Below are positions 1 through 64,000 of a stretch of 64,000 nt of DNA, in pieces. Numbering within the stretch: the stretch's first letter is position 1; every line of letters starts with the position of its first letter. The translations under genes were made by a program, and so were the position numbers. Source of the DNA: Chelativorans sp. J32 (GTDB lineage Bacteria; Pseudomonadota; Alphaproteobacteria; Rhizobiales; Rhizobiaceae); the NCBI RefSeq assembly GCF_000518985.1, contig NZ_JAEQ01000006.1, positions 62,001 through 126,000 on the forward strand, given 5' to 3'. A model generated the notes under the pieces. The model was not told where the DNA came from. It searched no databases and saw only the letters and a program-made list of their open reading frames with translations.

Positions 1-1106
1 GCTTGCTGCAGCGAGCGATGTTGCGATTGCTGCATGGCTTCGACCAGCGGGACATTTTGTCGGGCGGCTTCGGTGAGATAGCCCGCCCTCAAGCCGTGTG
101 CGGAAAACAGGCGCGGGTCTAGTCCTGCTTCAGCGACGCGCCGCTTCAGGATCCAGTTGACCGCCTGTGGCGTGAGCGCCCGCCGTTCTAGGTTGCCCCA
201 GCGGTCGATGGCCCGGAAAACGGCGCCGTCGGAAATCCCGGCGCGCTCAAGCCATGTCTTTAGCGCGAGCACTGGGGCACCTATGAGCAACACATAGGCA
301 CCGCTATCTGCCTCGGTGGTTTTGGTGCGGCCGAGTTGCAGCGAGAGGCAGGGCAGTTTTTCCCCGTTATCCTTGGGATCGGCGGGCACCGGCTCCTGGT
401 CCCGCAGCTGCTCCACCCTGAGGCGCGCCACCTCACTGCGGCGGCGGCCTCCGGACGCGAAGGCGGTGAGGAGAAGCGCCCGGTCGCGCAAGTCGACCAG
501 CCTCTCACCGGCACAGGCCTGAAGCAGCCGGCGCAGAATGTCGCCGGTCACCGCATTCCTGCTCTTGCGGACAAGTGGCCGGGCGTTGGCACGAACGGCA
601 AGCTTCACGGCGCTTTGCAGGCCCGGCGCATTGAAATTCCCCTTCAGGCCGCGCCATTTCGTCAGCGTGGACCAGCTGGAGAGGCGCCGGCGCACGGTCG
701 ATGGCGCGTGCGGGCCATCAGCGCGCAGGAGGCCCATGTCTTTCAGTGCGGACGTGACGTCTATCGGCATTCCATGCGCGGCATCGGTCTCGCGTTTCGC
801 GGGGTCCCATAGATGATGCGCCACGAATTTGATCAGCAATGCTTCCGGCGCCGGCCAGGGTAGGGGCGCGCCCGTCGCTGCCAGGCACCAGGCCTCGAGA
901 TAGCCAAGGTCGGAGGTGAGCGCGCGCATCGAGTTCTCGCCGAGACCTTCCTTCGCGAGATGCCTCAGCGTCTCGACATCGTCGTCGGTCAAAAGCCCGG
1001 CCAGGAACTCGCGCCGGTCGAATGGCAGTACCGAATCCAGAGCGTCAAGTGCTTCCGCGCGGCGAAGCTTCGGATCGGGAGTAGGGGAGGGAAGGTGCGA
1101 AGGCAT
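1..1106 (-). CDS. Tyrosine recombinase / site-specific integrase, C-terminus cut by left window edge
   Basis: The minus strand is open from an ATG at 1106 to the window edge, giving 368 residues. It has the layout of a phage-type integrase: an N-terminal DNA-binding core-binding region (about residues 40-170) and a catalytic domain from about 185. Catalytic-box residues are visible: Arg in GGRRRSE (about R222), Lys in GRTKTTE (about K272), the HGLR motif (H337, R340) and His in SQHRS (H363). The nucleophilic Tyr would lie just beyond the edge. Such enzymes resolve plasmid multimers or move integrative elements. It is divergent from the DUF1612 gene, a pairing I associate with rhizobial plasmids and islands (recalled, not searched). 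No attachment site could be identified. The family call is strong; the element it serves is unknown. Confidence 0.88.
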   Translation of the reverse strand, partial: MPSHLPSPTPDPKLRRAEALDALDSVLPFDRREFLAGLLTDDDVETLRHLAKEGLGENSMRALTSDLGYLEAWCLAATGAPLPWPAPEALLIKFVAHHLWDPAKRETDAAHGMPIDVTSALKDMGLLRADGPHAPSTVRRRLSSWSTLTKWRGLKGNFNAPGLQSAVKLAVRANARPLVRKSRNAVTGDILRRLLQACAGERLVDLRDRALLLTAFASGGRRRSEVARLRVEQLRDQEPVPADPKDNGEKLPCLSLQLGRTKTTEADSGAYVLLIGAPVLALKTWLERAGISDGAVFRAIDRWGNLERRALTPQAVNWILKRRVAEAGLDPRLFSAHGLRAGYLTEAARQNVPLVEAMQQSQHRSLQQ

Positions 1107-1234
1107 GGCGTGTTTTCCGCAATCGGGGATGACGACCGCTCTCGGGGCCGGAACGCATGTTGGCAGGCGCGTTTGCCTTCTGCGCGGGCGGGAGAAAGGG
1201 CGACGATGGCCGATTTGCTGCATGAGATCAATCG

Positions 1235-1261
1235 CTATCGATAAGTATGAGTTATCGCTAG
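1235..1261. promoter_or_regulatory. Inverted repeat in the integrase / DUF1612 divergent intergenic region
   Basis: CTATCGATAA and TTATCGCTAG, separated by 7 bases, match as an inverted repeat at 9 of 10 positions. It lies between two divergent genes, so an operator controlling one or both is the natural reading. The DUF1612 product ends in a helix-turn-helix-like region and may be the ligand. Binding is inferred. Confidence 0.4.
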
Positions 1262-1347
1262 CGTTATGTTCGACGCAAGTAACACCAATGTAAGTCAACC
1301 GAGAATCATGATAGCTTTACCATCGCCGGATAACAAATGTTAAACCA

Positions 1348-2454
1348 ATGATTTACCATATCGGTCGCTTTGCTCTCCAGGACCTCATCGGGCCCGTAGC
1401 CCGCGCGACGGCAGCTCTATCGCGATTGGACGAGCGGCTGGCGCAATCACCGGTGCGGGAGGGGTGGATCGAGCGCTCCCATTTCCAGGACGCGGCCGCC
1501 GCACTTTGGCTGTTGGGTGAGCTTGTCCATCTTGAGGATCTCGTTTTGCATGATGCGCACATGGATATCCGCGCTCCGACACACGAGCTGACCCGCGCGC
1601 ATGCGGTCTTGCGTGCCCGACGACAGATTCTGGCACAACCAGCCGATTGGGCATTGAGTCAGCCGGGTCTACGGCATCTTACCGGTCGTGGTGTTCCCAC
1701 AACGCAAAACAAAGGGGAGGGGAGGGCGGAACCGGAGCCCGACGCTTTGACCGAGCGGTTGCCGGATGAGAGCCTGACGGCGGCCTTTGCAGCGATCGAT
1801 GCGGTGCTTGAACGCACTGCAAGCCTTCTTAACGGGGCGGACGTGCCAGTCCGGGTCCCTGCGCTGCCGACGCCTGATCGACCATCTTTGGTTTATGATC
1901 TGGATTGGAACGAGGAAGCCCGTCTTGACGAGTGGCAGGACGTGCTTGCTCAAACCCGCGATCTGCCCCCCGTCCTCAGAGCGGCCCTCTTGCTTGACGC
2001 TTGGGCCGAGATCGAGGTGCTGCAGCATGCTGTCTGGCTCGGGCCGCTGTTGATCGCCGCCCTGTTGCGGCAGGAAGGCTTGGCTACTGCCCATCTTCCG
2101 TGCCTTCATCTTGGGGCGCAGAAGATACCGCGCGAGCGCCGGCGTGCTCGCGATCGCAACGAGCGTTTACTCGCCTTTCTCGAAGCAATCCATCAGATGG
2201 CACTCACCGGGCTTGCGGAGCACGACCGTCTCACCCTGGCGAAACGACAGATGGAACGGCGGCTGCGGGACCGGCGTGCCAGCTCGAAGCTGCCGCAGGT
2301 AATCGAGCTTGTGCTCGCCCGCCCGCTGGTATCCACCCCCATGATCCAGGAGCGGCTCAAGGTCTCGAAACAGGGTGCACTCAACCTTATCGGGGAGCTC
2401 AACCTGCGTGAAATGACGGGAAGGGGACGGTTTCGCGCATGGGGAATTCTGTAG
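1348..2454 (+). CDS. DUF1612 / RHE_PE00001-family protein with C-terminal helix-turn-helix
   Basis: A 368-residue protein that I recognise as the rhizobial DUF1612 plus helix-turn-helix type. Features recalled from that family are an N-terminal ALSRLDERL and W-x-ER region, a central motif SLVYDLDWNEEARL (about residue 180) and a basic C-terminus with a winged-helix-like pattern (about residues 315-365, TPMIQERLKVSKQGALNLI). The last region resembles a DNA-reading helix, so a regulatory or plasmid-maintenance role is plausible, but no function is established to my knowledge. No convincing ribosome site precedes the ATG. Its neighbour is a divergent integrase, which supports an accessory-element context. 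Confidence 0.75.
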   Translation: MIYHIGRFALQDLIGPVARATAALSRLDERLAQSPVREGWIERSHFQDAAAALWLLGELVHLEDLVLHDAHMDIRAPTHELTRAHAVLRARRQILAQPADWALSQPGLRHLTGRGVPTTQNKGEGRAEPEPDALTERLPDESLTAAFAAIDAVLERTASLLNGADVPVRVPALPTPDRPSLVYDLDWNEEARLDEWQDVLAQTRDLPPVLRAALLLDAWAEIEVLQHAVWLGPLLIAALLRQEGLATAHLPCLHLGAQKIPRERRRARDRNERLLAFLEAIHQMALTGLAEHDRLTLAKRQMERRLRDRRASSKLPQVIELVLARPLVSTPMIQERLKVSKQGALNLIGELNLREMTGRGRFRAWGIL

Positions 2455-2646
2455 CCCCGGCTGCTCTCGGCGGCGGCAAACTCGCGAGACGAGCCCGGTG
2501 CTGGCGACCTCTCGCCTTCATCGAGCTCGGCGCCTTCTAACGATCGCCTCGAGAGGGCGGCGTTAGCCACGCGCGTGGACACGACAAAATCGGGCGACTT
2601 GCGCTCAAACCGAACTCGGGACAGAATAAGTGTCTGGAGGACCCTC

Positions 2647-3420
2647 ATGCCGGCGATAAGCTTTCGCGATGCGGCGCAGGACCGTGGGGCCCAGCGGCTC
2701 GCCGTCAGCGTGGGCGTGCATCTGGCACTTGCCGGAATGGTGCTCATCGTGAGCGCGTATGAAGTTGCGCGGGAGGCGGGCCTTGGGTCGGGCTACGTCT
2801 ATGCTAGCGCAGCCTGGGGGATCGCGGTCGCGGTGGTCATAATCTTCAATCTGCGGCACCATCTCCCGCGAACGCGATTTGGACCGGCCAATCGGGTAAC
2901 GCTTCTCCGTGGAGTGCTGGTGGCGCTCATCGGTGGAGCCATCGGACTGGTCGACGCGTCCAGCTTTGACGGCTGGGTCCTCTTTGCAGCGGCCGTCAGC
3001 ATATTGCTCCTTGATGGTGCCGATGGGTGGGTTGCCCGACGGACAGGATCCAGCTCGCCTTTCGGGGCACGTTTCGACTGGGAGCTCGATGCGCTCTTCC
3101 TCGTTATCCTGTCCCTCCTTGTATACGATATGGGAAAAGTTGGTGCCTGGGTGCTCGCGATCGGAGGATTGCGTTACCTATTCGTGATGGCCTGGCTTCT
3201 ATGGCCGCATCTGTCCGCAGAAATGCCGGAAAGTAATCGACGCAAAGCCGTCTGCGTCGTGCAAGGGTTAGCCCTGATCATCTGTCTGCTGCCCGTCGTC
3301 GGCCACGTCCCGGGGTCTGTAATCGCTGGGGGCGCACTGGTTGCCCTCTGCTATTCCTTTATTGTCGACATAGCCTGGTTGAACCGCAATGCGAGGGTGG
3401 GTTGGCATGCCGAGCGGTGA
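2647..3420 (+). CDS. CDP-alcohol phosphatidyltransferase family membrane protein
   Basis: A 257-residue integral membrane enzyme expected to move a phospho-alcohol group from a CDP-alcohol to an acceptor alcohol in the cytoplasmic membrane. The full signature D-x2-D-G-x2-A-R-x8-G-x3-D-x3-D is present (D123, D126, A130-R131, G140, D144, D148), so it should be active. Five to six hydrophobic segments surround it. The start at 2647 is chosen because GGAGG lies 6 bases upstream; a longer reading from 2575 has no such site. It is the first gene of a plus-strand trio with two methyltransferases and overlaps the next by 14 bases. Whether it makes a phospholipid, an inositol-type lipid or modifies a sugar alcohol cannot be told. 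Confidence 0.85.
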   Translation: MPAISFRDAAQDRGAQRLAVSVGVHLALAGMVLIVSAYEVAREAGLGSGYVYASAAWGIAVAVVIIFNLRHHLPRTRFGPANRVTLLRGVLVALIGGAIGLVDASSFDGWVLFAAAVSILLLDGADGWVARRTGSSSPFGARFDWELDALFLVILSLLVYDMGKVGAWVLAIGGLRYLFVMAWLLWPHLSAEMPESNRRKAVCVVQGLALIICLLPVVGHVPGSVIAGGALVALCYSFIVDIAWLNRNARVGWHAER

Positions 3421-4135
3421 AACCGCTTCTTTCCAGTGCACCGCGGCAATGTTTGACCACTTGGCTGAGCGGTGGGATTGCGAGCATGGACCGGCCTCCG
3501 CGCGCGCAGCTGCCTTTGAGGCGCATATCGATTATCTGAAAACGCATTGTGCGCGTGTCGACCAGCCGCGCGTGCTCGACATCGGTTGTGCCACAGGGCA
3601 ACACCTGGTCCGCTTGCATCCGTGGATAGGAGAGGGGATCGGCATCGATCTCTCGCCGCGCATGATCGAACGAGCGGCGGCAAATGCACGGGCTTGCGGA
3701 TTGGAGACACTCCAATTCGTCGAGATGAGCGCAGAAGAGCTGACGCCCAAATACTTCGGCACGTTCGATCTCGTGCTGTTCATCGGTGTGCTGGAGCATA
3801 TGCCGTCACCAGCAGCTGTGCTTCGTGGCGCACGCCGCATTCTGCGGTCGGAAGGGCGCATCGTGATCATCATGCCCCATTGGCTCAATCCCACCCATTG
3901 GATGAACCGGCGAGCGGACCGGGTGCCGGCTCGCCATCTATCGCTGCGCGCGCTTTGCGCCATCGCTGCGGAGGAGGGGCTTCGGCTTGATCAGGCAGCG
4001 GCCCTGCCACATGGGAGCGATCTCCTGCGTCCCTTCGGTACCTATGGCAAGCGGTTGTTCGCCGGCCGACTGGCGGGGGCAGGTGCTTTCCTGCGGGGCG
4101 CCTTCGGAGCGAGTCTGAAACATGAAAGGCGCTAG
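3407..4135 (+). CDS. Class I SAM-dependent methyltransferase
   Basis: A 242-residue Rossmann-fold methyltransferase. Motif I VLDIGCATG sits at residues 56-64, an acidic ribose-binding residue in GIDLS at about 81, and the post-II motif FDLVLFIGVLEHM at about 119-131. The C-terminal part would select the acceptor. Start 3407 overlaps the end of the upstream gene and is preceded by GAGGG about 10 bases away; an ATG at 3389 in the same frame is an alternative. It overlaps the next gene by 14 bases, so the trio is translationally coupled. The acceptor is not known; a sugar or lipid head group made by the cluster is likely from context. Confidence 0.8.
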   Translation: MPSGETASFQCTAAMFDHLAERWDCEHGPASARAAAFEAHIDYLKTHCARVDQPRVLDIGCATGQHLVRLHPWIGEGIGIDLSPRMIERAAANARACGLETLQFVEMSAEELTPKYFGTFDLVLFIGVLEHMPSPAAVLRGARRILRSEGRIVIIMPHWLNPTHWMNRRADRVPARHLSLRALCAIAAEEGLRLDQAAALPHGSDLLRPFGTYGKRLFAGRLAGAGAFLRGAFGASLKHERR

Positions 4136-4880
4136 CATCGGGGCGCATTGGGGTCTCGCCCGCTCGCTGGCCACCTATTACGGCAACCCGTTTCGCGCCC
4201 GCGCTCGACGCATCTTCTACGGCAACTTCATCCGTCCCCGCGATCTGTGTTTCGACATCGGAGCCCATGTGGGCGACCGCATCCGCACCTGGTCGCAACT
4301 GGGCGCCCAAATCGTGGCGGTGGAGCCACAGCCCCTGTGCATGGAGGTACTGCGATCGTTCTACGGCCGAAGAGCGAATGTGGTGCTGATCGAGCAGGCA
4401 GTCGGTGCCGAAATCGGCCGGCGAGCACTGCATCTCAGCGAACGCACGCCGACCGTGAGCACGTTGTCAGCGCCCTGGTTGGAGAAGGTGAGCGGGACAA
4501 AGGGCTTCCACCACGTGCACTGGGACAAGAGTATTTCTGTATCCGTCACCACGCTCGATGCCCTGATCGAAACGCATGGCCGGCCGGTCTTCTGCAAGAT
4601 CGACGTAGAGGGCTACGAGGAGGAGGTGTTGCGCGGCCTCTCCCACGCCCTACCGTCTCTGTCGTTCGAATATATTCCCGCTGTGGTCGAGATCGCAGTC
4701 TCCTGCATAGATCGTCTGACAGCGCTCGGGGATTACGAGTTCAATTTTGCTCGCGGTGAGGATTTTAGATTTGTGCTCGATGCGTGGGTTGACGCTGGCG
4801 ACGCGCAGCGCCTCCTCGCCGGCGAAAGACCAGATGGGCGTTCAGGCGATATCTATGCGCGACTGAAGGGTGGGGGATAA
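4122..4880 (+). CDS. FkbM-family methyltransferase
   Basis: A 252-residue SAM-dependent methyltransferase of the FkbM family, which methylates hydroxyl groups in polyketides, sugars and surface glycans. The SAM loop FDIGAHVGD is at residues 44-52, followed by VAVEPQP (about 66-71) and the characteristic late motif CKIDVEGYEEEVL (about 161-173). It closes the plus-strand trio and overlaps its upstream neighbour. Its last 28 bases overlap the convergent minus-strand methyltransferase gene, so the two half-clusters run tail to tail. Together with that neighbour this makes three methyltransferases in 2.3 kb, which points to a heavily decorated product. Confidence 0.85.
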   Translation: MKGASIGAHWGLARSLATYYGNPFRARARRIFYGNFIRPRDLCFDIGAHVGDRIRTWSQLGAQIVAVEPQPLCMEVLRSFYGRRANVVLIEQAVGAEIGRRALHLSERTPTVSTLSAPWLEKVSGTKGFHHVHWDKSISVSVTTLDALIETHGRPVFCKIDVEGYEEEVLRGLSHALPSLSFEYIPAVVEIAVSCIDRLTALGDYEFNFARGEDFRFVLDAWVDAGDAQRLLAGERPDGRSGDIYARLKGGG

Positions 4881-5716
4881 GCCAGCAGATCTTGGTGACC
4901 AACGGTCACGTTCAGCACGCCCTTTTCGATCTGCCGTCGGCGTAAGGCGGCCCACGCTTCGATATCGTCCACGAATTGAGGCGCCTGTTCGCAAGCTGCA
5001 GCGTGAATCCCCGCCAGAAAGGCGTGCTGCATTTCACCGTCCTGCGGTCTTATATGCCAATCGCTCTCCGCGCCTGCGACATCGAATCCAAGCCGATCGA
5101 GGTGCTCCCCCATGACGCGCGCGGCGTCAGGCCCCAAGGCGGAACCGAAACCCTTGTCGCGTCGCTGATGCTCGAGGAGCGCGCAACGCACGAGATCGTC
5201 GCGTGGATCGTCAGGCGTCCAAGAAAGGCGGCCGTCGAAACTCAGGGCAAGATAAAGCGGTCGGCGAAAGGCGGCGCAATGCTGGGCAAGCCGCCAGCTC
5301 CAGGCTTCCGACACGAGATCCAGCAGCGCCGACGCAACGATGGCATCGGCTTGCGTCAGGGTGAGATCTTCGATCGACCTCGCCAGATTGGCCTCATAGA
5401 GCTTTGCCTGGACATGACACTGCGTGCTCGAGAATTCCATTCCATCGCTGGTGCGCAGGGCGCCCCAGCCGCAAGAGGACATCTCCCGTTCCACAGCGCC
5501 GAGGAGAGCGGGATCATTGTCGATCAGAGTCCAAGTCTGTTCACCGCCGATTGCTGGGGCCACAGCCCTTAAGGTCGCGCCTGTCCCGGCGCCGAGATCG
5601 ATGAGCCGCGCGGGCCGCGGCAAGCTTCGTGCAAAGCGTTGCAGGAGGGGTTTCGATCTTGCAGCCGCGTCGAGCGGCGCGCGAAGCCGCAGCCAGTCGG
5701 GACTGAAGCCGCTCAT
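4853..5716 (-). CDS. Class I methyltransferase-like protein
   Basis: A 287-residue protein with the SAM-binding motif LIDLGAGTGA at residues 38-47 and an acidic residue in LIDNDPAL about 25 residues later, as in class I methyltransferases. The rest is unlike common families: a middle region ADAIVASALLDLVSEAW and a C-terminal half rich in charged residues. It starts with an ATGA overlap with the upstream glycosyltransferase and is the last gene of the six-gene minus-strand operon (10702 to 4853). The acceptor is unknown. A non-methylating SAM-fold role cannot be excluded. Confidence 0.72.
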   Translation of the reverse strand: MSGFSPDWLRLRAPLDAAARSKPLLQRFARSLPRPARLIDLGAGTGATLRAVAPAIGGEQTWTLIDNDPALLGAVEREMSSCGWGALRTSDGMEFSSTQCHVQAKLYEANLARSIEDLTLTQADAIVASALLDLVSEAWSWRLAQHCAAFRRPLYLALSFDGRLSWTPDDPRDDLVRCALLEHQRRDKGFGSALGPDAARVMGEHLDRLGFDVAGAESDWHIRPQDGEMQHAFLAGIHAAACEQAPQFVDDIEAWAALRRRQIEKGVLNVTVGHQDLLAYPPPFSRA

Positions 5717-6750
5717 AGGGCCAAAGCGGCATCGAAGGCTGCCGCAGCCTCGGACCAGGTGGGCAAGGCCTTTCCCGCACGATAGGCATTCTGCGCAATT
5801 TCCCGCCGCAGCGGGGCATCAGAGATAAGACGACGCAGCGCCTGGGCCAGTGCCGCGTGATCTCCCGGAGGAACAAGGATGCCGCATCCGGTGGGGACGG
5901 TAGAAGGGATTGCCCCCGCCTCGGTCGCGACAATGGGAAGACCATGCGCCAGAGCCTCGGCAAAAACCATCCCATATCCTTCGTGATGCGACGCCAGCAC
6001 GAAAACGTCTGCCGCGGCATAGGCCGCCTCCAGCTCCGCGCCGACGAGTTCGCCCGAAAAACCTATTCGACCGGCCAAGCCGGTATCCCGACACAAGGCG
6101 CGAAGGCGCGCCGCCGTCGCGGGATCGCGGCTTTCGCTGCCGATGCATTTCAACGACCAGGAAAGTTCCGGCAACTCCGCCATCGCGCGGATCAGTACGT
6201 CGTGACCTTTGCGCGGTATCAGTGAGCCCACCGAGAGGAGGCGCACCTTGCCGTCGTGTGAGCCCAAGGCACGATGCGCCGGGTCCGTGCCGGGAATGAC
6301 AATGGAAATACGTTCCGGCGAGATCCCATAGCGAGCGAGCTCCTTGGCCGTCGCCGGGCTGGTCACGATGATGTGCCGCATCTGGGGCAGGCAGGCCTCG
6401 TCAGAGGCCTCGAGCCGGGATCGTTCCTCCGCCGAAAGGCCCGTCTCGTCAGCCAAAGGGTGGTGGACCAGGGCGACCACTACGGCCTTACCCACCAGAG
6501 CCGGCAATATCTCGCGGAAGGCCGGCAACGCGAGCCCGTCGATTACGACAGTCTCTCCCTCTTGGACGGTGCCGGCCATGACCGCCGCTGAGGCATGGGC
6601 GGTGGCATCCACATCCGGAAACCGGCCATCAAGCTCGTGCACCCGCACGGAACGGCCGCGTGATCGCAGCCCTTCGACAATTCGGCTGTCGTAAAGATAG
6701 CCGCCTGTGATCTGGTCGAGCGCGCCGGAGACGACGAAATGCAGCGTCAC
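5713..6750 (-). CDS. Glycosyltransferase family 4 (GT-B fold)
   Basis: A 345-residue retaining GT-B glycosyltransferase. The nucleotide-sugar half shows SVGSLIPRKGHDVLIRAM (about 173-190, with the R-K pair that contacts phosphate) and HHEGYGMVFAEALAHGLP (about 255-272) with the E-x7-E pair E257 and E265. Translation probably starts at a GTG in a 4-base overlap with the pterin-synthase-like gene, so the two are coupled. It should transfer a sugar from a nucleotide sugar to a small molecule or lipid acceptor. In this cluster the acceptor may be the pterin- or pyrimidine-type compound; that is inference. Confidence 0.85.
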   Translation of the reverse strand: MTLHFVVSGALDQITGGYLYDSRIVEGLRSRGRSVRVHELDGRFPDVDATAHASAAVMAGTVQEGETVVIDGLALPAFREILPALVGKAVVVALVHHPLADETGLSAEERSRLEASDEACLPQMRHIIVTSPATAKELARYGISPERISIVIPGTDPAHRALGSHDGKVRLLSVGSLIPRKGHDVLIRAMAELPELSWSLKCIGSESRDPATAARLRALCRDTGLAGRIGFSGELVGAELEAAYAAADVFVLASHHEGYGMVFAEALAHGLPIVATEAGAIPSTVPTGCGILVPPGDHAALAQALRRLISDAPLRREIAQNAYRAGKALPTWSEAAAAFDAALAL

Positions 6751-7151
6751 CTTATCTCACCTTCGAAACTTGCCCAGGCGCGCGGTGTCTCGCGTAGCGT
6801 CACCTTCAGAGAGGCAAGTGCCTCTGCCATATCGGGCCCAAGCTCGCCGGCCACGATCTTCTCTCTCATGGCGTGGAATATAAAGCCCGCCATGAATTCC
6901 GTGGTCGTGTTTTTTCCCGCGAAATCCGGCAGCTCATCAAGGTTACGATAGTCGAATCGGGCAAGGATGGAACGCAGCGCATCGCTCGCCAGCCCGATAT
7001 CGACAACGAGACCGAATTCATCCAGCGAGGAACGGCGGAACTCCACTTCAACGACGAAGGTCGCGCCATGGACCTGTTGAGCGGGTCCGAAGACCTCGCC
7101 GCGCAGGCTATGGGCGATCATTACGTGATCGCTGACGGTCAGGCTGTACAT
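6747..7151 (-). CDS. 6-pyruvoyltetrahydropterin synthase / QueD-fold protein with degenerate active site
   Basis: A 134-residue protein of the T-fold family that normally converts dihydroneopterin triphosphate. Alignment by eye with E. coli QueD keeps the first zinc His (H14), the second (H28), the Asp of the triad (D67) and late Glu residues (E85, E121). The catalytic Cys is Ala (A24), the third zinc His is Ala (A30) and the triad His is Tyr (Y68). Standard PTPS or QueD chemistry is therefore unlikely. It could bind a pterin without zinc chemistry or carry a new activity. It sits between the dehydrogenase gene (19-base gap) and the glycosyltransferase gene (4-base overlap). Confidence 0.8.
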   Translation of the reverse strand: MYSLTVSDHVMIAHSLRGEVFGPAQQVHGATFVVEVEFRRSSLDEFGLVVDIGLASDALRSILARFDYRNLDELPDFAGKNTTTEFMAGFIFHAMREKIVAGELGPDMAEALASLKVTLRETPRAWASFEGEIR

Positions 7152-7170
7152 TGGAGCATCCTCGAGTCTC

Positions 7171-8151
7171 TCATGAGTAGTCGACGAGCTGAACGATGGT
7201 CGGGCTGGTAGGTGCCGTCACCTCGGCCATTATGCTCGGCAGATCGCGGAAATGGCTGCGGCCGGTAATCAGTTGATCGAAGGCCGGGTCGCGCAGGAGT
7301 TCGAGCGCCAGGGCGAGCCGGCGGCTATGGGTCCAGCGCGCGCGCTGGCTTGCCGACAGCGTGCTGACCTGAGAGGATCTGAGGACGAGGCGGCGCGAAT
7401 GAAAGGCGTCTCCGAGCCTCAGAGGCACCATCGTCGTGCCGTACCAGCTCAGCTCCACGATGGTCGCTTCGAACCCGGCAATCCGTAGAGCGAGCGACAG
7501 GCCTTCCGGATGGCCGCTGGCATGGATCACGAGATCGGCATCTTCAGGCGCAGCTTCGGGCAGCGCGAAGGAAACGCCGAAAGCATCGGCAAGCCCCGCA
7601 CGGTCGGGATTGCGGTCTACAAGCGTGACCTGGACACCGGCAAGCGATTGAGCCAGCCTTGCTACGCAAGATCCGATAACGCCGGCTCCGATAACCACGA
7701 TCCGATCACCGAGCCGGGGCGTGGCGTCCCATAGCGCGTTGACGGCCGTCTCCATGCTCGCCGCAAGTGCTGCACGGTCGTCCGGCACGGAGTCGGGAAC
7801 GTGATGAACGGCGTTCAGGGGAAGGACAAAACGATCCTGGTGAGGATGAAGCGCGAAGATGCGGCGGCCAAGCAGTTCGGTCGGCCCCTCTTCGACAATT
7901 CCGACAACGCTGTAGCCATATTTCACGGGCCAAGGGAAGGACCCTTCCTGAAAGGGAGCGCGCATGCGCGTCCATTCCTCCGGCGGCACGCGGCCGTGGA
8001 AAACCAGGCTTTCCGTGCCGCGGCTTACGGCCCCGACGAGCGCTCGCACGAGCACCTCGCCGGGCCCGCGATTGGGCAGTGTCTGCTCACGCAGCACGCC
8101 CTGGCAGCGCCCGGTGATCCAGAAGGCGCGCGCAGTCAGGTCAGTCGGCAT
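7171..8151 (-). CDS. Medium-chain dehydrogenase, BchC-like zinc-binding alcohol dehydrogenase family
   Basis: A 326-residue MDR-superfamily oxidoreductase. The N-terminal GroES-like part contains VSRGTESLVFHG (about 42-53), a pattern typical of BchC-like members, and the nucleotide-binding fold shows VVIGAGVIGSCVARL (about 152-166) followed by an acidic residue in LVDRN, suggesting NAD preference. The usual catalytic zinc Cys is not obvious. The ATG at 8151 overlaps the end of the RibD-like gene by 16 bases; longer in-frame readings to 8313 would run deep into that gene and are rejected. It probably oxidises or reduces a hydroxyl or keto group on the cluster product. Confidence 0.8.
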   Translation of the reverse strand: MPTDLTARAFWITGRCQGVLREQTLPNRGPGEVLVRALVGAVSRGTESLVFHGRVPPEEWTRMRAPFQEGSFPWPVKYGYSVVGIVEEGPTELLGRRIFALHPHQDRFVLPLNAVHHVPDSVPDDRAALAASMETAVNALWDATPRLGDRIVVIGAGVIGSCVARLAQSLAGVQVTLVDRNPDRAGLADAFGVSFALPEAAPEDADLVIHASGHPEGLSLALRIAGFEATIVELSWYGTTMVPLRLGDAFHSRRLVLRSSQVSTLSASQRARWTHSRRLALALELLRDPAFDQLITGRSHFRDLPSIMAEVTAPTSPTIVQLVDYS

Positions 8152-9008
8152 TCGAACATCACATCCTCGCCCTGAATGAAACGGCGCGTCGCCGGGCGCA
8201 TGGCGTCGGCCAATCTGGCGATCTCTGGCAGGATGATCGACGGGCGGCCGGAGCCGATGAGCACCGGTGCGACGGTGATCTGCAGCCTGTGGAGGCAGCC
8301 TTGGCGAAGCCATCGCGAAACGGTTATGCCGCCGCCCTCAACGAGGAGGCGGTGCAGCCCTCGGGCAGCAAGGGCGCTGACGACTGCCGCCATGTTCAGC
8401 CCATCTTCGTGGCGCGGCACGCCGATGATTTCCGTCCCGGGTCGCTGGCTGAACCCATCCCCGGAACCCACCCGATCTTCGGCACAGACAAGAAGGGTGG
8501 GCGCCTGTCCATCCTGGAAGACACGAAAGGCGGAGCCGAGCCGCCGTTCGGTATCGATGACGACGCGCACCGGATTTGGCCCCTGGACCCGCCGCACCGT
8601 CATCTGCGGATCATCGTGACGAACCGTGCCGGCACCGACCAGAACAGCGTCCACCAATGCGCGCATGCGGTGCATATGGTCGAGATTGTGGGGGCCCGTC
8701 ACATAGAGAGAGTCCCCGGAACTGGTGGCGATCCTTCCGTCCAGGCTCTGCGCGAGGTGAGCTATCGCTATGGAGCGGCGGCAGAGCGGAAGATAAAGGT
8801 CAAGGATTTCGGCGGCTTCAGCGACGACCATCGCATCGGCACGCCATCCCCCGTCGCTATCGACGACAAGAGCCGGGTCAGAACCGTTCAAGGAACGGCG
8901 CAGGCTTATCCGTACCGGTTCGTGGGGCGAAGCGCGTCTTGCGTCGCTCACGCGGCACACAAGCTCCCAAGCAGCTGCAGCGTCGATGAAAGGCGGACCG
9001 TCGCTCAT
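8136..9008 (-). CDS. RibD C-terminal-domain reductase (dihydrofolate-reductase-like fold)
   Basis: A 290-residue protein whose C-terminal 210 residues form a RibD_C domain: IAHLAQSLDGRIA (about 81-93), VLVGAGTVRHDDP (about 122-134), LLVEGGG (about 230-236) and the terminal hydrophobic strand region. In riboflavin synthesis this domain reduces the ribosyl side chain of a pyrimidine with NADPH; in other lineages it reduces related pyrimidines or pterins. The first 75 residues are unrelated to the RibD deaminase domain and lack its zinc motif, so this is not a complete RibD. It starts 8 bases after the AlkP-like gene and is coupled to the dehydrogenase. Confidence 0.82.
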   Translation of the reverse strand: MSDGPPFIDAAAAWELVCRVSDARRASPHEPVRISLRRSLNGSDPALVVDSDGGWRADAMVVAEAAEILDLYLPLCRRSIAIAHLAQSLDGRIATSSGDSLYVTGPHNLDHMHRMRALVDAVLVGAGTVRHDDPQMTVRRVQGPNPVRVVIDTERRLGSAFRVFQDGQAPTLLVCAEDRVGSGDGFSQRPGTEIIGVPRHEDGLNMAAVVSALAARGLHRLLVEGGGITVSRWLRQGCLHRLQITVAPVLIGSGRPSIILPEIARLADAMRPATRRFIQGEDVMFECRLT

Positions 9009-9016
9009 CTACAATC

Positions 9017-10702
9017 TCAAGGTTGACGGTTAACAGCGGAGAAGCGCCTTGAACTGGCGGCCTCGAGCAGGAGGCCCGGCATGTTTTCCATCCCCTGGAA
9101 GGTTGGGTGCTCGGGGAGGAGGCCGTCTTCAAAGCCAGCGTTCCTGAAGGGCGCGAGGCGTTGCGGATCCCGGCTGAATACATGGATCGGCACGCCCCAG
9201 CCTGCGTCCGGTTCGGCGATCCCCGGCGGCTGATGGTCTCCAAGGACGATAAGCAGCGCATCTTCGGGGAGAAAGCCGATTATGAAGTCCTCGACAATGT
9301 CGAATTCGTAAAGGATAGCATCCATGTAGCGGCGGTTCTGGTCCCTTTGCTCGTCGTCTGATGAGCTCCAGCCGGTTTTATACGCGTCGCCTGCGGCAAA
9401 GAGCGACCAATCCTCGACATAGGGCGGCAATGCGCGAAACGGTGTGTGGCTGTTGATCAGAACAAACATCGCGAAAAGTGGTTGCATTGCGGCTGCAATC
9501 TCGGCCTCGTAAGTACGATAGAGCGTATATTGGTCCGGAATGCGCCAGAACCCGAAATCGGGGCCGGGATATTGCAAAGCCTTATCGTCGTAGATGCGAT
9601 CAAAGCCGTAGAAGGTACCTTCGGGCCAAGCGCGTTTGATGCCCGGCATGACCGCTACGGTACGGTAGCCCGCGTCATTGAAATGGCTCACAAGCGACTC
9701 GTGATCAGTCGACAGGAGCAGGTTGTAGAGGTTTTCGTCGCTGAGGCGTAATCCGCTTAGGAAAGTGCCATGCGAGCGCCAGGAACCGCCACCGAAGGTT
9801 GGTGCCTCGATGCGATTGGAAACCGCGTGCCAGCCCGCCGCATCCAGGCTCGCCTGCATATGTTCATAACGCGGCTTCATGCGGGCGAAATGGTCCTGTT
9901 CGTCTATAACCGTGGCGCCATAGGACTCGATGAAGATAACGAATACGTCGCTGCCGTCGGGTTGGCCGCGATTGCTCAGGACTGAGATCCCGGTCCCGAA
10001 GGTCTCCTCCAAGCTGGCGATGCCGCCATGTCGCAACCGCCATGTCTCCGCGAGAAGGGCGAGGTGGTTTGCTGCGGCAACAGAAACCGGCCTGGCAAAA
10101 CTCAGCTTCGTGTCCATGGAATAGCCGGCGCGGTCCAAACCGAACAATGCGATCATCGCCGCTCCGATGGCGATCAGCCCGGCCCGATACCAGGGACGAG
10201 CCGTGGCGTTCTCGATGAGTTTCAGGCCAAAGACGATAAACGCGATGAGGGCGGCGAGAATCAGAGCCATGGCGAGAGAAAAGGCCAGCACGTTGAAGAC
10301 GCCCGCCGACTGCCAGTACATCACCACCAGGTCCGGAGCATGCCGAAGATCCCAGTAGAAGTTAAGTTCGCGTCCGAAAATGGCAGGCGCGGTAACATCC
10401 GCGTAGCGCAGAAGTGCGGCAAGGAACACGAATATGGCCAGAGCCAGCCTGACGCCGCCGCCCATCCGCAACCCCGCTGCCCGGCACAGCCCTATGGCCA
10501 GGAGCAGGATACCGAATTCGACCGATAGAGTTGGCGCGAGGCGGACCCAGAGCGTTGCGGGAACATTCGTGAAGGTGAAAAGAGCGTTGAAGCCGATCAG
10601 GACAAACAGCAGCAACGTCAGGACGAGCGCCTGCCTTCCAAACCATGCCGCACCCCCGTCCCCGCGGGACCGGAGGCTGCTCTGGGCAGGTTCTGTCGCC
10701 AC
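9017..10702 (-). CDS. Membrane-anchored alkaline-phosphatase-superfamily (sulfatase / LtaS-like) enzyme
   Basis: A 561-residue protein with about five N-terminal membrane segments (roughly 24-41, 60-77, 84-100, 131-160, 172-189) and a periplasmic catalytic domain. The metal-site signatures of LtaS/OpgB-type enzymes are present: E259 in FIFIESYGA-like FVIFIESYGA, the nucleophile region GGGSWRSHGTF (about 304-314), H419 in LINSHTPF and D489-H490 in LGDHQPP. Such enzymes transfer phosphoglycerol or phosphoethanolamine, or hydrolyse esters, on the outer face of the inner membrane. It heads the minus-strand operon, starting at a GTG behind a strong GGAGG site. It suggests that the cluster product is exported or attached at the membrane. 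Confidence 0.8.
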   Translation of the reverse strand: MATEPAQSSLRSRGDGGAAWFGRQALVLTLLLFVLIGFNALFTFTNVPATLWVRLAPTLSVEFGILLLAIGLCRAAGLRMGGGVRLALAIFVFLAALLRYADVTAPAIFGRELNFYWDLRHAPDLVVMYWQSAGVFNVLAFSLAMALILAALIAFIVFGLKLIENATARPWYRAGLIAIGAAMIALFGLDRAGYSMDTKLSFARPVSVAAANHLALLAETWRLRHGGIASLEETFGTGISVLSNRGQPDGSDVFVIFIESYGATVIDEQDHFARMKPRYEHMQASLDAAGWHAVSNRIEAPTFGGGSWRSHGTFLSGLRLSDENLYNLLLSTDHESLVSHFNDAGYRTVAVMPGIKRAWPEGTFYGFDRIYDDKALQYPGPDFGFWRIPDQYTLYRTYEAEIAAAMQPLFAMFVLINSHTPFRALPPYVEDWSLFAAGDAYKTGWSSSDDEQRDQNRRYMDAILYEFDIVEDFIIGFLPEDALLIVLGDHQPPGIAEPDAGWGVPIHVFSRDPQRLAPFRNAGFEDGLLPEHPTFQGMENMPGLLLEAASSRRFSAVNRQP

Positions 10703-10904
10703 TCCGACCTCCTCCCTCAGATCAGGGGATGCGTCTTATCGCACCCTCCATGGCGATCTGCAGCCACGGCCAGACCTGTCCTATATCACAGAAGGCGCTG
10801 GATCCGGTACTGGCTGCGCCTTCCGATTGTAGGCGGAGTATGCTGCCCCTCCCAGGCGGCGACGAAGATCGATCTCATCGCTGCCGTCAGGAAGGGCGGC
10901 GAGA

Positions 10905-11690
10905 TTATTCGCCGCGCCATTCCGGGCGTCGTCTTTCTCGCCAAGCCGATAGGCCTTCGCGCAGGTCGCGGCTTGGGACCATGCGCGCGAATTGCGATGC
11001 TTCAACCAGCAGGCCTTCGGCGATGGTCTGGTTCAGCCCGCGGGTCACCGCGCTCATGACCGCAGCGATTGCCATTGACGAGTGCCGCAGGATTTGGCCG
11101 GCCAGATCCGCGGCTGCTTCCTGCAGATCCGCGTCGGGTACGACCGCATTCACCAAACCCAGTTCCAGCGCCCGCGAGGCGGGGAAGGGGGCGCCGGTCA
11201 GCAAAAGCTCCATCGCGCGCTTGCGCCCAGCAAGGCGAGGCAGGCGCTGCGTTCCGCCGAAGGTTGGCGGCATGCCGAGGAGGATTTCGGGCTTGGCAAA
11301 GACCGCCGATTCCGCTGCGATGGACAAAGGTGCGGCCTCCGTGATCTCGCAGCCGCCACCATAGGCCAAGCCGTTGACCGCGACGATCAGCGGCTTGGGA
11401 AAAGCTTCGATCCGGGAGGTCAGGCGTTGCCCCCGGGCGACAAAGTTTTGCAGCGCTTCTTCGGCGCCCTTTGCTACACTGTCGGCAAATTCCGGGATGT
11501 CGCCGCCGGCAGAAAAAGCCCGACCCGCTCCGGTCAGGATCACGGCCCGTATGGTGCGATCAGTCTCGATCCGGTCCAGTGCCGCCAGAAGCTCATCTAT
11601 CAAGGCATAGGAAAGCGCATTGAGCTTTTCCGGGCGGTTGAGTGTCAGGGTCGCCATATCCCCGCGCTGGTCGAACAGGATGAAATTCAT
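10905..11690 (-). CDS. Enoyl-CoA hydratase/isomerase family protein
   Basis: A 261-residue crotonase-fold enzyme. The CoA oxyanion loops are visible as FSAGGDIPEF (about 59-68) and LAYGGGCEITEA (about 108-119), and both Glu positions of true hydratases are present (in GGCEI and in KPEILLG). PPTFGGTQRLPRLAG follows as usual. It should hydrate an enoyl-CoA, but related isomerases share these features. It is divergent from the TetR gene and separated from it by a putative operator, so TetR probably controls it in response to an acyl-CoA or a fatty or aromatic acid. The intergenic gap to the AlkP-like gene (about 200 bases) shows no clear terminator. Confidence 0.85.
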   Translation of the reverse strand: MNFILFDQRGDMATLTLNRPEKLNALSYALIDELLAALDRIETDRTIRAVILTGAGRAFSAGGDIPEFADSVAKGAEEALQNFVARGQRLTSRIEAFPKPLIVAVNGLAYGGGCEITEAAPLSIAAESAVFAKPEILLGMPPTFGGTQRLPRLAGRKRAMELLLTGAPFPASRALELGLVNAVVPDADLQEAAADLAGQILRHSSMAIAAVMSAVTRGLNQTIAEGLLVEASQFARMVPSRDLREGLSAWRERRRPEWRGE

Positions 11691-11741
11691 CGCATTACCT
11701 CCTACGATTTCCCGTTCGAACCTGCGCGACTATGCCTCTTG

Positions 11742-11765
11742 AGTATACTCACTACCCGGTATACT
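11742..11765. promoter_or_regulatory. Perfect inverted repeat, candidate TetR operator
   Basis: AGTATAC and GTATACT form a perfect 7-base inverted repeat with a 10-base spacer. It lies between the enoyl-CoA hydratase start (11690) and the TetR start (11774), nine bases before the latter, where an autoregulatory TetR operator is expected. Binding itself is inferred. Confidence 0.55.
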
Positions 11766-11773
11766 TTTTCGTT

Positions 11774-12367
11774 ATGGACAGGCCGCCCAGCACCCGCGAG
11801 CACATCGTCTCTGCCGCCGCCGATTTGTTTTACGGCGAAGGCATTCGCGCGGTCAGCATGGATGCGATCGCGGCTCGGGCAGGGGTGACGAAGCGCACGC
11901 TCTACTATCACTTCGCCAGCAAGGATGACCTGGTCGCCGCCTATCTGCAGGAACGGGATCAACCCAATCTCGCCCGCTTCCGCAGGTGGTTTCGCAACGC
12001 CGATGGCGATCTCGGTGACCGGCTTCAGGCCGTATTCCAGCAGCTTGCCAAGGCTGCATCAAACCGCAAATGGAACGGTTGTGGCTTTCTGCGGACATCG
12101 GCCGAGCTCGCCAACATGCCCGGTCATCCGGCGATGCAGGCAGCGAGAGCGCACAAGAAGCGCGTCGAAGCCTGGCTAGCCGAGGAATGCGCTGCCGCCG
12201 GATGCACAATGCCGAAGGATCTTGCACGGCAGCTGATGATCTTGCTCGACGGTGGTTTTGCAACCGTGCTGATGCACCGCGATCCGGCCTATCTGGAAGC
12301 GGCGGGTATGGCTGCAGCGGCATTGGTGCGGACTGCCGAAGCAAAGCGCATGAGCGCAGTGCGTTAG
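11774..12367 (+). CDS. TetR/AcrR-family transcriptional regulator
   Basis: A 197-residue regulator with an N-terminal TetR helix-turn-helix at about residues 10-55 (VSMDAIAARAGVTKRTLYYHF) and a helical C-terminal ligand domain. The ATG at 11774 is preferred over an upstream one at 11732 because the family starts a few residues before the first helix and the longer form would contain the operator palindrome. It is divergent from the enoyl-CoA hydratase gene. By family habit it represses that gene and itself until a ligand binds; the ligand is unknown. Confidence 0.85.
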   Translation: MDRPPSTREHIVSAAADLFYGEGIRAVSMDAIAARAGVTKRTLYYHFASKDDLVAAYLQERDQPNLARFRRWFRNADGDLGDRLQAVFQQLAKAASNRKWNGCGFLRTSAELANMPGHPAMQAARAHKKRVEAWLAEECAAAGCTMPKDLARQLMILLDGGFATVLMHRDPAYLEAAGMAAAALVRTAEAKRMSAVR

Positions 12368-12901
12368 GCCATCCATACCGGGTCTGCGATGTCCAATGGC
12401 CCTATCGGGCGGCGGATCTTCATAAAATCTGTGCTCGCTGCCGGCAGGGGGCACATGCATGCGAAGCAATGGCTCACCCATCTTCGTGGACAAGTAGATC
12501 GCCGGCCTTCGTTCCTTACCGATTGCTGTTAAGCTGGGCAGGCGCAAAGCTTCCGGAGTCTCTAACTCCGGCCCTGTCCTGCAAAGCGCGCCTTCCCGTG
12601 AGCGGAAACGCCGGGCGGCATTTGGTCTCATCGGCCCAGCAGCACCCTTGTTGCAATGTGCAGTCCTAGATGATACTAATATAAGTATGATATGAAGATA
12701 GCATGACTTGGACGTTGGGACGGTGTCCAAGTGGGAGGCTGCTTGCCAGGCCTATGCCTGTGCATGCGACAGGGAGCAGATCGAGGATGTCCGCGATGGC
12801 GCCGCTTTGCCGGCACCAGGAGGATTAAGCGGCGCGTGGCTTTTTGCCCGTCCTGAGCCGCAGACGGATTGCTTAAGGCGAGAACCTAGGGAGGAGAGGT
12901 A
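12368..12901. other. 534-base gene-poor stretch with one regulon operator
   Basis: No convincing gene is seen. Open readings here lack ribosome sites and family-like sequence. The only recognisable signal is the shared palindromic motif at 12669-12693. The rest may be leader sequence of the importer operon or a relict; no strong terminator was found after the TetR gene. Confidence 0.5.
12669..12693 (+). promoter_or_regulatory. F420-regulon operator, site 1 (upstream of importer operon)
   Basis: The site reads TACTA-ATAT-AAGTA followed by TGATA and contains the perfect inverted repeat ATACT-N6-AGTAT. It matches the motif found at five other promoters between 16 and 39 kb. It lies 209 bases before the TTG of the first permease gene. 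Recognition by the GntR/UTRA protein at 35434 is inferred. Confidence 0.55.
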
Positions 12902-13774
12902 TTGGACCAGCTTCTGCAGCACTTCGCCAACACGATCATCATGGGCGGGACGTATGCCCTCTTGGGCATCGGCCTTACCCTGATCTTCGGCATCATGCGG
13001 ATCGTCAACTTCACGCATGGGGAGCTGTACGCCTTCGGCGCGTATATGATGTACTTTTTCGCGACGATCATCGGCATGAACTTCTTTGTTGCGATCGCCT
13101 TCGCGATTGCTGCCGGAATGCTTCTTGGCATGCTTCTCGAGTTCTCGCTGCTGCGTCCCAAGCGGGGTGCTGACATCGATACGACCATGCTGATCATGAT
13201 CGGCGCCTGGATCATCATGCAGAACCTGGAGCACCTGACCTGGGGCGGTATAGCCAAGTCGATACCCTCTCCGCTGCCTGAAACTCCGCTGGTAATCGGG
13301 CCGATATCGATCTCGTGGCTCCGCCTGATGGTGCTCGTCATCGCACTGTTGCTGATCGCGGCCACCTACAGCGTGATAAACCTCACCAAACTCGGGAAGG
13401 CGATGCGCGCCACCTTCCAGGACAGCAGCACCGCCGCGTTGATGGGCATCAATGTCAACGCCATTTACACGCTGACCTTCGGCTTCGGCTCGGCACTTGC
13501 TGCGGCGGCCGGCGCTTTGCTGGGCCCCGTTTTCGTCGTCACACCGACGATGGGGGATCTGGCGTCGCTGAAAGCATTCGCGATCGTGATCCTGGGCGGG
13601 TTGGGCAACATCACCGGTGCTGCCATCGGAGGCTTTATCCTGGCGCTCGCTGAAGAGATCGGTGCCGGCTACATCTCATCCGGGTACCGCGATGCGATGG
13701 GCTTCGTCATCATCATCATTGTTCTTCTGTTCAGGCCAACGGGCCTGTTTGCCCGCGCGGAGCGAGTCGGATGA
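12902..13774 (+). CDS. livH: Branched-chain-amino-acid-type ABC transporter permease LivH
   Basis: A 290-residue inner-membrane permease of the LIV/HAAT class with about eight hydrophobic segments. Typical LivH signatures include GIGLTLIFGIMRIVNFTHGE (about 22-41) and the late ILGGLGNITGAAIGGFILA (about 230-248) that contacts the ATPase. It starts at TTG behind GGGAGGAG, which is the only start with a good ribosome site. It is the first gene of livHMGF, whose members overlap or abut. No binding-protein gene is adjacent; livK lies 25 kb away under the same operator. LIV systems carry amino acids, amides, ureas or aromatic acids, so the substrate is open. Confidence 0.87.
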   Translation: MDQLLQHFANTIIMGGTYALLGIGLTLIFGIMRIVNFTHGELYAFGAYMMYFFATIIGMNFFVAIAFAIAAGMLLGMLLEFSLLRPKRGADIDTTMLIMIGAWIIMQNLEHLTWGGIAKSIPSPLPETPLVIGPISISWLRLMVLVIALLLIAATYSVINLTKLGKAMRATFQDSSTAALMGINVNAIYTLTFGFGSALAAAAGALLGPVFVVTPTMGDLASLKAFAIVILGGLGNITGAAIGGFILALAEEIGAGYISSGYRDAMGFVIIIIVLLFRPTGLFARAERVG

Positions 13775-14832
13775 ACCGCTATTTCCCCCTTGTCGCACTG
13801 GTCTTTTTCGCTGCCGTGCCTCTCTGGCTGCAGGATCAATATTATCTGCATACCTTGGTGGTGGCAGGAATCTTCATGCTCGCGGCCATGAGCCTCAACC
13901 TGCTGCTCGGTTATACCGGCCAGCTCAGCCTCGGCCACGTCGCCTTTTTCGGCATCGGCGCCTATGTCAGCGCCCTGACTTCCCTCGGCTTCGACGTGAC
14001 GGTGTTCGGGCGGCAAATCAGCGTCGAGCCATGGCCGCCCTTCTTGGGGCTGCTGCTTGGAATGGCGACAGCCGGGCTCTGCGGCTACCTTATCGGCAAG
14101 CTCGCGTTCCGTGTGCGCGGCGCCTATTTCGTCATCGTCACGATCAGCTTTGCCGAAGTGGTGCGTCTGGTCGCACTGAACTGGGTGGACCTTACCAACG
14201 GGCCTCTGGCGTTACCGGGCATACCACCGCTCACGCTCGGTTTCGAGTGGACCGGCTATGTCACGCTCTGGGGAAAGGCGGAGAACTACTATGTGGTCCT
14301 CGTCTTCATCGCCCTAGCCTATCTCCTGATGAAGCGGCTGGTGCAATCGCCCTACGGGCGGGCGATGATCGCCCTGCGCGAAAACGAAACGCTGGCGGTC
14401 TCGGTGGGCGTCAGTGTTACCAAATATCTCGTGCTGGCGGCCGTCGTATCGGGTGCAGTGGCCGGCCTCGCCGGAGGCCTCTACGCCCATTACATCCAGA
14501 TCATCGATCCGATGATCTTCATGTTCCTCAATACTGTAACCATGGTGATCATCGTCATTACCGGCGGCAAAGGCACCTTGGCCGGCCCGGTGGTTGGGGG
14601 CCTGATCTTCGGTCTCGCTCCGGTATTCCTGCGCAACTATGTCGGCCCGGAGGTACAGTGGATCCTCTATGGCTGCCTGATGATCTTGATCGTCTTTATC
14701 CTGCCGCAGGGCATCGTCCCGGAGATCGAGCGCTGGTTCAACCGTGCCAAGCCGGATCGCAGAAATGATGCGGCTGGGCAGGAGGGCAGCTCCGTGCTCG
14801 CCCTGGCAAGATCGGGAAGGGCGAACCACTGA
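13771..14832 (+). CDS. livM: Branched-chain-amino-acid-type ABC transporter permease LivM
   Basis: A 353-residue second permease of the LIV-type importer. It carries the LivM signature AMSLNLLLGYTGQLSLGHVAFFGIG in its first 70 residues (about 37-61), multiple membrane segments and the coupling motif GGKGTLAGPVVGGLIFGL near 268-285. The C-terminal 25 residues are hydrophilic and slightly longer than usual. It overlaps livH by 4 bases and ends exactly at the livG start, consistent with one transcript and equal stoichiometry. Confidence 0.87.
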   Translation: MNRYFPLVALVFFAAVPLWLQDQYYLHTLVVAGIFMLAAMSLNLLLGYTGQLSLGHVAFFGIGAYVSALTSLGFDVTVFGRQISVEPWPPFLGLLLGMATAGLCGYLIGKLAFRVRGAYFVIVTISFAEVVRLVALNWVDLTNGPLALPGIPPLTLGFEWTGYVTLWGKAENYYVVLVFIALAYLLMKRLVQSPYGRAMIALRENETLAVSVGVSVTKYLVLAAVVSGAVAGLAGGLYAHYIQIIDPMIFMFLNTVTMVIIVITGGKGTLAGPVVGGLIFGLAPVFLRNYVGPEVQWILYGCLMILIVFILPQGIVPEIERWFNRAKPDRRNDAAGQEGSSVLALARSGRANH

Positions 14833-15626
14833 TGAATGCGCAAGTACAAGTATCCGCGCCAATCCTCGCGGTTGAGCACGTCGCGGTCCATTTCGGCGGT
14901 CTGATCGCCATATCGGACATGTCTTTCGAAGTGCGGGAGGGAGAGCTTGTCAGTCTGATTGGTCCCAACGGTGCCGGAAAAACGACGGCTTTCAACGTGA
15001 TTACCGGCTTCCAGAAACCAACCAAGGGGCGGGTCCTGTTTCGCGGCAATGCCCTTAGCGGGCTGAAGCCGCATGAAGTGGCTGGACTGGGTCTGGTACG
15101 CACGTTCCAGCGCACCAGCGTCTTCGATAAGATCTCGGTGTTCGAGAATGTCTTGATCGGATTGCACCGGCGGACGGCGCCGAGTTTGCTCGGGACGCTC
15201 CTCGGCCTGCCGCGCGAGCGGAAAGCGGAGGAGGAGCTGCGCGAACAGGCATGGGAGATCCTGCGCCTCGTCGGCATCGCGCATGAGGCCGACGAGCCGG
15301 GAGGCAGCCTACCCTATGGCGACCAGCGCCTGCTCGGCGTCGCCTTGGCCCTCGCTGCCGAACCGCAGGCACTGCTTCTCGACGAGCCGGTTTCCGGCAT
15401 GAATGCCTCCGAGACGGCACGTTTCGTCGAACTGCTGAACCGGCTGCGCGCCAAGGGGATCACCATATTGCTCGTCGAGCATGACATGCCGATGGTGATG
15501 GGCATCTCGGACCGGATCGTGGTGCTCAATTACGGACGCATCATCGCGAACGGATCTCCCTCTATGATCCAGAACGATCCGGACGTGATCGCCGCCTATC
15601 TCGGGGGAGGGGTGAAGCATGCTTGA
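14832..15626 (+). CDS. livG: ABC transporter ATP-binding protein LivG
   Basis: A 264-residue ATPase of the LIV importer. It has Walker A GPNGAGKTT (about 43-51), the LivG insertion around residues 95-140, a signature loop seen here as SLPYGDQRLLGVALAL (in place of the usual LSGGQ, normal for LivG), Walker B ALLLDEPVSGM (about 178-188) and the switch His in LLVEHDM. Its start overlaps the livM stop by one base and it overlaps livF by 8 bases. It works with LivF on the cytoplasmic face of LivHM. Confidence 0.88.
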   Translation: MNAQVQVSAPILAVEHVAVHFGGLIAISDMSFEVREGELVSLIGPNGAGKTTAFNVITGFQKPTKGRVLFRGNALSGLKPHEVAGLGLVRTFQRTSVFDKISVFENVLIGLHRRTAPSLLGTLLGLPRERKAEEELREQAWEILRLVGIAHEADEPGGSLPYGDQRLLGVALALAAEPQALLLDEPVSGMNASETARFVELLNRLRAKGITILLVEHDMPMVMGISDRIVVLNYGRIIANGSPSMIQNDPDVIAAYLGGGVKHA

Positions 15627-16335
15627 GATCAGAGGTCTTGTCTGCCGCTACGGCAAGGTGACGGCGTTGGATGGAATATCCCTGACGGTGCCGGAGAAGA
15701 AGCTCGTGGTCCTGGTCGGTGCCAATGGTGCCGGAAAGAGCACGACGCTCAGGGCCATATCCGGCCTCGTGCCGGCCGCCTCGGGCCAGGTGATCTTCAA
15801 TGGTGAAGACATCACCGGGATGAGTGCAAGCTCCATCCTGGCTAAGGGGATTGCGCATTGTCCGGAAGGCCGTCGGGTCTTCGGCCAGATGACCGTGCTC
15901 GAGAATCTCGAGATCGGCGCTTATCTTCGGAAAGATACCAGGGAAATAGCCGCCGACAGGGATCGGGTGCTGAGCCTTTTCCCGCGGCTTGCCGAACGGC
16001 GCAGGCAGGTGGCGGGGACCCTTTCAGGCGGCGAGCAGCAGATGCTTGCCATCGGCCGTTCGATGATGTCGCGGCCGAAGCTGATCATGTTTGACGAGCC
16101 CTCGCTGGGGCTCGCGCCGAACATCGTCGAGCAGACCTTCTCCATCATCCAGGGCATCCGGGAAGCGGGCACCACCGTCATGATGGTGGAGCAGAACGCC
16201 TTCGCCGCCCTCGACATGTGCGACTATGCCTACCTGCTCGAGGCCGGCAGCATGGTGCTGGAAGGAGACGGGAAGGAGTTGATCAGCAATCCGCATGTGC
16301 GGGAGGCTTATCTCGGCGTGACGGCACACGCCTGA
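15619..16335 (+). CDS. livF: ABC transporter ATP-binding protein LivF
   Basis: A 238-residue ATPase, partner of LivG. Walker A GANGAGKST (about 34-42), signature LSGGEQQMLAIGRSMM (about 135-150), Walker B KLIMFDEPSLGLAP (about 154-167) and the switch His-equivalent region MMVEQN are present. The Q and N in place of the usual H-D at VEQN is common in LivF. It closes the livHMGF operon. The next gene, the F420 reductase, has its own operator 138 bases later, so importer and F420 genes are co-regulated but not necessarily cotranscribed. Confidence 0.88.
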   Translation: MLEIRGLVCRYGKVTALDGISLTVPEKKLVVLVGANGAGKSTTLRAISGLVPAASGQVIFNGEDITGMSASSILAKGIAHCPEGRRVFGQMTVLENLEIGAYLRKDTREIAADRDRVLSLFPRLAERRRQVAGTLSGGEQQMLAIGRSMMSRPKLIMFDEPSLGLAPNIVEQTFSIIQGIREAGTTVMMVEQNAFAALDMCDYAYLLEAGSMVLEGDGKELISNPHVREAYLGVTAHA

Positions 16336-16376
16336 AACCTTGACCATCAACCAGCCTCTTGACCTCTCAAAAAATC

Positions 16377-16400
16377 TATCTTACTAAAGATAGTAACTAT
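16377..16400 (+). promoter_or_regulatory. F420-regulon operator, site 2 (upstream of F420 operon)
   Basis: TATCT, TACTA, AAGA, TAGTA in order. Two overlapping perfect palindromes are visible: CTATCTT-ACTA-AAGATAG (16376-16393) and TTACTA-AAGA-TAGTAA (16381-16396). The site lies about 75 bases before the F420 reductase start and is one of the best copies of the shared motif. Confidence 0.65.
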
Positions 16401-16473
16401 AGCGGAAGCCGGACGGAGATCGCGATGCGATCAATTCCTCAGGCCTCCGCCCCAAGGGAGAGAGGCGAATCGC

Positions 16474-17139
16474 ATGGCTGAAAGCTCGAAGCCCGTTATC
16501 GGTATTCTTGGCGGAACCGGGGACCTGGGATCCGGCCTTGCGAAAGGCTGGTCCGCGGCGGGATATCCGGTGGTGATAGGCTCCCGCTCACGGGAGAAGG
16601 CCGAGGCCAAGGCAGCCGAGCTCGGGCGGGGCGTCCGCGGGGAGGACAATGCGGGAGCTGCCCGACGGGCCGACATCATCGTGCTCGCCGTGCCCTTCGG
16701 CAGCCACAACGCGACGATTGAGGAGATCAAGGCAGAGGCACAAGGCAAGATCGTGGTCGATGCCGCCGTTCCTCTGGTGCCTCCGAAGGTTTCCCTCGTG
16801 CAATTGCCGGAGCAGGGATCGGCAGCGCAGATAGCACAGCAGCTGCTGGGAGAGGGCGTCCGCGTCGTCTCTGCTTTCCACAATGTGGGGGCTTCCAAGC
16901 TGCACCAGGGCGGCAAGGCCGATTGCGACGTGCTCGTGTTCTCCGATGACAAGGAGGCGCGCGATCAGGTGATTGCGCTTGCCGACGTGGTCGCTACGCG
17001 CGGAGTGGGTGGGGGATCCCTTGCAAATTCCGCCGCTGCCGAAGCGATGACCTCAGTGCTGATCTGGATCAACCGCCAGTACAAGGTTCCCGGCGCCGGC
17101 GTGCGCATCACAGGCCTGGACGCAGCGGCCCGAGCCTGA
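16474..17139 (+). CDS. fno: NADPH-dependent F420 reductase (F420H2:NADP oxidoreductase)
   Basis: A 221-residue single-domain oxidoreductase that exchanges hydride between NADP(H) and coenzyme F420. The N-terminal Rossmann motif GILGGTGDLGSGLAKGW (about 9-25) and the SRSREKAEAKA segment (about 37-47), with Ser-Arg residues suited to the 2-prime phosphate of NADPH, are characteristic, as are SAFHNVGASKL and the C-terminal helix. It heads the F420 operon and lies 3 bases before cofE. In aerobic bacteria it makes F420H2 from NADPH, and here it would feed the LLM enzyme downstream. Assignment rests on family resemblance plus the adjacent F420 pathway. Confidence 0.9.
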   Translation: MAESSKPVIGILGGTGDLGSGLAKGWSAAGYPVVIGSRSREKAEAKAAELGRGVRGEDNAGAARRADIIVLAVPFGSHNATIEEIKAEAQGKIVVDAAVPLVPPKVSLVQLPEQGSAAQIAQQLLGEGVRVVSAFHNVGASKLHQGGKADCDVLVFSDDKEARDQVIALADVVATRGVGGGSLANSAAAEAMTSVLIWINRQYKVPGAGVRITGLDAAARA

Positions 17140-17142
17140 TCA

Positions 17143-17913
17143 ATGCCGGCAAACCCGATCTCGCTACATCCTCTTTTCGGACTGCCGCTCTTCGAGCCCG
17201 GTGACGATCTCGCGGCGATCATCGGCCATGCTTTGCGTTCAAGCGGGCTTGGCATGCAGAACGGCGACGTGCTGGTTGTGGCACAGAAGATCGTCTCCAA
17301 AGTCGAAGGACGCTATGTGGACCTCGACAGTGTCCAGCCGTCGGAGCGGGCCCGCGAACTCGCGGAGCGCACGGGCAAGGATCCGCGCCATGTAGAGGTG
17401 GTGCTCTCTGAAACCGAAGAGGTGGTGAAGGTCGGCCCGCAGCTGATCATCGTGACCCATCGATTGGGCTTCGTGATGGCGAATGCGGGCGTGGACGAAT
17501 CCAATATAGAACACGGTGAGGGCGCAGGCCGGGTCCTTCTCCTTCCGCGTGATCCGGACGGGTCCGCAGCGGCGCTAAAGTGTGAGCTCGACGCGATGTT
17601 CGGCGTGTCCTGTGGGGTGCTCATCAATGACAGCTTCGGGCGTCCGTGGCGCAACGGAGTGGTGGGGGTAGCGTTGGGAGCCGCGGGCGTCCCGGCGCTG
17701 GTCAACCGCATCGGAGAGCAGGACCTGTTCGGCCGCAAGCTGAAGGTCACCGAAGTCGCCACGGGGGATGAGATCGCCTCTGCCGCCTCGCTTCTCATGG
17801 GGCAGGGCGCGGAAGGCATTCCCGCGGTGCTGGTGCGGGGTTTGCGCATGGAAGCGCCGGCTGCGCCCGCCGCAAGCCTTCTGCGCGATCGATCGAGGGA
17901 TATGTTCCGATGA
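17143..17913 (+). CDS. cofE: Coenzyme F420-0:L-glutamate ligase CofE
   Basis: A 256-residue GTP-dependent ligase adding gamma-linked glutamate to F420-0. Recognisable family regions are GDVLVVAQKIVSKVEGR (about 43-59), the metal/GTP region TEEVVKVGP-like EEVVKVGPQLIIV, and NDSFGRPWRNGVVGVALG (about 163-180). It is stand-alone: the C-terminal nitroreductase-like domain that actinobacterial FbiB carries, which reduces dehydro-F420-0, is absent. It overlaps cofD by 4 bases. One enzyme of this type adds one or two glutamates in archaea, so the tail length here is unknown. Confidence 0.92.
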   Translation: MPANPISLHPLFGLPLFEPGDDLAAIIGHALRSSGLGMQNGDVLVVAQKIVSKVEGRYVDLDSVQPSERARELAERTGKDPRHVEVVLSETEEVVKVGPQLIIVTHRLGFVMANAGVDESNIEHGEGAGRVLLLPRDPDGSAAALKCELDAMFGVSCGVLINDSFGRPWRNGVVGVALGAAGVPALVNRIGEQDLFGRKLKVTEVATGDEIASAASLLMGQGAEGIPAVLVRGLRMEAPAAPAASLLRDRSRDMFR

Positions 17914-18902
17914 GCGAGGCGCACGCACATTTTCATGAACGCCGCGTCGTTGCGCTCTGTGGCGGCGTCGGCGGGGCGAAGCTCGCATTCGGGCTGGCGC
18001 AGAAGCTTGGAGAAAATCTGACCGTCATCGTCAATACGGGCGACGATTTCGAACATCTTGGCCTCACCATCTGTCCCGATATCGATACCGTGCTCTACAC
18101 GTTGAGCGGTCTCGCAAACCGTGTCCAGGGATGGGGACGGGCGGACGAGAGCTGGAATTTCATGGAGGCGCTGGCGCAGCTCGGTGGCGAGACCTGGTTT
18201 CAGCTGGGCGATCGCGACTTGGCCCTCCATGTCGAGCGTACGCGCGCTCTGAAGGCCGGTGTGCCGCTCACCGAATTCGTGGCCGAAACAGCGCAGCGCT
18301 TTGGCATCTCCAGCCGTATCCTCCCCATGTGCGACGATCCGGTCCGCACTGTTCTCGACACATCGGAGGGTATTCTCCCGTTCCAGCGCTATTTCGTGGA
18401 GCGCCGCTGTGCGCCGAAGGTGAAGAAGATTTCCTTCCAAGGTGCGGAAGCCGCGCGCCCATCGCAATCAGTCACGGACGCGCTGCAATCTGCAGATTTG
18501 GGGGCGATCGTGATCTGCCCGTCCAATCCTTATCTCAGCGTCGATCCGCTGCTGGCGGTGCCCGGGCTGCAGGCTCTGGTTCAGGCGGCCGCCGTGCCGG
18601 TCGTCGCGGTGTCACCCATCATCCAAGGAAAGGCGATCAAAGGGCCGACCACGAAGATCATGGATGAGCTCGGCGTGGAGGTCACCTCTGCCGCCATCGC
18701 CGCCCATTACGCAGACCTGATCGATGGGCTCGTCATCGATAGCGCGGATTCCGGCGAGGGGGAGAAGCTTCCGATCCCCGTTCATGCCGTACCGACACTG
18801 ATGTCGAGCGATGAAGACCGGGTTCGGCTTGCAGGCGAAGTCTTGGATTTTGCCGCCATGCTTGCCTCCATCCCTGCACGGCAGAAGGCGGCTTCCTCAT
18901 GA
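17910..18902 (+). CDS. cofD: 2-phospho-L-lactate (or related) transferase CofD
   Basis: A 330-residue transferase joining the GDP-activated three-carbon acid to the deazaflavin Fo, giving F420-0 or a relative. The N-terminal motif [18 protein letters not shown] (about 13-30), [19 protein letters not shown] (about 45-63) and [14 protein letters not shown] (about 206-219) are diagnostic. Length matches the family. It overlaps both neighbours by 4 bases, so cofE, cofD and cofC are translated as a coupled set. Confidence 0.93.
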
Positions 18903-19573
18903 GAGACGTGGGGAAAGGACCGTGGGCGATCGTTCCAGCGAAGGGTTTTGCGCGAGCGAAGACGCGACTGGCACCACTGCTGCAGCCTCATGAGCGGGCA
19001 GAACTGGCCAGCGCCATGTTGCGCGACGTGCTGGGGGTGCTCGCCCATTCACCTGTACTGGGCGGCATTCTGCTCGTGAGTGGCGACGCGGACGTAGCCC
19101 GTATGGCTGCCGATTATGGTGTCGCAACACTCATGGAGCCGATGGAAGCCGGAACGAACGCTGCCGTGCAGCGGGGACTGGACCACCTGAAAATGGTGGG
19201 AGCGGAGCGGTGTGTCGTGGTTCAGGCGGATATCCCCTTCCTCGCAAGCCACGAGCTTGCCGCCGTGCTGGGGGCGTTGGGGCGCAACTCTCTGGCTCTC
19301 GTTCCTGCGTCTCGGGACGGCGGCACAAACATGCTCGCCTTGGCCCGCCCTGACCTGATCGCGCCGAATTTCGGGCATGACAGTTTCGCGCGGCATCTCC
19401 GCGCGGCCGCCGCACTTGGTATCACGGCTGAGGTGCTGCAGCTTACCGGCGCGTCTCACGACATCGACGTTCCCACAGACCTTTCCTTCGATCCGCAAAA
19501 CGGAACCGGCAGGCATACCCAGGCGCTGCTTCAGCGCCTGCCGCATGCCCGTCCTCTTCATGGGGCAAACTGA
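18899..19573 (+). CDS. cofC: Guanylyltransferase CofC for F420 side-chain precursor
   Basis: A 224-residue nucleotidyltransferase that activates 2-phospholactate, phosphoenolpyruvate or 3-phosphoglycerate with GTP for CofD. The N-terminal nucleotide-binding stretch IVPAKGFARAKTRLAPLL (about 11-28), an acidic metal site in VVQADIPFL (about 109-117) and the late GHDSFARHLRAA region are visible. Which acid is used depends on a few pocket residues I cannot score by eye. No dehydro-F420 reductase is encoded nearby, which argues mildly against phosphoenolpyruvate. It precedes fbiC by one base. Confidence 0.9.
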   Translation: MRDVGKGPWAIVPAKGFARAKTRLAPLLQPHERAELASAMLRDVLGVLAHSPVLGGILLVSGDADVARMAADYGVATLMEPMEAGTNAAVQRGLDHLKMVGAERCVVVQADIPFLASHELAAVLGALGRNSLALVPASRDGGTNMLALARPDLIAPNFGHDSFARHLRAAAALGITAEVLQLTGASHDIDVPTDLSFDPQNGTGRHTQALLQRLPHARPLHGAN

Positions 19574-19574
19574 C

Positions 19575-21980
19575 ATGAGCGCGGTCGCTATGCTGAACCA
19601 TTTTCCCCTTTACCAGCGGCTCTCGCGCGAAGAGGCGCTCAGTCTCTCGGAGCTTTCCGATATCGCGCCGCTTCTTGCCGCTGCCTCGCGTCGGCGCGAC
19701 GTGGTGCACGCTGACGCAATCTCCTATTCGCGGAAAGTATTCATTCCGCTGACGCAGCTATGCCGGGACGTTTGTCATTACTGCACATTCGCCCATCCGC
19801 CGCGCAAAGGCGAACGCGCGTTTCTCAGCCCTGAAGAGGTCTTGCGCATTGCCGAAGCGGGCCGGAAAGCGGGCTGCAAGGAAGCGCTCTTCACACTGGG
19901 CGACAAGCCGGAGCTGCGGTATCGCGCCGCCCGCGAGGAGCTTGCCGCTCTCGGGTATGAGACCACGATATCCTATCTGGTGGCAATGGCGGAACTCGTC
20001 TTTCGGGAGACCGGCTTGTTTCCGCATGCCAATCCCGGCCTGCTGGAGGACGCCGATCTTGCCGCCCTTCGTGGCGTCTCGCTTTCGCAGGGCATCATGC
20101 TCGAAAGCGTTTCGGAGCGTCTATGCGCGAAAGGCGGTGCCCATTACGGCTCGCCGGACAAGCAGCCTGCTGCGCGGCTCGATACGATCCGGCGCGCAGG
20201 CGAGCACGCGATACCTTTCACCTCGGGCATCCTCATCGGCATCGGCGAGACGCGTGAGGAGCGCATCGATTCGTTGCTGGCCCTGCGTGATCTGAACGAT
20301 CGCTACGGGCACATCCAGGAAATCATCGTCCAGAATTTCCGGCCGAAGCCCGGCACGCGCATGGCTGGCTGGCAGGCGCCGCCGCTGGAAGATCATTTGT
20401 GGACAATCGCGGTTGCGCGGCTGATCTTCGAGCCCGAAATGAACATCCAGGCGCCGCCCAATTTGAGCCCGGGGGATCTGGAGGCGCTCGTTCAAGCGGG
20501 CATCAACGACTGGGGAGGCGTCTCACCGGTCACACCCGATCACGTGAACCCCGAGGCGCCGTGGCCGCATCTTGTCAGGCTTGCGGAAGCGACCGAACGC
20601 GCCGGCAAGCGGCTGACGGAGAGACTGGCGATCTACCCCTCCCATGCGCGCCACGCCTTGAAATGGGTCGATCCAAAACTGCGCACTGCCCTCTATGACC
20701 ACATCGACGCGGACGGGTGGCCGCGCGAGGACAGCTGGTGTCCTGGACGTTCGGACGTTCCGCCGCCCCGGGACGTGGCTCTGATCGGCAGAAGAGCACA
20801 TGCCAGCGGTCCAATCGAAAGAATTCTGAACAAGGCCCTGGATGCCGAGCCGCTCGCCGAAGCGGAGATCGTCCGCCTGTTTCGGGCGCGAGATGCGGAG
20901 TTTTCAGCCGTTTGTGCGGCCGCTGACGATCTGCGCCGACGGGTCAATGGCGACATCGTCAGTTATGTCGTGACCCGCAACATCAACTACACCAATATCT
21001 GCTACTTCAAATGTCAGTTCTGCGCCTTTTCCAAGGGGAAACTCAGCGAGAACCTCCGCGGGCGCCCCTATGACCTGGAGATGGCGGAGGTGGCGCAGCG
21101 GGTGAAGGATGCCTGGCAGCGTGGCGCCTCGGAAGTTTGCATGCAGGGCGGCATTCATCCCTCCTATACCGGCGACAAATATCTGCAGATTTGCCGGACC
21201 GTGAAGGAAGCCGTGCCGGAAATGCACATCCATGCCTTCTCTCCGCTGGAGGTTTGGCAGGGGGCAAAGACGCTCGGCGTATCCGTTCGCGATTTCCTTG
21301 CTCGGCTGAAGGACGCGGGGCTTGGCACGCTGCCTGGAACGGCTGCCGAAATACTGGATGACGAGGTACGCGAACTGCTCTGTGCGGATAAGATCCGCAC
21401 GGACGAATGGCTGGAGGTGATGCGTACCGCGCACCAACTGGGCTTCCGCTCGACCGCCACCATCATGTTCGGACATATCGATCGTTACGAGCATTGGGCG
21501 CGGCATCTGGTCCGAATCCGTGACCTGCAGGCGGAAACCGGCGGCTTCACGGAATTCGTCCCTTTGCCCTTCGTGCACATGGAAGCGCCGATTTACCTCA
21601 AGGGCAGGTCGCGGCCGGGACCGACGTTCCGCGAGACGATCCTGATGCATGCGGTCGCGCGGCTGGTCCTCAACCCGCATATAACCAATATCCAGGCGTC
21701 TTGGGTGAAGCTCGGACCCGATGGCGTGGCCCACTGCCTTGATGCGGGCGTCAACGATCTTGGCGGCACGCTGATGGATGAGAGCATTTCACGCGCCGCA
21801 GGAGCCAGTCACGGCCAGGAGATGGTTCCGCAGCGGATGGAAGCACTGATTCTTGCGGCGGGAAGGCTACCTCGCCAGCGGACCACCCTTTATGGCAACC
21901 CGCCTGCCGCTCTGCGCGAGCGTTCCTTTGCGGCCGCCATCGAACACGCTTCGGCAACTCCGCTCCGCAGGCAGCTTTGA
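19575..21980 (+). CDS. fbiC: Fo synthase, CofG-CofH fusion (FbiC type)
   Basis: An 801-residue double radical-SAM enzyme building the deazaflavin Fo from tyrosine and the riboflavin precursor 5-amino-6-ribitylaminouracil. The CofG half has the cluster motif CRDVCHYC at about residues 60-70, and the CofH half has CYFKCQFC at about 475. FVPLPFVHMEAPIY and the C-terminal LGGTLMDESIS region are also present. Fused FbiC is typical of actinobacteria and some other aerobes, while archaea keep two genes. The start at 19575 directly follows the cofC stop; an ATG at 19560 is an in-frame alternative, and no strong ribosome site separates them. It is the last gene of the F420 operon. Confidence 0.93.
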   Translation: MSAVAMLNHFPLYQRLSREEALSLSELSDIAPLLAAASRRRDVVHADAISYSRKVFIPLTQLCRDVCHYCTFAHPPRKGERAFLSPEEVLRIAEAGRKAGCKEALFTLGDKPELRYRAAREELAALGYETTISYLVAMAELVFRETGLFPHANPGLLEDADLAALRGVSLSQGIMLESVSERLCAKGGAHYGSPDKQPAARLDTIRRAGEHAIPFTSGILIGIGETREERIDSLLALRDLNDRYGHIQEIIVQNFRPKPGTRMAGWQAPPLEDHLWTIAVARLIFEPEMNIQAPPNLSPGDLEALVQAGINDWGGVSPVTPDHVNPEAPWPHLVRLAEATERAGKRLTERLAIYPSHARHALKWVDPKLRTALYDHIDADGWPREDSWCPGRSDVPPPRDVALIGRRAHASGPIERILNKALDAEPLAEAEIVRLFRARDAEFSAVCAAADDLRRRVNGDIVSYVVTRNINYTNICYFKCQFCAFSKGKLSENLRGRPYDLEMAEVAQRVKDAWQRGASEVCMQGGIHPSYTGDKYLQICRTVKEAVPEMHIHAFSPLEVWQGAKTLGVSVRDFLARLKDAGLGTLPGTAAEILDDEVRELLCADKIRTDEWLEVMRTAHQLGFRSTATIMFGHIDRYEHWARHLVRIRDLQAETGGFTEFVPLPFVHMEAPIYLKGRSRPGPTFRETILMHAVARLVLNPHITNIQASWVKLGPDGVAHCLDAGVNDLGGTLMDESISRAAGASHGQEMVPQRMEALILAAGRLPRQRTTLYGNPPAALRERSFAAAIEHASATPLRRQL

Positions 21981-22010
21981 TTTTCTTGGAAACCGTCATC
22001 GAGGTTGCAT

Positions 22011-22034
22011 TATCTTACTAACATTAGTACGATA
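22011..22034 (+). promoter_or_regulatory. F420-regulon operator, site 3 (upstream of PLP enzyme operon)
   Basis: TATCT, TACTA, ACAT, TAGTA, CGATA in order: the most symmetric copy, with TACTA/TAGTA and the outer TATC/GATA both palindromic. It ends 45 bases before the chosen start codon of the PLP enzyme. A GTG just 3 bases downstream would place translation on the operator and is not preferred. Confidence 0.65.
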
Positions 22035-22078
22035 GTGTGAAACTGCTGGAGGACGAGGCCAGCAGGCTGGAGATGCTG

Positions 22079-23575
<1,497 letters not shown>

Positions 23576-23611
23576 TGCGTGGCGGCGGGCCGCCGAAGAG
23601 AGGAGAACAGC

Positions 23612-24577
23612 GTGCTTGAGGGGCAATTGGAGCCGTACGGCAGGCTCAGGGACAATCTGGCCAACAGGGATCGCAGCCTTCGGGAGAAGGTGATGTCGCT
23701 TGAGGAGGCGGCTTCTCTGGTGCAGGACGGTATGAAGGTCGGCATCGGCGGCTCGACTATGTCGCGTACGCCCATGGCGATGATCTGGGAGTTGATCCGC
23801 CAGCGCAAGCAGCGGCTTTCCTGCTCACGCTGCATCGTTTCCACCGACGGTGACCTGCTCATCGGCTCCGGCGTTTCAGACCACATCGTCACGAGCTGGT
23901 TCGCTCAAGGGATCCTCTGGGGCCTCTCCAAGGTCATGCGGCACCATATCGAGAAGGGCGGCAAGCGCTATGACGAATGGAGCCATATGGCAATCGGCAT
24001 GCGGTTCCGCGCCGGCGCCATGGGCCTGCCGTTTCTCCCGATACGCTCGATGCTTGGTTCGGACGTGCTGCGTCTTCGGCCGGAGGCTAAGGCGATCGAC
24101 TGTCCCTTCACTGGAGAAAAGCTGCTCCTGGTCCCGGCGCTCAACCCGGACGTGGCGCTCATCCATGTGCAGCGCTGCGACGCCTATGGCAATGCCCAGA
24201 TCGATGGCCTCCAATTCATGGATATCGATCTGGCGATGGCTGCCAACAGCGTCATCCTGACCACCGAGCGGATCGTCTCCAACGACCAGATCCGCCGTGC
24301 TCCGGACCAGACGAAGATCCCCTTCTTCTGCGTCGATGCCGTTGTGGAGGTGCCATATGGCTCGGCTCCGCACGAATGCTACGGCCTCTACGAGCCGATG
24401 ATGAAGCACATGAACGCCTATGTGGCACAGGTGAACGGCGATCCGGTCGAAGGCATGCAAGCCTATCTGGAAAAGTATGTCTACGAGCCGAAATCATGGA
24501 ACGACTATCTGGCGCTGATCGGCTTGGAGGAGGTTCTGGAGGCCGCTCGTTCTGGGAGGAGCATCTACAATGACTGA
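23612..24577 (+). CDS. CoA-transferase subunit A (family I, glutaconate-CoA-transferase-like)
   Basis: A 321-residue alpha subunit. Family features are LVQDGMKVGIGGS near the N-terminus (about 36-48), repeated Gly-rich turns and ALNPDVALIHVQRCDAYGNAQIDG (about 175-198), the hallmark of family I subunits. The GTG at 23612 has AGAGGAG about seven bases upstream, so it is preferred over an in-frame GTG at 23579. It overlaps subunit B by 8 bases. With subunit B it should move CoA from a donor such as succinyl-CoA or acetyl-CoA to an organic acid of the pathway. Steroid-ring-opening IpdAB proteins are related and are an alternative reading. Confidence 0.83.
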   Translation: MLEGQLEPYGRLRDNLANRDRSLREKVMSLEEAASLVQDGMKVGIGGSTMSRTPMAMIWELIRQRKQRLSCSRCIVSTDGDLLIGSGVSDHIVTSWFAQGILWGLSKVMRHHIEKGGKRYDEWSHMAIGMRFRAGAMGLPFLPIRSMLGSDVLRLRPEAKAIDCPFTGEKLLLVPALNPDVALIHVQRCDAYGNAQIDGLQFMDIDLAMAANSVILTTERIVSNDQIRRAPDQTKIPFFCVDAVVEVPYGSAPHECYGLYEPMMKHMNAYVAQVNGDPVEGMQAYLEKYVYEPKSWNDYLALIGLEEVLEAARSGRSIYND

Positions 24578-25337
24578 GGCTCGTTACACTGCGGCCGAAA
24601 TCCTGACCGTCCTGGCGGCACGGCACCTCTCCGATGGTCAGGTGGTGTTCGCCGGCATCGGAATTCCGCTGCTTGCGGCAACGCTCGCCCAGCGCCTGGG
24701 CGCGTCGGGTCTTACCATCCTGTTCGAGGGCGGTGTGGTGGGCGCTTTTGTCGAACCGGGCAAGCTGCCCCCTTCCACCAATGATCAGCGTTGCACCAAG
24801 CGCGCCAACATGGTGCTGGGCAGCGCCGACGTGCTGCTGCTCCTGCAGCGCGGCTATGTGGATATCGGCTTCATGGGCGGTGCACAGATCGACCAATACG
24901 GCAATCTGAATTCGTCCTTCATTGGCGATCCAGGGGACCCACGTACGAGGCTGCCGGGCACTGGCGGCGGCAACGACATTTCGAGCCTCACGAACATGAT
25001 TGTCGCCATGAAGCATGAAAAGCGGCGCTTCGTGGAGCAGGTGGATTTCATCACCAGCCCCGGATTCATCCGGGGCGGCCGCACCCGCGCAGAAAGCGGG
25101 CTGCCGATGGGCGGAATGTTCCGCGTCGTTACCGAGCTTGCCGTCTTCGGCTTTGACGAGGCGAGCCGGCGCATGAAGGTGCTTGCGCTCAATCCCGGAG
25201 TTACCCGCGAACAAGTGCAGGACAACACCGGCTTCACGCTCGTCTTTGACGAGAAGACTGCCATCACCAAACCGCCGACGGAGCAGGAATTGAGCATGCT
25301 TAGGATGCTCGATCCCGAGCGTCTGTTCATCGGCTGA
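24570..25337 (+). CDS. CoA-transferase subunit B (family I)
   Basis: A 255-residue beta subunit. GIGIPLLAATLAQRLG (about 29-44) leads to ILFEGGVVGA, where E53 matches the position of the catalytic glutamate of the Acidaminococcus glutaconate CoA-transferase beta subunit (E54, from memory). That residue forms the enzyme-CoA thioester, so its presence supports true CoA transfer. GFMGGAQIDQYGNLN follows as in the family. It lies 19 bases upstream of the LLM gene in the same operon. Confidence 0.83.
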   Translation: MTEARYTAAEILTVLAARHLSDGQVVFAGIGIPLLAATLAQRLGASGLTILFEGGVVGAFVEPGKLPPSTNDQRCTKRANMVLGSADVLLLLQRGYVDIGFMGGAQIDQYGNLNSSFIGDPGDPRTRLPGTGGGNDISSLTNMIVAMKHEKRRFVEQVDFITSPGFIRGGRTRAESGLPMGGMFRVVTELAVFGFDEASRRMKVLALNPGVTREQVQDNTGFTLVFDEKTAITKPPTEQELSMLRMLDPERLFIG

Positions 25338-25356
25338 TTTATCTGGAGGAGTATTG

Positions 25357-26313
25357 ATGACCATTCTTTCCAATACGTTCGGCATCGCCGCACGTAATTT
25401 CATGGCTTACCCGGAAATGCCCGATGCGGGCGCGCTGGTCGATTACGGTGTGCGCGTCGAGGAATTGGGCTACGATTCCGTCTGGGTCTGGGATCACATG
25501 CTGCTCGGCGTCGATCCGAATTTCCCGATCATCGATTCACTGACGGTGCTCACGGGTATTGCCGCGCGCACGAAGCGCATCAAGATGGGTACGGGCATTC
25601 TGGTGCTGCCGCTTCGCAATCCCGTGGCGCTCGCCAAGCAACTCGCCAGCATGGACCAGCTCTCCCAGGGGCGCCTTGTGATGGGCATGGCGGCCGGCTG
25701 GTATAAACGCGAGTTCGACGCCGTCGGCATCCCCTTCGACAAGCGGGGCAAGCTGATGGACGAGAATCTCGAGATCATGACCCGCTTGTGGACCGAGCAC
25801 CTGGTCGACGGGGAATATATGAACCACAAGCTCTCTGCCGCGGTCATGTATCCGAAGCCGTACCAGCAGCCCCGCATGCCAATCCTTCTGGGGGGCTATG
25901 TGGATGTGGTGCTGAAGCGCGCGGCGGTGAAGGGCGACGGCTGGCTCACCTATTTCTACAAGCCCGAGGACTTCAAGCGCTCCTGGGACAAGATGCGGGG
26001 TTTCGCGGCGGAGGCCGGCAAGGATCCCGACACGCTGCTGAATGCTTCCCAGCTCCCCATCTGCGTCGGCAAGTCTAAGGCCGCCGTGCATGACGACATG
26101 ATGGACTGGCTCAACAAGGAGTGGGACTTCCCATCCCACAGCGATTGCTCGCGCGAGAGCGCCATCATGGGCACGGTAGACGAGTGCGTGGAGCAGCTGC
26201 GCGAGCACATCAAGGTCGGTGTGCAGAAGATCATTTTCGTTCCGTACAAGTACCAGATGGACCAGGTCGAGATCATCGCCAAGGAGATCATCCCACGCCT
26301 GCGGCAGGGATGA
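25357..26313 (+). CDS. LLM-class F420-dependent oxidoreductase
   Basis: A 318-residue luciferase-like (TIM-barrel) oxidoreductase. The family stretch GYDSVWVWDHM (about 38-48), KMGTGILVLPLRNP (about 75-88) and MGMAAGWYKREFDAVGIPF (about 109-127) with the following DENLEIM are typical of F420-type rather than monooxygenase-type LLM proteins. GGAGGA lies six bases before the ATG. The F420 preference is strengthened by the nearby F420 pathway and reductase. It is likely to reduce or dehydrogenate a pathway intermediate with F420H2/F420. An FMN-dependent monooxygenase role is the main alternative. Confidence 0.85.
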   Translation: MTILSNTFGIAARNFMAYPEMPDAGALVDYGVRVEELGYDSVWVWDHMLLGVDPNFPIIDSLTVLTGIAARTKRIKMGTGILVLPLRNPVALAKQLASMDQLSQGRLVMGMAAGWYKREFDAVGIPFDKRGKLMDENLEIMTRLWTEHLVDGEYMNHKLSAAVMYPKPYQQPRMPILLGGYVDVVLKRAAVKGDGWLTYFYKPEDFKRSWDKMRGFAAEAGKDPDTLLNASQLPICVGKSKAAVHDDMMDWLNKEWDFPSHSDCSRESAIMGTVDECVEQLREHIKVGVQKIIFVPYKYQMDQVEIIAKEIIPRLRQG

Positions 26314-26350
26314 ACCGATCACTCAGCGAACAATCTATCCGGAGTTTTGA

Positions 26351-27634
26351 ATGTCCGACGCGAACCGTCAGAAGATTCTCGACAAGGTCGACGCTTCAAG
26401 GGAAGAAGCGATAGCGCTGTTGCGTGACATGGTGAAAATCCCGAGCGTTACCGGCGACGAGGCGGCGATCCAGAAGTTCATGGCCGACTATATGCGCGGC
26501 ATCGGGCTCGAGGTCGATATCTGGGAAACCGACTGGGAGGAGCTGAAAAAGCATCCTGGTTACCGCCCCGTCGATCGCGGATATGAGGGCCGCCCGAACA
26601 TCGTCGCTACGCTGAAAGGCACCGGCGGGGGGCGCTCCCTGCTGCTCAACGGGCACACAGACGTCATACCGGTCGGCAATGGGGAAGGCTGGAGCGACGA
26701 TCCGTGGTCGGCCAAGATTGAAAACGGCCGTATTTACGGCCGGGGCTCGTGCGACATGAAGAGCGGTGTGGCGAGCCACGTCTTGGCGGTGAAGTTCCTG
26801 AAGGAGCTCGGCCTCACCCCAAAGGGTGACGTGATGATCAACGTCGTCATCGATGAGGAGGTCTCCGGCCATGGCACGCTCGACACCGTTGCGCGAGGCT
26901 ACAGAGCCGATGCCGGCATCTCCGGCGAAACGAGCGATCTCGCGGTGCAGCCGGCCTGCATCGGGCGCATCTGGTTCGAGATCGAGATCCAGGGCAAGCC
27001 CGCGGGAATCCAGCAGCGCTACCTCGGCGTCAGTGCCATTGAGCTCGGCTATAAGATCGTCAAGGCGGTGCAGGAACTGGAGGATCATCGCGTGGCGACC
27101 GTGCGCCACCCGCTCTACCCAAGCGCGATAGACTCGCTTCCCTGCATCATCGGCAGCTTTCAAGCGGGCAACTATCCCAGTGCCTTCCCCGCCTCGGCGC
27201 TTCTGAAGGGTTCTATCGGCACGGTGCCGGGTGAGGACCATGAGGGTGTAAAGCAAAGTCTCGTAAAGAAGATTGCCGAAGTCGCCGCACGGGACGAGTG
27301 GATGAAAGATCATCCGCCGATCGTCCGGTTCGTGGGCTATGATGCGGAAGCCTCGGAGATCCCGCGCGGTCACCCCATCGTGGAGACCGTGTCGCGGGCC
27401 TATACGGAAATCACTGGCAAGCAGCCCGTGATCAGCGGCCGCCAGGGCGCGGCGGATACGCGGTTCCTCAACAGCTATGGCGATACGCCCACCGTCATTT
27501 TCGGCCCCGGCTCAACCGCCGTGATGCACGCCAATGACGAATATGTCTCGATCGAAGATTATCTCACGGCCATCAAGGTGATGGCGCTCAGCATCTATGA
27601 TTGGTGCAACGGGGAAGCCCAGACCAAATCCTGA
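26351..27634 (+). CDS. M20-family deacylase / peptidase (ArgE/DapE type)
   Basis: A 427-residue zinc amidohydrolase. The metal and catalytic motifs of M20 are intact: LLLNGHTDVIP (about 98-108) with the first His, GRGSCDMKSG (about 133-142) with the bridging Asp, and VIDEEVSGHGT (about 168-178) with the catalytic Glu-Glu. A dimerisation insert occupies about 205-325. It would cleave an amide bond, such as an N-acyl, N-formyl or N-carbamoyl amino acid. It follows the LLM gene by 37 bases and ends the operon, with a strong terminator directly behind. The substrate is unknown. Confidence 0.83.
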   Translation: MSDANRQKILDKVDASREEAIALLRDMVKIPSVTGDEAAIQKFMADYMRGIGLEVDIWETDWEELKKHPGYRPVDRGYEGRPNIVATLKGTGGGRSLLLNGHTDVIPVGNGEGWSDDPWSAKIENGRIYGRGSCDMKSGVASHVLAVKFLKELGLTPKGDVMINVVIDEEVSGHGTLDTVARGYRADAGISGETSDLAVQPACIGRIWFEIEIQGKPAGIQQRYLGVSAIELGYKIVKAVQELEDHRVATVRHPLYPSAIDSLPCIIGSFQAGNYPSAFPASALLKGSIGTVPGEDHEGVKQSLVKKIAEVAARDEWMKDHPPIVRFVGYDAEASEIPRGHPIVETVSRAYTEITGKQPVISGRQGAADTRFLNSYGDTPTVIFGPGSTAVMHANDEYVSIEDYLTAIKVMALSIYDWCNGEAQTKS

Positions 27635-27659
27635 TCGATTCGCGAGCGAACAAAGAGGA

Positions 27660-27692
27660 GGGGCGCACCTTTGAGGCGCCCCTTCTTCTTTG
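27660..27692 (+). terminator. Rho-independent terminator after the PLP/CoA-transferase/LLM/M20 operon
   Basis: GGGGCGC and GCGCCCC pair around a 9-base loop (27660-27682) and are followed by a T-rich run (TTCTTCTTT). It lies 26 bases after the M20 stop and just before the next operator. Confidence 0.85.
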
Positions 27693-27712
27693 GCGGACTT
27701 TGTATAACATAC

Positions 27713-27736
27713 TATCTTACTATAAATAGATTGACT
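27713..27736 (+). promoter_or_regulatory. F420-regulon operator, site 4 (upstream of pnt operon)
   Basis: TATCT, TACTA, TAAA, TAGAT in order. The left half is identical to the other sites while the right half is degenerate (TAGAT for TAGTA). It lies about 70 bases before the pntA start and 20 bases after the preceding terminator tail. Confidence 0.55.
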
Positions 27737-27807
27737 TGGACTCTGATCGGAGTCACATTGAATGCGTCGGAGGGGTTCTCCTCCGGGCAATCAAGGAGAA
27801 GGGGGCC

Positions 27808-28941
27808 ATGCAGATCGCGGTTTTGAGCGATGAGGACACGCGGGTGGCGGTCACGCCGGAGACGGTTCGCAAATATGGGGCGCTTGGCGGCAAGATCCGC
27901 GTGCAGGGCGGCGCCGGGATCGGGGCCGGCATCCTCGACCAGGACTTCGAAACGGCCGGGGCAGACATCGTCCAAGACGCTGCCACTGCGGTCGGGGAAG
28001 CCGACATCGTGCTTGCAGTTCGCCGGCCGGAGGAAGCGGTAATCCGCGCCTGCAAGCCGGGCGCGGCCGTATTTGCTACCATGGATCCGTTTCGCGCCAA
28101 TGGGGCGCTTGAGGTGATGGCTGAGGCCGGCGTGAATGCCTTCGCGATGGAATTCATGCCCCGCATCACCCGCGCCCAGTCGATGGACGTTTTGTCGAGC
28201 CAGGCGAGCCTGGCCGGCTACCGCGCCGTTATCGATGCGGCTGGTGAGTTTTCCCGGCTGCTGCCGATGATGATGACCGCCGCCGGGACCGTTCCAGCCG
28301 CGCAGGTTTTCGTCATGGGAGCCGGCGTTGCCGGGCTGCAGGCGATCGCGACGGCGCGCCGCCTTGGGGCCTCCGTCTCGGCCACCGATGTGCGGCCGGC
28401 GACGAAGGAGCAGGTGGCCTCTCTCGGTGCCAAATTCATCGCAATCGAGGACGAGGAGTTTCGGGCGGCCGAAACGGCCGGCGGCTACGCCAAGGAGATG
28501 TCGCAAGCTTATCTGGCGAAGCAAGCCGAACTGATCGCAAGCCATATCGCCAAACAGGACATCGTCATCACCACCGCTCTCATTCCGGGGCGGCAAGCAC
28601 CTCGCCTTGTCACCCGTCAGATGATCGAAACGATGCGGCCCGGCTCGGTGCTGGTTGACCTGGCCGCCGAGCAAGGCGGCAATGTCGAAGGCTCGAAGGC
28701 TGGCGAAATCGTCACCGACGCACGCGGCATCAAGATTATCGGCAATTCCAGCATTGCGCGGATCAGCACCACGGCTTCGAGCCTCTATGCGCGCAACCTT
28801 TACAGCTTCGTTTCGATGCTGATCGACCGCGACAAGCCTGCCCTTGCCATCAACTGGGAGGACGAGCTGGTGAAAAGCACCATTCTGACGCGTGACGGGA
28901 AGATCGTCCATCCGGCCTTCGCCGGTACGCGGCCCAACTGA
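27808..28941 (+). CDS. pntAA: Proton-translocating NAD(P) transhydrogenase, alpha-1 subunit (NAD domain)
   Basis: A 377-residue soluble NAD(H)-binding domain I. Signatures include RVAVTPETVRKYGALGG near the N-terminus (about 12-28), the arginine-glutamine region (Q-A-S-L-A-G-Y) near 134-140, and the NAD fold FVMGAGVAGLQAIATARRLG (about 168-187). AAGGAG precedes the chosen ATG, so earlier in-frame starts (27736) are rejected. It is the split three-gene form common in alphaproteobacteria. With the other two subunits it uses the proton gradient to make NADPH from NADH. Confidence 0.92.
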   Translation: MQIAVLSDEDTRVAVTPETVRKYGALGGKIRVQGGAGIGAGILDQDFETAGADIVQDAATAVGEADIVLAVRRPEEAVIRACKPGAAVFATMDPFRANGALEVMAEAGVNAFAMEFMPRITRAQSMDVLSSQASLAGYRAVIDAAGEFSRLLPMMMTAAGTVPAAQVFVMGAGVAGLQAIATARRLGASVSATDVRPATKEQVASLGAKFIAIEDEEFRAAETAGGYAKEMSQAYLAKQAELIASHIAKQDIVITTALIPGRQAPRLVTRQMIETMRPGSVLVDLAAEQGGNVEGSKAGEIVTDARGIKIIGNSSIARISTTASSLYARNLYSFVSMLIDRDKPALAINWEDELVKSTILTRDGKIVHPAFAGTRPN

Positions 28942-29000
28942 CAGGTAGGATCGCGCCGCTCGTATTGATGCCGAGTGGCGCAACTCGTGGAGAAAATTAC

Positions 29001-29312
29001 ATGACGTCCACCGCCGTGATTCAGCTTTTTGTCTTTCTGCTTGCCGGGTTCGTCGGCTTTCAGACCATAACGCGCATCCCGCCGCTTCTGCACACGCCGT
29101 TGATGGCTGCCACCAATGCCATTTCCGGTATCTCTCTGGTTGCTTCGCTCGTGCTGGCAGGCACCAACCAGGGTCTGCTCAGCACCGTGCTCGGTACGAT
29201 CGCCGTTGGTTGCGCCACGGCGAATGTGGTGGGCGGCTTCCTCATCACGGACCGCATGCTGGCTATGTTCAAGCCGCAGAGGCTTGAGGCCAAGGAGTCC
29301 CTCAACTCATGA
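29001..29312 (+). CDS. pntAB: NAD(P) transhydrogenase alpha-2 subunit (membrane)
   Basis: A 103-residue membrane subunit with three to four hydrophobic helices: VIQLFVFLLAGFVGFQTI, ATNAISGISLVASLVL and LLSTVLGTIAVGCATANVVGG. The HTPLMAATNAISG signature, part of the proton path region, is intact. It overlaps pntB by 4 bases and follows pntAA by 59 bases. Confidence 0.9.
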   Translation: MTSTAVIQLFVFLLAGFVGFQTITRIPPLLHTPLMAATNAISGISLVASLVLAGTNQGLLSTVLGTIAVGCATANVVGGFLITDRMLAMFKPQRLEAKESLNS

Positions 29313-30694
29313 TCACCACCGGTATCCAACTCGCCTATCTTTCCGCCGCAGCGCTCTTCGTGATGGCGCTGCGCTCGCTCGGCCAGCCGACGACGGCCCG
29401 CCGCGGCATGCAGATGGCTGCCTTCGGCATGCTCGTTGCCGTCTGCGCGACGCTTGTCGACCAACGTATCCTTAGCTACGAGTGGCTGACCGTTGGGCTC
29501 ATTGCCGGCGGCCTCATCGGATATCCGCTGGGGATGTGGGTCCCGATGACGGCGATGCCCCAGCGCATTGCATTCAGTCATGCGTTCGGCGCACTCGCGG
29601 CAACTCTGGTCGGCGTCGGCGAGTATCTGCACGGTTTCGACGAGGAAACTCTGACGCACGGTAAGACCATCGCGCTGGGCTTTGAGGTGTTTCTCGGTGC
29701 GCTGACGGTGACGGGGAGCCTGATGGCGTTCGGCAAGCTGCAGGAACTGCTGCCGGGAGCGCCGATTACGTTCCGCGGACAAAATCTCTTCAACCTGTCG
29801 CTCTTCGCAGTAGGCTTGGCCTGCCTCGTATGGCTTATCGTCTCGCCTTACAGCGTTCCACTTTTTGTGGCGATCCTGGCGATCGGCCTGGTCATCGGTA
29901 TCCTGATGGTGATGCCGATCGGTGGGGCCGACATGCCGGTCGTCGTGTCGCTGCTCAACTCCTATGCGGGTCTTGCTGCCGTGGCGACGGGCTTCGCGCT
30001 CGACAACAACATCCTGATCGTCGTCGGCGCGCTCGATGGGGCCAGCGGTTTCATCCTGTCGATGGCCATGAGCAAGGCAATGAACCGCTCCTTCACCAAT
30101 GTGCTCTTTGGCGCCTTCGGGACGGAGGCCGGCATGTCGGAGGCCTCCCAGGGAGCGGTTGGCGAGATGGTGGCGATCGAGCCGGAGGATGCCGCCCTGC
30201 GGCTCGCATTCGCCAGGCGCGTCATCATCGTTCCCGGTTATGGGCTCGCGGTTGCACAAGCACAGCACCAGGTGCGGGAGCTTGCGGACCTTCTGGAAAA
30301 GCGCGACGTGGATGTGCGCTTCGCTATCCATCCCGTCGCGGGCCGGATGCCAGGCCATATGAATGTGCTCCTTGCGGAGGCCGGGATTTCTTACGACAAG
30401 CTGTTCGACATGGAAGACATCAACGAGCGCTTTTCCGATGCGGATGTCGCTCTTGTCATCGGCGCCAACGACGTGGTCAATCCTGCCGCGCGCACAAACC
30501 GGAGTTCACCGATTTATGGCATGCCGATCCTCAATGTTCAGGACGCCAAGAGCATCATTGTCTTGAAGCGCGGGCGCGGCAAAGGCTTCTCAGGAGTGGA
30601 GAACGACCTCTTCGTCTCGCCAAAGACAAACATGCTGTTCGGCGACGCCAAACAATCGCTGGCACAGCTTGCCAACGAGGTTAAGCAGGCATGA
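29309..30694 (+). CDS. pntB: NAD(P) transhydrogenase beta subunit (NADP domain)
   Basis: A 461-residue subunit with about eight N-terminal membrane helices and a C-terminal NADP(H)-binding domain III. GYGLAVAQAQHQVRELA (about 309-325), HPVAGRMPGHMNVLLAEA (about 342-359) and VVNPAARTN (about 390-398) are the classical NADP-site motifs. A weak hairpin lies just downstream. A transhydrogenase inside the F420 regulon, rather than as a lone housekeeping set, suggests that it is there to supply NADPH to the F420 reductase. Confidence 0.92.
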   Translation: MITTGIQLAYLSAAALFVMALRSLGQPTTARRGMQMAAFGMLVAVCATLVDQRILSYEWLTVGLIAGGLIGYPLGMWVPMTAMPQRIAFSHAFGALAATLVGVGEYLHGFDEETLTHGKTIALGFEVFLGALTVTGSLMAFGKLQELLPGAPITFRGQNLFNLSLFAVGLACLVWLIVSPYSVPLFVAILAIGLVIGILMVMPIGGADMPVVVSLLNSYAGLAAVATGFALDNNILIVVGALDGASGFILSMAMSKAMNRSFTNVLFGAFGTEAGMSEASQGAVGEMVAIEPEDAALRLAFARRVIIVPGYGLAVAQAQHQVRELADLLEKRDVDVRFAIHPVAGRMPGHMNVLLAEAGISYDKLFDMEDINERFSDADVALVIGANDVVNPAARTNRSSPIYGMPILNVQDAKSIIVLKRGRGKGFSGVENDLFVSPKTNMLFGDAKQSLAQLANEVKQA

Positions 30695-30701
30695 GGAGGA
30701 A

Positions 30702-30726
30702 AGGCGGCAGAAGGACTTTGCCGCCT
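30702..30726 (+). terminator. Hairpin after pntB
   Basis: AGGCGGCA and TGCCGCCT pair across a 9-base loop eight bases after the pntB stop. There is no U-tract, so it may be an mRNA 3-prime stabiliser or a weak terminator rather than a full one. Confidence 0.45.
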
Positions 30727-30756
30727 CACCGTGAGGAGAGTTGAGCCGCATCTTGC

Positions 30757-30780
30757 TATCTTACTAAATATAGTCTGAGA
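30757..30780 (+). promoter_or_regulatory. F420-regulon operator, site 5 (upstream of molybdenum hydroxylase operon)
   Basis: TATCT, TACTA, AATA, TAGTC in order, the left half identical to sites 2 to 4. A second perfect palindrome, TGAGAT-GTG-ATCTCA (30776-30790), overlaps its right end and may be a separate protein site. The operon starts 56 bases downstream. Confidence 0.58.
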
Positions 30781-30835
30781 TGTGATCTCACCGTATCAGG
30801 GTTGCGGCTGATTCAGGAGAGGGAGGAATTGCACC

Positions 30836-33229
30836 ATGGCTGCACAGGTTAGCAGCGGGCAGGGCGTGGGGGCTTCGCTTCAGCGCAAGGAAGACGACAG
30901 GCTGTTGCGCGGCAGAGGCCAGTTCGTGGCCGACATCCGGCTCGCCGGCATGAAAGATGTCGCTTTCGTGCGCTCGCCGATTGCCCATGGCCGGGTACGG
31001 GGGGTGCATGTTCCAGAAGAGCTGCGCGACAGGGTCGTCGTGGCTGCCGATCTCGAGGGCGTGAAACCGATCCAGGCCGTTTCGGGCCTTCAAGGCTTCA
31101 AACCGTCGGATCAGCCGATCCTGGCTTATGAGAAGGTGCGGCAGGTAGGCGAACTGATCGCCATGTGCATAGCCGACACGCGCGCGCACGCGGAGGATCT
31201 AGCCGCACTTGTGGAGCTGGATCTCGAGGAACTCCCGGCAGTGCACGATATGCTCGCCGCGCGTCAGCCGGGGGCACCGCTGCTCCATGAGCAGTGGGGG
31301 GACAATATTTTTCTTGAGACCTTTGTCGACGTCAATATGGAGGCGGCGCTCGATGCGCCGATCAAGGTGACGCGGGAGATTTCGACCGCGCGACAAAGCA
31401 TGGCGCCAATGGAGGGGCGAGGCACGGTTGCCTATTGGGACAACCGCATGGGCCAGCTCGTCCTTTACACCGGCTGCCAGATGCCGCACATCGTGCGGAC
31501 CGGCCTCGCCGAGTGCCTCGGGCTCGATCACCACCAGGTTCGCATCATATCGCCGGATGTGGGCGGCGGCTTCGGCTACAAGGGCATCCTTCTGCCGGAG
31601 GATGTCTGCCTCGGCTGGTTCGCGATGCGTTGCGGCCATCCGGTCCGTTGGATCGAGGATCGGCGCGAACATCTGACCGCCGGCGCCAATTGCCGCGAGC
31701 ACCACTATCGTATCACCGGCTATGCCGATCGAGATGGAAGGCTTCTTGGAATCGATTGCGAAGCCACGGTGGATTCTGGAGCCTATTCCTCCTATCCGTT
31801 CTCTGCTTGCCTTGAGGCGGCGCAGGTCGCAAGCATCCTGCCCGGTCCGTACGATTTCCCGTCCTATCGCTGCCGCACCTGGTCGGTCGCCACCAACAAA
31901 TGTCCCATCCTGCCTTATCGCGGGGTGGCACGCACCGGCGTTTGCTACGCGATGGAGCTGGTCATCGATGCGATTGCCCGCGAAGTTGGCATGGAGCCGC
32001 ACGAGGTGCGGCTGAAGAATCTCGTGCGCCCGGAGCAAATGCCCTTCGACAACATCACTCGAAAGCATTTTGACAGCGGTGATTATCCGGAAGCACTGCG
32101 CCGTGCCATCGCCGCGATCGACGTGCCAGCGATACGCGCACGCCAGGCGCGTCCCGAGCCGGATGGCAGGCTGATCGGTGTGGGTCATGCGATCTACTGC
32201 GAGCAGGGCGCACACGGCACCTCCGTCTATGCCGGTTGGGGCATCCCTATGGTGCCGGGGCACGAACAGGCGACGGCGCGCATGACGCCCGACGGGGGTT
32301 TGGAATTGCGTGTCGGTGTGCACTCGCACGGCCAGAGCATGGAGACGACGCTGCCGCAGATCGCGCACGAAATTCTTGGCATCGATGTCGCCAAGATCAA
32401 GCTGGTGCACGGAGACACGGAATACACACCCTATTCTACGGGAAGCTGGGGATCGCGCTGCGCCGTGATGGCAGGCGGCGCTGTGGCGACCGCCTCGCGC
32501 GAGATAGCCAAGCTCGCCGAGGGCATCGGCGCACATCTTCTGCAGGCAAAGATAGATCAGGTGGAACTGGTCGGCGGCGCCGTGGTAGGGCCATCCGGCA
32601 GTGTCACGCTCGAAGAGATCGCGCGGACCTGGTACCGTCGCCCCCAAAACCTGCCGGACGGCGTCGATCCGCGCGGCCTGGAAGTGACGATCGGCCACAA
32701 GCCGGTCCGCGACAGCGGCACATTCAGCTATGCGGCGCACGCCGCTGTTGTGGCCGTCGATCCGGAACTCGGAGACATCGAAATCCTCGACTATGTCATC
32801 GTCGAAGATGGCGGCAAGCTCATCAACCCGATGGTGGTCGACGGGCAGATCTTCGGCGGGCTGGCGCAGGGCATCGGTACCGCGCTTTATGAGGAGATGA
32901 ATTTCGACGCCTCCGGCCAGCCGCTTGCCTCTACCTTTGCCGATTATCTTCTGCCGGGCCCGACGGAGATACCCGCGCCTCGGCTGGAGCATATGGAGAC
33001 TCTGGCCCCCTACACGGAATTCGGCGTCAAGGGGATAGGAGAGGGCGGAGCGATCGCGCCTCCTGCGGTCATCGGCAACGCGGTCAACGATGCGCTGAAG
33101 CGTTACGGCGTCGAGCTTTTGCACACGCCGATGACGCCACGTCGGGTTCTGGAAGCGATCCGTAATGCCCCTGTCCGCGAGGATCGCGGGCCCGAGGCGA
33201 TGGAGAACATGCGCGGAGAATTCGCATGA
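30836..33229 (+). CDS. Molybdenum hydroxylase large subunit (xanthine dehydrogenase / CoxL family)
   Basis: A 797-residue molybdopterin-cytosine-dinucleotide-type catalytic subunit. It keeps the family layout: an N-terminal aldehyde-oxidase-type hammerhead domain (about 20-130), the DVGGGFGYKG cofactor loop (about 241-250), PYRGVARTG (about 360-368), and the catalytic glutamate in GIGEGGAIAPPA (E736). The CO-dehydrogenase-specific active-site Cys loop of form I CoxL is not seen, so hydroxylation of an aromatic N-heterocycle or aldehyde is more likely than CO oxidation. It overlaps the FAD subunit gene by 4 bases. It may hydroxylate the imported substrate early in the pathway. Confidence 0.87.
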   Translation: MAAQVSSGQGVGASLQRKEDDRLLRGRGQFVADIRLAGMKDVAFVRSPIAHGRVRGVHVPEELRDRVVVAADLEGVKPIQAVSGLQGFKPSDQPILAYEKVRQVGELIAMCIADTRAHAEDLAALVELDLEELPAVHDMLAARQPGAPLLHEQWGDNIFLETFVDVNMEAALDAPIKVTREISTARQSMAPMEGRGTVAYWDNRMGQLVLYTGCQMPHIVRTGLAECLGLDHHQVRIISPDVGGGFGYKGILLPEDVCLGWFAMRCGHPVRWIEDRREHLTAGANCREHHYRITGYADRDGRLLGIDCEATVDSGAYSSYPFSACLEAAQVASILPGPYDFPSYRCRTWSVATNKCPILPYRGVARTGVCYAMELVIDAIAREVGMEPHEVRLKNLVRPEQMPFDNITRKHFDSGDYPEALRRAIAAIDVPAIRARQARPEPDGRLIGVGHAIYCEQGAHGTSVYAGWGIPMVPGHEQATARMTPDGGLELRVGVHSHGQSMETTLPQIAHEILGIDVAKIKLVHGDTEYTPYSTGSWGSRCAVMAGGAVATASREIAKLAEGIGAHLLQAKIDQVELVGGAVVGPSGSVTLEEIARTWYRRPQNLPDGVDPRGLEVTIGHKPVRDSGTFSYAAHAAVVAVDPELGDIEILDYVIVEDGGKLINPMVVDGQIFGGLAQGIGTALYEEMNFDASGQPLASTFADYLLPGPTEIPAPRLEHMETLAPYTEFGVKGIGEGGAIAPPAVIGNAVNDALKRYGVELLHTPMTPRRVLEAIRNAPVREDRGPEAMENMRGEFA

Positions 33230-34059
33230 AGCCCGTCAACTTCGACTATGTGCGGCCGAGGGACGTCGAAGGCGCGCTCCGGTTCATCGCCAATGACGAG
33301 CGTGCGGTGAAGATCATGGCAGGCGGCCAATCGCTAGGGCCGATGCTCAATATGCGACTGGTGCAGCCGGACCTCATTGTCGACATCACCGGCATCGAAG
33401 AACTCCGCCAAGTGGAAGAGAAGAACGACACGGTTGTGTTCGGCGCGTGCATCACGCATGCTGACATCGAGGATGGCAGGGCCCCGGACGTTACACGGGG
33501 CGCGTTGCGCACTGTGGCGCGCGGCATCGCCTATCGGGCTGTGCGCAACCGCGGCACGATCGGCGGCAGCATCACCCACGCTGATCCTTCGGCCGACTGG
33601 ATATCCATCCTGGCAGCGCTTGGAGCGACGGTGACGCTGCGCGGGCCGGAAGGCAGCCGCAGCATTCCCATCGAGAATTATATCATGGGAGCGCTCGAGG
33701 CCGATCTTCGGCCGGGCGAGATGCTTGTTTCCGTCACGGTCCCGCGGCTCAGCGCGGCGGCCCGCTGGGGCTATTACAAGAGCTGCCGCAAAACGGGTGA
33801 ATTTGCGCATGCCATCGGCGCTTTCCTTATCGATCCCGAGCGGGATGTGTGTCGTGCGGTTTTCGGTGCCACTGAGAGCCGGCCGATCGTCGTAGCCGAT
33901 GCGCGCAGGCTGCTTGGCGACAGCTCTGCCCCGAGCGCAGGATTCGATAGCCGGCTCGCCGACGAACTGGTGGAGGCCGGCGGCATGGCCGACCCGATCG
34001 ACCGACAAATCCACGTGGCCGCGTTGCGGCGCGCCGTCGAGCAGGCAGGTGCGGCATGA
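33226..34059 (+). CDS. Molybdenum hydroxylase FAD-binding subunit (CoxM family)
   Basis: A 277-residue FAD subunit. The two FAD motifs AGGQSLGPMLNMRL (about 32-45) and TIGGSITHADPSADW (about 110-124) are intact, and a C-terminal CO-dehydrogenase-flavoprotein-like domain follows. It transfers electrons from the iron-sulfur subunit to an acceptor (quinone, NAD or oxygen). It overlaps both neighbours by 4 bases. Confidence 0.88.
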   Translation: MKPVNFDYVRPRDVEGALRFIANDERAVKIMAGGQSLGPMLNMRLVQPDLIVDITGIEELRQVEEKNDTVVFGACITHADIEDGRAPDVTRGALRTVARGIAYRAVRNRGTIGGSITHADPSADWISILAALGATVTLRGPEGSRSIPIENYIMGALEADLRPGEMLVSVTVPRLSAAARWGYYKSCRKTGEFAHAIGAFLIDPERDVCRAVFGATESRPIVVADARRLLGDSSAPSAGFDSRLADELVEAGGMADPIDRQIHVAALRRAVEQAGAA

Positions 34060-35267
34060 ATACGATCAACCTCACCATCAATGGCCGGGCGACCAGCGCC
34101 CCCTGCGAACCCCGCACGCATCTTGCGGACTTCATTCGTGAGACCCACGATCTGACAGGAACGCATATCGGCTGTGAACACGGCGTGTGCGGTGCGTGCA
34201 CGGTGCTCATTGACGGGGTGCCGGCGCGGTCTTGCATTACCTTTGCCGCCGCCTGTGAGGGAGCCTCGGTGACCACTGTGGAAGGGCTGGATGAGGACGA
34301 GATCACGGCCGAACTGCGCGTCGCCTTTTCGCGCGAACACGCATTGCAGTGCGGCTACTGCACGCCCGGCATGCTTGTCTCCGCGCGGGACGTTGTGCTG
34401 CGCATGGAGGCACCAACAGAGCAAGACATCCGCGTCGCGATGAGCGGCAATTTGTGCCGCTGCACGGGATATGTGGGCATCGTCAAAGCTGTCCAGGCAG
34501 TGGTTGCCGATCGACGGGCGCGCGGCATCCAGCCGATACCCGATGGAGGCCGGACCCGGCTTGGTCCCGCCGGTTCGGGCAATGCGGCGGAACGGGGAGC
34601 CGCACCGGCCCCAGCCACCACGATGAACGGGGCGATCTCCGCTTCAGCAGCGCGCCCGGCCTCGGTTGCCCAGGCGGAAAATTGGAAGCCCCAGACAACC
34701 TTCGAGCAGAGCTTTACGGTCGCCCATCCTGTGGATGTGGTTTGGGGCTTCTTCGGTCGGGTAGAAGAGGTTGCCGCCTGCCTCCCTGGTGCCTCTCTCA
34801 ACGGCCCAGCCCGGGATGGGCATGTGGAGGGGCAGATCAAGGTCAAGGTGGGGCCGATCTCTGCCGAGTTCCATGGAGCGGCCGATATCACCCGGGACGA
34901 GGCCACCCGCACCGGTGTCATTGACGGGGTTGGTAAAGACAGGCGCAGCAATTCGACCACACGGGGGCAAATCCGCTATGCCGTCCGGCAGGCAGAGACA
35001 CCGGGTGAGACCCGCGTCGACCTGACCGTCGGCTTCACCCTGTCGGGCATGCTCGCGCAGTTCAGCCGGTCAGGCCTCGTGCAGGACGTCGCCAACAGGT
35101 TGATTGCCGTATTCGTCCAAAATCTGGAAGCACGCCTGGCGCACCAGATGCGAGGCGACGCGGGGCCACCGCCTGCGGCGGGAGAGTTCGATGCGGGTTC
35201 GTTCCTGTCCTCGGTTTTCCTGGGCCAACTGAAGCGCTTGGTGGGGCGGTTCTTCCGGCGCAATTAA
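34056..35267 (+). CDS. Fusion of 2Fe-2S molybdenum-hydroxylase subunit (CoxS) with CoxG/SRPBCC domain
   Basis: A 403-residue natural fusion. Residues 1-160 are a complete CoxS: plant-type cluster cysteines in GCEHGVCGAC and a late Cys (about C60), then the second cluster in QCGYCTPGM and CRCTGY. A proline- and alanine-rich linker (about 165-205) joins it to a CoxG-like SRPBCC domain (about 210-350) with PVDVVWGFFGRVEEVAACLPG. The C-terminus ends in a hydrophobic-basic helix (LGQLKRLVGRFFRRN). In CO dehydrogenase systems the separate CoxG recruits the enzyme to the membrane and supports electron delivery to quinone, so the fusion may tether this enzyme there. The reading frame is continuous. 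Confidence 0.87.
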   Translation: MNTINLTINGRATSAPCEPRTHLADFIRETHDLTGTHIGCEHGVCGACTVLIDGVPARSCITFAAACEGASVTTVEGLDEDEITAELRVAFSREHALQCGYCTPGMLVSARDVVLRMEAPTEQDIRVAMSGNLCRCTGYVGIVKAVQAVVADRRARGIQPIPDGGRTRLGPAGSGNAAERGAAPAPATTMNGAISASAARPASVAQAENWKPQTTFEQSFTVAHPVDVVWGFFGRVEEVAACLPGASLNGPARDGHVEGQIKVKVGPISAEFHGAADITRDEATRTGVIDGVGKDRRSNSTTRGQIRYAVRQAETPGETRVDLTVGFTLSGMLAQFSRSGLVQDVANRLIAVFVQNLEARLAHQMRGDAGPPPAAGEFDAGSFLSSVFLGQLKRLVGRFFRRN

Positions 35268-35433
35268 CGCAAACGTCCAGCGGCCCTTTCGATGAGCTCC
35301 GTGCCTTCTTTCGAAGCGCAGCCCATCCTTGTTGCGGCGGGTTGCGGGACGAGGCCGATTCCGTCAATTCATGCGATTCTGCCAAACCCAGTGTGCTATG
35401 GCGCTTTCATCCTATTTGTCGTACATAAAGATC

Positions 35434-36186
35434 ATGAAAAAACTTGCTTCTCTTTACGATCGCAGCCGTGTCCCGCTCTACATCCAAGTCGCATCAGTGA
35501 TGCGGCAGCGGATCGAGAGCGGCCATTGGGCCGAAGGTGACAAGATCTCGACCCTCGAAGAGCTTGAGGCTGAGTTCGCCGTCGCGCGCGTGACCATCCG
35601 CCAAGCCATTGAACTGCTCCGCAACGAGGGCCTGCTCGATGCACAGCAGGGCCGGGGCACCTTCGTTTCCGGAAGGCCGCGTCACAACCGCTGGTTAAAT
35701 CTCGCCAACGACTTCGACACCATGCTCGCGCTGGTGAAGGACAATGTGATCGAGCGTGTTCATATCGAAGAGAATGTCGCGCCGCCCGATCTCGATGAGC
35801 GGGAAGGAAAGCCAGCCGAGAAATACACGTTTCTTCGCAGCGTCCAGTATAACAACGGCGAGCCATTCTCGGTCGTGAACCTTTACCTGGCCCAGAACCT
35901 CTTTGCTCGCGATCGGAAACGCTTCTCCCATTCCGCGGCGTTGCCGAGCATCGTGGAGATGCAGGATGTCCGCATCCTTCATGCATACCAGACGCTGACG
36001 ATCGGCGTTGCCGACCCGGAGACGGCCAATCTGCTGAAGATCGGTCTTGGCGAGCCCACCGCTGATTGCCGCCTGGTCCTGATAGACGATGCGAACACGG
36101 CTATCTACGTAGCGAACATCCACTATCTCAAGGATTGCTTCGCGTTACGGGTCGATCTCTTGAACAAGGGCAAGGTGGAAGCGTAG
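35434..36186 (+). CDS. GntR-family regulator with UTRA ligand domain, candidate regulator of the F420 regulon
   Basis: A 250-residue regulator of the HutC/FarR branch. The N-terminal winged helix is clear (PLYIQVASVMRQRI and FAVARVTIRQAIELL up to about residue 70, then GRGTFV), followed by a UTRA domain (about 85-240). The start is uncertain: an ATG at 35434 is chosen because family members begin shortly before the first helix, while upstream in-frame starts at 35398 or 35329 have no better ribosome site. It is the only regulator between 12.7 and 38.7 kb, so it is the natural candidate for the six palindromic sites. Its own promoter shows no clear copy of the motif. Confidence 0.82.
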   Translation: MKKLASLYDRSRVPLYIQVASVMRQRIESGHWAEGDKISTLEELEAEFAVARVTIRQAIELLRNEGLLDAQQGRGTFVSGRPRHNRWLNLANDFDTMLALVKDNVIERVHIEENVAPPDLDEREGKPAEKYTFLRSVQYNNGEPFSVVNLYLAQNLFARDRKRFSHSAALPSIVEMQDVRILHAYQTLTIGVADPETANLLKIGLGEPTADCRLVLIDDANTAIYVANIHYLKDCFALRVDLLNKGKVEA

Positions 36187-36213
36187 GCGCGCCGCGGTTT
36201 ACCCACGGCGCGC
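36187..36213. terminator. Hairpin between convergent regulator and dpaL
   Basis: GCGCGCCG and CGGCGCGC form a strong 8-base stem with an 11-base loop between two convergent stop codons. No T-run is seen on either strand, so it is a probable but not certain bidirectional terminator. Confidence 0.55.
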
Positions 36214-36220
36214 GGGCCCA

Positions 36221-37453
36221 TTACGCCGGCGCGAACAGGTCGGCCGGCGTGCAGCCGACAATCGCCCGGTAACGCGCCTCATCGGTGGCTCCCTCCGTAT
36301 TGATGAGGAGCACGCGTGAATGCGCATCAATGCCGAGTGCCGACCGCGTCTTTGCGTCGGCAGCCGCCTTGAGAAAGCCGGCCAGGCCGGCAGCGCCGCT
36401 TTCGCCTGAGACGATCGGCGGATCGCCGGCGACCGGGCGGGCGAGGCGGCGCATGGTCTCGGCCGCGTCATCCTCGTCGATGGTCATGTAGGCGTCCGCT
36501 TTGCGCGAAAGAATGCGCCAGGCCACCAATGACGGCTCGTAGCATTCCAGCATGGCCATGATGGTGGGTTCGCCATGTGCAACCTTGAGGGGGTGACCGG
36601 CCTGCGCACTTTCGAACAGGCATGCCGCCCTGCTCGGTTCGACGACAATCAGGCGCGGGCGCTTGTCCCCGTAACGGACGTCGAAGTGACCGGCAACAGC
36701 CGCGGCAAGGCCTCCTACGCCTGCCTGAACGAAGACGTGTGTCGGCGCGGCCGCCAGGGCATCTGCCGCCTCCTTGAGCATCGCTGTATAGCCTTGCATG
36801 ACAAGACCGGGAATTCGTTCGTATCCCGGCCAGGAGGTATCTGAGACGACGGTCCATCCCATCTCCTTGCACTTGCGTTCGGCCTCTGCGACTGAATCGT
36901 CATATGTGCCATCGACGCGGATAATCTGGGCCCCGAACGCGGCAATCGCGGCCACACGTTCGTCCGACACTCCTGAATGAACGAAGATCGCAGCTTTCGC
37001 GCCGACAAGTTGGGCGCCGGCGGCCACCGACTTGCCGTGATTGCCGTCCGTCGCGCAGCCGAAGGTCATGCCGGCGGCGACCTCGCGGACGGCCGGCGAA
37101 TGCAGCTCTGCTATGTCCACTGGAAGGCCGAGCTTGCGGCCCGCCTGCTCCAGGACGAGACGGATAACGGCATAGGAACCGCCGAGAGCCTTGAAGCTGT
37201 TGAGGTCCAGCCTTTGACTTTCGTCCTTGACGTAGACGGCTTCGACGCCAGTCAGGCGGGCCAGGCCGGCAAGTGCATGGAGCGGGGTTGGCTTATGGTT
37301 CGGGCGGTAGGAAAGGAAGCGCGCTACCGCTTCGGCCGACGCGAGGCTGAGGATGTCGGCGTCTCTGGAATCGAGCGGTGTGCCGTGGTCGGGATGAGAG
37401 TTGAGGATAAGCAACGCGAAAGCTCCATGTTGCATCTGCGAAAAGTCGCGCAT
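36221..37453 (-). CDS. dpaL: Diaminopropionate ammonia-lyase (DpaL/YgeX family)
   Basis: A 410-residue fold-type-II PLP lyase that splits 2,3-diaminopropionate to pyruvate and ammonia. Family residues seen: Schiff-base Lys in DLNSFKALGG (K88), the ATDGNHGKSVAAG loop with the catalytic Asp (about D136), DTSWPGYERIPG with the second Asp, and VGVGGL-like QAGVGGLAA for the PLP phosphate. The ATG at 37453 sits within the T-run of the upstream terminator, so a TTG at 37414 with GGAG eight bases before it is a credible alternative start. It is second in an operon with livK. Leaving groups other than ammonia are possible in this family, so substrate scope is open. Confidence 0.85.
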   Translation of the reverse strand: MRDFSQMQHGAFALLILNSHPDHGTPLDSRDADILSLASAEAVARFLSYRPNHKPTPLHALAGLARLTGVEAVYVKDESQRLDLNSFKALGGSYAVIRLVLEQAGRKLGLPVDIAELHSPAVREVAAGMTFGCATDGNHGKSVAAGAQLVGAKAAIFVHSGVSDERVAAIAAFGAQIIRVDGTYDDSVAEAERKCKEMGWTVVSDTSWPGYERIPGLVMQGYTAMLKEAADALAAAPTHVFVQAGVGGLAAAVAGHFDVRYGDKRPRLIVVEPSRAACLFESAQAGHPLKVAHGEPTIMAMLECYEPSLVAWRILSRKADAYMTIDEDDAAETMRRLARPVAGDPPIVSGESGAAGLAGFLKAAADAKTRSALGIDAHSRVLLINTEGATDEARYRAIVGCTPADLFAPA

Positions 37454-37479
37454 GAAAGAAGCCCGCCGGTGCGGCGGGC
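37452..37479 (-). terminator. Intra-operon terminator-like hairpin between livK and dpaL
   Basis: On the minus strand GCCCGCCG-CAC-CGGCGGGC (37479-37461) is followed by TTCTTTC, a rho-independent terminator shape directly before the dpaL start. It is likely to hold back dpaL relative to the binding-protein gene, as is common downstream of ABC binding-protein genes. Confidence 0.7.
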
Positions 37480-37501
37480 CAGTTTACATCGGATGATCAG
37501 A

Positions 37502-38656
37502 TCAGGAGCCGACAAGCTCGATCTTGCCGTCAACGATCCGTACCAGCGTGCCATTCGCCATATATTGACCGCTCTCCCGGCCTTCGGGACCGTCCTTGAC
37601 GAAGGTGACCGTTCCGTTGAGCGCCGGAGCTTCAATGTTCCAGAATGCCTCTTTGATCGCTTCCGGTTCAGCCTTGCCGGCCATTTCGATCGCTGCCTTG
37701 ATGACCTGAATGCCGTCGTAGCCGCGGTAGCTCTCGGTCATGCCCGCTTTGTCGTGCCCGGCCTTTTCCCAGGCCGCGACGAAGGCTTTAGCCCTGTCGG
37801 GATGTTCGGCCCTTTCCGGGAACCACGGTGCGAAGAAGACCATGTGGATGCTGTTGTTGGCTGCGGAGCCGGCCTGCTGTATCAGCTGGTCGGGATTTTG
37901 CGATCCGCCGGTCGTGATGATCTGCTTCGTTATACCGAGCGCAGCAGCCTGCTTGAGGAGCAGTGTGAGTTGCTCGACCGCGGTCGTCACGATGATGGTG
38001 TCGGAGTCCGACGCCTTGATCTTGGACAGTTGCGCACTCAGATCCTGCGCGCCCTGATCCATTATCTCGGACAGTCCGACCTCGATTCCTTCTTCTCCAA
38101 GAGCCTTGGTGAAATCGTTTATGGTGCCGATTCCCCAGTCATTGTTGATGGCCAGGAAATCGACCTTCTTTATGTTGAGTTCCGGCAGGTGCTTCTTGAA
38201 TAGTTCCGCTTCGACCCAGGAGGGCGGCGAAATGCGGAATACGTAGGGATTGCCTTGCTGGGTGATCTTCGACGACGAGGATGTCTCGACCAGCATCGGT
38301 ACCTGGTACTGCATCAGCTTCGGCATCGCGGCGAGGGTAAGGCTGGACCCCCAGGCGCCGAGGAGGACGGGCACTTTGTCGCTGACGATAAGTTTTTCGG
38401 CAACGGCAGCAGCTTCGGTAGGATTGCTCTTGTTGTCCTCGATGACGAGCTGGAGCTTCTCGCCAAGAACCCCGCCATTGGCGTTGATCTCCTCCACTGC
38501 GAGCTTGGCGCCGTCGACGATGTAAGTGCCGGACGCCGCAAAGGGCCCGGTCAATGGCTGGTTGACGCCGATTTTGATCGGATCGGCTTGCGAGATACCG
38601 GCCCCTGCCAGGATCAGCGAGGCGGTAATCGCATACAAGTGCAAGCGCTCAATCAA
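37502..38656 (-). CDS. LIV-type ABC transporter substrate-binding protein LivK
   Basis: A 384-residue periplasmic binding protein with an N-terminal signal peptide (basic start, hydrophobic segment, cleavage expected after about residue 23 at ISQA-DP). The type I periplasmic fold is seen in IKIGVNQPLTGPFAASG (about 26-42) and EEINANGGVLGEKLQLVIED. It starts at a TTG behind GGAGGAGAAG. Its operator (38714-38739) is shared with livHMGF 25 kb away, which lacks a binding protein. The most economical reading is that it serves that importer. The ligand is unknown, but the neighbouring DpaL suggests an amino-acid-like molecule. Confidence 0.85.
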   Translation of the reverse strand: MIERLHLYAITASLILAGAGISQADPIKIGVNQPLTGPFAASGTYIVDGAKLAVEEINANGGVLGEKLQLVIEDNKSNPTEAAAVAEKLIVSDKVPVLLGAWGSSLTLAAMPKLMQYQVPMLVETSSSSKITQQGNPYVFRISPPSWVEAELFKKHLPELNIKKVDFLAINNDWGIGTINDFTKALGEEGIEVGLSEIMDQGAQDLSAQLSKIKASDSDTIIVTTAVEQLTLLLKQAAALGITKQIITTGGSQNPDQLIQQAGSAANNSIHMVFFAPWFPERAEHPDRAKAFVAAWEKAGHDKAGMTESYRGYDGIQVIKAAIEMAGKAEPEAIKEAFWNIEAPALNGTVTFVKDGPEGRESGQYMANGTLVRIVDGKIELVGS

Positions 38657-38713
38657 TGTCTTCTCCTCCGGTTATACGCATCAATTGCTTGGCACCTGGC
38701 CCAAGCAATCCTA

Positions 38714-38739
38714 CTATTATACCAATAATAGTATAATAG
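38714..38739 (-). promoter_or_regulatory. F420-regulon operator, site 6 (upstream of livK-dpaL)
   Basis: Read on the minus strand: TATTA, TACTA, TTAT, TGGTA, TAATA, matching the layout of the other five sites. It contains the perfect palindrome CTATTATAC-N8-GTATAATAG. It lies 58 bases before the livK start. Confidence 0.6.
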
Positions 38740-39371
38740 GCAAATTGCCGATATGGAGGATACCAGCCCTCCACAGGGGCGGCTTCGTCCCTGTGTTTTG
38801 GGGCAGTGGAAGGCTCTATCGGACACTTGGCGGAGTTTCTAGTGCAGGCGCGGCAACTGCTGTCCGACAGCATGAATTGAGGCGCCGGCAGCATCTGGCC
38901 TCCGCAAACAGCTCAAGAACTGCATGTCACTATGGGTGGTGCGGGCCGCCGGTAAGAAAGCGCCACTAAATATCGCCGAGGGTGCCTATGTGTTCTCGAC
39001 GCGCAACAACTTGCGCGGTGTATACTCTTTCGAGCCCTGTGCGCAGTGGCAGGTGGTCCAGCGGAACATCTCTGACCGGTTCCCGAAATGGCCAGCAGCT
39101 AAGGAGCTTCTTACCGGTACTGAGGGCAGATTAGCGTCTATTTCTTCGATCCGCTGAGTGGAATAAGCATAGATGTACCTGAGTGCTCATCGGCACCCAG
39201 TGAGAGATCACCATACGAGAATGATCAGACTTCATGATCCTACCTGATCCTGGAGGCCTGTTTAGGCGCTCCTGGCAGGGTCATGCACGAAATCGTTTTG
39301 GAAGTAAATCGCGCCTCGCTCAACGTGAGACGGAGCTGTCCTCCCACACGGCCCTCGCGGACGGACGACAA
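38740..39371. other. About 630-base gene-poor stretch between livK and the ectoine block
   Basis: No supported gene is seen. One open reading (38924-39157, 77 residues) lacks a ribosome site and matches nothing I recognise. The stretch separates the F420 regulon from the ectoine cluster and may be a module boundary left by recombination. Confidence 0.45.
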
Positions 39372-39390
39372 GACCCTCCCAGAAGGGGAG
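39372..39390 (-). terminator. Terminator after doeD
   Basis: On the minus strand CCCTCCC-CTTCT-GGGAGGG is followed by TCTTGTC, about 38 bases past the aminotransferase stop. A short imperfect T-run suggests rho-independent termination of the ectoine degradation operon. Confidence 0.65.
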
Positions 39391-39427
39391 GGCCTTGACC
39401 GTTATGTCCACATCGGCAGCGGTGATC

Positions 39428-40798
39428 TTACCCGAGGACCTCCACAACTGCTTCGACGGTTTTGCCGACCACTTCGTCCGCTTCCGCCCGTGTCAGGCAG
39501 AGCGGCGGAGCGAAACCGAGTATGTCGCCCTGCGGCATGGCGCGACCGATCACCCCTCGCCGGGCCAGGGCTGCCGCAACGCTCGGGCCGACCTTCCGGT
39601 CCGACTCGAAGAAGGTGCGCGTGCCGCGTTCCTGGACGAACTCCACCGCGCAGAGAAGGCCTTCTCCACGAATTTCGCCGACATGGGCATGGCCTCCCAG
39701 CGCATCCTTCATAGCATGGTTGAAGTAGGCGCCGGTTTCCCTGGCATTTTCCACCAGCCCAAGCTCGTCGATCAGTTTCAGGTTGGCGACGCCCGCGGCC
39801 GCACCGATAGGATGGGCCGAATATGTCCAGCCGTGGCCGATCGGACCGTTCTCGTCCGTCCCCTGTTCGAGGACCTTCCATACCTTATCGCCGACAATGG
39901 AGCCCGATAGCGGCGCATAGGCCGAGGTCAGGCCCTTGGCGATCGTGATAATATCGGGCTCGATGCCGTAATGGTCCGATCCGAACATGGAGCCCAGCCG
40001 GCCGAAGCCTGTGACCACCTCGTCTGCGATCAGCAGGATGTCGTGCTCCTTCAGAACCTTCTGGATCGCAGCCCAGTAACCGGAAGGTGGCGGGACGATA
40101 CCGCCGGTGCCGAGCACCGGTTCGCCTATGAAGGCTGCGATCGTGTCGGCACCTTCGCGGGCGATCAGCTTCTCCAACTCGTCGGCGCAGAAGGCTACGA
40201 AGTCGGCCTCGCTCATCCCGAGCTCCGGCCTCCGGTAGTAATAGGGCGCCTCCGTGTGGATCACCTGCGAAAGCGGCAGGTCGAACTTGTTGTGGAAGGT
40301 CGCAAGCCCGGTCAGCGAACCGGTGACGAGGCCGGAGCCATGATAGCCGCGCCAGCGGGAGATGATCTTCTTTTTCCGAGGCCGGCCGAGTATATTGTTG
40401 TAATACCAGACGAGTTTGACGTTGGTTTCGTTGGCGTCCGATCCGCCGAGGCCAAAATAGACCTTCGACATGTTCTTCGGCGCCCGCTCGAGCACCATCT
40501 TTGCCAGGGTGATCGAGGCTTCGGTGCCATGGCCGACATAGGCATGGTAATAGGCGAGTTCCTTCGCCTGCGCCGCGATCGCCTCGGCAATCTCAGAACG
40601 ACCATAGCCGACATTGACACAGTATAATCCGGCGAAGGCATCGAGCAGCCGGTTGCCGTCGCGGTCCTCAATGAAGACGCCCTTGCCGCCGGTCACGATG
40701 CGGTTCGGCGTCTCGCCACGTGCGTGTTGGGCGAGATGGGTCGAGGGGTGGAAGAAATTCTCCCGGTCCCAGCGGTCGAGGACGTCATTTGTCAGCAT
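39428..40798 (-). CDS. doeD: Class III aminotransferase, probable diaminobutyrate transaminase DoeD
   Basis: A 456-residue PLP aminotransferase of the omega/class III group. GPLxHRGY-type glycine-rich residues, LIADEVVTGFGRLGSMFG (about 255-272) with the PLP-binding Asp, and the Schiff-base Lys in TIAKGLTSAYAPLSG (about K287) are present. In ectoine degradation DoeD removes an amino group from 2,4-diaminobutyrate, giving aspartate semialdehyde. The identity is inferred from position next to DoeC and DoeX, since omega-aminotransferases look alike. It is 30 bases downstream of doeC in the same direction. Confidence 0.75.
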   Translation of the reverse strand: MLTNDVLDRWDRENFFHPSTHLAQHARGETPNRIVTGGKGVFIEDRDGNRLLDAFAGLYCVNVGYGRSEIAEAIAAQAKELAYYHAYVGHGTEASITLAKMVLERAPKNMSKVYFGLGGSDANETNVKLVWYYNNILGRPRKKKIISRWRGYHGSGLVTGSLTGLATFHNKFDLPLSQVIHTEAPYYYRRPELGMSEADFVAFCADELEKLIAREGADTIAAFIGEPVLGTGGIVPPPSGYWAAIQKVLKEHDILLIADEVVTGFGRLGSMFGSDHYGIEPDIITIAKGLTSAYAPLSGSIVGDKVWKVLEQGTDENGPIGHGWTYSAHPIGAAAGVANLKLIDELGLVENARETGAYFNHAMKDALGGHAHVGEIRGEGLLCAVEFVQERGTRTFFESDRKVGPSVAAALARRGVIGRAMPQGDILGFAPPLCLTRAEADEVVGKTVEAVVEVLG

Positions 40799-40828
40799 CG
40801 TTGTTCTCCGTGCGGTCTTTCTGAATGC

Positions 40829-42313
40829 TCATGACACGTCGCAGCAGACGTATTTGAGATCGGTATAGGCTTCCATGCCATGGCGGGAGCCTTCGCGTCC
40901 CAGCCCGGCCTGCTTCATGCCGCCGAAGGGGATGGCAGCGCCGGTGATCTTGGTGCGATTGACCGCCACCATGCCGAATTCGAGCGCGCTGCTCATGCGC
41001 GCGATGCGGGCGCTGTCCGCGGTGTGAAGGTAGGCAACAAGCCCGGTCTCCGTGCGGTTCGCCCTTTCCAGCACTTCCTCCTCGCGGTCGAAGGGAGCAA
41101 AGGCCGCAACCGGGCCGAAGGTCTCCTCGCGGAAGATCGCCGCATCCTCCGGCACGTCCGCAAGGACTGTGGGCTGGAAGAATAGCGGCCCGGCGGGATC
41201 AACATTTCCGCCGGTGACAAGGCGCGCGCCGCGCGCCAGAGCGTCGGCGATGTGCTGTTCCTGCTTCGCGACGGCGCGAATGTTGATCAGCGGGCCGATG
41301 TCGGGATCGCTGGCACCAGGGCCGACCCGCATCGTCTCCACGCGTGTGGTAAAGGCGGCGACGAAGCGTTCATAGATGGACCGCTCTATGTAGAAGCGAT
41401 TGGCCGCGAGGCAGTCCTGCCCTGATGTCGCAAACTTGGCCGCGAGTGCCCGCTCCACCGCCCGCTCGAAGTCGCAGTCCGCAAAGGCGATGAACGGCGC
41501 GTGTCCGCCAAGCTCCATGACCAGCCGCTTGATGGTCGGCGCCGACTGGGCGTAGATCAGACGGCCGGTCTCTGTGGATCCGGTGAAGGAGAGGATGCGC
41601 ACCTTGGGCGATGCCGTGAAGGCGCCGACCACTTCGGGCGCGTCGCCGGTGACAACGTTGAAGACGCCGGCGGGAAAGCCGGCACGCTCGGCCAATTCGG
41701 CAAGCGCCAGCGCAGAGAAGGGTGTCTCGGAGGACGGGTGGCAAACGACGGTGCAGCCGGCGGCGAGCGCGGCAGCGGCCTTGCGCGTCAGCATCGCGGA
41801 AGGAAAATTCCACGGTGTCACGAGCGCAGCGACCCCGACCGGTTGGCGCAGCACGCGCATATCGGCGTCCGCCAAATGCGACGTGACGCTCTCCACATTC
41901 AATCGCTTCGCCTCCTCCGCATAGAACTCGACGTAGGAAGCGGCGTAATCGATCTCTCCGAGCGCTTCGGAAACCGGCTTGCCTTGTTCCTGGACCATGA
42001 GGCGGACAAGATCCTCGCGTGCGGCGACGATGAGATCGTGCCAGCGGCGGAGGATCTGTGCGCGCGTCAGGGGCAACTCGCCGGACCAAGGGCGAAATGC
42101 CCTGTGGGCGGCTTCGACCGCTTGTGCCGCGTCATCCGCCGTCAGTGCGGGCACGGAGCCGATACGCGAACCGTCGGCTGGGTCGGTGACGTCGATCATC
42201 CGCCCGCGCGAGCCCGCAGTCCAGGCGCCGTCGACATAGGCGAACTCCCGGAACAGGCGCGGGTCTGCAAGCGACGTCAGGGTGGTCTTCTGCAGGTAGG
42301 CGATCGAGGTCAT
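40829..42313 (-). CDS. doeC: Aldehyde dehydrogenase, probable aspartate-semialdehyde dehydrogenase DoeC
   Basis: A 494-residue NAD(P)-dependent aldehyde dehydrogenase of the succinate-semialdehyde type. The catalytic Glu in MELGGHAP, the Cys in ATSGQDCLAANRF and the substrate-binding LVTPWNFPSAML are intact. The ATG at 42313 with AGAGG just upstream is preferred over 42343. In Halomonas-type pathways DoeC oxidises aspartate semialdehyde to aspartate. Assignment depends on context; succinate semialdehyde oxidation is the alternative. Confidence 0.75.
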   Translation of the reverse strand: MTSIAYLQKTTLTSLADPRLFREFAYVDGAWTAGSRGRMIDVTDPADGSRIGSVPALTADDAAQAVEAAHRAFRPWSGELPLTRAQILRRWHDLIVAAREDLVRLMVQEQGKPVSEALGEIDYAASYVEFYAEEAKRLNVESVTSHLADADMRVLRQPVGVAALVTPWNFPSAMLTRKAAAALAAGCTVVCHPSSETPFSALALAELAERAGFPAGVFNVVTGDAPEVVGAFTASPKVRILSFTGSTETGRLIYAQSAPTIKRLVMELGGHAPFIAFADCDFERAVERALAAKFATSGQDCLAANRFYIERSIYERFVAAFTTRVETMRVGPGASDPDIGPLINIRAVAKQEQHIADALARGARLVTGGNVDPAGPLFFQPTVLADVPEDAAIFREETFGPVAAFAPFDREEEVLERANRTETGLVAYLHTADSARIARMSSALEFGMVAVNRTKITGAAIPFGGMKQAGLGREGSRHGMEAYTDLKYVCCDVS

Positions 42314-42441
42314 GGCGGGGCCTCTCGTTGGCAAGTGCCCCACATTGTGCGCTGACAGGCGCCGACGATGATTTTGAAGAGCCCGGTGACGGCCAAAGCT
42401 TCGTCGGAAGTGAGAGCCGGGAGCAGAGGTTTTTTCGCCAG

Positions 42442-42930
42442 TTAGTCCTGCGCCTGCATGCCAAGCAGCTGCACTAGGGGCGGCGGCCTGAGCTTAACCG
42501 ATTTCGTCACGACATAGGTGAAGTAGCGCGAGAGGCCGACTTTCGCCTCAAGCAGTTCATCCACCAGGCGCTGGTAGGCGTCTATGTCGCGCGTGACGAT
42601 CTGCAGGATATAATCGAAGCCGCCGCCGACAGCCCAACACGCGACAACCTCGTCCAGAGGCGACAGCGCGCGCTCGAACTGGTGGAAATCCTGAGCGCGG
42701 TGGCTTTCGAGTTCGGCCGCCATGAACACTGTTATGTGAGGCGCGATCTTCTTCAGCGCGATCTCGGCCCGATAGCCGGTGATGAGGCCCGCCTCCTCCA
42801 GCCGCTTCATCCTTTCCCATGCGGGCGCGGCTGAGAGGTTCACCCGCTTTGCAAGCTCGGCCTTGGAAATGCGACCCTCGCGGCTGAGGATGGCCAGGAT
42901 CTTCAGGTCGCGGTCATCGAGCTTCAGCAT
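42442..42930 (-). CDS. doeX: Lrp/AsnC-family regulator, probable DoeX
   Basis: A 162-residue regulator with a winged helix (LKILAILSREGRISKAELAKRVNLS, about 8-32) and a C-terminal RAM sensing domain. The start at 42930 (MLKLDD) is preferred over 42942. In Halomonas the doe operon carries an AsnC-type gene, doeX, between doeB and doeC, and the position here directly before doeC matches. It probably senses a pathway intermediate. Its sites were not identified. Confidence 0.75.
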   Translation of the reverse strand: MLKLDDRDLKILAILSREGRISKAELAKRVNLSAAPAWERMKRLEEAGLITGYRAEIALKKIAPHITVFMAAELESHRAQDFHQFERALSPLDEVVACWAVGGGFDYILQIVTRDIDAYQRLVDELLEAKVGLSRYFTYVVTKSVKLRPPPLVQLLGMQAQD

Positions 42931-43039
42931 CGGCCGCACCATTTCGGTAACGGAAAGTTTCGGTCATCGCCCCGGCTGATCCCCGGCATACGCCAAAGAA
43001 GGATGGCGTTGCAGAACGGCGCAAGAACACGGAACCATC

Positions 43040-44032
43040 TCACGTCGAGATCACGGATCCCACCCCGGCCTTCCGCGCCAGTTCCAGGGCGAAGGTCGCA
43101 ATGGCAGTATCCTGAGCGCCGGTACCAGTGAGATCGCAAATGGTGACCTGCTCGTCGGAGATGCGGGCCTCCTTCGTGCCGACGACGATCTCGCCAAGTT
43201 CCGGAGGCGTGCCACGGTTCCAGAGACCGGCAGCCTTGGCGCTGCGCAGTTCGCCCAGAAGCTCGCATTGGCTGACCCTGTCGCAGATATAGAGGTCGGC
43301 AGCCGCAATCGCGGCGGGATCGATCTCGTTCTTGCCCGCCTGGTCGGAGCCCATGGCGGTGATGTGGAGACCGGGGTGAAGCCACTCGGCCTGCAGCACC
43401 GGATGTTCGGCGGGCGTGGTTGTCACGACGAGCTGGCTCGCAGCGACGAGCCGGGCCGGATCAGGCTCGTAGGTCGCAATGACGGGCAGGTTGGTTGCGA
43501 TATCGCGCGCACAGGCCTCCGCCTTCTCGGGGTCGCGTCCCCAGACCAGAACCCGGTTGAACGGGCGGACCAGATGGGCCGCCTGGAGCTGCAGCCGTGC
43601 CTGCACTCCTGTGCCGATGACGCCGGCAGTTTCCACGCGCGAGGGCGCAAGGTGGCGGGCGGCGACCGCGCCAGCGGCGGCGGTACGCAAATCAGTGAGG
43701 TAGCCGTTGTCGAGCAGCAGCGCCTCGACCAGCCCGGTCTTGGCGGAGAACAGGATCATCAGCCCGTTGAGGCTCGGAAGCCCGATCTTCGGATTGTTGA
43801 AAAAGCCTGGGCTGACCTTGATGGCGAAACCTTCGAAGCCTGGAATCCAGGCGGTCTTCACGTCCACTTCGCCATTGGCCTCCGGGAGGGCCATGGACAG
43901 GATCGGCGGCATTACCACCTTACCCGAGGCGAGTGCCGCAAAGGCACGCTCCACAACGTCGATCGCCGGGAGGTCGAGCTTGATCAGCTTCCGCAGATCG
44001 GTTTCGGTCAGGATCGTGACCTCACGCGCCAT
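43040..44032 (-). CDS. eutC: Ornithine-cyclodeaminase-family protein, probable EutC (hydroxyectoine utilisation)
   Basis: A 330-residue NAD-binding protein of the ornithine cyclodeaminase / mu-crystallin family. KVSPGFFNNP-type substrate region (about 73-82), the dinucleotide motif TAGVIGTGVQARLQ (about 134-147) and the late SDQAGKNEID are visible. EutC, with EutB, is thought to convert hydroxyectoine to ectoine. It overlaps eutB by 11 bases, which supports this role over general ornithine cyclodeaminase activity. Confidence 0.8.
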   Translation of the reverse strand: MAREVTILTETDLRKLIKLDLPAIDVVERAFAALASGKVVMPPILSMALPEANGEVDVKTAWIPGFEGFAIKVSPGFFNNPKIGLPSLNGLMILFSAKTGLVEALLLDNGYLTDLRTAAAGAVAARHLAPSRVETAGVIGTGVQARLQLQAAHLVRPFNRVLVWGRDPEKAEACARDIATNLPVIATYEPDPARLVAASQLVVTTTPAEHPVLQAEWLHPGLHITAMGSDQAGKNEIDPAAIAAADLYICDRVSQCELLGELRSAKAAGLWNRGTPPELGEIVVGTKEARISDEQVTICDLTGTGAQDTAIATFALELARKAGVGSVIST

Positions 44033-45029
44033 AGGTTCGCCCTTTCACTTCGGTGTCGCCGAGCTGAACGCTTCGTCCCGAGATGATGTCGGTGAAGCTG
44101 GTCATGTCGACATTGCGGCCGGTCAGGATCGTCGCGATCGGGCCGCCCGGCGGCGGCAGCCTGCCGGCCTTCATTGCTGCAATGCCGACAACGCTCGCGC
44201 CTTCGGCCACCATACGGTCCTCGAAATAGACCGTCTGCATCGCGTCATAGATCTGTTCCTCCGTGACGAGCACGCAGTCGTCGAGCAGGTCGCGGCAGAG
44301 CGGGAAAGAGAGGCGGTTATCGAGGCCGATGCCCCCGCCAAGCGAATCGGCGAGGCTCGGCACTTCCTCCACCTCGACGGGCCTGCCGGCACGCACCGAA
44401 TCGTGCATTGCCGCGCCTCGGTCCATGCTGATGCCGATGACCTTGATCGATGGTTTGATGGCCTTGGCGGCCAGTGCCACACCTGCCGCAAGGCCGCCGC
44501 CGGAGAGGGGAACGAGGATCGCCGCCAGGTCCGGCCGGTCCTCGACCAATTCCAGCCCGATCGTCCCCTGGCCAGCGATCACCAGCGGATCGTCGAAGGG
44601 CGAGATCTCCATCAATCCCTCTTCCCGAGAGAGTCTGCGGCTTTCGGCGAGCGCGTCGTCCTGGCTTCGGCCGACGATGCGCACTTCCGCGCCGAGAGTG
44701 CGTATGCCGTCCACCTTCGCTTTCGGCACCAATGACGACATGCAGACCACGGCCCTCAGCCCGCGCGCCCGCGCTGCATAAGCGATGGCGCGGCCATGAT
44801 TGCCCGTCGAGCAGCAGACGACGCCGTTAGCATCGCCGGCAAGGGCTGACACCGCATTGACCGCGCCCCGCAGCTTGAATGCCCCGACCGGCTGGGTCGT
44901 CTCCAGTTTCAAAAGAACGTCGTGGCCGACGATCCCACTCATATGTGGCGAGGGGACGAGCGGCGTGCGCACTGCAACGCCGGCGATCGTGCGACGAGCG
45001 GCCAGGATGTCTGCTAACGACAGGCTCAA
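44022..45029 (-). CDS. eutB: Threonine-dehydratase-like protein, probable EutB (hydroxyectoine utilisation)
   Basis: A 335-residue fold-type-II PLP enzyme. The Schiff-base Lys in VGAFKLRGAVNAV (about K52), the serine/glycine phosphate loop SGGGLAAG (about 179-186) and CCSTGNHGRAIAYAAR (about 71-86) are intact. Threonine dehydratase proper is the alternative, but the gene pairs with eutC and lies inside an ehu/doe cluster. It overlaps ehuA by 4 bases. Confidence 0.8.
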   Translation of the reverse strand: MSLSLADILAARRTIAGVAVRTPLVPSPHMSGIVGHDVLLKLETTQPVGAFKLRGAVNAVSALAGDANGVVCCSTGNHGRAIAYAARARGLRAVVCMSSLVPKAKVDGIRTLGAEVRIVGRSQDDALAESRRLSREEGLMEISPFDDPLVIAGQGTIGLELVEDRPDLAAILVPLSGGGLAAGVALAAKAIKPSIKVIGISMDRGAAMHDSVRAGRPVEVEEVPSLADSLGGGIGLDNRLSFPLCRDLLDDCVLVTEEQIYDAMQTVYFEDRMVAEGASVVGIAAMKAGRLPPPGGPIATILTGRNVDMTSFTDIISGRSVQLGDTEVKGRTYGA

Positions 45030-45847
45030 ATCGCCTCCTTCACTGCGCTCAGGAATTGCTGGGTGCGTTCCCGCTTGGGATTCCCGAACAGCTCCTCCGG
45101 GGTTCCCTGTTCCTCGATCCGCCCTCCATAGAAGAAGCAGACGCGGTCGGAAATGTCCTTGGCAAAACCCATCTGATGCGTGACCATCAGCATGGTCAAA
45201 TGGTGCTCTGCGACGAGCTTGCGGATCACATTGGTGACTTCGCCGATCACTTCAGGATCGAGCGCCGAGGTCACTTCGTCAAAGAGCATCACCTTTGGCC
45301 GCATGGCCATGGCCCTGGCGATCGCGACGCGTTGCTGCTGACCGCCCGACAGGCGAGACGGATGCTGGTCGCGCTTATCCGCCATGCCGACCATCGCCAG
45401 CAGCTCCTCGGCGCGCTCGCGCGCCTCCTTTTTCGAAAGGCCGAGCACATGCACCGGGCCTTCCATGCAGTTCTCCAGGGCGGTCATGTGTGGGAATAGA
45501 TTGAAGTGCTGGAAACACATGCCGATCTTCGACCGCATGCGGCGCAGATGACGATTGTTGGCTGGAACCAGCTCGTTGCCGCTCGGCATGTGCGTCAGCG
45601 GCTCGCCGTCGACATAGATGACGCCGCCATTGATGGTCTCGAGCGTCATCAGCATGCGGAGCACGGTCGTCTTGCCCGAGCCGGAAGGTCCGATGATCGT
45701 CACCATTTCGCCTTCGGCGATGTCGAGATCCAGCGAGTCGAGCACCACGAGGCTGCCATAGCTTTTGGTGACCTTCTTGAAGCTCACCATCGGGACGGGG
45801 TCGCCCTCAAGCTTGAGCGGAAATCCGGATAGGTATTGTGCGTTCAT
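45026..45847 (-). CDS. ehuA: Ectoine/hydroxyectoine ABC transporter ATPase EhuA
   Basis: A 273-residue polar-amino-acid-type ATPase. Walker A GPSGSGKTT (about 54-62), signature LSGGQQQRVAIARAMAM (about 163-179), Walker B VMLFDEVTSALDPE (about 183-196) and the switch His in VTHQMGF are present. It abuts ehuD and is coupled to eutB. Specificity comes from the binding protein EhuB. Confidence 0.85.
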   Translation of the reverse strand: MNAQYLSGFPLKLEGDPVPMVSFKKVTKSYGSLVVLDSLDLDIAEGEMVTIIGPSGSGKTTVLRMLMTLETINGGVIYVDGEPLTHMPSGNELVPANNRHLRRMRSKIGMCFQHFNLFPHMTALENCMEGPVHVLGLSKKEARERAEELLAMVGMADKRDQHPSRLSGGQQQRVAIARAMAMRPKVMLFDEVTSALDPEVIGEVTNVIRKLVAEHHLTMLMVTHQMGFAKDISDRVCFFYGGRIEEQGTPEELFGNPKRERTQQFLSAVKEAI

Positions 45848-46515
45848 CAGACCATTCCGAGCTTGCGGCGCACCCAGGTTTCAAACAGGCGGATGCCGGC
45901 GGCGGTGGGCAGCGATATGAGGAGGAAGATGACTCCGACAAGGGTGTAGGGTTCCAGGAAACGATAGGTCTCGGAGCCGATGGCGTTGGCCGTATGCATG
46001 AGTTCGGCGACGCCGATGACCGAGAGCATGGGGGTATCCTTGAAGATTCCGACCAGGTAGTTGCCCATGCCGGCAAGTGAGGGGGGCAGGGCCTGCGGAA
46101 TGATCACGCGAAAGTAGGTGCGCGCCGTCGAGAGGTTGAGCGAGGTCGCGGCTTCCCATTGTCCTTTCGGCACGCTCTCCAAGCCGCCGCGATAGACCTC
46201 CGAAAGATAGGCGGCATAGTGCAGGCCGATGGCGATCATACCGGCCGTCCAGGGCGAGAGCCTGATGCCGAACTGCGGTCCCACATAGAAGACGAAGAAG
46301 ATCTGCAGCACCAGCGGTGTCGAGCGGATGAACTCGATCGCCTCTCGTACGACGACGGTGACGGAGCGGTAGGGCGTGCGCTGGGCGAGTGCGAAGGCAA
46401 GACCGAGCACCACCGCGATCGCATAGCCCAGGCCGGCGGCCAGGAGCGTGTTGCCGGTCGCCGCCAACAGGCGAGGCAGGATCTCCCAGGTAAAGTCCCA
46501 GCGCCAGTCGAACAT
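45847..46515 (-). CDS. ehuD: Ectoine ABC transporter permease EhuD
   Basis: A 222-residue inner-membrane permease of the polar amino acid family with about five helices. The family stretches EFIRSTPLVLQIFFVFY (about 63-79) and the coupling EVYRGGLESVPKGQWEAA (about 105-122) are clear. It lies 2 bases after ehuC and forms the heterodimeric channel with it. Confidence 0.85.
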   Translation of the reverse strand: MFDWRWDFTWEILPRLLAATGNTLLAAGLGYAIAVVLGLAFALAQRTPYRSVTVVVREAIEFIRSTPLVLQIFFVFYVGPQFGIRLSPWTAGMIAIGLHYAAYLSEVYRGGLESVPKGQWEAATSLNLSTARTYFRVIIPQALPPSLAGMGNYLVGIFKDTPMLSVIGVAELMHTANAIGSETYRFLEPYTLVGVIFLLISLPTAAGIRLFETWVRRKLGMV

Positions 46516-46517
46516 CT

Positions 46518-47183
46518 CTAGGCCCTCCCCAGTTTTCGCTGCATGATGCGCTCCACCCAGCGCATGAACGGCGTCAGCATGAAGCGGGCGAGAATATAGT
46601 AGATGATCAGCGCGGTGCCGAAGGACTCGGCCGAGAGGAAGGTCGTGCCGTTGATCTGCTTAACCTGGAACATCAGGTCGGCCACGGCGATGAGCGCTAC
46701 GAGCGCCGTACCCTTCAACAGCTCGATGAGCAGATTGCCCCAAGGCGGCAACATGATCAGCACGGCCTGGGGCAGGATCACGCGCCACATGCGTTTGGCG
46801 GGCGACATGTTGAGCGCGAGCGCTGCCTCCCACTGACCTCGCGGAACCGATAGGATCGCGCCGCGCACCAGCTCCGCCCCATAGGCGCCGAGATTCATGC
46901 CGACGGCGACGAAGCCAGCCGTGAATTTCTCGAACGTGATGCCGAAGAGCGGCAGCACGAAGAAAATCCAATAAAGCTGTACCAGGAGCGACGTACCCCG
47001 GAAGATCTCGATATAAACGGTGGCCACGCCGCGGACCAGCGGATTGGGGGCCATCCGCATCATACCCGCTGCAAGAGCGATGACGATCGCAAGCAGCGCT
47101 GCGAGCACGGTCAGTACGACGGTGACCAGCGTACCGCTCAGGATGCGGTCCCCGTATTGGCCTAGAAATTCGAAATAGGACAT
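46518..47183 (-). CDS. ehuC: Ectoine ABC transporter permease EhuC
   Basis: A 221-residue permease paralogous to EhuD. IEIFRGTSLLVQLYWIFF (about 57-74) and the EAA-like loop GAELVRGAILSVPRGQWEAALAL (about 100-122) are present. It follows ehuB by about 100 bases in the same direction. Naming as C or D follows order in S. meliloti and is not proven. Confidence 0.85.
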   Translation of the reverse strand: MSYFEFLGQYGDRILSGTLVTVVLTVLAALLAIVIALAAGMMRMAPNPLVRGVATVYIEIFRGTSLLVQLYWIFFVLPLFGITFEKFTAGFVAVGMNLGAYGAELVRGAILSVPRGQWEAALALNMSPAKRMWRVILPQAVLIMLPPWGNLLIELLKGTALVALIAVADLMFQVKQINGTTFLSAESFGTALIIYYILARFMLTPFMRWVERIMQRKLGRA

Positions 47184-47282
47184 GCTGCTCGGAGCTTCCC
47201 GTCGGGGCCATGAAGGCGGGAGGCGGGCATCATTGCCCGAAGGCGAGCGCGGGCCGGATCGGGCCGCCCACGCATCGTCATG

Positions 47283-48137
47283 TCAGCGGTTGGCGCAGAC
47301 CCATTCGGTCGTCCGGTCGCCGGGTAACGACGCCTCGCCATAACCATATTCGGCAACAGCGGCCAGCATCTCTTCGGAGCCGATATATTCCTTCATGGCC
47401 GCGTTGAACTTGTCGAGAAAATCCTGATCCGACTTACGGAAACCGATGCCGGCCCAGTTCAACGAGCTCTCCGGCATCGCGTTCGGGTCGGTCACCTCGA
47501 CCGCCCCGCCGGATGAATCGGCAAGCTGCTTCATGGTGAAGTAGGTGCCTGCACCCGCGTCGGCGCGGCCAGCCCTCACCGCGGCCAGGATTTCCGTCGG
47601 TCCGGGAACTTGCATGATGTTCGACTCGGGAACGCCTGCTGCCTTCGCCTGCTCGACATTCGAATAGCCTGCCCCCGTCACCATGATGGCACCGCTCTTG
47701 GCAAGGCTCTCATAGTTGCTGATGCCTTTCGGGTTGCCGGGGGCGACGATGAAGCCGTCACCGACAGTCGCAATGGGCTCGGAGAAGGCGATATTCTCAC
47801 AGCGACTCGCCAGGATGTTCATGCCACCCGTGACGATGTCAAACCTGTTGGCGTTGAGACCCGGGATGAGACCGCCCCATTCGGTCTGAACGGGCTCGAT
47901 GTTTTCATAGCCCATCTTGTTCAGCACCGCGATCGTGAAAACGTTGACGAAACCCTTGGGGCTGCCGTCCTCGCCCGGATAGGCAAACGGTATCTCGTTT
48001 GCAAAACCGATACGGATCGGCTCGCCCTGGTCGGCCCTCTCCAGCAGGGATTGCGCATTGGCGAAGGCGGCGTTCGCTCCCAGCGCCAGGGCCGCCATGC
48101 CGAGAACGGCCATACCCTTTAAGATAGCTGCTTTCAT
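47283..48137 (-). CDS. ehuB: Ectoine/hydroxyectoine substrate-binding protein EhuB
   Basis: A 284-residue periplasmic binding protein with a cleavable signal (hydrophobic segment ending near FANAQS, residue about 29). The mature start shows IRIGFANEIPFAY and GGLIPGLNANRFDIV with NILASRCENIAFSEP, the pattern of EhuB, whose aromatic cage residues bind the ectoine ring. It is divergent from the ectoine hydrolase gene across an operator region. It heads the ehuBCDA-eutBC-doe transcript direction. Confidence 0.87.
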   Translation of the reverse strand: MKAAILKGMAVLGMAALALGANAAFANAQSLLERADQGEPIRIGFANEIPFAYPGEDGSPKGFVNVFTIAVLNKMGYENIEPVQTEWGGLIPGLNANRFDIVTGGMNILASRCENIAFSEPIATVGDGFIVAPGNPKGISNYESLAKSGAIMVTGAGYSNVEQAKAAGVPESNIMQVPGPTEILAAVRAGRADAGAGTYFTMKQLADSSGGAVEVTDPNAMPESSLNWAGIGFRKSDQDFLDKFNAAMKEYIGSEEMLAAVAEYGYGEASLPGDRTTEWVCANR

Positions 48138-48169
48138 AGGGTTTACTCCTGTTCCACCTTTATAGTTCT

Positions 48170-48185
48170 ATGTTGTGCACAACAT
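48170..48185. promoter_or_regulatory. Perfect 16-base palindrome between ehuB and doeA
   Basis: ATGTTGTG and CACAACAT form a gap-free perfect palindrome in the divergent promoter of the uptake and degradation operons. The shape fits sites of GntR/FCD regulators (recalled), and a GntR/FCD gene lies 2.5 kb downstream at 50690. A shorter TGTACA palindrome at about 48271 may be a second site. Binding is inferred. Confidence 0.65.
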
Positions 48186-48317
48186 CCCGCGACCTTTGTA
48201 TCGTGTCAATTGGTTTTTCGCAGAGCAGTGACGAAATATCTCTTGTTCGTGTGCCTCAACTGGCCATAGATGTACACATTGATCGCTTGGCGGTCTCATG
48301 TGCATCAGGAGGAAACT

Positions 48318-49502
48318 ATGCCAGCGGCGGAGCTACCCTTCTCCCGCAAAGAATATGACCGGCGCCTCGCCAAGGTGCGCAGGGCCATGGAAGAGCGGGA
48401 CATCGACGTCCTGTTCGTCGAGGACCCATCGAACATGGCGTGGATCACCGGCTACGATGGATGGTCGTTCTATGTTCACCAGGGCGTCGTCGTCTTCCAT
48501 GACGCCGATCCCATCTGGTGGGGGCGCGCGCAGGACGTAAACGGTGCAGTGCGCACGGTGTGGATGGCAGACGCTCACGTTGCCGGCTACGCCGACCATT
48601 ACGTGCAGTCGCCCGTTCGCCATCCAATGCAGGATTTGGCTGCGCTGCTCCGCGACCGCGGCTATGCCGGAAAGCGCATCGGCCTCGAGCTCGAAAACTA
48701 TTACTTCTCGGCCAAGGCCTTCCTCGTGCTGAAGGAGGAGCTGCCGCAGGCGGAGCTCGTGGATGCAACCGCGCTCGTCAACTGGCAGCGGGCGGTGAAG
48801 TCCGACGAAGAGATCGCCTTCATGCGCCGGGCTGGCCGCATCGCGGAGAAGATCGTTGACGGCATTGTCGAGCGCGTCGAACCGGGCCGCCCGAAAAACG
48901 AAGTCGTGGCCGAGATCTTGGGCGACGCCGTCCGCGGCGTCGGCGATGCCTGGGGCGATTATGCGGCAATCGTGCCGCTGCTGCCCTCCGGCACAGACGC
49001 CGCCGCGCCGCACCTCACCTGGGACAATCGGCCTTTCGTGAAGGGCGAAGCCACCTTCTTCGAGATCGCAGGGTGTTACCGGCGCTATCACACGCCCTTC
49101 TGCCGCACCGTTTTCCTCGGCAAGCCACCGCAACACATTCTCGACGCGGAGAAGGCGCTCGCCGAAGGACTGGAGGCAGGCCTAGAAGCGGCCCGGTCCG
49201 GCAATACGGCAGGCGCGGTCGCCCGCGCGCTGTTCGGTTCGCTGGAGCGTGCCGGCATCAAGAAGGATAGCCGTTGCGGCTATTCCATCGGCATCTCCTA
49301 TCCTCCCGACTGGGGTGAGCGCACAATCTCCTTCCGTACCGACGACGAGACGGTTCTTGAAGCCGGCATGACCTTCCACTTCATGCCTGGCCTGTGGATG
49401 GACGACTGGGGCCTGGAGATCACGGAAAGCATTCTCATCCGCGAGAGCGGAGCGGCGGAATGCTTCTGCGACCGGCCCCGCAAGTTGTTCGTGAAGGACT
49501 GA
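48318..49502 (+). CDS. doeA: Ectoine hydrolase DoeA (creatinase-like M24 family)
   Basis: A 394-residue hydrolase opening the ectoine ring to N-acetyl-2,4-diaminobutyrate. The N-terminal part shows SNMAWITGYDGWSFYVHQ (about 43-60), which is characteristic of DoeA, and a C-terminal pita-bread domain follows. The usual dinuclear-metal Asp and His ligands of M24 peptidases are largely replaced (FEIAGCYRRYHTPF), as in creatinase-type relatives. AGGAGG precedes the ATG at 48318; an ATG at 48270 is rejected. It is divergent from ehuB. Confidence 0.87.
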   Translation: MPAAELPFSRKEYDRRLAKVRRAMEERDIDVLFVEDPSNMAWITGYDGWSFYVHQGVVVFHDADPIWWGRAQDVNGAVRTVWMADAHVAGYADHYVQSPVRHPMQDLAALLRDRGYAGKRIGLELENYYFSAKAFLVLKEELPQAELVDATALVNWQRAVKSDEEIAFMRRAGRIAEKIVDGIVERVEPGRPKNEVVAEILGDAVRGVGDAWGDYAAIVPLLPSGTDAAAPHLTWDNRPFVKGEATFFEIAGCYRRYHTPFCRTVFLGKPPQHILDAEKALAEGLEAGLEAARSGNTAGAVARALFGSLERAGIKKDSRCGYSIGISYPPDWGERTISFRTDDETVLEAGMTFHFMPGLWMDDWGLEITESILIRESGAAECFCDRPRKLFVKD

Positions 49503-49512
49503 GAGACCTTAA

Positions 49513-50673
49513 ATGGATATGCTCGCCCGCACGCGCGAAATCCTGGGCAAGCTTGTCGCCTTTCCGACGGTTTCCTCGGACAGCAATCTCGAACTGATCG
49601 CCTATGCTGCCGATCTTCTCTCCGACGCGGGCGCCACGCTCTTGCTTTCCCGCGACGACAGCGGCACGAAGGCCAATCTGTTTGCGACGCTGGGGCCGGC
49701 GGGGAATGGCGGCATCGTGCTCTCCGGACACACCGATGTCGTGCCCGCAGATCCGTCCGAGTGGACGAGCGATCCCTTCACTCTGACGGAGCGCGGCGGC
49801 AGACTTTACGGCCGGGGCACCTGCGACATGAAGGGGTTCATCGCCGCCGCCCTGGCGATGGCGCCCCGGTTCGCTGAGCTCGACCTCGCCCGTCCGCTCC
49901 ACTTCGCCTTGACCTATGACGAGGAGATCGGTTGTTTCGGCGCGCGGGCGCTCGTTGGCGAGATTGCCAATGCCGGCATCCGCCCCTCGGTCGCCATCAT
50001 CGGCGAGCCTACGGGCATGGGCGTAATCGAGGGCCATAAGGGCTGCTACGAATACACGACGGAGTTCATCGGGCTCGAAGGACACGGCTCCCAGCCGGGC
50101 AAGGGGGTCAATGCCGTGGAGTATGCCACGCGTTATGTTTCGCGGCTGCTCGACCTCGGCGAACGGCTGAAAGCCCGTGCTCCCGCCGGAAGCCGCTTCG
50201 ACCCTCCCTGGACGACGGTGCAGGTCGGCCGGATGGTAGGCGGCACGGCGCGCAACGTCATCGCCGGCGCTTGCACTGTCGAATGGGAGATGCGCCCGGT
50301 GACGGCCGATGACGCGAGCTTCGTCAAGAGGGACCTCGACGACTATGTCGACACGGTTCTGTTGCCGGCCATGCGTGCCGTCTCGCCCGACTGCGGGATC
50401 GTCACTCATGTGATCGGCGAGGTCGAGGGACTTCAGGTTGTAGCGGAATCAAAGGCGCGGGAAATCGTCTGCAAATTGACCGGCTGCGACCATGCAGATG
50501 TCGTTCCCTTCGGCACAGAGGCTGGCTTGTTCCAGTCTGCAGGCATCTCCTCGATCATCTGCGGCCCGGGATCGATCGCCCAGGCCCACAAGCCCGACGA
50601 GTTCATCGCCATCGACCAATTGGCCTCCTGCCTTGAAATGCTGGACAAGCTGAGGCTGAAGCTTGCGCGATAG
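49513..50673 (+). CDS. M20-family acetylornithine-deacetylase-like enzyme, candidate diaminobutyrate deacetylase
   Basis: A 386-residue ArgE-type zinc deacetylase. GIVLSGHTDVVP (about 71-82), GRGTCDMKGFIAA (about 100-112) and TYDEEIGCFGA (about 135-145) supply the metal ligands and the catalytic Glu pair. It lies 10 bases after doeA. In described clusters the next step, removal of acetyl from N-acetyl-2,4-diaminobutyrate, is done by DoeB of the AstE/aspartoacylase family. No DoeB-like gene is seen here, so this enzyme probably fills the step. Its identity as argE for arginine synthesis is the alternative. Confidence 0.82.
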   Translation: MDMLARTREILGKLVAFPTVSSDSNLELIAYAADLLSDAGATLLLSRDDSGTKANLFATLGPAGNGGIVLSGHTDVVPADPSEWTSDPFTLTERGGRLYGRGTCDMKGFIAAALAMAPRFAELDLARPLHFALTYDEEIGCFGARALVGEIANAGIRPSVAIIGEPTGMGVIEGHKGCYEYTTEFIGLEGHGSQPGKGVNAVEYATRYVSRLLDLGERLKARAPAGSRFDPPWTTVQVGRMVGGTARNVIAGACTVEWEMRPVTADDASFVKRDLDDYVDTVLLPAMRAVSPDCGIVTHVIGEVEGLQVVAESKAREIVCKLTGCDHADVVPFGTEAGLFQSAGISSIICGPGSIAQAHKPDEFIAIDQLASCLEMLDKLRLKLAR

Positions 50674-50689
50674 CCGGGAGATGCTCACG

Positions 50690-51430
50690 ATGCCGGACAG
50701 GACAGAACGGATGGTGCCGGCCGACGAAGGCGCAAGGGGCCGGTTCGATCGGATCTACCAGACGCTGCGGATGCGTATCTGCCTGCTCGATTACGCGCCC
50801 GGCGAACGGCTGCGCGAAGAGGATCTCGCCGAGGAATTCGGCGTGTCACGAACGCCGATCCGCCGAGTCCTCGTCAAGCTCGAGGCAGAAGGGCTGCTCC
50901 GCTCCGTCCACGGCGTCGGCACCATCGTCACCGATATCGAGGTCGAAGAGCTGGCACAGGTCTATGAGCTGCGCGTGGAACTGGCGGAGCTGGTAGGCAA
51001 GCTTTCGTCCGTCCCGATCGATGATGCCCTGGTGAAGCGGTTCCGGGACATCCGAAACCGTTGCGACCAGATGGTGCGCAAGGCCGATCCACGAGAGTTC
51101 GCGCGCATCAATATGGAATTCTTCCACCTGTACAACAGCCTGACCAACAACGTGCCGCTACGCGAGTTCAGCGAGCGCCTCTACTACCAGACCACGCGAA
51201 TTTGGCTGAAGACGGCCTCCCGCCTCAGGGGCTACGAGGCGTTGCTTCTCAACGAGTTCATCATCTTCCAGCGTGAGGTGGTGGACATCACGGAGGCGGT
51301 GGAGAACGGGGATCTGGCAGCGGCAGGCCATCTCAGACGTGCCCATATCGCCATGAGCTTCAGCAGGATCAGGCGGGCGGCGGATTCCGCCGGGGGTGCC
51401 CTCTCGCCGACGCCGCATAGCGACGGCTGA
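50690..51430 (+). CDS. GntR-family regulator with FCD domain, candidate ectoine regulator
   Basis: A 246-residue regulator with an N-terminal winged helix (FDRIYQTLRMRI, then FGVSRTPIRRVLVKLEAEGLL, about 15-70) and an all-helical FCD ligand domain whose metal-binding His/Asp pattern is only partly visible. GGGAG nine bases before the ATG at 50690 decides the start. It is the last gene of the doeA operon. Known ectoine clusters often use the MocR-type EnuR; here an FCD regulator is in place and may act on the palindrome at 48170. Confidence 0.8.
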   Translation: MPDRTERMVPADEGARGRFDRIYQTLRMRICLLDYAPGERLREEDLAEEFGVSRTPIRRVLVKLEAEGLLRSVHGVGTIVTDIEVEELAQVYELRVELAELVGKLSSVPIDDALVKRFRDIRNRCDQMVRKADPREFARINMEFFHLYNSLTNNVPLREFSERLYYQTTRIWLKTASRLRGYEALLLNEFIIFQREVVDITEAVENGDLAAAGHLRRAHIAMSFSRIRRAADSAGGALSPTPHSDG

Positions 51431-51438
51431 AGCGTGCT

Positions 51439-51470
51439 CAGCATCGCTCCCCGCTCCGAACGCGATGCTG
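51439..51470. terminator. Bidirectional terminator between GntR/FCD gene and methyltransferase gene
   Basis: CAGCATCGC and GCGATGCTG form a 9-base perfect stem with a 14-base loop between two convergent stop codons. T-rich sequence follows on the plus side (AATTGTCT). Confidence 0.75.
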
Positions 51471-51478
51471 GCAATTGT

Positions 51479-52327
51479 CTAATCCGATCTCCTCAGCACG
51501 AAGCCCCAGCTCTGGCTGGATCCCAATTCGGGATGGCTCGCAATGGCGTGGGAGAGGTACTGTATCTGCCAGCTATCAACGATCTCATAGCCGATAGCCT
51601 GAAGCTCGTTCATGAATGTCCGCTTTTCACGGACTTGATACGGAAAGTAGGCCGGCCCGCCTCGCTGCAATGAAAAGATGGTGGGGCCATCTCGAAGGGC
51701 CACCTTGTTCAAGAGTATGACCTCGGGCCGCGCGGCAAGGCGGGAAACGAACTCGGGAAATGGTTCATCCAGATACTGAAGGAGGCCGGAGCAAAGAAGT
51801 ATTTCCGCCTTTCTTGCTTCCGACACATCGCTGCAAAATGAAAGATTTTCCTCCAGCCCATCTCGCCTCGCCATTTCGGCGCCTGCCTTTACCATTGGAG
51901 GGAGATCGTAGACCTCCCACCTGACCTTCGAGAGGTCGATCAAGCGGCGAAAGGCCCGATATTTCGTCCCGACGTGCCCCCCGGCATCAAGCAGGTTCGT
52001 CCAGCGGCCCCGGCGCTTCCGCAGTTCTCGTTCCAGCCAAAAAATGATGGGGTAGTCCCAGTCGATGACCTTGATCATCTTCTCCACTCCCACCGGGACG
52101 ACTTCGTCATTGTCGTAGCCGGCAACCGCCCAGCGTGGGACTGCTTCAAGCGCACTCTTGTAGTCGGAGTATGCCCCCGTGAGTTCTGCCCGACGGGCCA
52201 CGAGGTGGAGCTTGGCCACTGCAGAATGGAGGGGGCGGCCAAGTCTCTTGATCCTGGAAGCGTCGAAGTGCAGCAGAGTTCTCATGGCTTTGACCCCGGC
52301 TGATGCGGACAAGTCGACCGCTCGCAT
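51479..52327 (-). CDS. Putative methyltransferase, TIGR04325 family
   Basis: A 282-residue protein of the TIGR04325 / LIC12133-like methyltransferase family, often found in surface polysaccharide loci. The SAM-type loop appears as NLLDAGGHVGTKYRAF (about 113-128), with later YDLPPMVKAGAEMA and LCSGLLQYLDEPF. The start is taken as 52327; a Met at 52285 is possible. It stands alone between the ectoine operon and the MocR module, and nothing nearby indicates a glycan cluster, so it may be a recruited or relict gene. Confidence 0.7.
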   Translation of the reverse strand: MRAVDLSASAGVKAMRTLLHFDASRIKRLGRPLHSAVAKLHLVARRAELTGAYSDYKSALEAVPRWAVAGYDNDEVVPVGVEKMIKVIDWDYPIIFWLERELRKRRGRWTNLLDAGGHVGTKYRAFRRLIDLSKVRWEVYDLPPMVKAGAEMARRDGLEENLSFCSDVSEARKAEILLCSGLLQYLDEPFPEFVSRLAARPEVILLNKVALRDGPTIFSLQRGGPAYFPYQVREKRTFMNELQAIGYEIVDSWQIQYLSHAIASHPELGSSQSWGFVLRRSD

Positions 52328-52730
52328 GTTTTCCGCCGCTCAGAGCGCAACCGCCTCTGCCCGGCAAATGGCTGGAGAGAACGATTGCGTCCATGTTCCG
52401 CACCGTCAACTGTCCAAGGGCGGCAGGTTCTTTAGCGCAATGTTGGAGCAGGCGCGTAAATGTTGGACGCCTCTGCTCGAAAGGAGGAAGGTGGGAGAAA
52501 AACACTACGCATGCTTGCTTAGTGTCGTGGTCGCACTCTTTTATCACCTCATGAGGTTCGAACCGGCGGCGATGGCGACGGGCTGGAATTCCAGGCATCT
52601 TCACCGGCTCAAACCCATGGCGTCGCTTACTCAAGGCATTCCGGTTGTCGCCAGCCGGGCGTCTCTCGACAGGGAGAGGACATCACCTTATTCGTGATAC
52701 AATCGCACGCTGTTCACGGGAGTTTGGGGA
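52328..52730. other. About 400-base intergenic stretch before the MocR gene
   Basis: No supported gene is present. Open readings overlap on both strands without ribosome sites. The right end holds the first TGATAC-type element (52695) of the MocR-like set, 36 bases before the MocR start. Confidence 0.45.
52695..52705 (+). promoter_or_regulatory. TGATACAAT element upstream of the MocR gene
   Basis: TGATACAATCG, a single copy of the repeated TGATACGAT-like element. It lies 36 bases before the GTG of the MocR regulator, which suggests autoregulation. Confidence 0.45.
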
Positions 52731-54083
52731 GTGGCCAAGCCGGACATGATTGAACTGTCGATGCCCGATGGAAAGGGCCCGCTCCATGAACGGCTGGCGG
52801 ATGCGGTCGAGCAATTGATCGCTGCCGGCCGATACGATCGCGGCGATCGCCTCCCGACCCACCGTGAGATCGCACGCAGCGCAAATGTGGCAATCGGCAC
52901 TGTCACAAAGGCGATCGATCTTCTTGAACGAAGGGGCGTGGTTCGAGGGGAGACAGGCCGCGGTACGTTCGTCAGCTTGCCCGTCGACCGTGATGACGAG
53001 TTGGTCGACCTCAACTTCAACGCGCCCCTACCGGTCGTCGATGAAGCCAGCTTCCGCTTGGCATCCACCCTTGCAGCGGCAAGATTGGGCAGCATCCCCA
53101 ACGGCGGCTATCCCGAGCCGGGCGGAGGCCGCAGCCAACGGCAGGCCTTGGCTGCATGGCTTGCGGAGACGAGGCTGGAGGTCGATCCGGACGATTTGCT
53201 CATCTGCGTCGGTGGTCAGCATGCCATTCATCTGGCGATGGCAGACCTGCGCGACACCACGGAACTGATCGCGACCGAGGCTGCCACATTTTCCGGTGCC
53301 ATCGCTGCAGCAAGGACTCTGGGGCTTTCGCTGGTGCCGGTCGAGCATGACGACCAGGGCATGATCCCCACCGATCTTGACCGGGTGCTCAAGCAAACGG
53401 GCTGCAAGGCCGTGTACCTAACCCCGGTGTGCCAGAACCCCTTCGGCTTCGAGATGAATGCCGGCAGACGGCAAAACATTCTGGAGGTTTGCCGCGGAAA
53501 CGGAGCTTACATAATCGAGGACGACATCTACAGCATCTATTCGCAATCGAAAGCGAAGACCTTTTACGAAACGGACCCGAACAGGGTTTACTACATCAAC
53601 GGACTTTCAAAGTGCCTGACGCCACTCACGCGGGTTGGGGTGTTGGTACCGCCGCGTGAGCGACGTGCGCGGCTCGCCGCGCGCATCCGCGCCGAAATCT
53701 GGGGCGCCTCTCCACTTGATGTCGAGGTTGCCCGTGCTCTCATCGAAGCCGGGGTCCACTTGAAGGCCAGGGACACCCTGGTTGCCGAGGCAAAGCAGAG
53801 AATCGCTTTGGCGAGGAGGCTTCTCGGCGTGAAGGAGGTGCCTATGCCGGATGGAGCGCCGCACATATGGCTTGCCATGCCGACAGCTGACGCGGAAAAG
53901 CTGGCGCGGCGTGCGCTTGAGCACGGGGTGCGCGTCACCCCGCCGGACGCGACAGCGGTGGCAAACGAAAAATCGGGCGGTGTGCGGCTCTGCCTGATGG
54001 CGCCGCCGCGCAGAGCGAGTCTCGAACGCGCGCTCGGTATTCTCTCAGACCTTAGCCAGAACCCCGCCGTTGAAGTGGTTTAA
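52731..54083 (+). CDS. MocR-type regulator: GntR winged helix fused to PLP aminotransferase domain
   Basis: A 450-residue MocR protein. Residues 1-80 form the winged helix (HREIARSANVAIGTVTKAIDLL and GRGTFV), and the rest is a fold-type-I aminotransferase domain. PLP-site residues are retained: N236 (QNPFG), D264 (EDDIYS) and the Schiff-base lysine K294 (NGLSKCLT), so PLP binding is likely. It starts at GTG with GGGAG eight bases upstream. The repeated TGATAC elements at its own and three neighbouring promoters make it the probable local regulator. It is not obviously EnuR, and its ligand is unknown. Confidence 0.85.
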   Translation: MAKPDMIELSMPDGKGPLHERLADAVEQLIAAGRYDRGDRLPTHREIARSANVAIGTVTKAIDLLERRGVVRGETGRGTFVSLPVDRDDELVDLNFNAPLPVVDEASFRLASTLAAARLGSIPNGGYPEPGGGRSQRQALAAWLAETRLEVDPDDLLICVGGQHAIHLAMADLRDTTELIATEAATFSGAIAAARTLGLSLVPVEHDDQGMIPTDLDRVLKQTGCKAVYLTPVCQNPFGFEMNAGRRQNILEVCRGNGAYIIEDDIYSIYSQSKAKTFYETDPNRVYYINGLSKCLTPLTRVGVLVPPRERRARLAARIRAEIWGASPLDVEVARALIEAGVHLKARDTLVAEAKQRIALARRLLGVKEVPMPDGAPHIWLAMPTADAEKLARRALEHGVRVTPPDATAVANEKSGGVRLCLMAPPRRASLERALGILSDLSQNPAVEVV

Positions 54084-54140
54084 GACGCTTGGTACGTGCT
54101 TTAAGGCTCGACCCGAATTTCCTACCTTCGCGATAGCCCG

Positions 54141-55397
54141 TCACCTGGACGGATCGTCCACGGACTGGCGGAGGCCTGGATGCTTCAGTACGATCGTGTC
54201 GGCCTTCGGCAGAAGCAACGCGAAGAGCGTGGCGAGTGCCCCTCCAACACCCAAGACCGCAAATGCCCAGCCCCAGTTCTGAGGCGCCCCTTGCCCGGGA
54301 TTCGTTAGATCCAGGACCAATCCGAAGACCAGAGGCGCCACCGCTCCTGCTCCAAAACCGAGAATTGAGCGCAGCGCGAGCATACTTCCTAGATGCCGCG
54401 GTGCGACCGATTCCGTCATTGCCGCCGTGAGCACCCCGGAGTCGGCGATCGTGGCAAATCCATAGAGGGCGGCCAGCAACAATAACACCGCAGGACCCCA
54501 GCTGGCGCCCCACCCGAACACGAAGGAGAGCGCCGCCCCCGCGAGAGCCATCCCCACCAGGACCGATCTGCGGCCGATCCGGTCCGACAGGCTGCCGCTC
54601 AGCAGTGTGGAAACGGCCCCAGATAGATGAAGGACGCAGGCGACGACGACCCCGAGCGTTACTGCAGGCCATCCGATTTGTGTGGTAAGCGCAATTGTAA
54701 GGAAAGCGGGCGCCCAAGCCCACATGCCCAGCAACTCCCAGCAGTGGGCAGTGTAGCCTGCGGTAAGCAGGATCGACTGTCGTGACAGGAGGCTGTCGCT
54801 GAATTTGGGAGCCGGGGCCACCGACGCATCCCGGCGGTGGATTCGGTTCGGTTCTCGTGAGAGCGCTGCGATGGAGGCAGCCAAACCTGCCGCCAGGACG
54901 GACGCAACGATCAACCACGTCGATTGATAGCCGATCTTCGGGATGCTTGCCGCGGCCAGGGCGATTGCCGCGCAATATCCGAGGGAAGAGCCGGCCAGGA
55001 TCAATCCCATCGCCCTGCCGCGGGCGTGGGGCGGCACCTGTTCGGCTACCAGCATCAATGCTGGGGTGTAGGAGCCACCCAGCGAAAGGCCGACGAGCCC
55101 GTACAAGATGAGTGCACTTTCGTGCGAGTGGGCTGCAAGAGCGAAGGCGAGGAAGGCAAATACCGAGCAGGCATTCGAAGCCAGGAACACCCGCTTCGCA
55201 CCCAAATGGTCCGACAGCCATGACGTCACCAGGAGCGACACGGCGTAGGTTATGTTGAAGACCGACTGTATTGCGCCCGCCTCGGCGCCGGACATCCGCC
55301 ATTCGTCGAGCAGGAATGGCAAGCTTCCCGCATATATCATCATTGCCATGCTGGCGGAAAAACGGCTGACGGTCAGGAGGAGGAGAGACGCGCTCAT
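54141..55397 (-). CDS. MFS transporter
   Basis: A 418-residue permease with about twelve hydrophobic segments. The MFS loop motif is visible as SGSLSDRIGRRSVLVG in the second half and SWLSDHLGAKRVF in the first. A TTG at 55454 would lie inside the regulatory repeat and is not preferred over the ATG at 55397, though neither has a good ribosome site. It is convergent with the MocR gene. The direct repeats at 55434-55449 lie just upstream, so MocR control is likely. Substrate unknown. Confidence 0.8.
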   Translation of the reverse strand: MSASLLLLTVSRFSASMAMMIYAGSLPFLLDEWRMSGAEAGAIQSVFNITYAVSLLVTSWLSDHLGAKRVFLASNACSVFAFLAFALAAHSHESALILYGLVGLSLGGSYTPALMLVAEQVPPHARGRAMGLILAGSSLGYCAAIALAAASIPKIGYQSTWLIVASVLAAGLAASIAALSREPNRIHRRDASVAPAPKFSDSLLSRQSILLTAGYTAHCWELLGMWAWAPAFLTIALTTQIGWPAVTLGVVVACVLHLSGAVSTLLSGSLSDRIGRRSVLVGMALAGAALSFVFGWGASWGPAVLLLLAALYGFATIADSGVLTAAMTESVAPRHLGSMLALRSILGFGAGAVAPLVFGLVLDLTNPGQGAPQNWGWAFAVLGVGGALATLFALLLPKADTIVLKHPGLRQSVDDPSR

Positions 55398-55433
55398 GCC
55401 CAGTTGGAACCTTGTGCTCACGCAACTAAGAAA

Positions 55434-55449
55434 TGTATCGATCGTATCA
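55434..55449 (-). promoter_or_regulatory. Tandem TGATACGAT-like elements upstream of the MFS gene
   Basis: On the minus strand TGATACGAT is followed directly by CGATACAT, two elements in tandem with a 9-base period. The same period is seen upstream of the TRAP operon. Confidence 0.5.
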
Positions 55450-55470
55450 GTCAAAAATGAATCGTTCGAC

Positions 55471-56649
55471 CTATGATGTCCTCCAACCGAACGATAGTTT
55501 CAGCGCCGCCGCTGCGAGTACCGTTACCGTCGCGAGGACAACGGACAAGAGGAGCGCTCCCTCTTCTCCTGTCGTGGAGATCACCTTCGCGTAGACCAAA
55601 GGGGCAGCGGCGGAAAACAGGAAGCTTGGTGCGATCAGCCGTCCTACGAAACTGCCATAGGTGCGATGATCAAAGAGCACCAGCGGCAGGGTCCCGCGGG
55701 TGATCGTCACCAGACCGTTCCCTGCGCCGTAGAAGAAGGCGAAGGCGCCTGCGGCGATCCAACTCCCACTGGCCAGATAAGCCGTCATGAAGGCCAGCGG
55801 GAGCACTGCCGTGGATGCAAGATTCAGCGTCAGCGGGTGGAGCGTCTTGCCGAAAAGAACATCGCAGAGCCGTGCCAGCGACTGGCCAATACCGCGAAGC
55901 GTTGCCGTATTGACCGCAGCGGCTGCGCCCAGCCCGAGCCCCGATAGTATGGCGATCATGTGCGCCGACATGCCGGAGTTCAGGAAATTCGTGATCGCAA
56001 CAATAGCAGCGTAGAGCAGCGCGGCTATCAAACGTTGCCTTTCTCTCGGGGGTCGGGTTGCCGCCGGCGCGGTGTTTGCGGCCGCCTGTCCGGAATATCG
56101 CGCGGTGGGCAGGGTCAGATGCAGCGGCACGACGAGCAGAGCGATCACGGCGTAGATATACAACGCGCCTCTCCAGCCGAGGCAGTCTGCCAGGTAGCTG
56201 CCGAAAGGCCAGTACACAGTCGAGGCAAGCCCCCCCAAAAGCGTGATCTGCGCCATGGGCAGACGTGCTTGGGGACCGCCTGCCCGGGCCAGAGCGGCGA
56301 ACGCTGCGTCATAGAGCGAGAGCCGCATGCCCGCGCCTAATATCGCCCAGGCGGCCAGGTAGGTCAGGTGGTCCCGCGATGTCGCCATCAGGAGACAGCC
56401 CCCGGCGTTGAGGAGAGCTCCCGCGACCATCGCCGATTTGCCCCCGCGCTTGTCCACGAGAGTTCCAGCAAAAGGGGAACATAAGCCCATCACCACGAGA
56501 GCTAGCGAGAAGCCGCCATATACGGCCTCGCGCGACCAGCCGAGATCGGCGGCGATGAGTTCGCCGAACACACCGATGAGATAGTACGAAATCCCCCAGG
56601 AAACGAGCTGCGAGAGCCCTAAGCACAGGATGGCGGAGCGCGGAATCAC
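55471..56649 (-). CDS. MFS transporter, second copy
   Basis: A 392-residue permease with about eleven to twelve membrane segments, of the proline/monocarboxylate-like or general MFS type. The first loop shows FAGTLVDKRGGKSAMV. It overlaps the GNAT gene by 4 bases, so the two form an operon and probably handle one compound, with the acetyltransferase modifying it. It is not closely similar by eye to the MFS gene at 54141. Confidence 0.8.
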   Translation of the reverse strand: MIPRSAILCLGLSQLVSWGISYYLIGVFGELIAADLGWSREAVYGGFSLALVVMGLCSPFAGTLVDKRGGKSAMVAGALLNAGGCLLMATSRDHLTYLAAWAILGAGMRLSLYDAAFAALARAGGPQARLPMAQITLLGGLASTVYWPFGSYLADCLGWRGALYIYAVIALLVVPLHLTLPTARYSGQAAANTAPAATRPPRERQRLIAALLYAAIVAITNFLNSGMSAHMIAILSGLGLGAAAAVNTATLRGIGQSLARLCDVLFGKTLHPLTLNLASTAVLPLAFMTAYLASGSWIAAGAFAFFYGAGNGLVTITRGTLPLVLFDHRTYGSFVGRLIAPSFLFSAAAPLVYAKVISTTGEEGALLLSVVLATVTVLAAAALKLSFGWRTS

Positions 56650-57224
56650 GGAGCATCCACCCGAGGCTCATCGCCATCGGGAAGATCTGCATCACCCCTG
56701 CCGACGGGGCGTTGCATCAGGACGGTATCCACCCACCGGCCGAACTTGAAGCCGGCGGAGCGGATTGTGCCGATCATGTTGAAGCCGAGTTTTCTGTGGA
56801 GGGATATCGAGCCGAAATTGGCGCTATCTCCAATGACCGCCACCATCTGCCGCCACGGACCGGACTCGCATTCTCGAATGAGCGCGGCCAGCAGCACCGT
56901 TCCAATACCACGCCCGACGAAGGCCGGTGCTATATAAACCGAATCCTCGATCGTATAGCGATAAGCCGGTCGCGGCCGATAAGGACCCGCATAGGAATAG
57001 CCGACGACACCCTTCTCCGTCTCCGCGACGAGGAACGGAAGGTTCAGCCGCAAGCAAGCTCGGTGGCGCTCCAATAGCTCCTCGACGCTTGGAGGTGTCG
57101 TCTCGAAGCTCGCCAGGCCATTCGCGACATGATGGGCGTAGATCGCCTGAATCTGCTTGATATCCGCATTGGAGCAATGGCGGACGGCAACCGTCTCTGT
57201 AGCTTTTTGGTAATTGCCGTCCAT
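56646..57224 (-). CDS. GNAT-family N-acetyltransferase, phosphinothricin-acetyltransferase-like
   Basis: A 192-residue acetyltransferase. The order of motifs fits the Pat/YncA group: IQAIYAHHVANGLASFE (about 22-38), GYSYAGPYRPRPAYRYTIEDSVYI (about 72-95) and the acetyl-CoA loop VGRGIGTVLLAALI (about 99-112). Such enzymes acetylate amino groups of toxic amino acid analogues. The ATG at 57224 is chosen because the region upstream to 57392 does not resemble the family. It shares an operon with an MFS transporter. Confidence 0.8.
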   Translation of the reverse strand: MDGNYQKATETVAVRHCSNADIKQIQAIYAHHVANGLASFETTPPSVEELLERHRACLRLNLPFLVAETEKGVVGYSYAGPYRPRPAYRYTIEDSVYIAPAFVGRGIGTVLLAALIRECESGPWRQMVAVIGDSANFGSISLHRKLGFNMIGTIRSAGFKFGRWVDTVLMQRPVGRGDADLPDGDEPRVDAP

Positions 57225-57470
57225 TCCGGTCAGCCCTTGTTTGCCACCAAACCCGTTGACCTTCTGGGCCGCCACTGGCGTCTTTCCCGGCAGGAATGAT
57301 TGTTGATCCCCGACGAGTGATCCCGGGCAGGTAGGAGAATCTCCCCGATGAAAGAGCGCGCGTCGGCGGGAGGCATCGGCTTCGGTCATCAATCGCTAGC
57401 GCATGGTATTGGGGGCCTTCGAATAAAGAAAGCTTTGTCTTTTTATGCGAAGCATGAGAATGTCTTTGCC

Positions 57471-58397
57471 ATGCGCGGGCTCAATCTGAACCAAGTACAG
57501 GCATTCCTCGATGTCGTAGAGCTGGGAAGCTTTTCGGCCGCTGCGGAACGAGCGAGCCTCACGCAACCAGCGATTAGTCTTCAGATCCGTGAGCTCGAGC
57601 GGCAGCTCAAAGTGGCGCTCATCGAACGCGTCGGTAGACGTGCACAGCCAACGCCGGCGGGCGCTGCCTTCATGGATTATGCCAGGCAGTTGACCCATTT
57701 GAGCGCGGCCGCCGCGGAGGAAATGGCTCGGTACGCCACGGGTCAAATGGGCAGAGTCCGCATCGGAACTGGAGCAACCGCTTGCATCTACCTCTTGCCG
57801 ACCGTCCTGCGGCAGTTGAAGCAGCGGTTCCCTTCGCTCGAAGTCACCGTAACGACGGGCAATACGAACGAGTTTGTGAAAGCTGTGGAGGCGAACACGA
57901 TAGATGTTGGACTGGTGACATTGCCCGTCACAAGCCGAGCGTTGGAGGTCATCCCCGTCCTGGATGACGAGTTCGTCGCGATCGGTCCACCCGATCTGGA
58001 CTTCCCGGAGGTCGTCGATCGCGAGACGCTGGCACGCTATCCGCTGATATTGTTCGAGCCGGGCGGCAGCACGCGGCGTATCGCAGACGAGTGGCTATCG
58101 CAGCGGGCGGCTGCGCCAAAGCCGATCATGGCGCTTGGAAACGTGGAGGCGATCAAGGAATTGGTGGGCGCCGGGTTAGGATGCGCAATCCTTCCAAAAC
58201 TGGCCGTAGATCATGCAAGACAGGGCGTCGCGTTGACCGTCCGTTCGCTGCAACCGCGACTGCATCGCACGCTGGCCATAATCGTCCGAAAGGACAAGAA
58301 GCTTCACCGTGGGCTGCGCGAAACCATCCAGGCTCTGAAATGCCTGGCGGTTCCGCGGGAGACGAGCAACTTCGGCCGCGACGATGTGGAGAAATAA
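57471..58397 (+). CDS. LysR-family transcriptional regulator
   Basis: A 308-residue regulator with the LysR winged helix at residues 1-60 (LNQVQAFLDVVELGSFSAAAERASLTQPAISLQIRELE) and a periplasmic-binding-like sensor domain (about 90-295). The ATG at 57471 is preferred because LysR proteins start directly before this helix. It is divergent from the GNAT-MFS operon, which it probably controls. The AT-rich upstream region contains ATGC-GAA-GCAT (about 57445-57454). Confidence 0.85.
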   Translation: MRGLNLNQVQAFLDVVELGSFSAAAERASLTQPAISLQIRELERQLKVALIERVGRRAQPTPAGAAFMDYARQLTHLSAAAAEEMARYATGQMGRVRIGTGATACIYLLPTVLRQLKQRFPSLEVTVTTGNTNEFVKAVEANTIDVGLVTLPVTSRALEVIPVLDDEFVAIGPPDLDFPEVVDRETLARYPLILFEPGGSTRRIADEWLSQRAAAPKPIMALGNVEAIKELVGAGLGCAILPKLAVDHARQGVALTVRSLQPRLHRTLAIIVRKDKKLHRGLRETIQALKCLAVPRETSNFGRDDVEK

Positions 58398-58468
58398 GCA
58401 AAGGCCATGATCCGGCAGCTGCGCTATCCCACAGGATGAATCCCGGCCCGAGACCGCCGATTGCCCTC

Positions 58469-58687
58469 TCAGAGCCCCCGCTTCCGAGAACATAGATTGC
58501 GCAGAGCTTGCACGACCAGTCGCTTCGTGCGGCGGGCACGATAGAGCCTAATCAAGGGCTCGATCTCAGCAAAGCTGGCTCCGGAAACTCCCAACGCCCT
58601 GATCTGCTCGAGAAGGCGAATGTCTTCTTCGTCTTCGGCCGGTTCCGATCCTTTCCCTCTCCGCGGATCCTTGCCTAAGAGAAGCAT
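58469..58687 (-). CDS. Small hypothetical protein
   Basis: A possible 72-residue protein, highly charged, with helical heptad-like segments EEDIRLLEQIRALGV and IEPLIRLYRARRTKRLVV. It follows the terminator of the TRAP operon by about 43 bases and has no clear ribosome site. A longer in-frame reading to 58825 would overlap the TRAP binding-protein gene and is rejected. I recognise no family. It could be a chance open frame. Confidence 0.3.
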   Translation of the reverse strand: MLLLGKDPRRGKGSEPAEDEEDIRLLEQIRALGVSGASFAEIEPLIRLYRARRTKRLVVQALRNLCSRKRGL

Positions 58688-58729
58688 CGCCTGTGCATCC
58701 CACTGCCAATCGAGGGTGGAATATAAGTG

Positions 58730-58751
58730 GCGGCCCGGCTGTCCGGGCCGC
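58730..58751 (-). terminator. Hairpin terminator after the TRAP operon
   Basis: On the minus strand GCGGCCCGG-ACAG-CCGGGCCGC is a 9-base GC stem directly after the binding-protein stop (58759), followed by CACTTATATT. Confidence 0.7.
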
Positions 58752-58758
58752 TCCTTCC

Positions 58759-59928
<1,170 letters not shown>

Positions 59929-61488
59929 TCACGGTGAAACTGCATCGCCTTGCCGGCCCTGGGCCGGTGAAGTGAGAGCTGGTTGAGCGCCGAAAGCCGG
60001 TGGCGCATCAAAACCCGACGAGGGCCCTCCGAAGGGTGGTGTGCCAGGCGTATCGTAGGGACTGACCCCGGGCATCGGAACGTCGATCTGTATGGTGGAC
60101 GGGTCTATCGTCACCTGGCCCGACCGGTAGTGCGTGACCAGTTGCGGGAAAGCGATCAACACGCCGACCATGGCCAGCTGCATGAGGAGAAATGGCATCG
60201 CTCCCATATAGATTTGCCCGGATGTCACGGGCTGGATCGTCGCTCCCGTGACACGATCCTTGTACGCGCGCGCCGGCGCAACGGACCGCAGATAGAAAAG
60301 AGAAAAGCCGAAGGGCGGGTGGATGAATGCGGTCTGCATGTTCACCGCCAGCATGACCCCGAACCAGATGAGATCAATGCCTAGCGAGTCCGCGACGGGA
60401 GCCAACAAGGGAATGATGATGAACGCCAGCTCGAAATAGTCGAGGAAGAAGGCAAGGAAGAAAACGAGCAGGTTTGCGACGATCAGAAACCCGATCTGTC
60501 CGCCCGGCGTGGCGGTCATCAGGTGTTCGACCCAGAGATGGCCGTCAATACCGTAGAAGGTGAGCGAGAAGATTCGCGCGCCCAATAGGATGAAGATGAC
60601 GAATGAAGACAGTTTTGCCGTTGAATAGAGCGCTGACTTGAGCATATCGAGGTCAAGCCTGCGGTTGATGATTGCAAGTGCCAGAGCGCCGACGGCGCCC
60701 ATCGCACCACCCTCCGTTGGTGTCGCGAGTCCTATGAAGATTGTGCCAAGCACCAGGAATATGAGGACGAGCGGAGGGACGAGCGAGGTCACGACCTTGC
60801 CGGCCAGCCGCCAGCCACGCAGCGTACGCGCTTCTGCGGGCAGGGCTGGAACGCTCTTGGGGAATAGCAGCGACGTCGCGACGATGTAGGCAGAATAGGC
60901 TGCCACCAGAAGCAGGCCGGGGATCAGCGCACCCTTGTACATGTCTCCAACCGAGCGTCCCAACTGGTCGGCCAGGACGATCAGGACAAGACTGGGCGGA
61001 ATAATCTGAGCCAGGGTGCCGGATGCAGCGATGGTTCCGGAAGCCACCTTCCGGTCATAGCCGTAACGCAGCATGATCGGCAGCGAGATCAGCCCCATCG
61101 AAATGACCGAAGCTGCAACCACGCCGGTCGTGGCGGCGAGGATCGCTCCGACAAAGACAACGGCGAAGGCAAGGCCGCCACGAATGGGTCCAAAAAGCTG
61201 GCCGATCGTGTCCAGCAGTTCTTCGGCCATGCCGCTGCGTTCGAGGATCAGCCCCATAAAGGTGAAGAACGGGATCGCCAGCAATGTCTCGTTCGACATC
61301 TGACCGAATATGCGGTCGGGTATTGTGCCAAAGAGGTTGATGGGGAGCAGCCCAAGCTCGATACCTATGAAGCCGAACAGAAACCCGACAAAGGCGAGGG
61401 CGAACGCCACCGGGTAGCCGATCAGGAGCACCACGATCAGCGATAGAAACATGATCGGGGCGAGATTTTGTGCGATGAAGGCGGTCAT
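59929..61488 (-). CDS. TRAP transporter large permease DctM-like with C-terminal extension
   Basis: A 519-residue permease with about twelve membrane segments, including the family stretches SNETLLAIPFFTFMGLILERSGM (about 65-87) and IPPSLVLIVLADQLGRSVGDMYKGALIPG (about 163-191). Typical DctM proteins are about 430 residues. Here the last 80 residues form a Pro/Gly-rich hydrophilic tail beyond the final membrane helix, of unknown use. It overlaps dctQ by 4 bases. It probably works by sodium symport. Confidence 0.87.
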   Translation of the reverse strand: MTAFIAQNLAPIMFLSLIVVLLIGYPVAFALAFVGFLFGFIGIELGLLPINLFGTIPDRIFGQMSNETLLAIPFFTFMGLILERSGMAEELLDTIGQLFGPIRGGLAFAVVFVGAILAATTGVVAASVISMGLISLPIMLRYGYDRKVASGTIAASGTLAQIIPPSLVLIVLADQLGRSVGDMYKGALIPGLLLVAAYSAYIVATSLLFPKSVPALPAEARTLRGWRLAGKVVTSLVPPLVLIFLVLGTIFIGLATPTEGGAMGAVGALALAIINRRLDLDMLKSALYSTAKLSSFVIFILLGARIFSLTFYGIDGHLWVEHLMTATPGGQIGFLIVANLLVFFLAFFLDYFELAFIIIPLLAPVADSLGIDLIWFGVMLAVNMQTAFIHPPFGFSLFYLRSVAPARAYKDRVTGATIQPVTSGQIYMGAMPFLLMQLAMVGVLIAFPQLVTHYRSGQVTIDPSTIQIDVPMPGVSPYDTPGTPPFGGPSSGFDAPPAFGAQPALTSPAQGRQGDAVSP

Positions 61489-62048
61489 GAACCGTGCACC
61501 TGAAGGGCAGCCTCTGTCGCCGCGTCGGCGTGCACAGGGTCGGGAATGAGGCCTCTTAGGATGGCAATCCGCTTAATCAGCTCAGAAACGCCTTGGAGCA
61601 GAAGGAGCGAAAAACCGACGGGAATAAGCAGCCAAACTGGCCAGAGCAAAAGACCTCCAGTGTTGTTGGAAACCTCGCCGCTTTCCAGTTTGGCGAGGAA
61701 GACGGGCCAGGACAGGTAGATGGTGATCAGGCAGAAGGGAAAGAGGAAGAAAATCGTCCCGAGAATGTCGATCCAGATCTGGGCTTTTCGCGGCAGCTGA
61801 CCGTAGATGAGGTCCACTTTTACGTGCTCGCTGCTGAGCAGCGTCCAGGCGGCGCACATCAGGATTACTGCCGAGAAGAGATACCATTGCGCCTCGAGCC
61901 AGGCATTTGAGCTCAGATTGAAGAGCTTGCGCGTTGTGGCGTTGGTTGCGCTTACAAGGACAGCCGCCAAAACGAGCCAGGATACTGCACGTCCGACACG
62001 GGCATTGATCGTGTCGATGATCCTCGCCGCATACAACAATCGGCTCAT
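61485..62048 (-). CDS. TRAP transporter small permease DctQ-like
   Basis: A 187-residue membrane subunit with four hydrophobic helices, including WLEAQWYLFSAVILMCAAWTLL, a DctQ hallmark with charged residues at the helix ends. The ATG at 62048 has GGGGAGAATGAG close upstream, so the longer 62150 reading is rejected. It heads the dctQ-dctM-dctP transcript. Confidence 0.87.
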   Translation of the reverse strand: MSRLLYAARIIDTINARVGRAVSWLVLAAVLVSATNATTRKLFNLSSNAWLEAQWYLFSAVILMCAAWTLLSSEHVKVDLIYGQLPRKAQIWIDILGTIFFLFPFCLITIYLSWPVFLAKLESGEVSNNTGGLLLWPVWLLIPVGFSLLLLQGVSELIKRIAILRGLIPDPVHADAATEAALQVHGS

Positions 62049-62162
62049 CTCATTCTCCCCCCTCGAATTCCGCCAATTGGCACGCCGGACACGGGTGGCC
62101 GCCGACGCGCCTGCAAACAGCCATCCTTGAAAGCGGATCTCAAATTCCACATCCCCGATGGA

Positions 62163-62220
62163 ATCGTATCGCTATAGAAGGCGATATAAGTATGATGCTT
62201 GTGATACGATTAATACGATT
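62163..62220. promoter_or_regulatory. Tandem TGATACGAT-like elements upstream of the TRAP operon
   Basis: CGTATC (62165-62170) on one side, and TGATACGAT-TAATACGAT (62202-62219) as two elements with a 9-base period on the other. The same element and period occur at 55434-55449. The position fits control of the TRAP operon by MocR. Confidence 0.5.
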
Positions 62221-62654
62221 TGCAGAAGGTTACGCGCCTGTCAATGGCCGACATGTGAACGAGCCTGCATTGAGGCAATAAGAGGTTCGACTTGTTGCGC
62301 TGCAGTGGGATGGCCGAAATTCCGCGCGATTGCATGGTCGTTAAGGGCAGGCAAGCCCACTCGCATCTAGCTGCTTATCCGCCAAAGTTTCTCTTATGCT
62401 CCGGATAAGTGAAACGGACTGTTCATTATCCGATACATTGGGAGACTTAATTGTATCATTCGGAGGGTCGGGTGCTAAGCCAGGGCAATGCGTTTTGGAA
62501 TGGTCTGCTTCTGAGCCATGCGCTCTTCGAGCGGGATGCGTCCGAGGGGACCGAGCAAAGATATCTGCACGGGGTTCGACCAGCTTTCTCTAGAGTTTCT
62601 CGAAGCGGACGAGCTGTGCCTCCGCCGCGCGACGACAGTGGCGCAACCGCCGCG
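62221..62654. other. About 430-base stretch upstream of the hydrolase gene
   Basis: No independent gene is supported. It carries another pair of TGATAC-like elements in opposite orientation (62431-62439 and 62449-62460). An open frame joins the hydrolase from 62451 but its first 68 residues have no family features. Confidence 0.45.
62431..62460. promoter_or_regulatory. Opposed GATAC / GTATC elements upstream of the hydrolase gene
   Basis: CGATACATT and, 9 bases further on, ATTGTATCATT: an inverted pair of the same element as at the MocR, MFS and TRAP promoters. Confidence 0.45.
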
Positions 62655-63650
62655 ATGCTCCTGCTTGCGCTGGCTTTCCTCCTGATCGCGGTTATGGAAG
62701 CGGGGGCCGGGGTAGGGGTCATAAGGATCGATGTGCGTCTGAGCGGCGGAGAGCCGTTCGAGGTCGCAGTGTTCTATCCCACTGATGAAGGAACAGAGAT
62801 CACCGCAATCGGCCCCTATGATGTCCGGGCAGAAATCGACGCCCCCGCATCTACAGGTTCATTTCCTCTGGTCGTGATTTCGCATGGATCGCTTGCGAGC
62901 ATGCTCAGTCATCATGACTTGGCCAGTTACCTCGCCCATAGCGGTTTCGTCGTCGCCGCCGTCGAGCACACCGGCGACAATTACAAGGATCGAAGTGGGC
63001 TAGGAAGACTGGAGAATGCATCGAACCGCGTGAAGGAAGTGTCGGCTGCGATCGACGCTTTGCTTGAAGGTCCGCTCCGCCGGATGATTGACGCTGGTCG
63101 AATAGGGGTCGTCGGCTATTCTGCCGGTGCGACGACCGCGCTTATGCTGGCTGGCGCCACACCTGTCTTCGAAGCCCTCATTGATTACTGTGCAGGGATG
63201 AGTCGCCGGACCGCGCTTTGTGAGGCGGGTGGGCGGCGCATTCCCGGTTCAGCGCCCTTGCAAGTCTTGCCGGACAGGCGGATTGGTGCGGTCTTCTTGC
63301 TGGCGCCGATCGGGGCCGTCTTCCCGTCGAAGAACCTTCCTGTCACGATTCCCGTCGGCATTGTAGCGGCGGGTTCGGATCAGGAAGTCCCGTTGGAGCA
63401 ACACGTCGAACCGCTGGTCGAGGGCCTTTCCAATCTCGTGGTCCTCGATGTCATCCCCCTTGCAGGGCACTCGGTTTTTTTGGCGCCGTGCAGCGACCGG
63501 CTGAAGGCAGTGGAAAGAGAACTCTGTACTGATCCGCCGCTCGTTGACCGCGTCCGCGAGCATGCCCTCCTGAACGCCCTGGCGCTTTCGTTCTTCCAAC
63601 ATGCCTTCCGAGACGGCGGATCAAGCCAGATGGACGAGCAGAAACCATGA
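62655..63650 (+). CDS. Secreted or membrane-tethered alpha/beta hydrolase, dienelactone-hydrolase or PAF-acetylhydrolase-like
   Basis: A 331-residue hydrolase with an N-terminal hydrophobic segment (MLLLALAFLLIAVMEAGAG), then a fold with VISHGSLASMLSH (oxyanion loop), the nucleophile elbow GVVGYSAGATTA and the catalytic His in LAGHSVFL. An Asp in IVAAGSDQEVP completes the expected triad. It probably hydrolyses an ester outside the cytoplasm before TRAP uptake of the acid. The ATG at 62655 places the signal at the N-terminus, so it is preferred over 62451. Confidence 0.78.
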   Translation: MLLLALAFLLIAVMEAGAGVGVIRIDVRLSGGEPFEVAVFYPTDEGTEITAIGPYDVRAEIDAPASTGSFPLVVISHGSLASMLSHHDLASYLAHSGFVVAAVEHTGDNYKDRSGLGRLENASNRVKEVSAAIDALLEGPLRRMIDAGRIGVVGYSAGATTALMLAGATPVFEALIDYCAGMSRRTALCEAGGRRIPGSAPLQVLPDRRIGAVFLLAPIGAVFPSKNLPVTIPVGIVAAGSDQEVPLEQHVEPLVEGLSNLVVLDVIPLAGHSVFLAPCSDRLKAVERELCTDPPLVDRVREHALLNALALSFFQHAFRDGGSSQMDEQKP

Positions 63651-63870
63651 GTTCTTATGGACTCTAGAACAAATCGTCAGAACTGCAGGGTTCTCATTCT
63701 TGCGGGCTGAAAATGACGGAGAGGCGGACTCCCGCTCCTACGACCAGTATCGATGTAGACGCTCCTGAGAGAAGGGTCCGACCATGAGGTCGCCTGTCTT
63801 GGATGAATCCAAGTTGGTTTTGAGCTGATGGTTGCAGCAACCCTTCGGATGAACTCCGCCGTATCGACGC

Positions 63871-64000
63871 TCAAGACGTTGGCTTCGCGATAGTGACACC
63901 CAGCTTTCCCTGCGGTGCTTGCGTAAACTCCGCGCCCATCTCCTCAAGTATGCGCCTGAAGATCAGTACGGTTTCGTCCGGGCAAGACGCGTTGCCGTTT
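63871..64000 (-). CDS. C-terminal end of a probable XRE-family regulator, cut by right window edge
   Basis: An open minus-strand frame enters from the right edge and stops at 63871, giving 42 residues. The ending VLIFRRILEEMGAEFTQAP followed by a short basic tail resembles the usual C-terminus of alphaproteobacterial XRE regulators (recalled pattern of L-E-x-x-G-x-x-F near the end). The DNA-binding domain is outside the window, so identification is tentative. Confidence 0.4.
   Translation of the reverse strand, partial: NGNASCPDETVLIFRRILEEMGAEFTQAPQGKLGVTIAKPTS

What the first reader, a model, noticed from the sequence alone, without database searches (positions are those of the whole stretch)
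12669..38739. One palindromic operator motif ties a 26-kb F420 catabolic regulon together
Six promoter regions share a motif with a core TACTA-N4-TAGTA, usually preceded by TATCT and followed by GATA: 12669 (livHMGF), 16377 (fno-cofE-cofD-cofC-fbiC), 22011 (PLP enzyme, CoA-transferase, LLM, M20), 27713 (pnt), 30757 (molybdenum hydroxylase) and, on the minus strand, 38714 (livK-dpaL). All six lie upstream of different operons, and none of the genes between them has a separate obvious regulator except GntR/UTRA at 35434. The motif itself is seen; the regulator link is inferred. This makes F420 synthesis part of a catabolic regulon instead of a constitutive trait.
Basis: partly seen in the sequence, partly recalled or inferred. 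Interest (0 to 1): 0.85.

Follow-up and report, generated by a model that had tools for sequence, protein, structure and literature searches.

The report
Conserved GntR operator controlling F420 catabolism
One regulatory DNA site, repeated in front of each operon of a 26-kb gene cluster and conserved in many soil bacteria, appears to tie production of the rare redox cofactor F420 to a single, still unidentified nutrient-degradation pathway.

Summary
All six palindromes (full form TATCnTACTAn4TAGTAnGATA) are present, plus a weak seventh before gntR. A model trained only on sites from other organisms, run on the whole 4.7-Mb genome, returns these six places and nothing else at E<=10. In 80 homologous loci the motif lies at 110 of 196 starts of genes that lead an operon in the window, against 27 of 567 starts of operon-internal genes.

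The GntR/UTRA protein at 35434 is the best-supported owner. It is in all nine F420 clusters read at 29-40 kb; the TetR and AsnC neighbours are in none of the 80 loci. Homologues (34-47 % identical) at loci without F420 genes still have the motif: 13 of 16, 11 of them in the gntR promoter. A separate clade of nine has none. So the motif follows the regulator, not the F420 genes.

CofD is single-copy, so F420 synthesis here is under this operator. Repression, with release by a pathway metabolite, is inferred; nothing was measured. The substrate is unknown. Exceptions: G226 (cluster and GntR, no site), G356 and G417 (F420 genes without a site).

The parts
12669..12692 (+). operator before livHMGF
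   Evidence: 22.3 bits; R1 hit in the genome scan
16377..16400 (+). operator before fno-cofE-cofD-cofC-fbiC
   Evidence: exact core; 23.1 bits; R1 hit
22011..22034 (+). operator before PALP-CoaTA-CoaTB-LLM-M20; perfect 24-bp palindrome
   Evidence: 0 mismatches; 34.0 bits; R1 hit
27713..27736 (+). operator before the transhydrogenase genes pntAA-AB-B
   Evidence: 25.3 bits; R1 hit
30757..30780 (+). operator before the molybdenum hydroxylase operon
   Evidence: 20.0 bits; R1 hit
35405..35428 (+). weak seventh site, centred 18 bp before gntR (probable autoregulation)
   Evidence: 6.8 bits; orthologous place in G198 14.9 bits
38715..38738 (-). operator before livK-dpaL
   Evidence: 27.3 bits; R1 hit
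35434..36186 (+). GntR/UTRA regulator, proposed owner of the sites
   Evidence: Pfam GntR 57.8 bits (cut-off 27) and UTRA 30.9 bits (cut-off 23.8)
12902..16335 (+). livHMGF-type ABC transporter genes
16474..21980 (+). fno, cofE, cofD, cofC, fbiC: F420 synthesis and NADP-linked F420 reduction
   Evidence: CofD single-copy in the genome
22037..27634 (+). CysK-like PLP enzyme, glutaconate-type CoA-transferase pair, F420-subfamily LLM oxidoreductase, M20 hydrolase
27736..30694 (+). NAD(P) transhydrogenase subunits
30836..35267 (+). molybdenum hydroxylase large, FAD and FeS subunits, the last fused to a CoxG domain
36221..38656 (-). dpaL (diaminopropionate ammonia-lyase family) and livK (binding protein)

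Best explanation
The palindrome is the operator of the local GntR/UTRA regulator. A dimer sits on TACTAN4TAGTA over the core promoters of six operons, and weakly on its own promoter, and blocks transcription; when a metabolite of the substrate binds the UTRA domain it lets go. Import (livK, livHMGF), the molybdenum hydroxylase, the PLP enzyme, CoA-transferase, LLM oxidoreductase, M20 hydrolase, DpaL, F420 synthesis with Fno, and the transhydrogenase then rise together, so that F420 is an inducible cofactor bound to one catabolic pathway. Shown by sequence: the sites, their specificity in the genome, their conservation at operon heads and their co-segregation with this GntR subfamily. Inferred: binding, repression, induction, electron flow, substrate.
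For: Genome scan with outside training finds the six places only. Operon-head against internal starts 110 of 196 versus 27 of 567. GntR in 9 of 9 F420 clusters. 13 of 16 GntR loci without F420 genes have the motif, 11 of 16 in the gntR promoter; 0 of 9 in a separate clade; control DNA 2 windows in 519 kb. 14 of those 16 genomes have no CofD match, and 11 of the 14 have the motif. On the GntR tree motif presence needs 4 changes, shuffled labels 10.6 on average. In 6 of 6 sites the best sigma70-like pair found within about 70 bases overlaps the operator (no control was run and AT-rich sites attract -10-like matches).
Against: G226 has cluster and GntR but no site. G356 and G417 have F420 genes without a site. 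Misses among GntR loci: G270, G253 (a site 3 kb away), G477. The own gntR site is weak (6.8 bits). The bases of the core do not match NagR's GTGG half-site. No binding or expression data exist.
Confidence: 0.8

Rival explanations
1. Another regulator owns the sites: the TetR protein at 11732-12367, just upstream of the liv operator, the AsnC protein at 42442-42942, or an unlinked one.
For: The TetR gene ends about 300 bases before the first site. TetR-type operators are often longer than 20 bp (recalled).
Against: TetR and AsnC are found in 0 of 80 homologous loci, GntR in 21 of 80 (loci reach at most 10 kb from the query gene); they are not listed in the 40-kb clusters, where GntR is in all. 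The motif sits in the gntR promoter of homologues at loci without F420 genes. An unlinked regulator is not excluded.
Confidence: 0.1
2. The GntR is an activator, or needs the ligand to bind, instead of a repressor that is released by it.
For: Sequence alone does not give the sign of control.
Against: The sites overlap the best promoter-like hexamers, and the nearest solved relatives, NagR and DasR, are repressors (NagR: PMC4333415).
Confidence: 0.15
3. Chance AT-rich palindromes or a dispersed repeat without regulatory role.
For: The sites are AT-rich in a window of 61.6 % GC; one of 200 permuted palindromes reached 91 hits against 143.
Against: No permuted palindrome reached the real count (mean 14.8, sd 12.5); spacers and flanks differ from site to site; six places in the genome; conserved position.
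Confidence: 0.01

Closest known systems
GntR/HutC catabolic repressors with a UTRA domain (NagR/YvoA of Bacillus subtilis, DasR)
   Same: Same domains; best solved relatives. NagR half-sites lie at -7 to -4 from the centre (PMC4333415, section 14); the core here lies at -7 to -3.
   Different: Other bases (TACTA instead of GTGG); by my reading of the alignment the position of NagR Arg38 is Glu42 here, while Arg48 is kept as Arg52. No named NCBIfam equivalog cut-off is reached.
MftR control of mycofactocin synthesis in mycobacteria
   Same: Synthesis of a rare redox cofactor under one ligand-responsive regulator and a 27-bp palindromic operator (PMC8728441, abstract and outline).
   Different: A TetR-type regulator and another cofactor; here import, catabolic enzymes and cofactor feed share the operator.
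[quoted passage not shown]
   Same: Molybdenum hydroxylase, LLM of F420 type, M20 hydrolase and diaminopropionate ammonia-lyase together (PMC12507026, passages).
   Different: No SsnA, HyuA or YgeW among the Pfam-assigned genes of the 26 kb; a CysK-like PLP enzyme and a glutaconate-type CoA-transferase are present instead; the M20 scores 104.5 against a YgeY cut-off of 321.5.

Membership tests
GntR family, HutC (UTRA) subfamily | GntR winged helix followed by a UTRA domain | tested here: met
   PF00392 57.8 bits (cut-off 27), PF07702 30.9 bits (cut-off 23.8)
GntR family, HutC (UTRA) subfamily | operator of the NagR type (GTGG half-sites at -7 to -4) | tested here: not met
   core TACTAN4TAGTA against GTGGTCTAGACCAC; similar spacing, other bases
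GntR family, HutC (UTRA) subfamily | binding to its operator released by a small ligand | not testable with these tools
   needs protein work
Single-operator catabolic regulon | same operator before most operons of the set and rare elsewhere in the genome | tested here: met
Single-operator catabolic regulon | conserved operator position in relatives | tested here: met
   exceptions G226, and 17 of 80 loci without a site of 5 bits
Reductive uric acid pathway | SsnA, HyuA and YgeW beside YgeY and YgeX | tested here: inconclusive
   not among the Pfam-assigned genes of the 26 kb; the rest of the genome was not searched for them
F420-dependent LLM oxidoreductases | over the cut-off of an F420 subfamily model | tested here: met
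   TIGR03619 199.2 bits, cut-off 166.9; F420 binding itself not tested

The most novel reading that the evidence does not exclude
In these Proteobacteria F420 is an inducible cofactor made for one catabolic pathway: a GntR subfamily with its own operator code switches on F420 synthesis, its NADPH and transhydrogenase feed, and an F420-dependent, probably ring-reducing route for an N-heteroaromatic or diaminopropionate-yielding amino acid. This would explain why F420 was found only in traces in two Alphaproteobacteria (as reviewed in PMC8498797).
Probability: 0.4. Interest if true: 0.82.

Novelty: new variant of a known kind. Interest (0 to 1): 0.7.

Why it matters
A 2021 review names the reason why Proteobacteria make F420 as an open question, reports only trace F420 in two Alphaproteobacteria, and says that no F420-dependent enzyme of bacteria outside the Actinobacteria had been studied experimentally (PMC8498797; passages and section 23 seen). 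A conserved operator that joins F420 synthesis to one import and catabolic gene set gives that question a direct test: find the inducer and measure F420 with and without it, in wild type and gntR deletion. It also supplies a site model specific enough to outline the regulon in other genomes.

Tried and rejected
TetR (11732) or AsnC (42442) as owner: absent from the homologous loci. Chance: rejected by shuffles, permuted palindromes and the genome scan. A plain uric acid pathway: ring-opening genes not seen in the cluster. Loss of NagR's Arg38 as the specificity switch: the Arg is missing in the motif-bearing GntRs but equally in the nine motif-less ones, so it does not discriminate. The wing does differ: (Q/R)GxGTxV in the 25, RAKGTFV in the nine; but four of the 25 have no site, so this is only a lead.

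Literature: the listings (empty) gave no report of this operator or of GntR control of F420 genes; subscription journals and preprints are not held. I opened passages, sections or abstracts of five papers only.

Faults and choices of my own: read minus-strand loci the wrong way round; their 'upstream' values and alignment are void for those rows and were redone. The cut at E about 1e-64 between the 25 and the nine GntR loci was set after seeing the data; by plain identity to the window protein the groups overlap (34-48 % and more against 31-38 %), they differ by profile score and clade. Two GntR rows near or above the cut (second copies in G251 and G145) and nine rows below it got no locus and were not scored. 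Of 142 motif matches 131 distinct ones outside mapped genes remained, and I left 13 weak ones out by hand, so model R1 has 118. Of 28 other genomes with a PALP match, stretches of 20 were fetched; 7 of these 20 hold the F420 cluster. The permuted palindromes include one that keeps the core (62 hits).
Full report
THE SITES. The full form is TATCnTACTAn4TAGTAnGATA; the site at 22011 matches it perfectly. With up to two mismatches in the core the window has 8 matches against 1.35 expected. In the whole 4.70-Mb genome the core with up to one mismatch occurs at 8 places, five of them in this 26 kb, and the 24-bp form with up to three mismatches at 4 places, all here. A seventh, weak site lies at 35405-35428, centred 18 bp before gntR (6.8 bits); the orthologous place in G198 scores 14.9 bits.

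A TEST WITH OUTSIDE TRAINING. I fetched 80 named homologous loci with an alignment of the CoA-transferase beta subunit (166 candidates were confirmed and the best 80 kept): largely Rhizobiales (Kaistia, Afipia, Nitratireductor, Bradyrhizobium, Aminobacter, Labrys, Methyloligella), with Betaproteobacteria and unclassified bins. They hold 142 motif matches in 1.36 Mb, 1 of 142 inside a mapped gene. Counted with overlaps there are 143, against a mean of 14.8 (sd 12.5, maximum 91) for 200 permuted palindromes. A sequence model built from 118 of these sites, none from the window, returns in the own genome at E<=10 the six claimed places and nothing else. In 22 further genomes at E<=0.5, seven of eight genomes with an F420 cluster gave 16 places by my count, all in the stretches that hold the cluster; the eighth, G226, gave none. 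Of three genomes chosen for the GntR alone, G017 and G356 gave one place each and G245 two, one of them on another contig of unknown context. Eleven of eleven same-family genomes without a match to the PLP enzyme gave none.

POSITION. Taking the window's operon structure as it stands, a site of at least 5 bits lies within -350..+60 of 110 of 196 starts of operon-leading genes in the 80 loci (PALP 43 of 54, fno 19 of 37, pntAA 9 of 11, livK 15 of 25, MoL 13 of 26, gntR 10 of 20, livH 1 of 23). It lies at 27 of 567 starts of operon-internal genes. Of these 27, 14 are CoaTA (of 77), 7 dpaL (of 12), 2 M20, 2 MoM, 1 fbiC and 1 CoaTB; some of these genes seem to lead operons in relatives (inference). 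63 of 80 loci hold a site; 17 do not. livH is the weak point: its site in the window and in G198 is rarely matched elsewhere. In G198, from another family and very near Labrys sp. KNU-23, the cluster is syntenic and each of the six promoters has a match.

THE REGULATOR. The GntR/UTRA protein is in all nine F420 clusters read at 29-40 kb (G000, G198, G061, G108, G039, G251, G226, G189; G233) and in 21 of the 80 named loci, which reach at most 10 kb from the query gene and are often cut; the TetR and AsnC neighbours are in 0 of 80. Of 25 GntR loci from order- and class-wide searches, 21 have a site of at least 5 bits; of nine further ones, which form a separate clade (100/100), none has. Control DNA has 2 such windows in 519 kb. 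Sixteen of the 25 have no F420 gene in the stretch read (3.7 to 40 kb); two of these, G245 and G356, still have a molybdenum hydroxylase like the window's, the others stand beside other genes, for example a fumarate-reductase-like set or a GMC oxidoreductase (named by my reading of the sequences, not by a family search). Thirteen of the 16 have the motif, eleven in the gntR promoter itself. Fourteen of the 16 genomes have no CofD match, and 11 of those 14 have the motif (some genomes are incomplete). So the motif follows the regulator, not the F420 genes. Motif presence needs 4 changes on the tree of 34 GntRs, shuffled labels 10.6 on average, 0 of 500 as low. The core lies at -7 to -3 from the centre, close to where NagR, a solved HutC member, reads its half-site (-7 to -4; PMC4333415, section 14); the bases differ.

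HOW IT MOST LIKELY WORKS. At six of six sites the best sigma70-like hexamers found nearby overlap the operator, for example TTGCAT-17-TACGAT at PALP and TTGCCT-16-TATAAT at livK (no control), which suits a repressor. The regulon holds the F420 synthesis set; CofD occurs once in the genome. It also holds an LLM protein over the cut-off of an F420 subfamily, Fno and a transhydrogenase. Either NADH is turned into NADPH and F420H2 for a reductive step, or an F420-linked oxidation is drained the other way; sequence cannot decide. The genome has eight LLM-family proteins, so other users of F420 are possible.

THE PATHWAY. Not identified. The transporter looks amino-acid-like. Relatives add homologues of PxpA, PxpB and PxpC (5-oxoprolinase subunits; names recalled, Pfam LamB_YcsF and carboxyltransferase domains), L-serine dehydratase, and in L153 (Neopusillimonas) an acyl-CoA carboxylase pair and a carbonic anhydrase. 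Hydroxylase, F420-type LLM, M20 hydrolase and diaminopropionate lyase together recall the reductive uric acid pathway, in which Chloroflexota carry a putative F420-dependent reductase (PMC12507026, passages). The ring-opening genes of that pathway were not seen in the 26 kb, so I propose only a related logic: hydroxylate, reduce, open and cleave an N-heteroaromatic compound (inference, low confidence).

RESULTS AGAINST. G226 has cluster and GntR but no site. In G356 the F420 genes lie on another contig without a site, while its hydroxylase region has two; the F420 genes found in G417 also lack a site. Misses among the 16: G270, G253 (one site 3 kb away) and G477. The own gntR site is weak. Nothing was measured at the bench.

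VERDICT. It is of a known kind (a GntR catabolic regulon) with an unusual member: the synthesis of F420.

Noticed in passing
39428-54083: A second catabolic cluster beside the first: class-III aminotransferase, aldehyde dehydrogenase, AsnC, OCD/mu-crystallin, PALP, ABC amino-acid transporter, M24 and M20 hydrolases, and a GntR-aminotransferase (MocR-like) regulator. The set resembles ectoine utilisation (recalled, not tested); it holds no site of 3 bits or more.
   Followed up: partly
1348-11690: Glycosyltransferase, several methyltransferases, CDP-alcohol phosphatidyltransferase, RibD_C, sulfatase-fold and enoyl-CoA hydratase genes; role unknown, no site here.
   Followed up: no
11732-12367: TetR-family regulator just upstream of the liv operator; not found in the homologous loci.
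   Followed up: partly
L215 about 17.7 kb (G245:C11:95725): A strong lone site (24.4 bits) on another contig of a genome without a CofD match; its neighbours were not annotated.
   Followed up: no
L217-L218 (G356:C6) and L211 (G356:C16): F420 genes on one contig without a site, GntR and molybdenum hydroxylase with two sites on another: operator control of the hydroxylase without that of F420 synthesis.
   Followed up: partly
L198, L199, L208: GntR homologue with its palindrome beside genes that look like a PLP desulfhydrase-type enzyme, a fumarate-reductase-like complex and a class-I fumarase or tartrate dehydratase (read by eye): a second regulon of the same regulator family.
   Followed up: no
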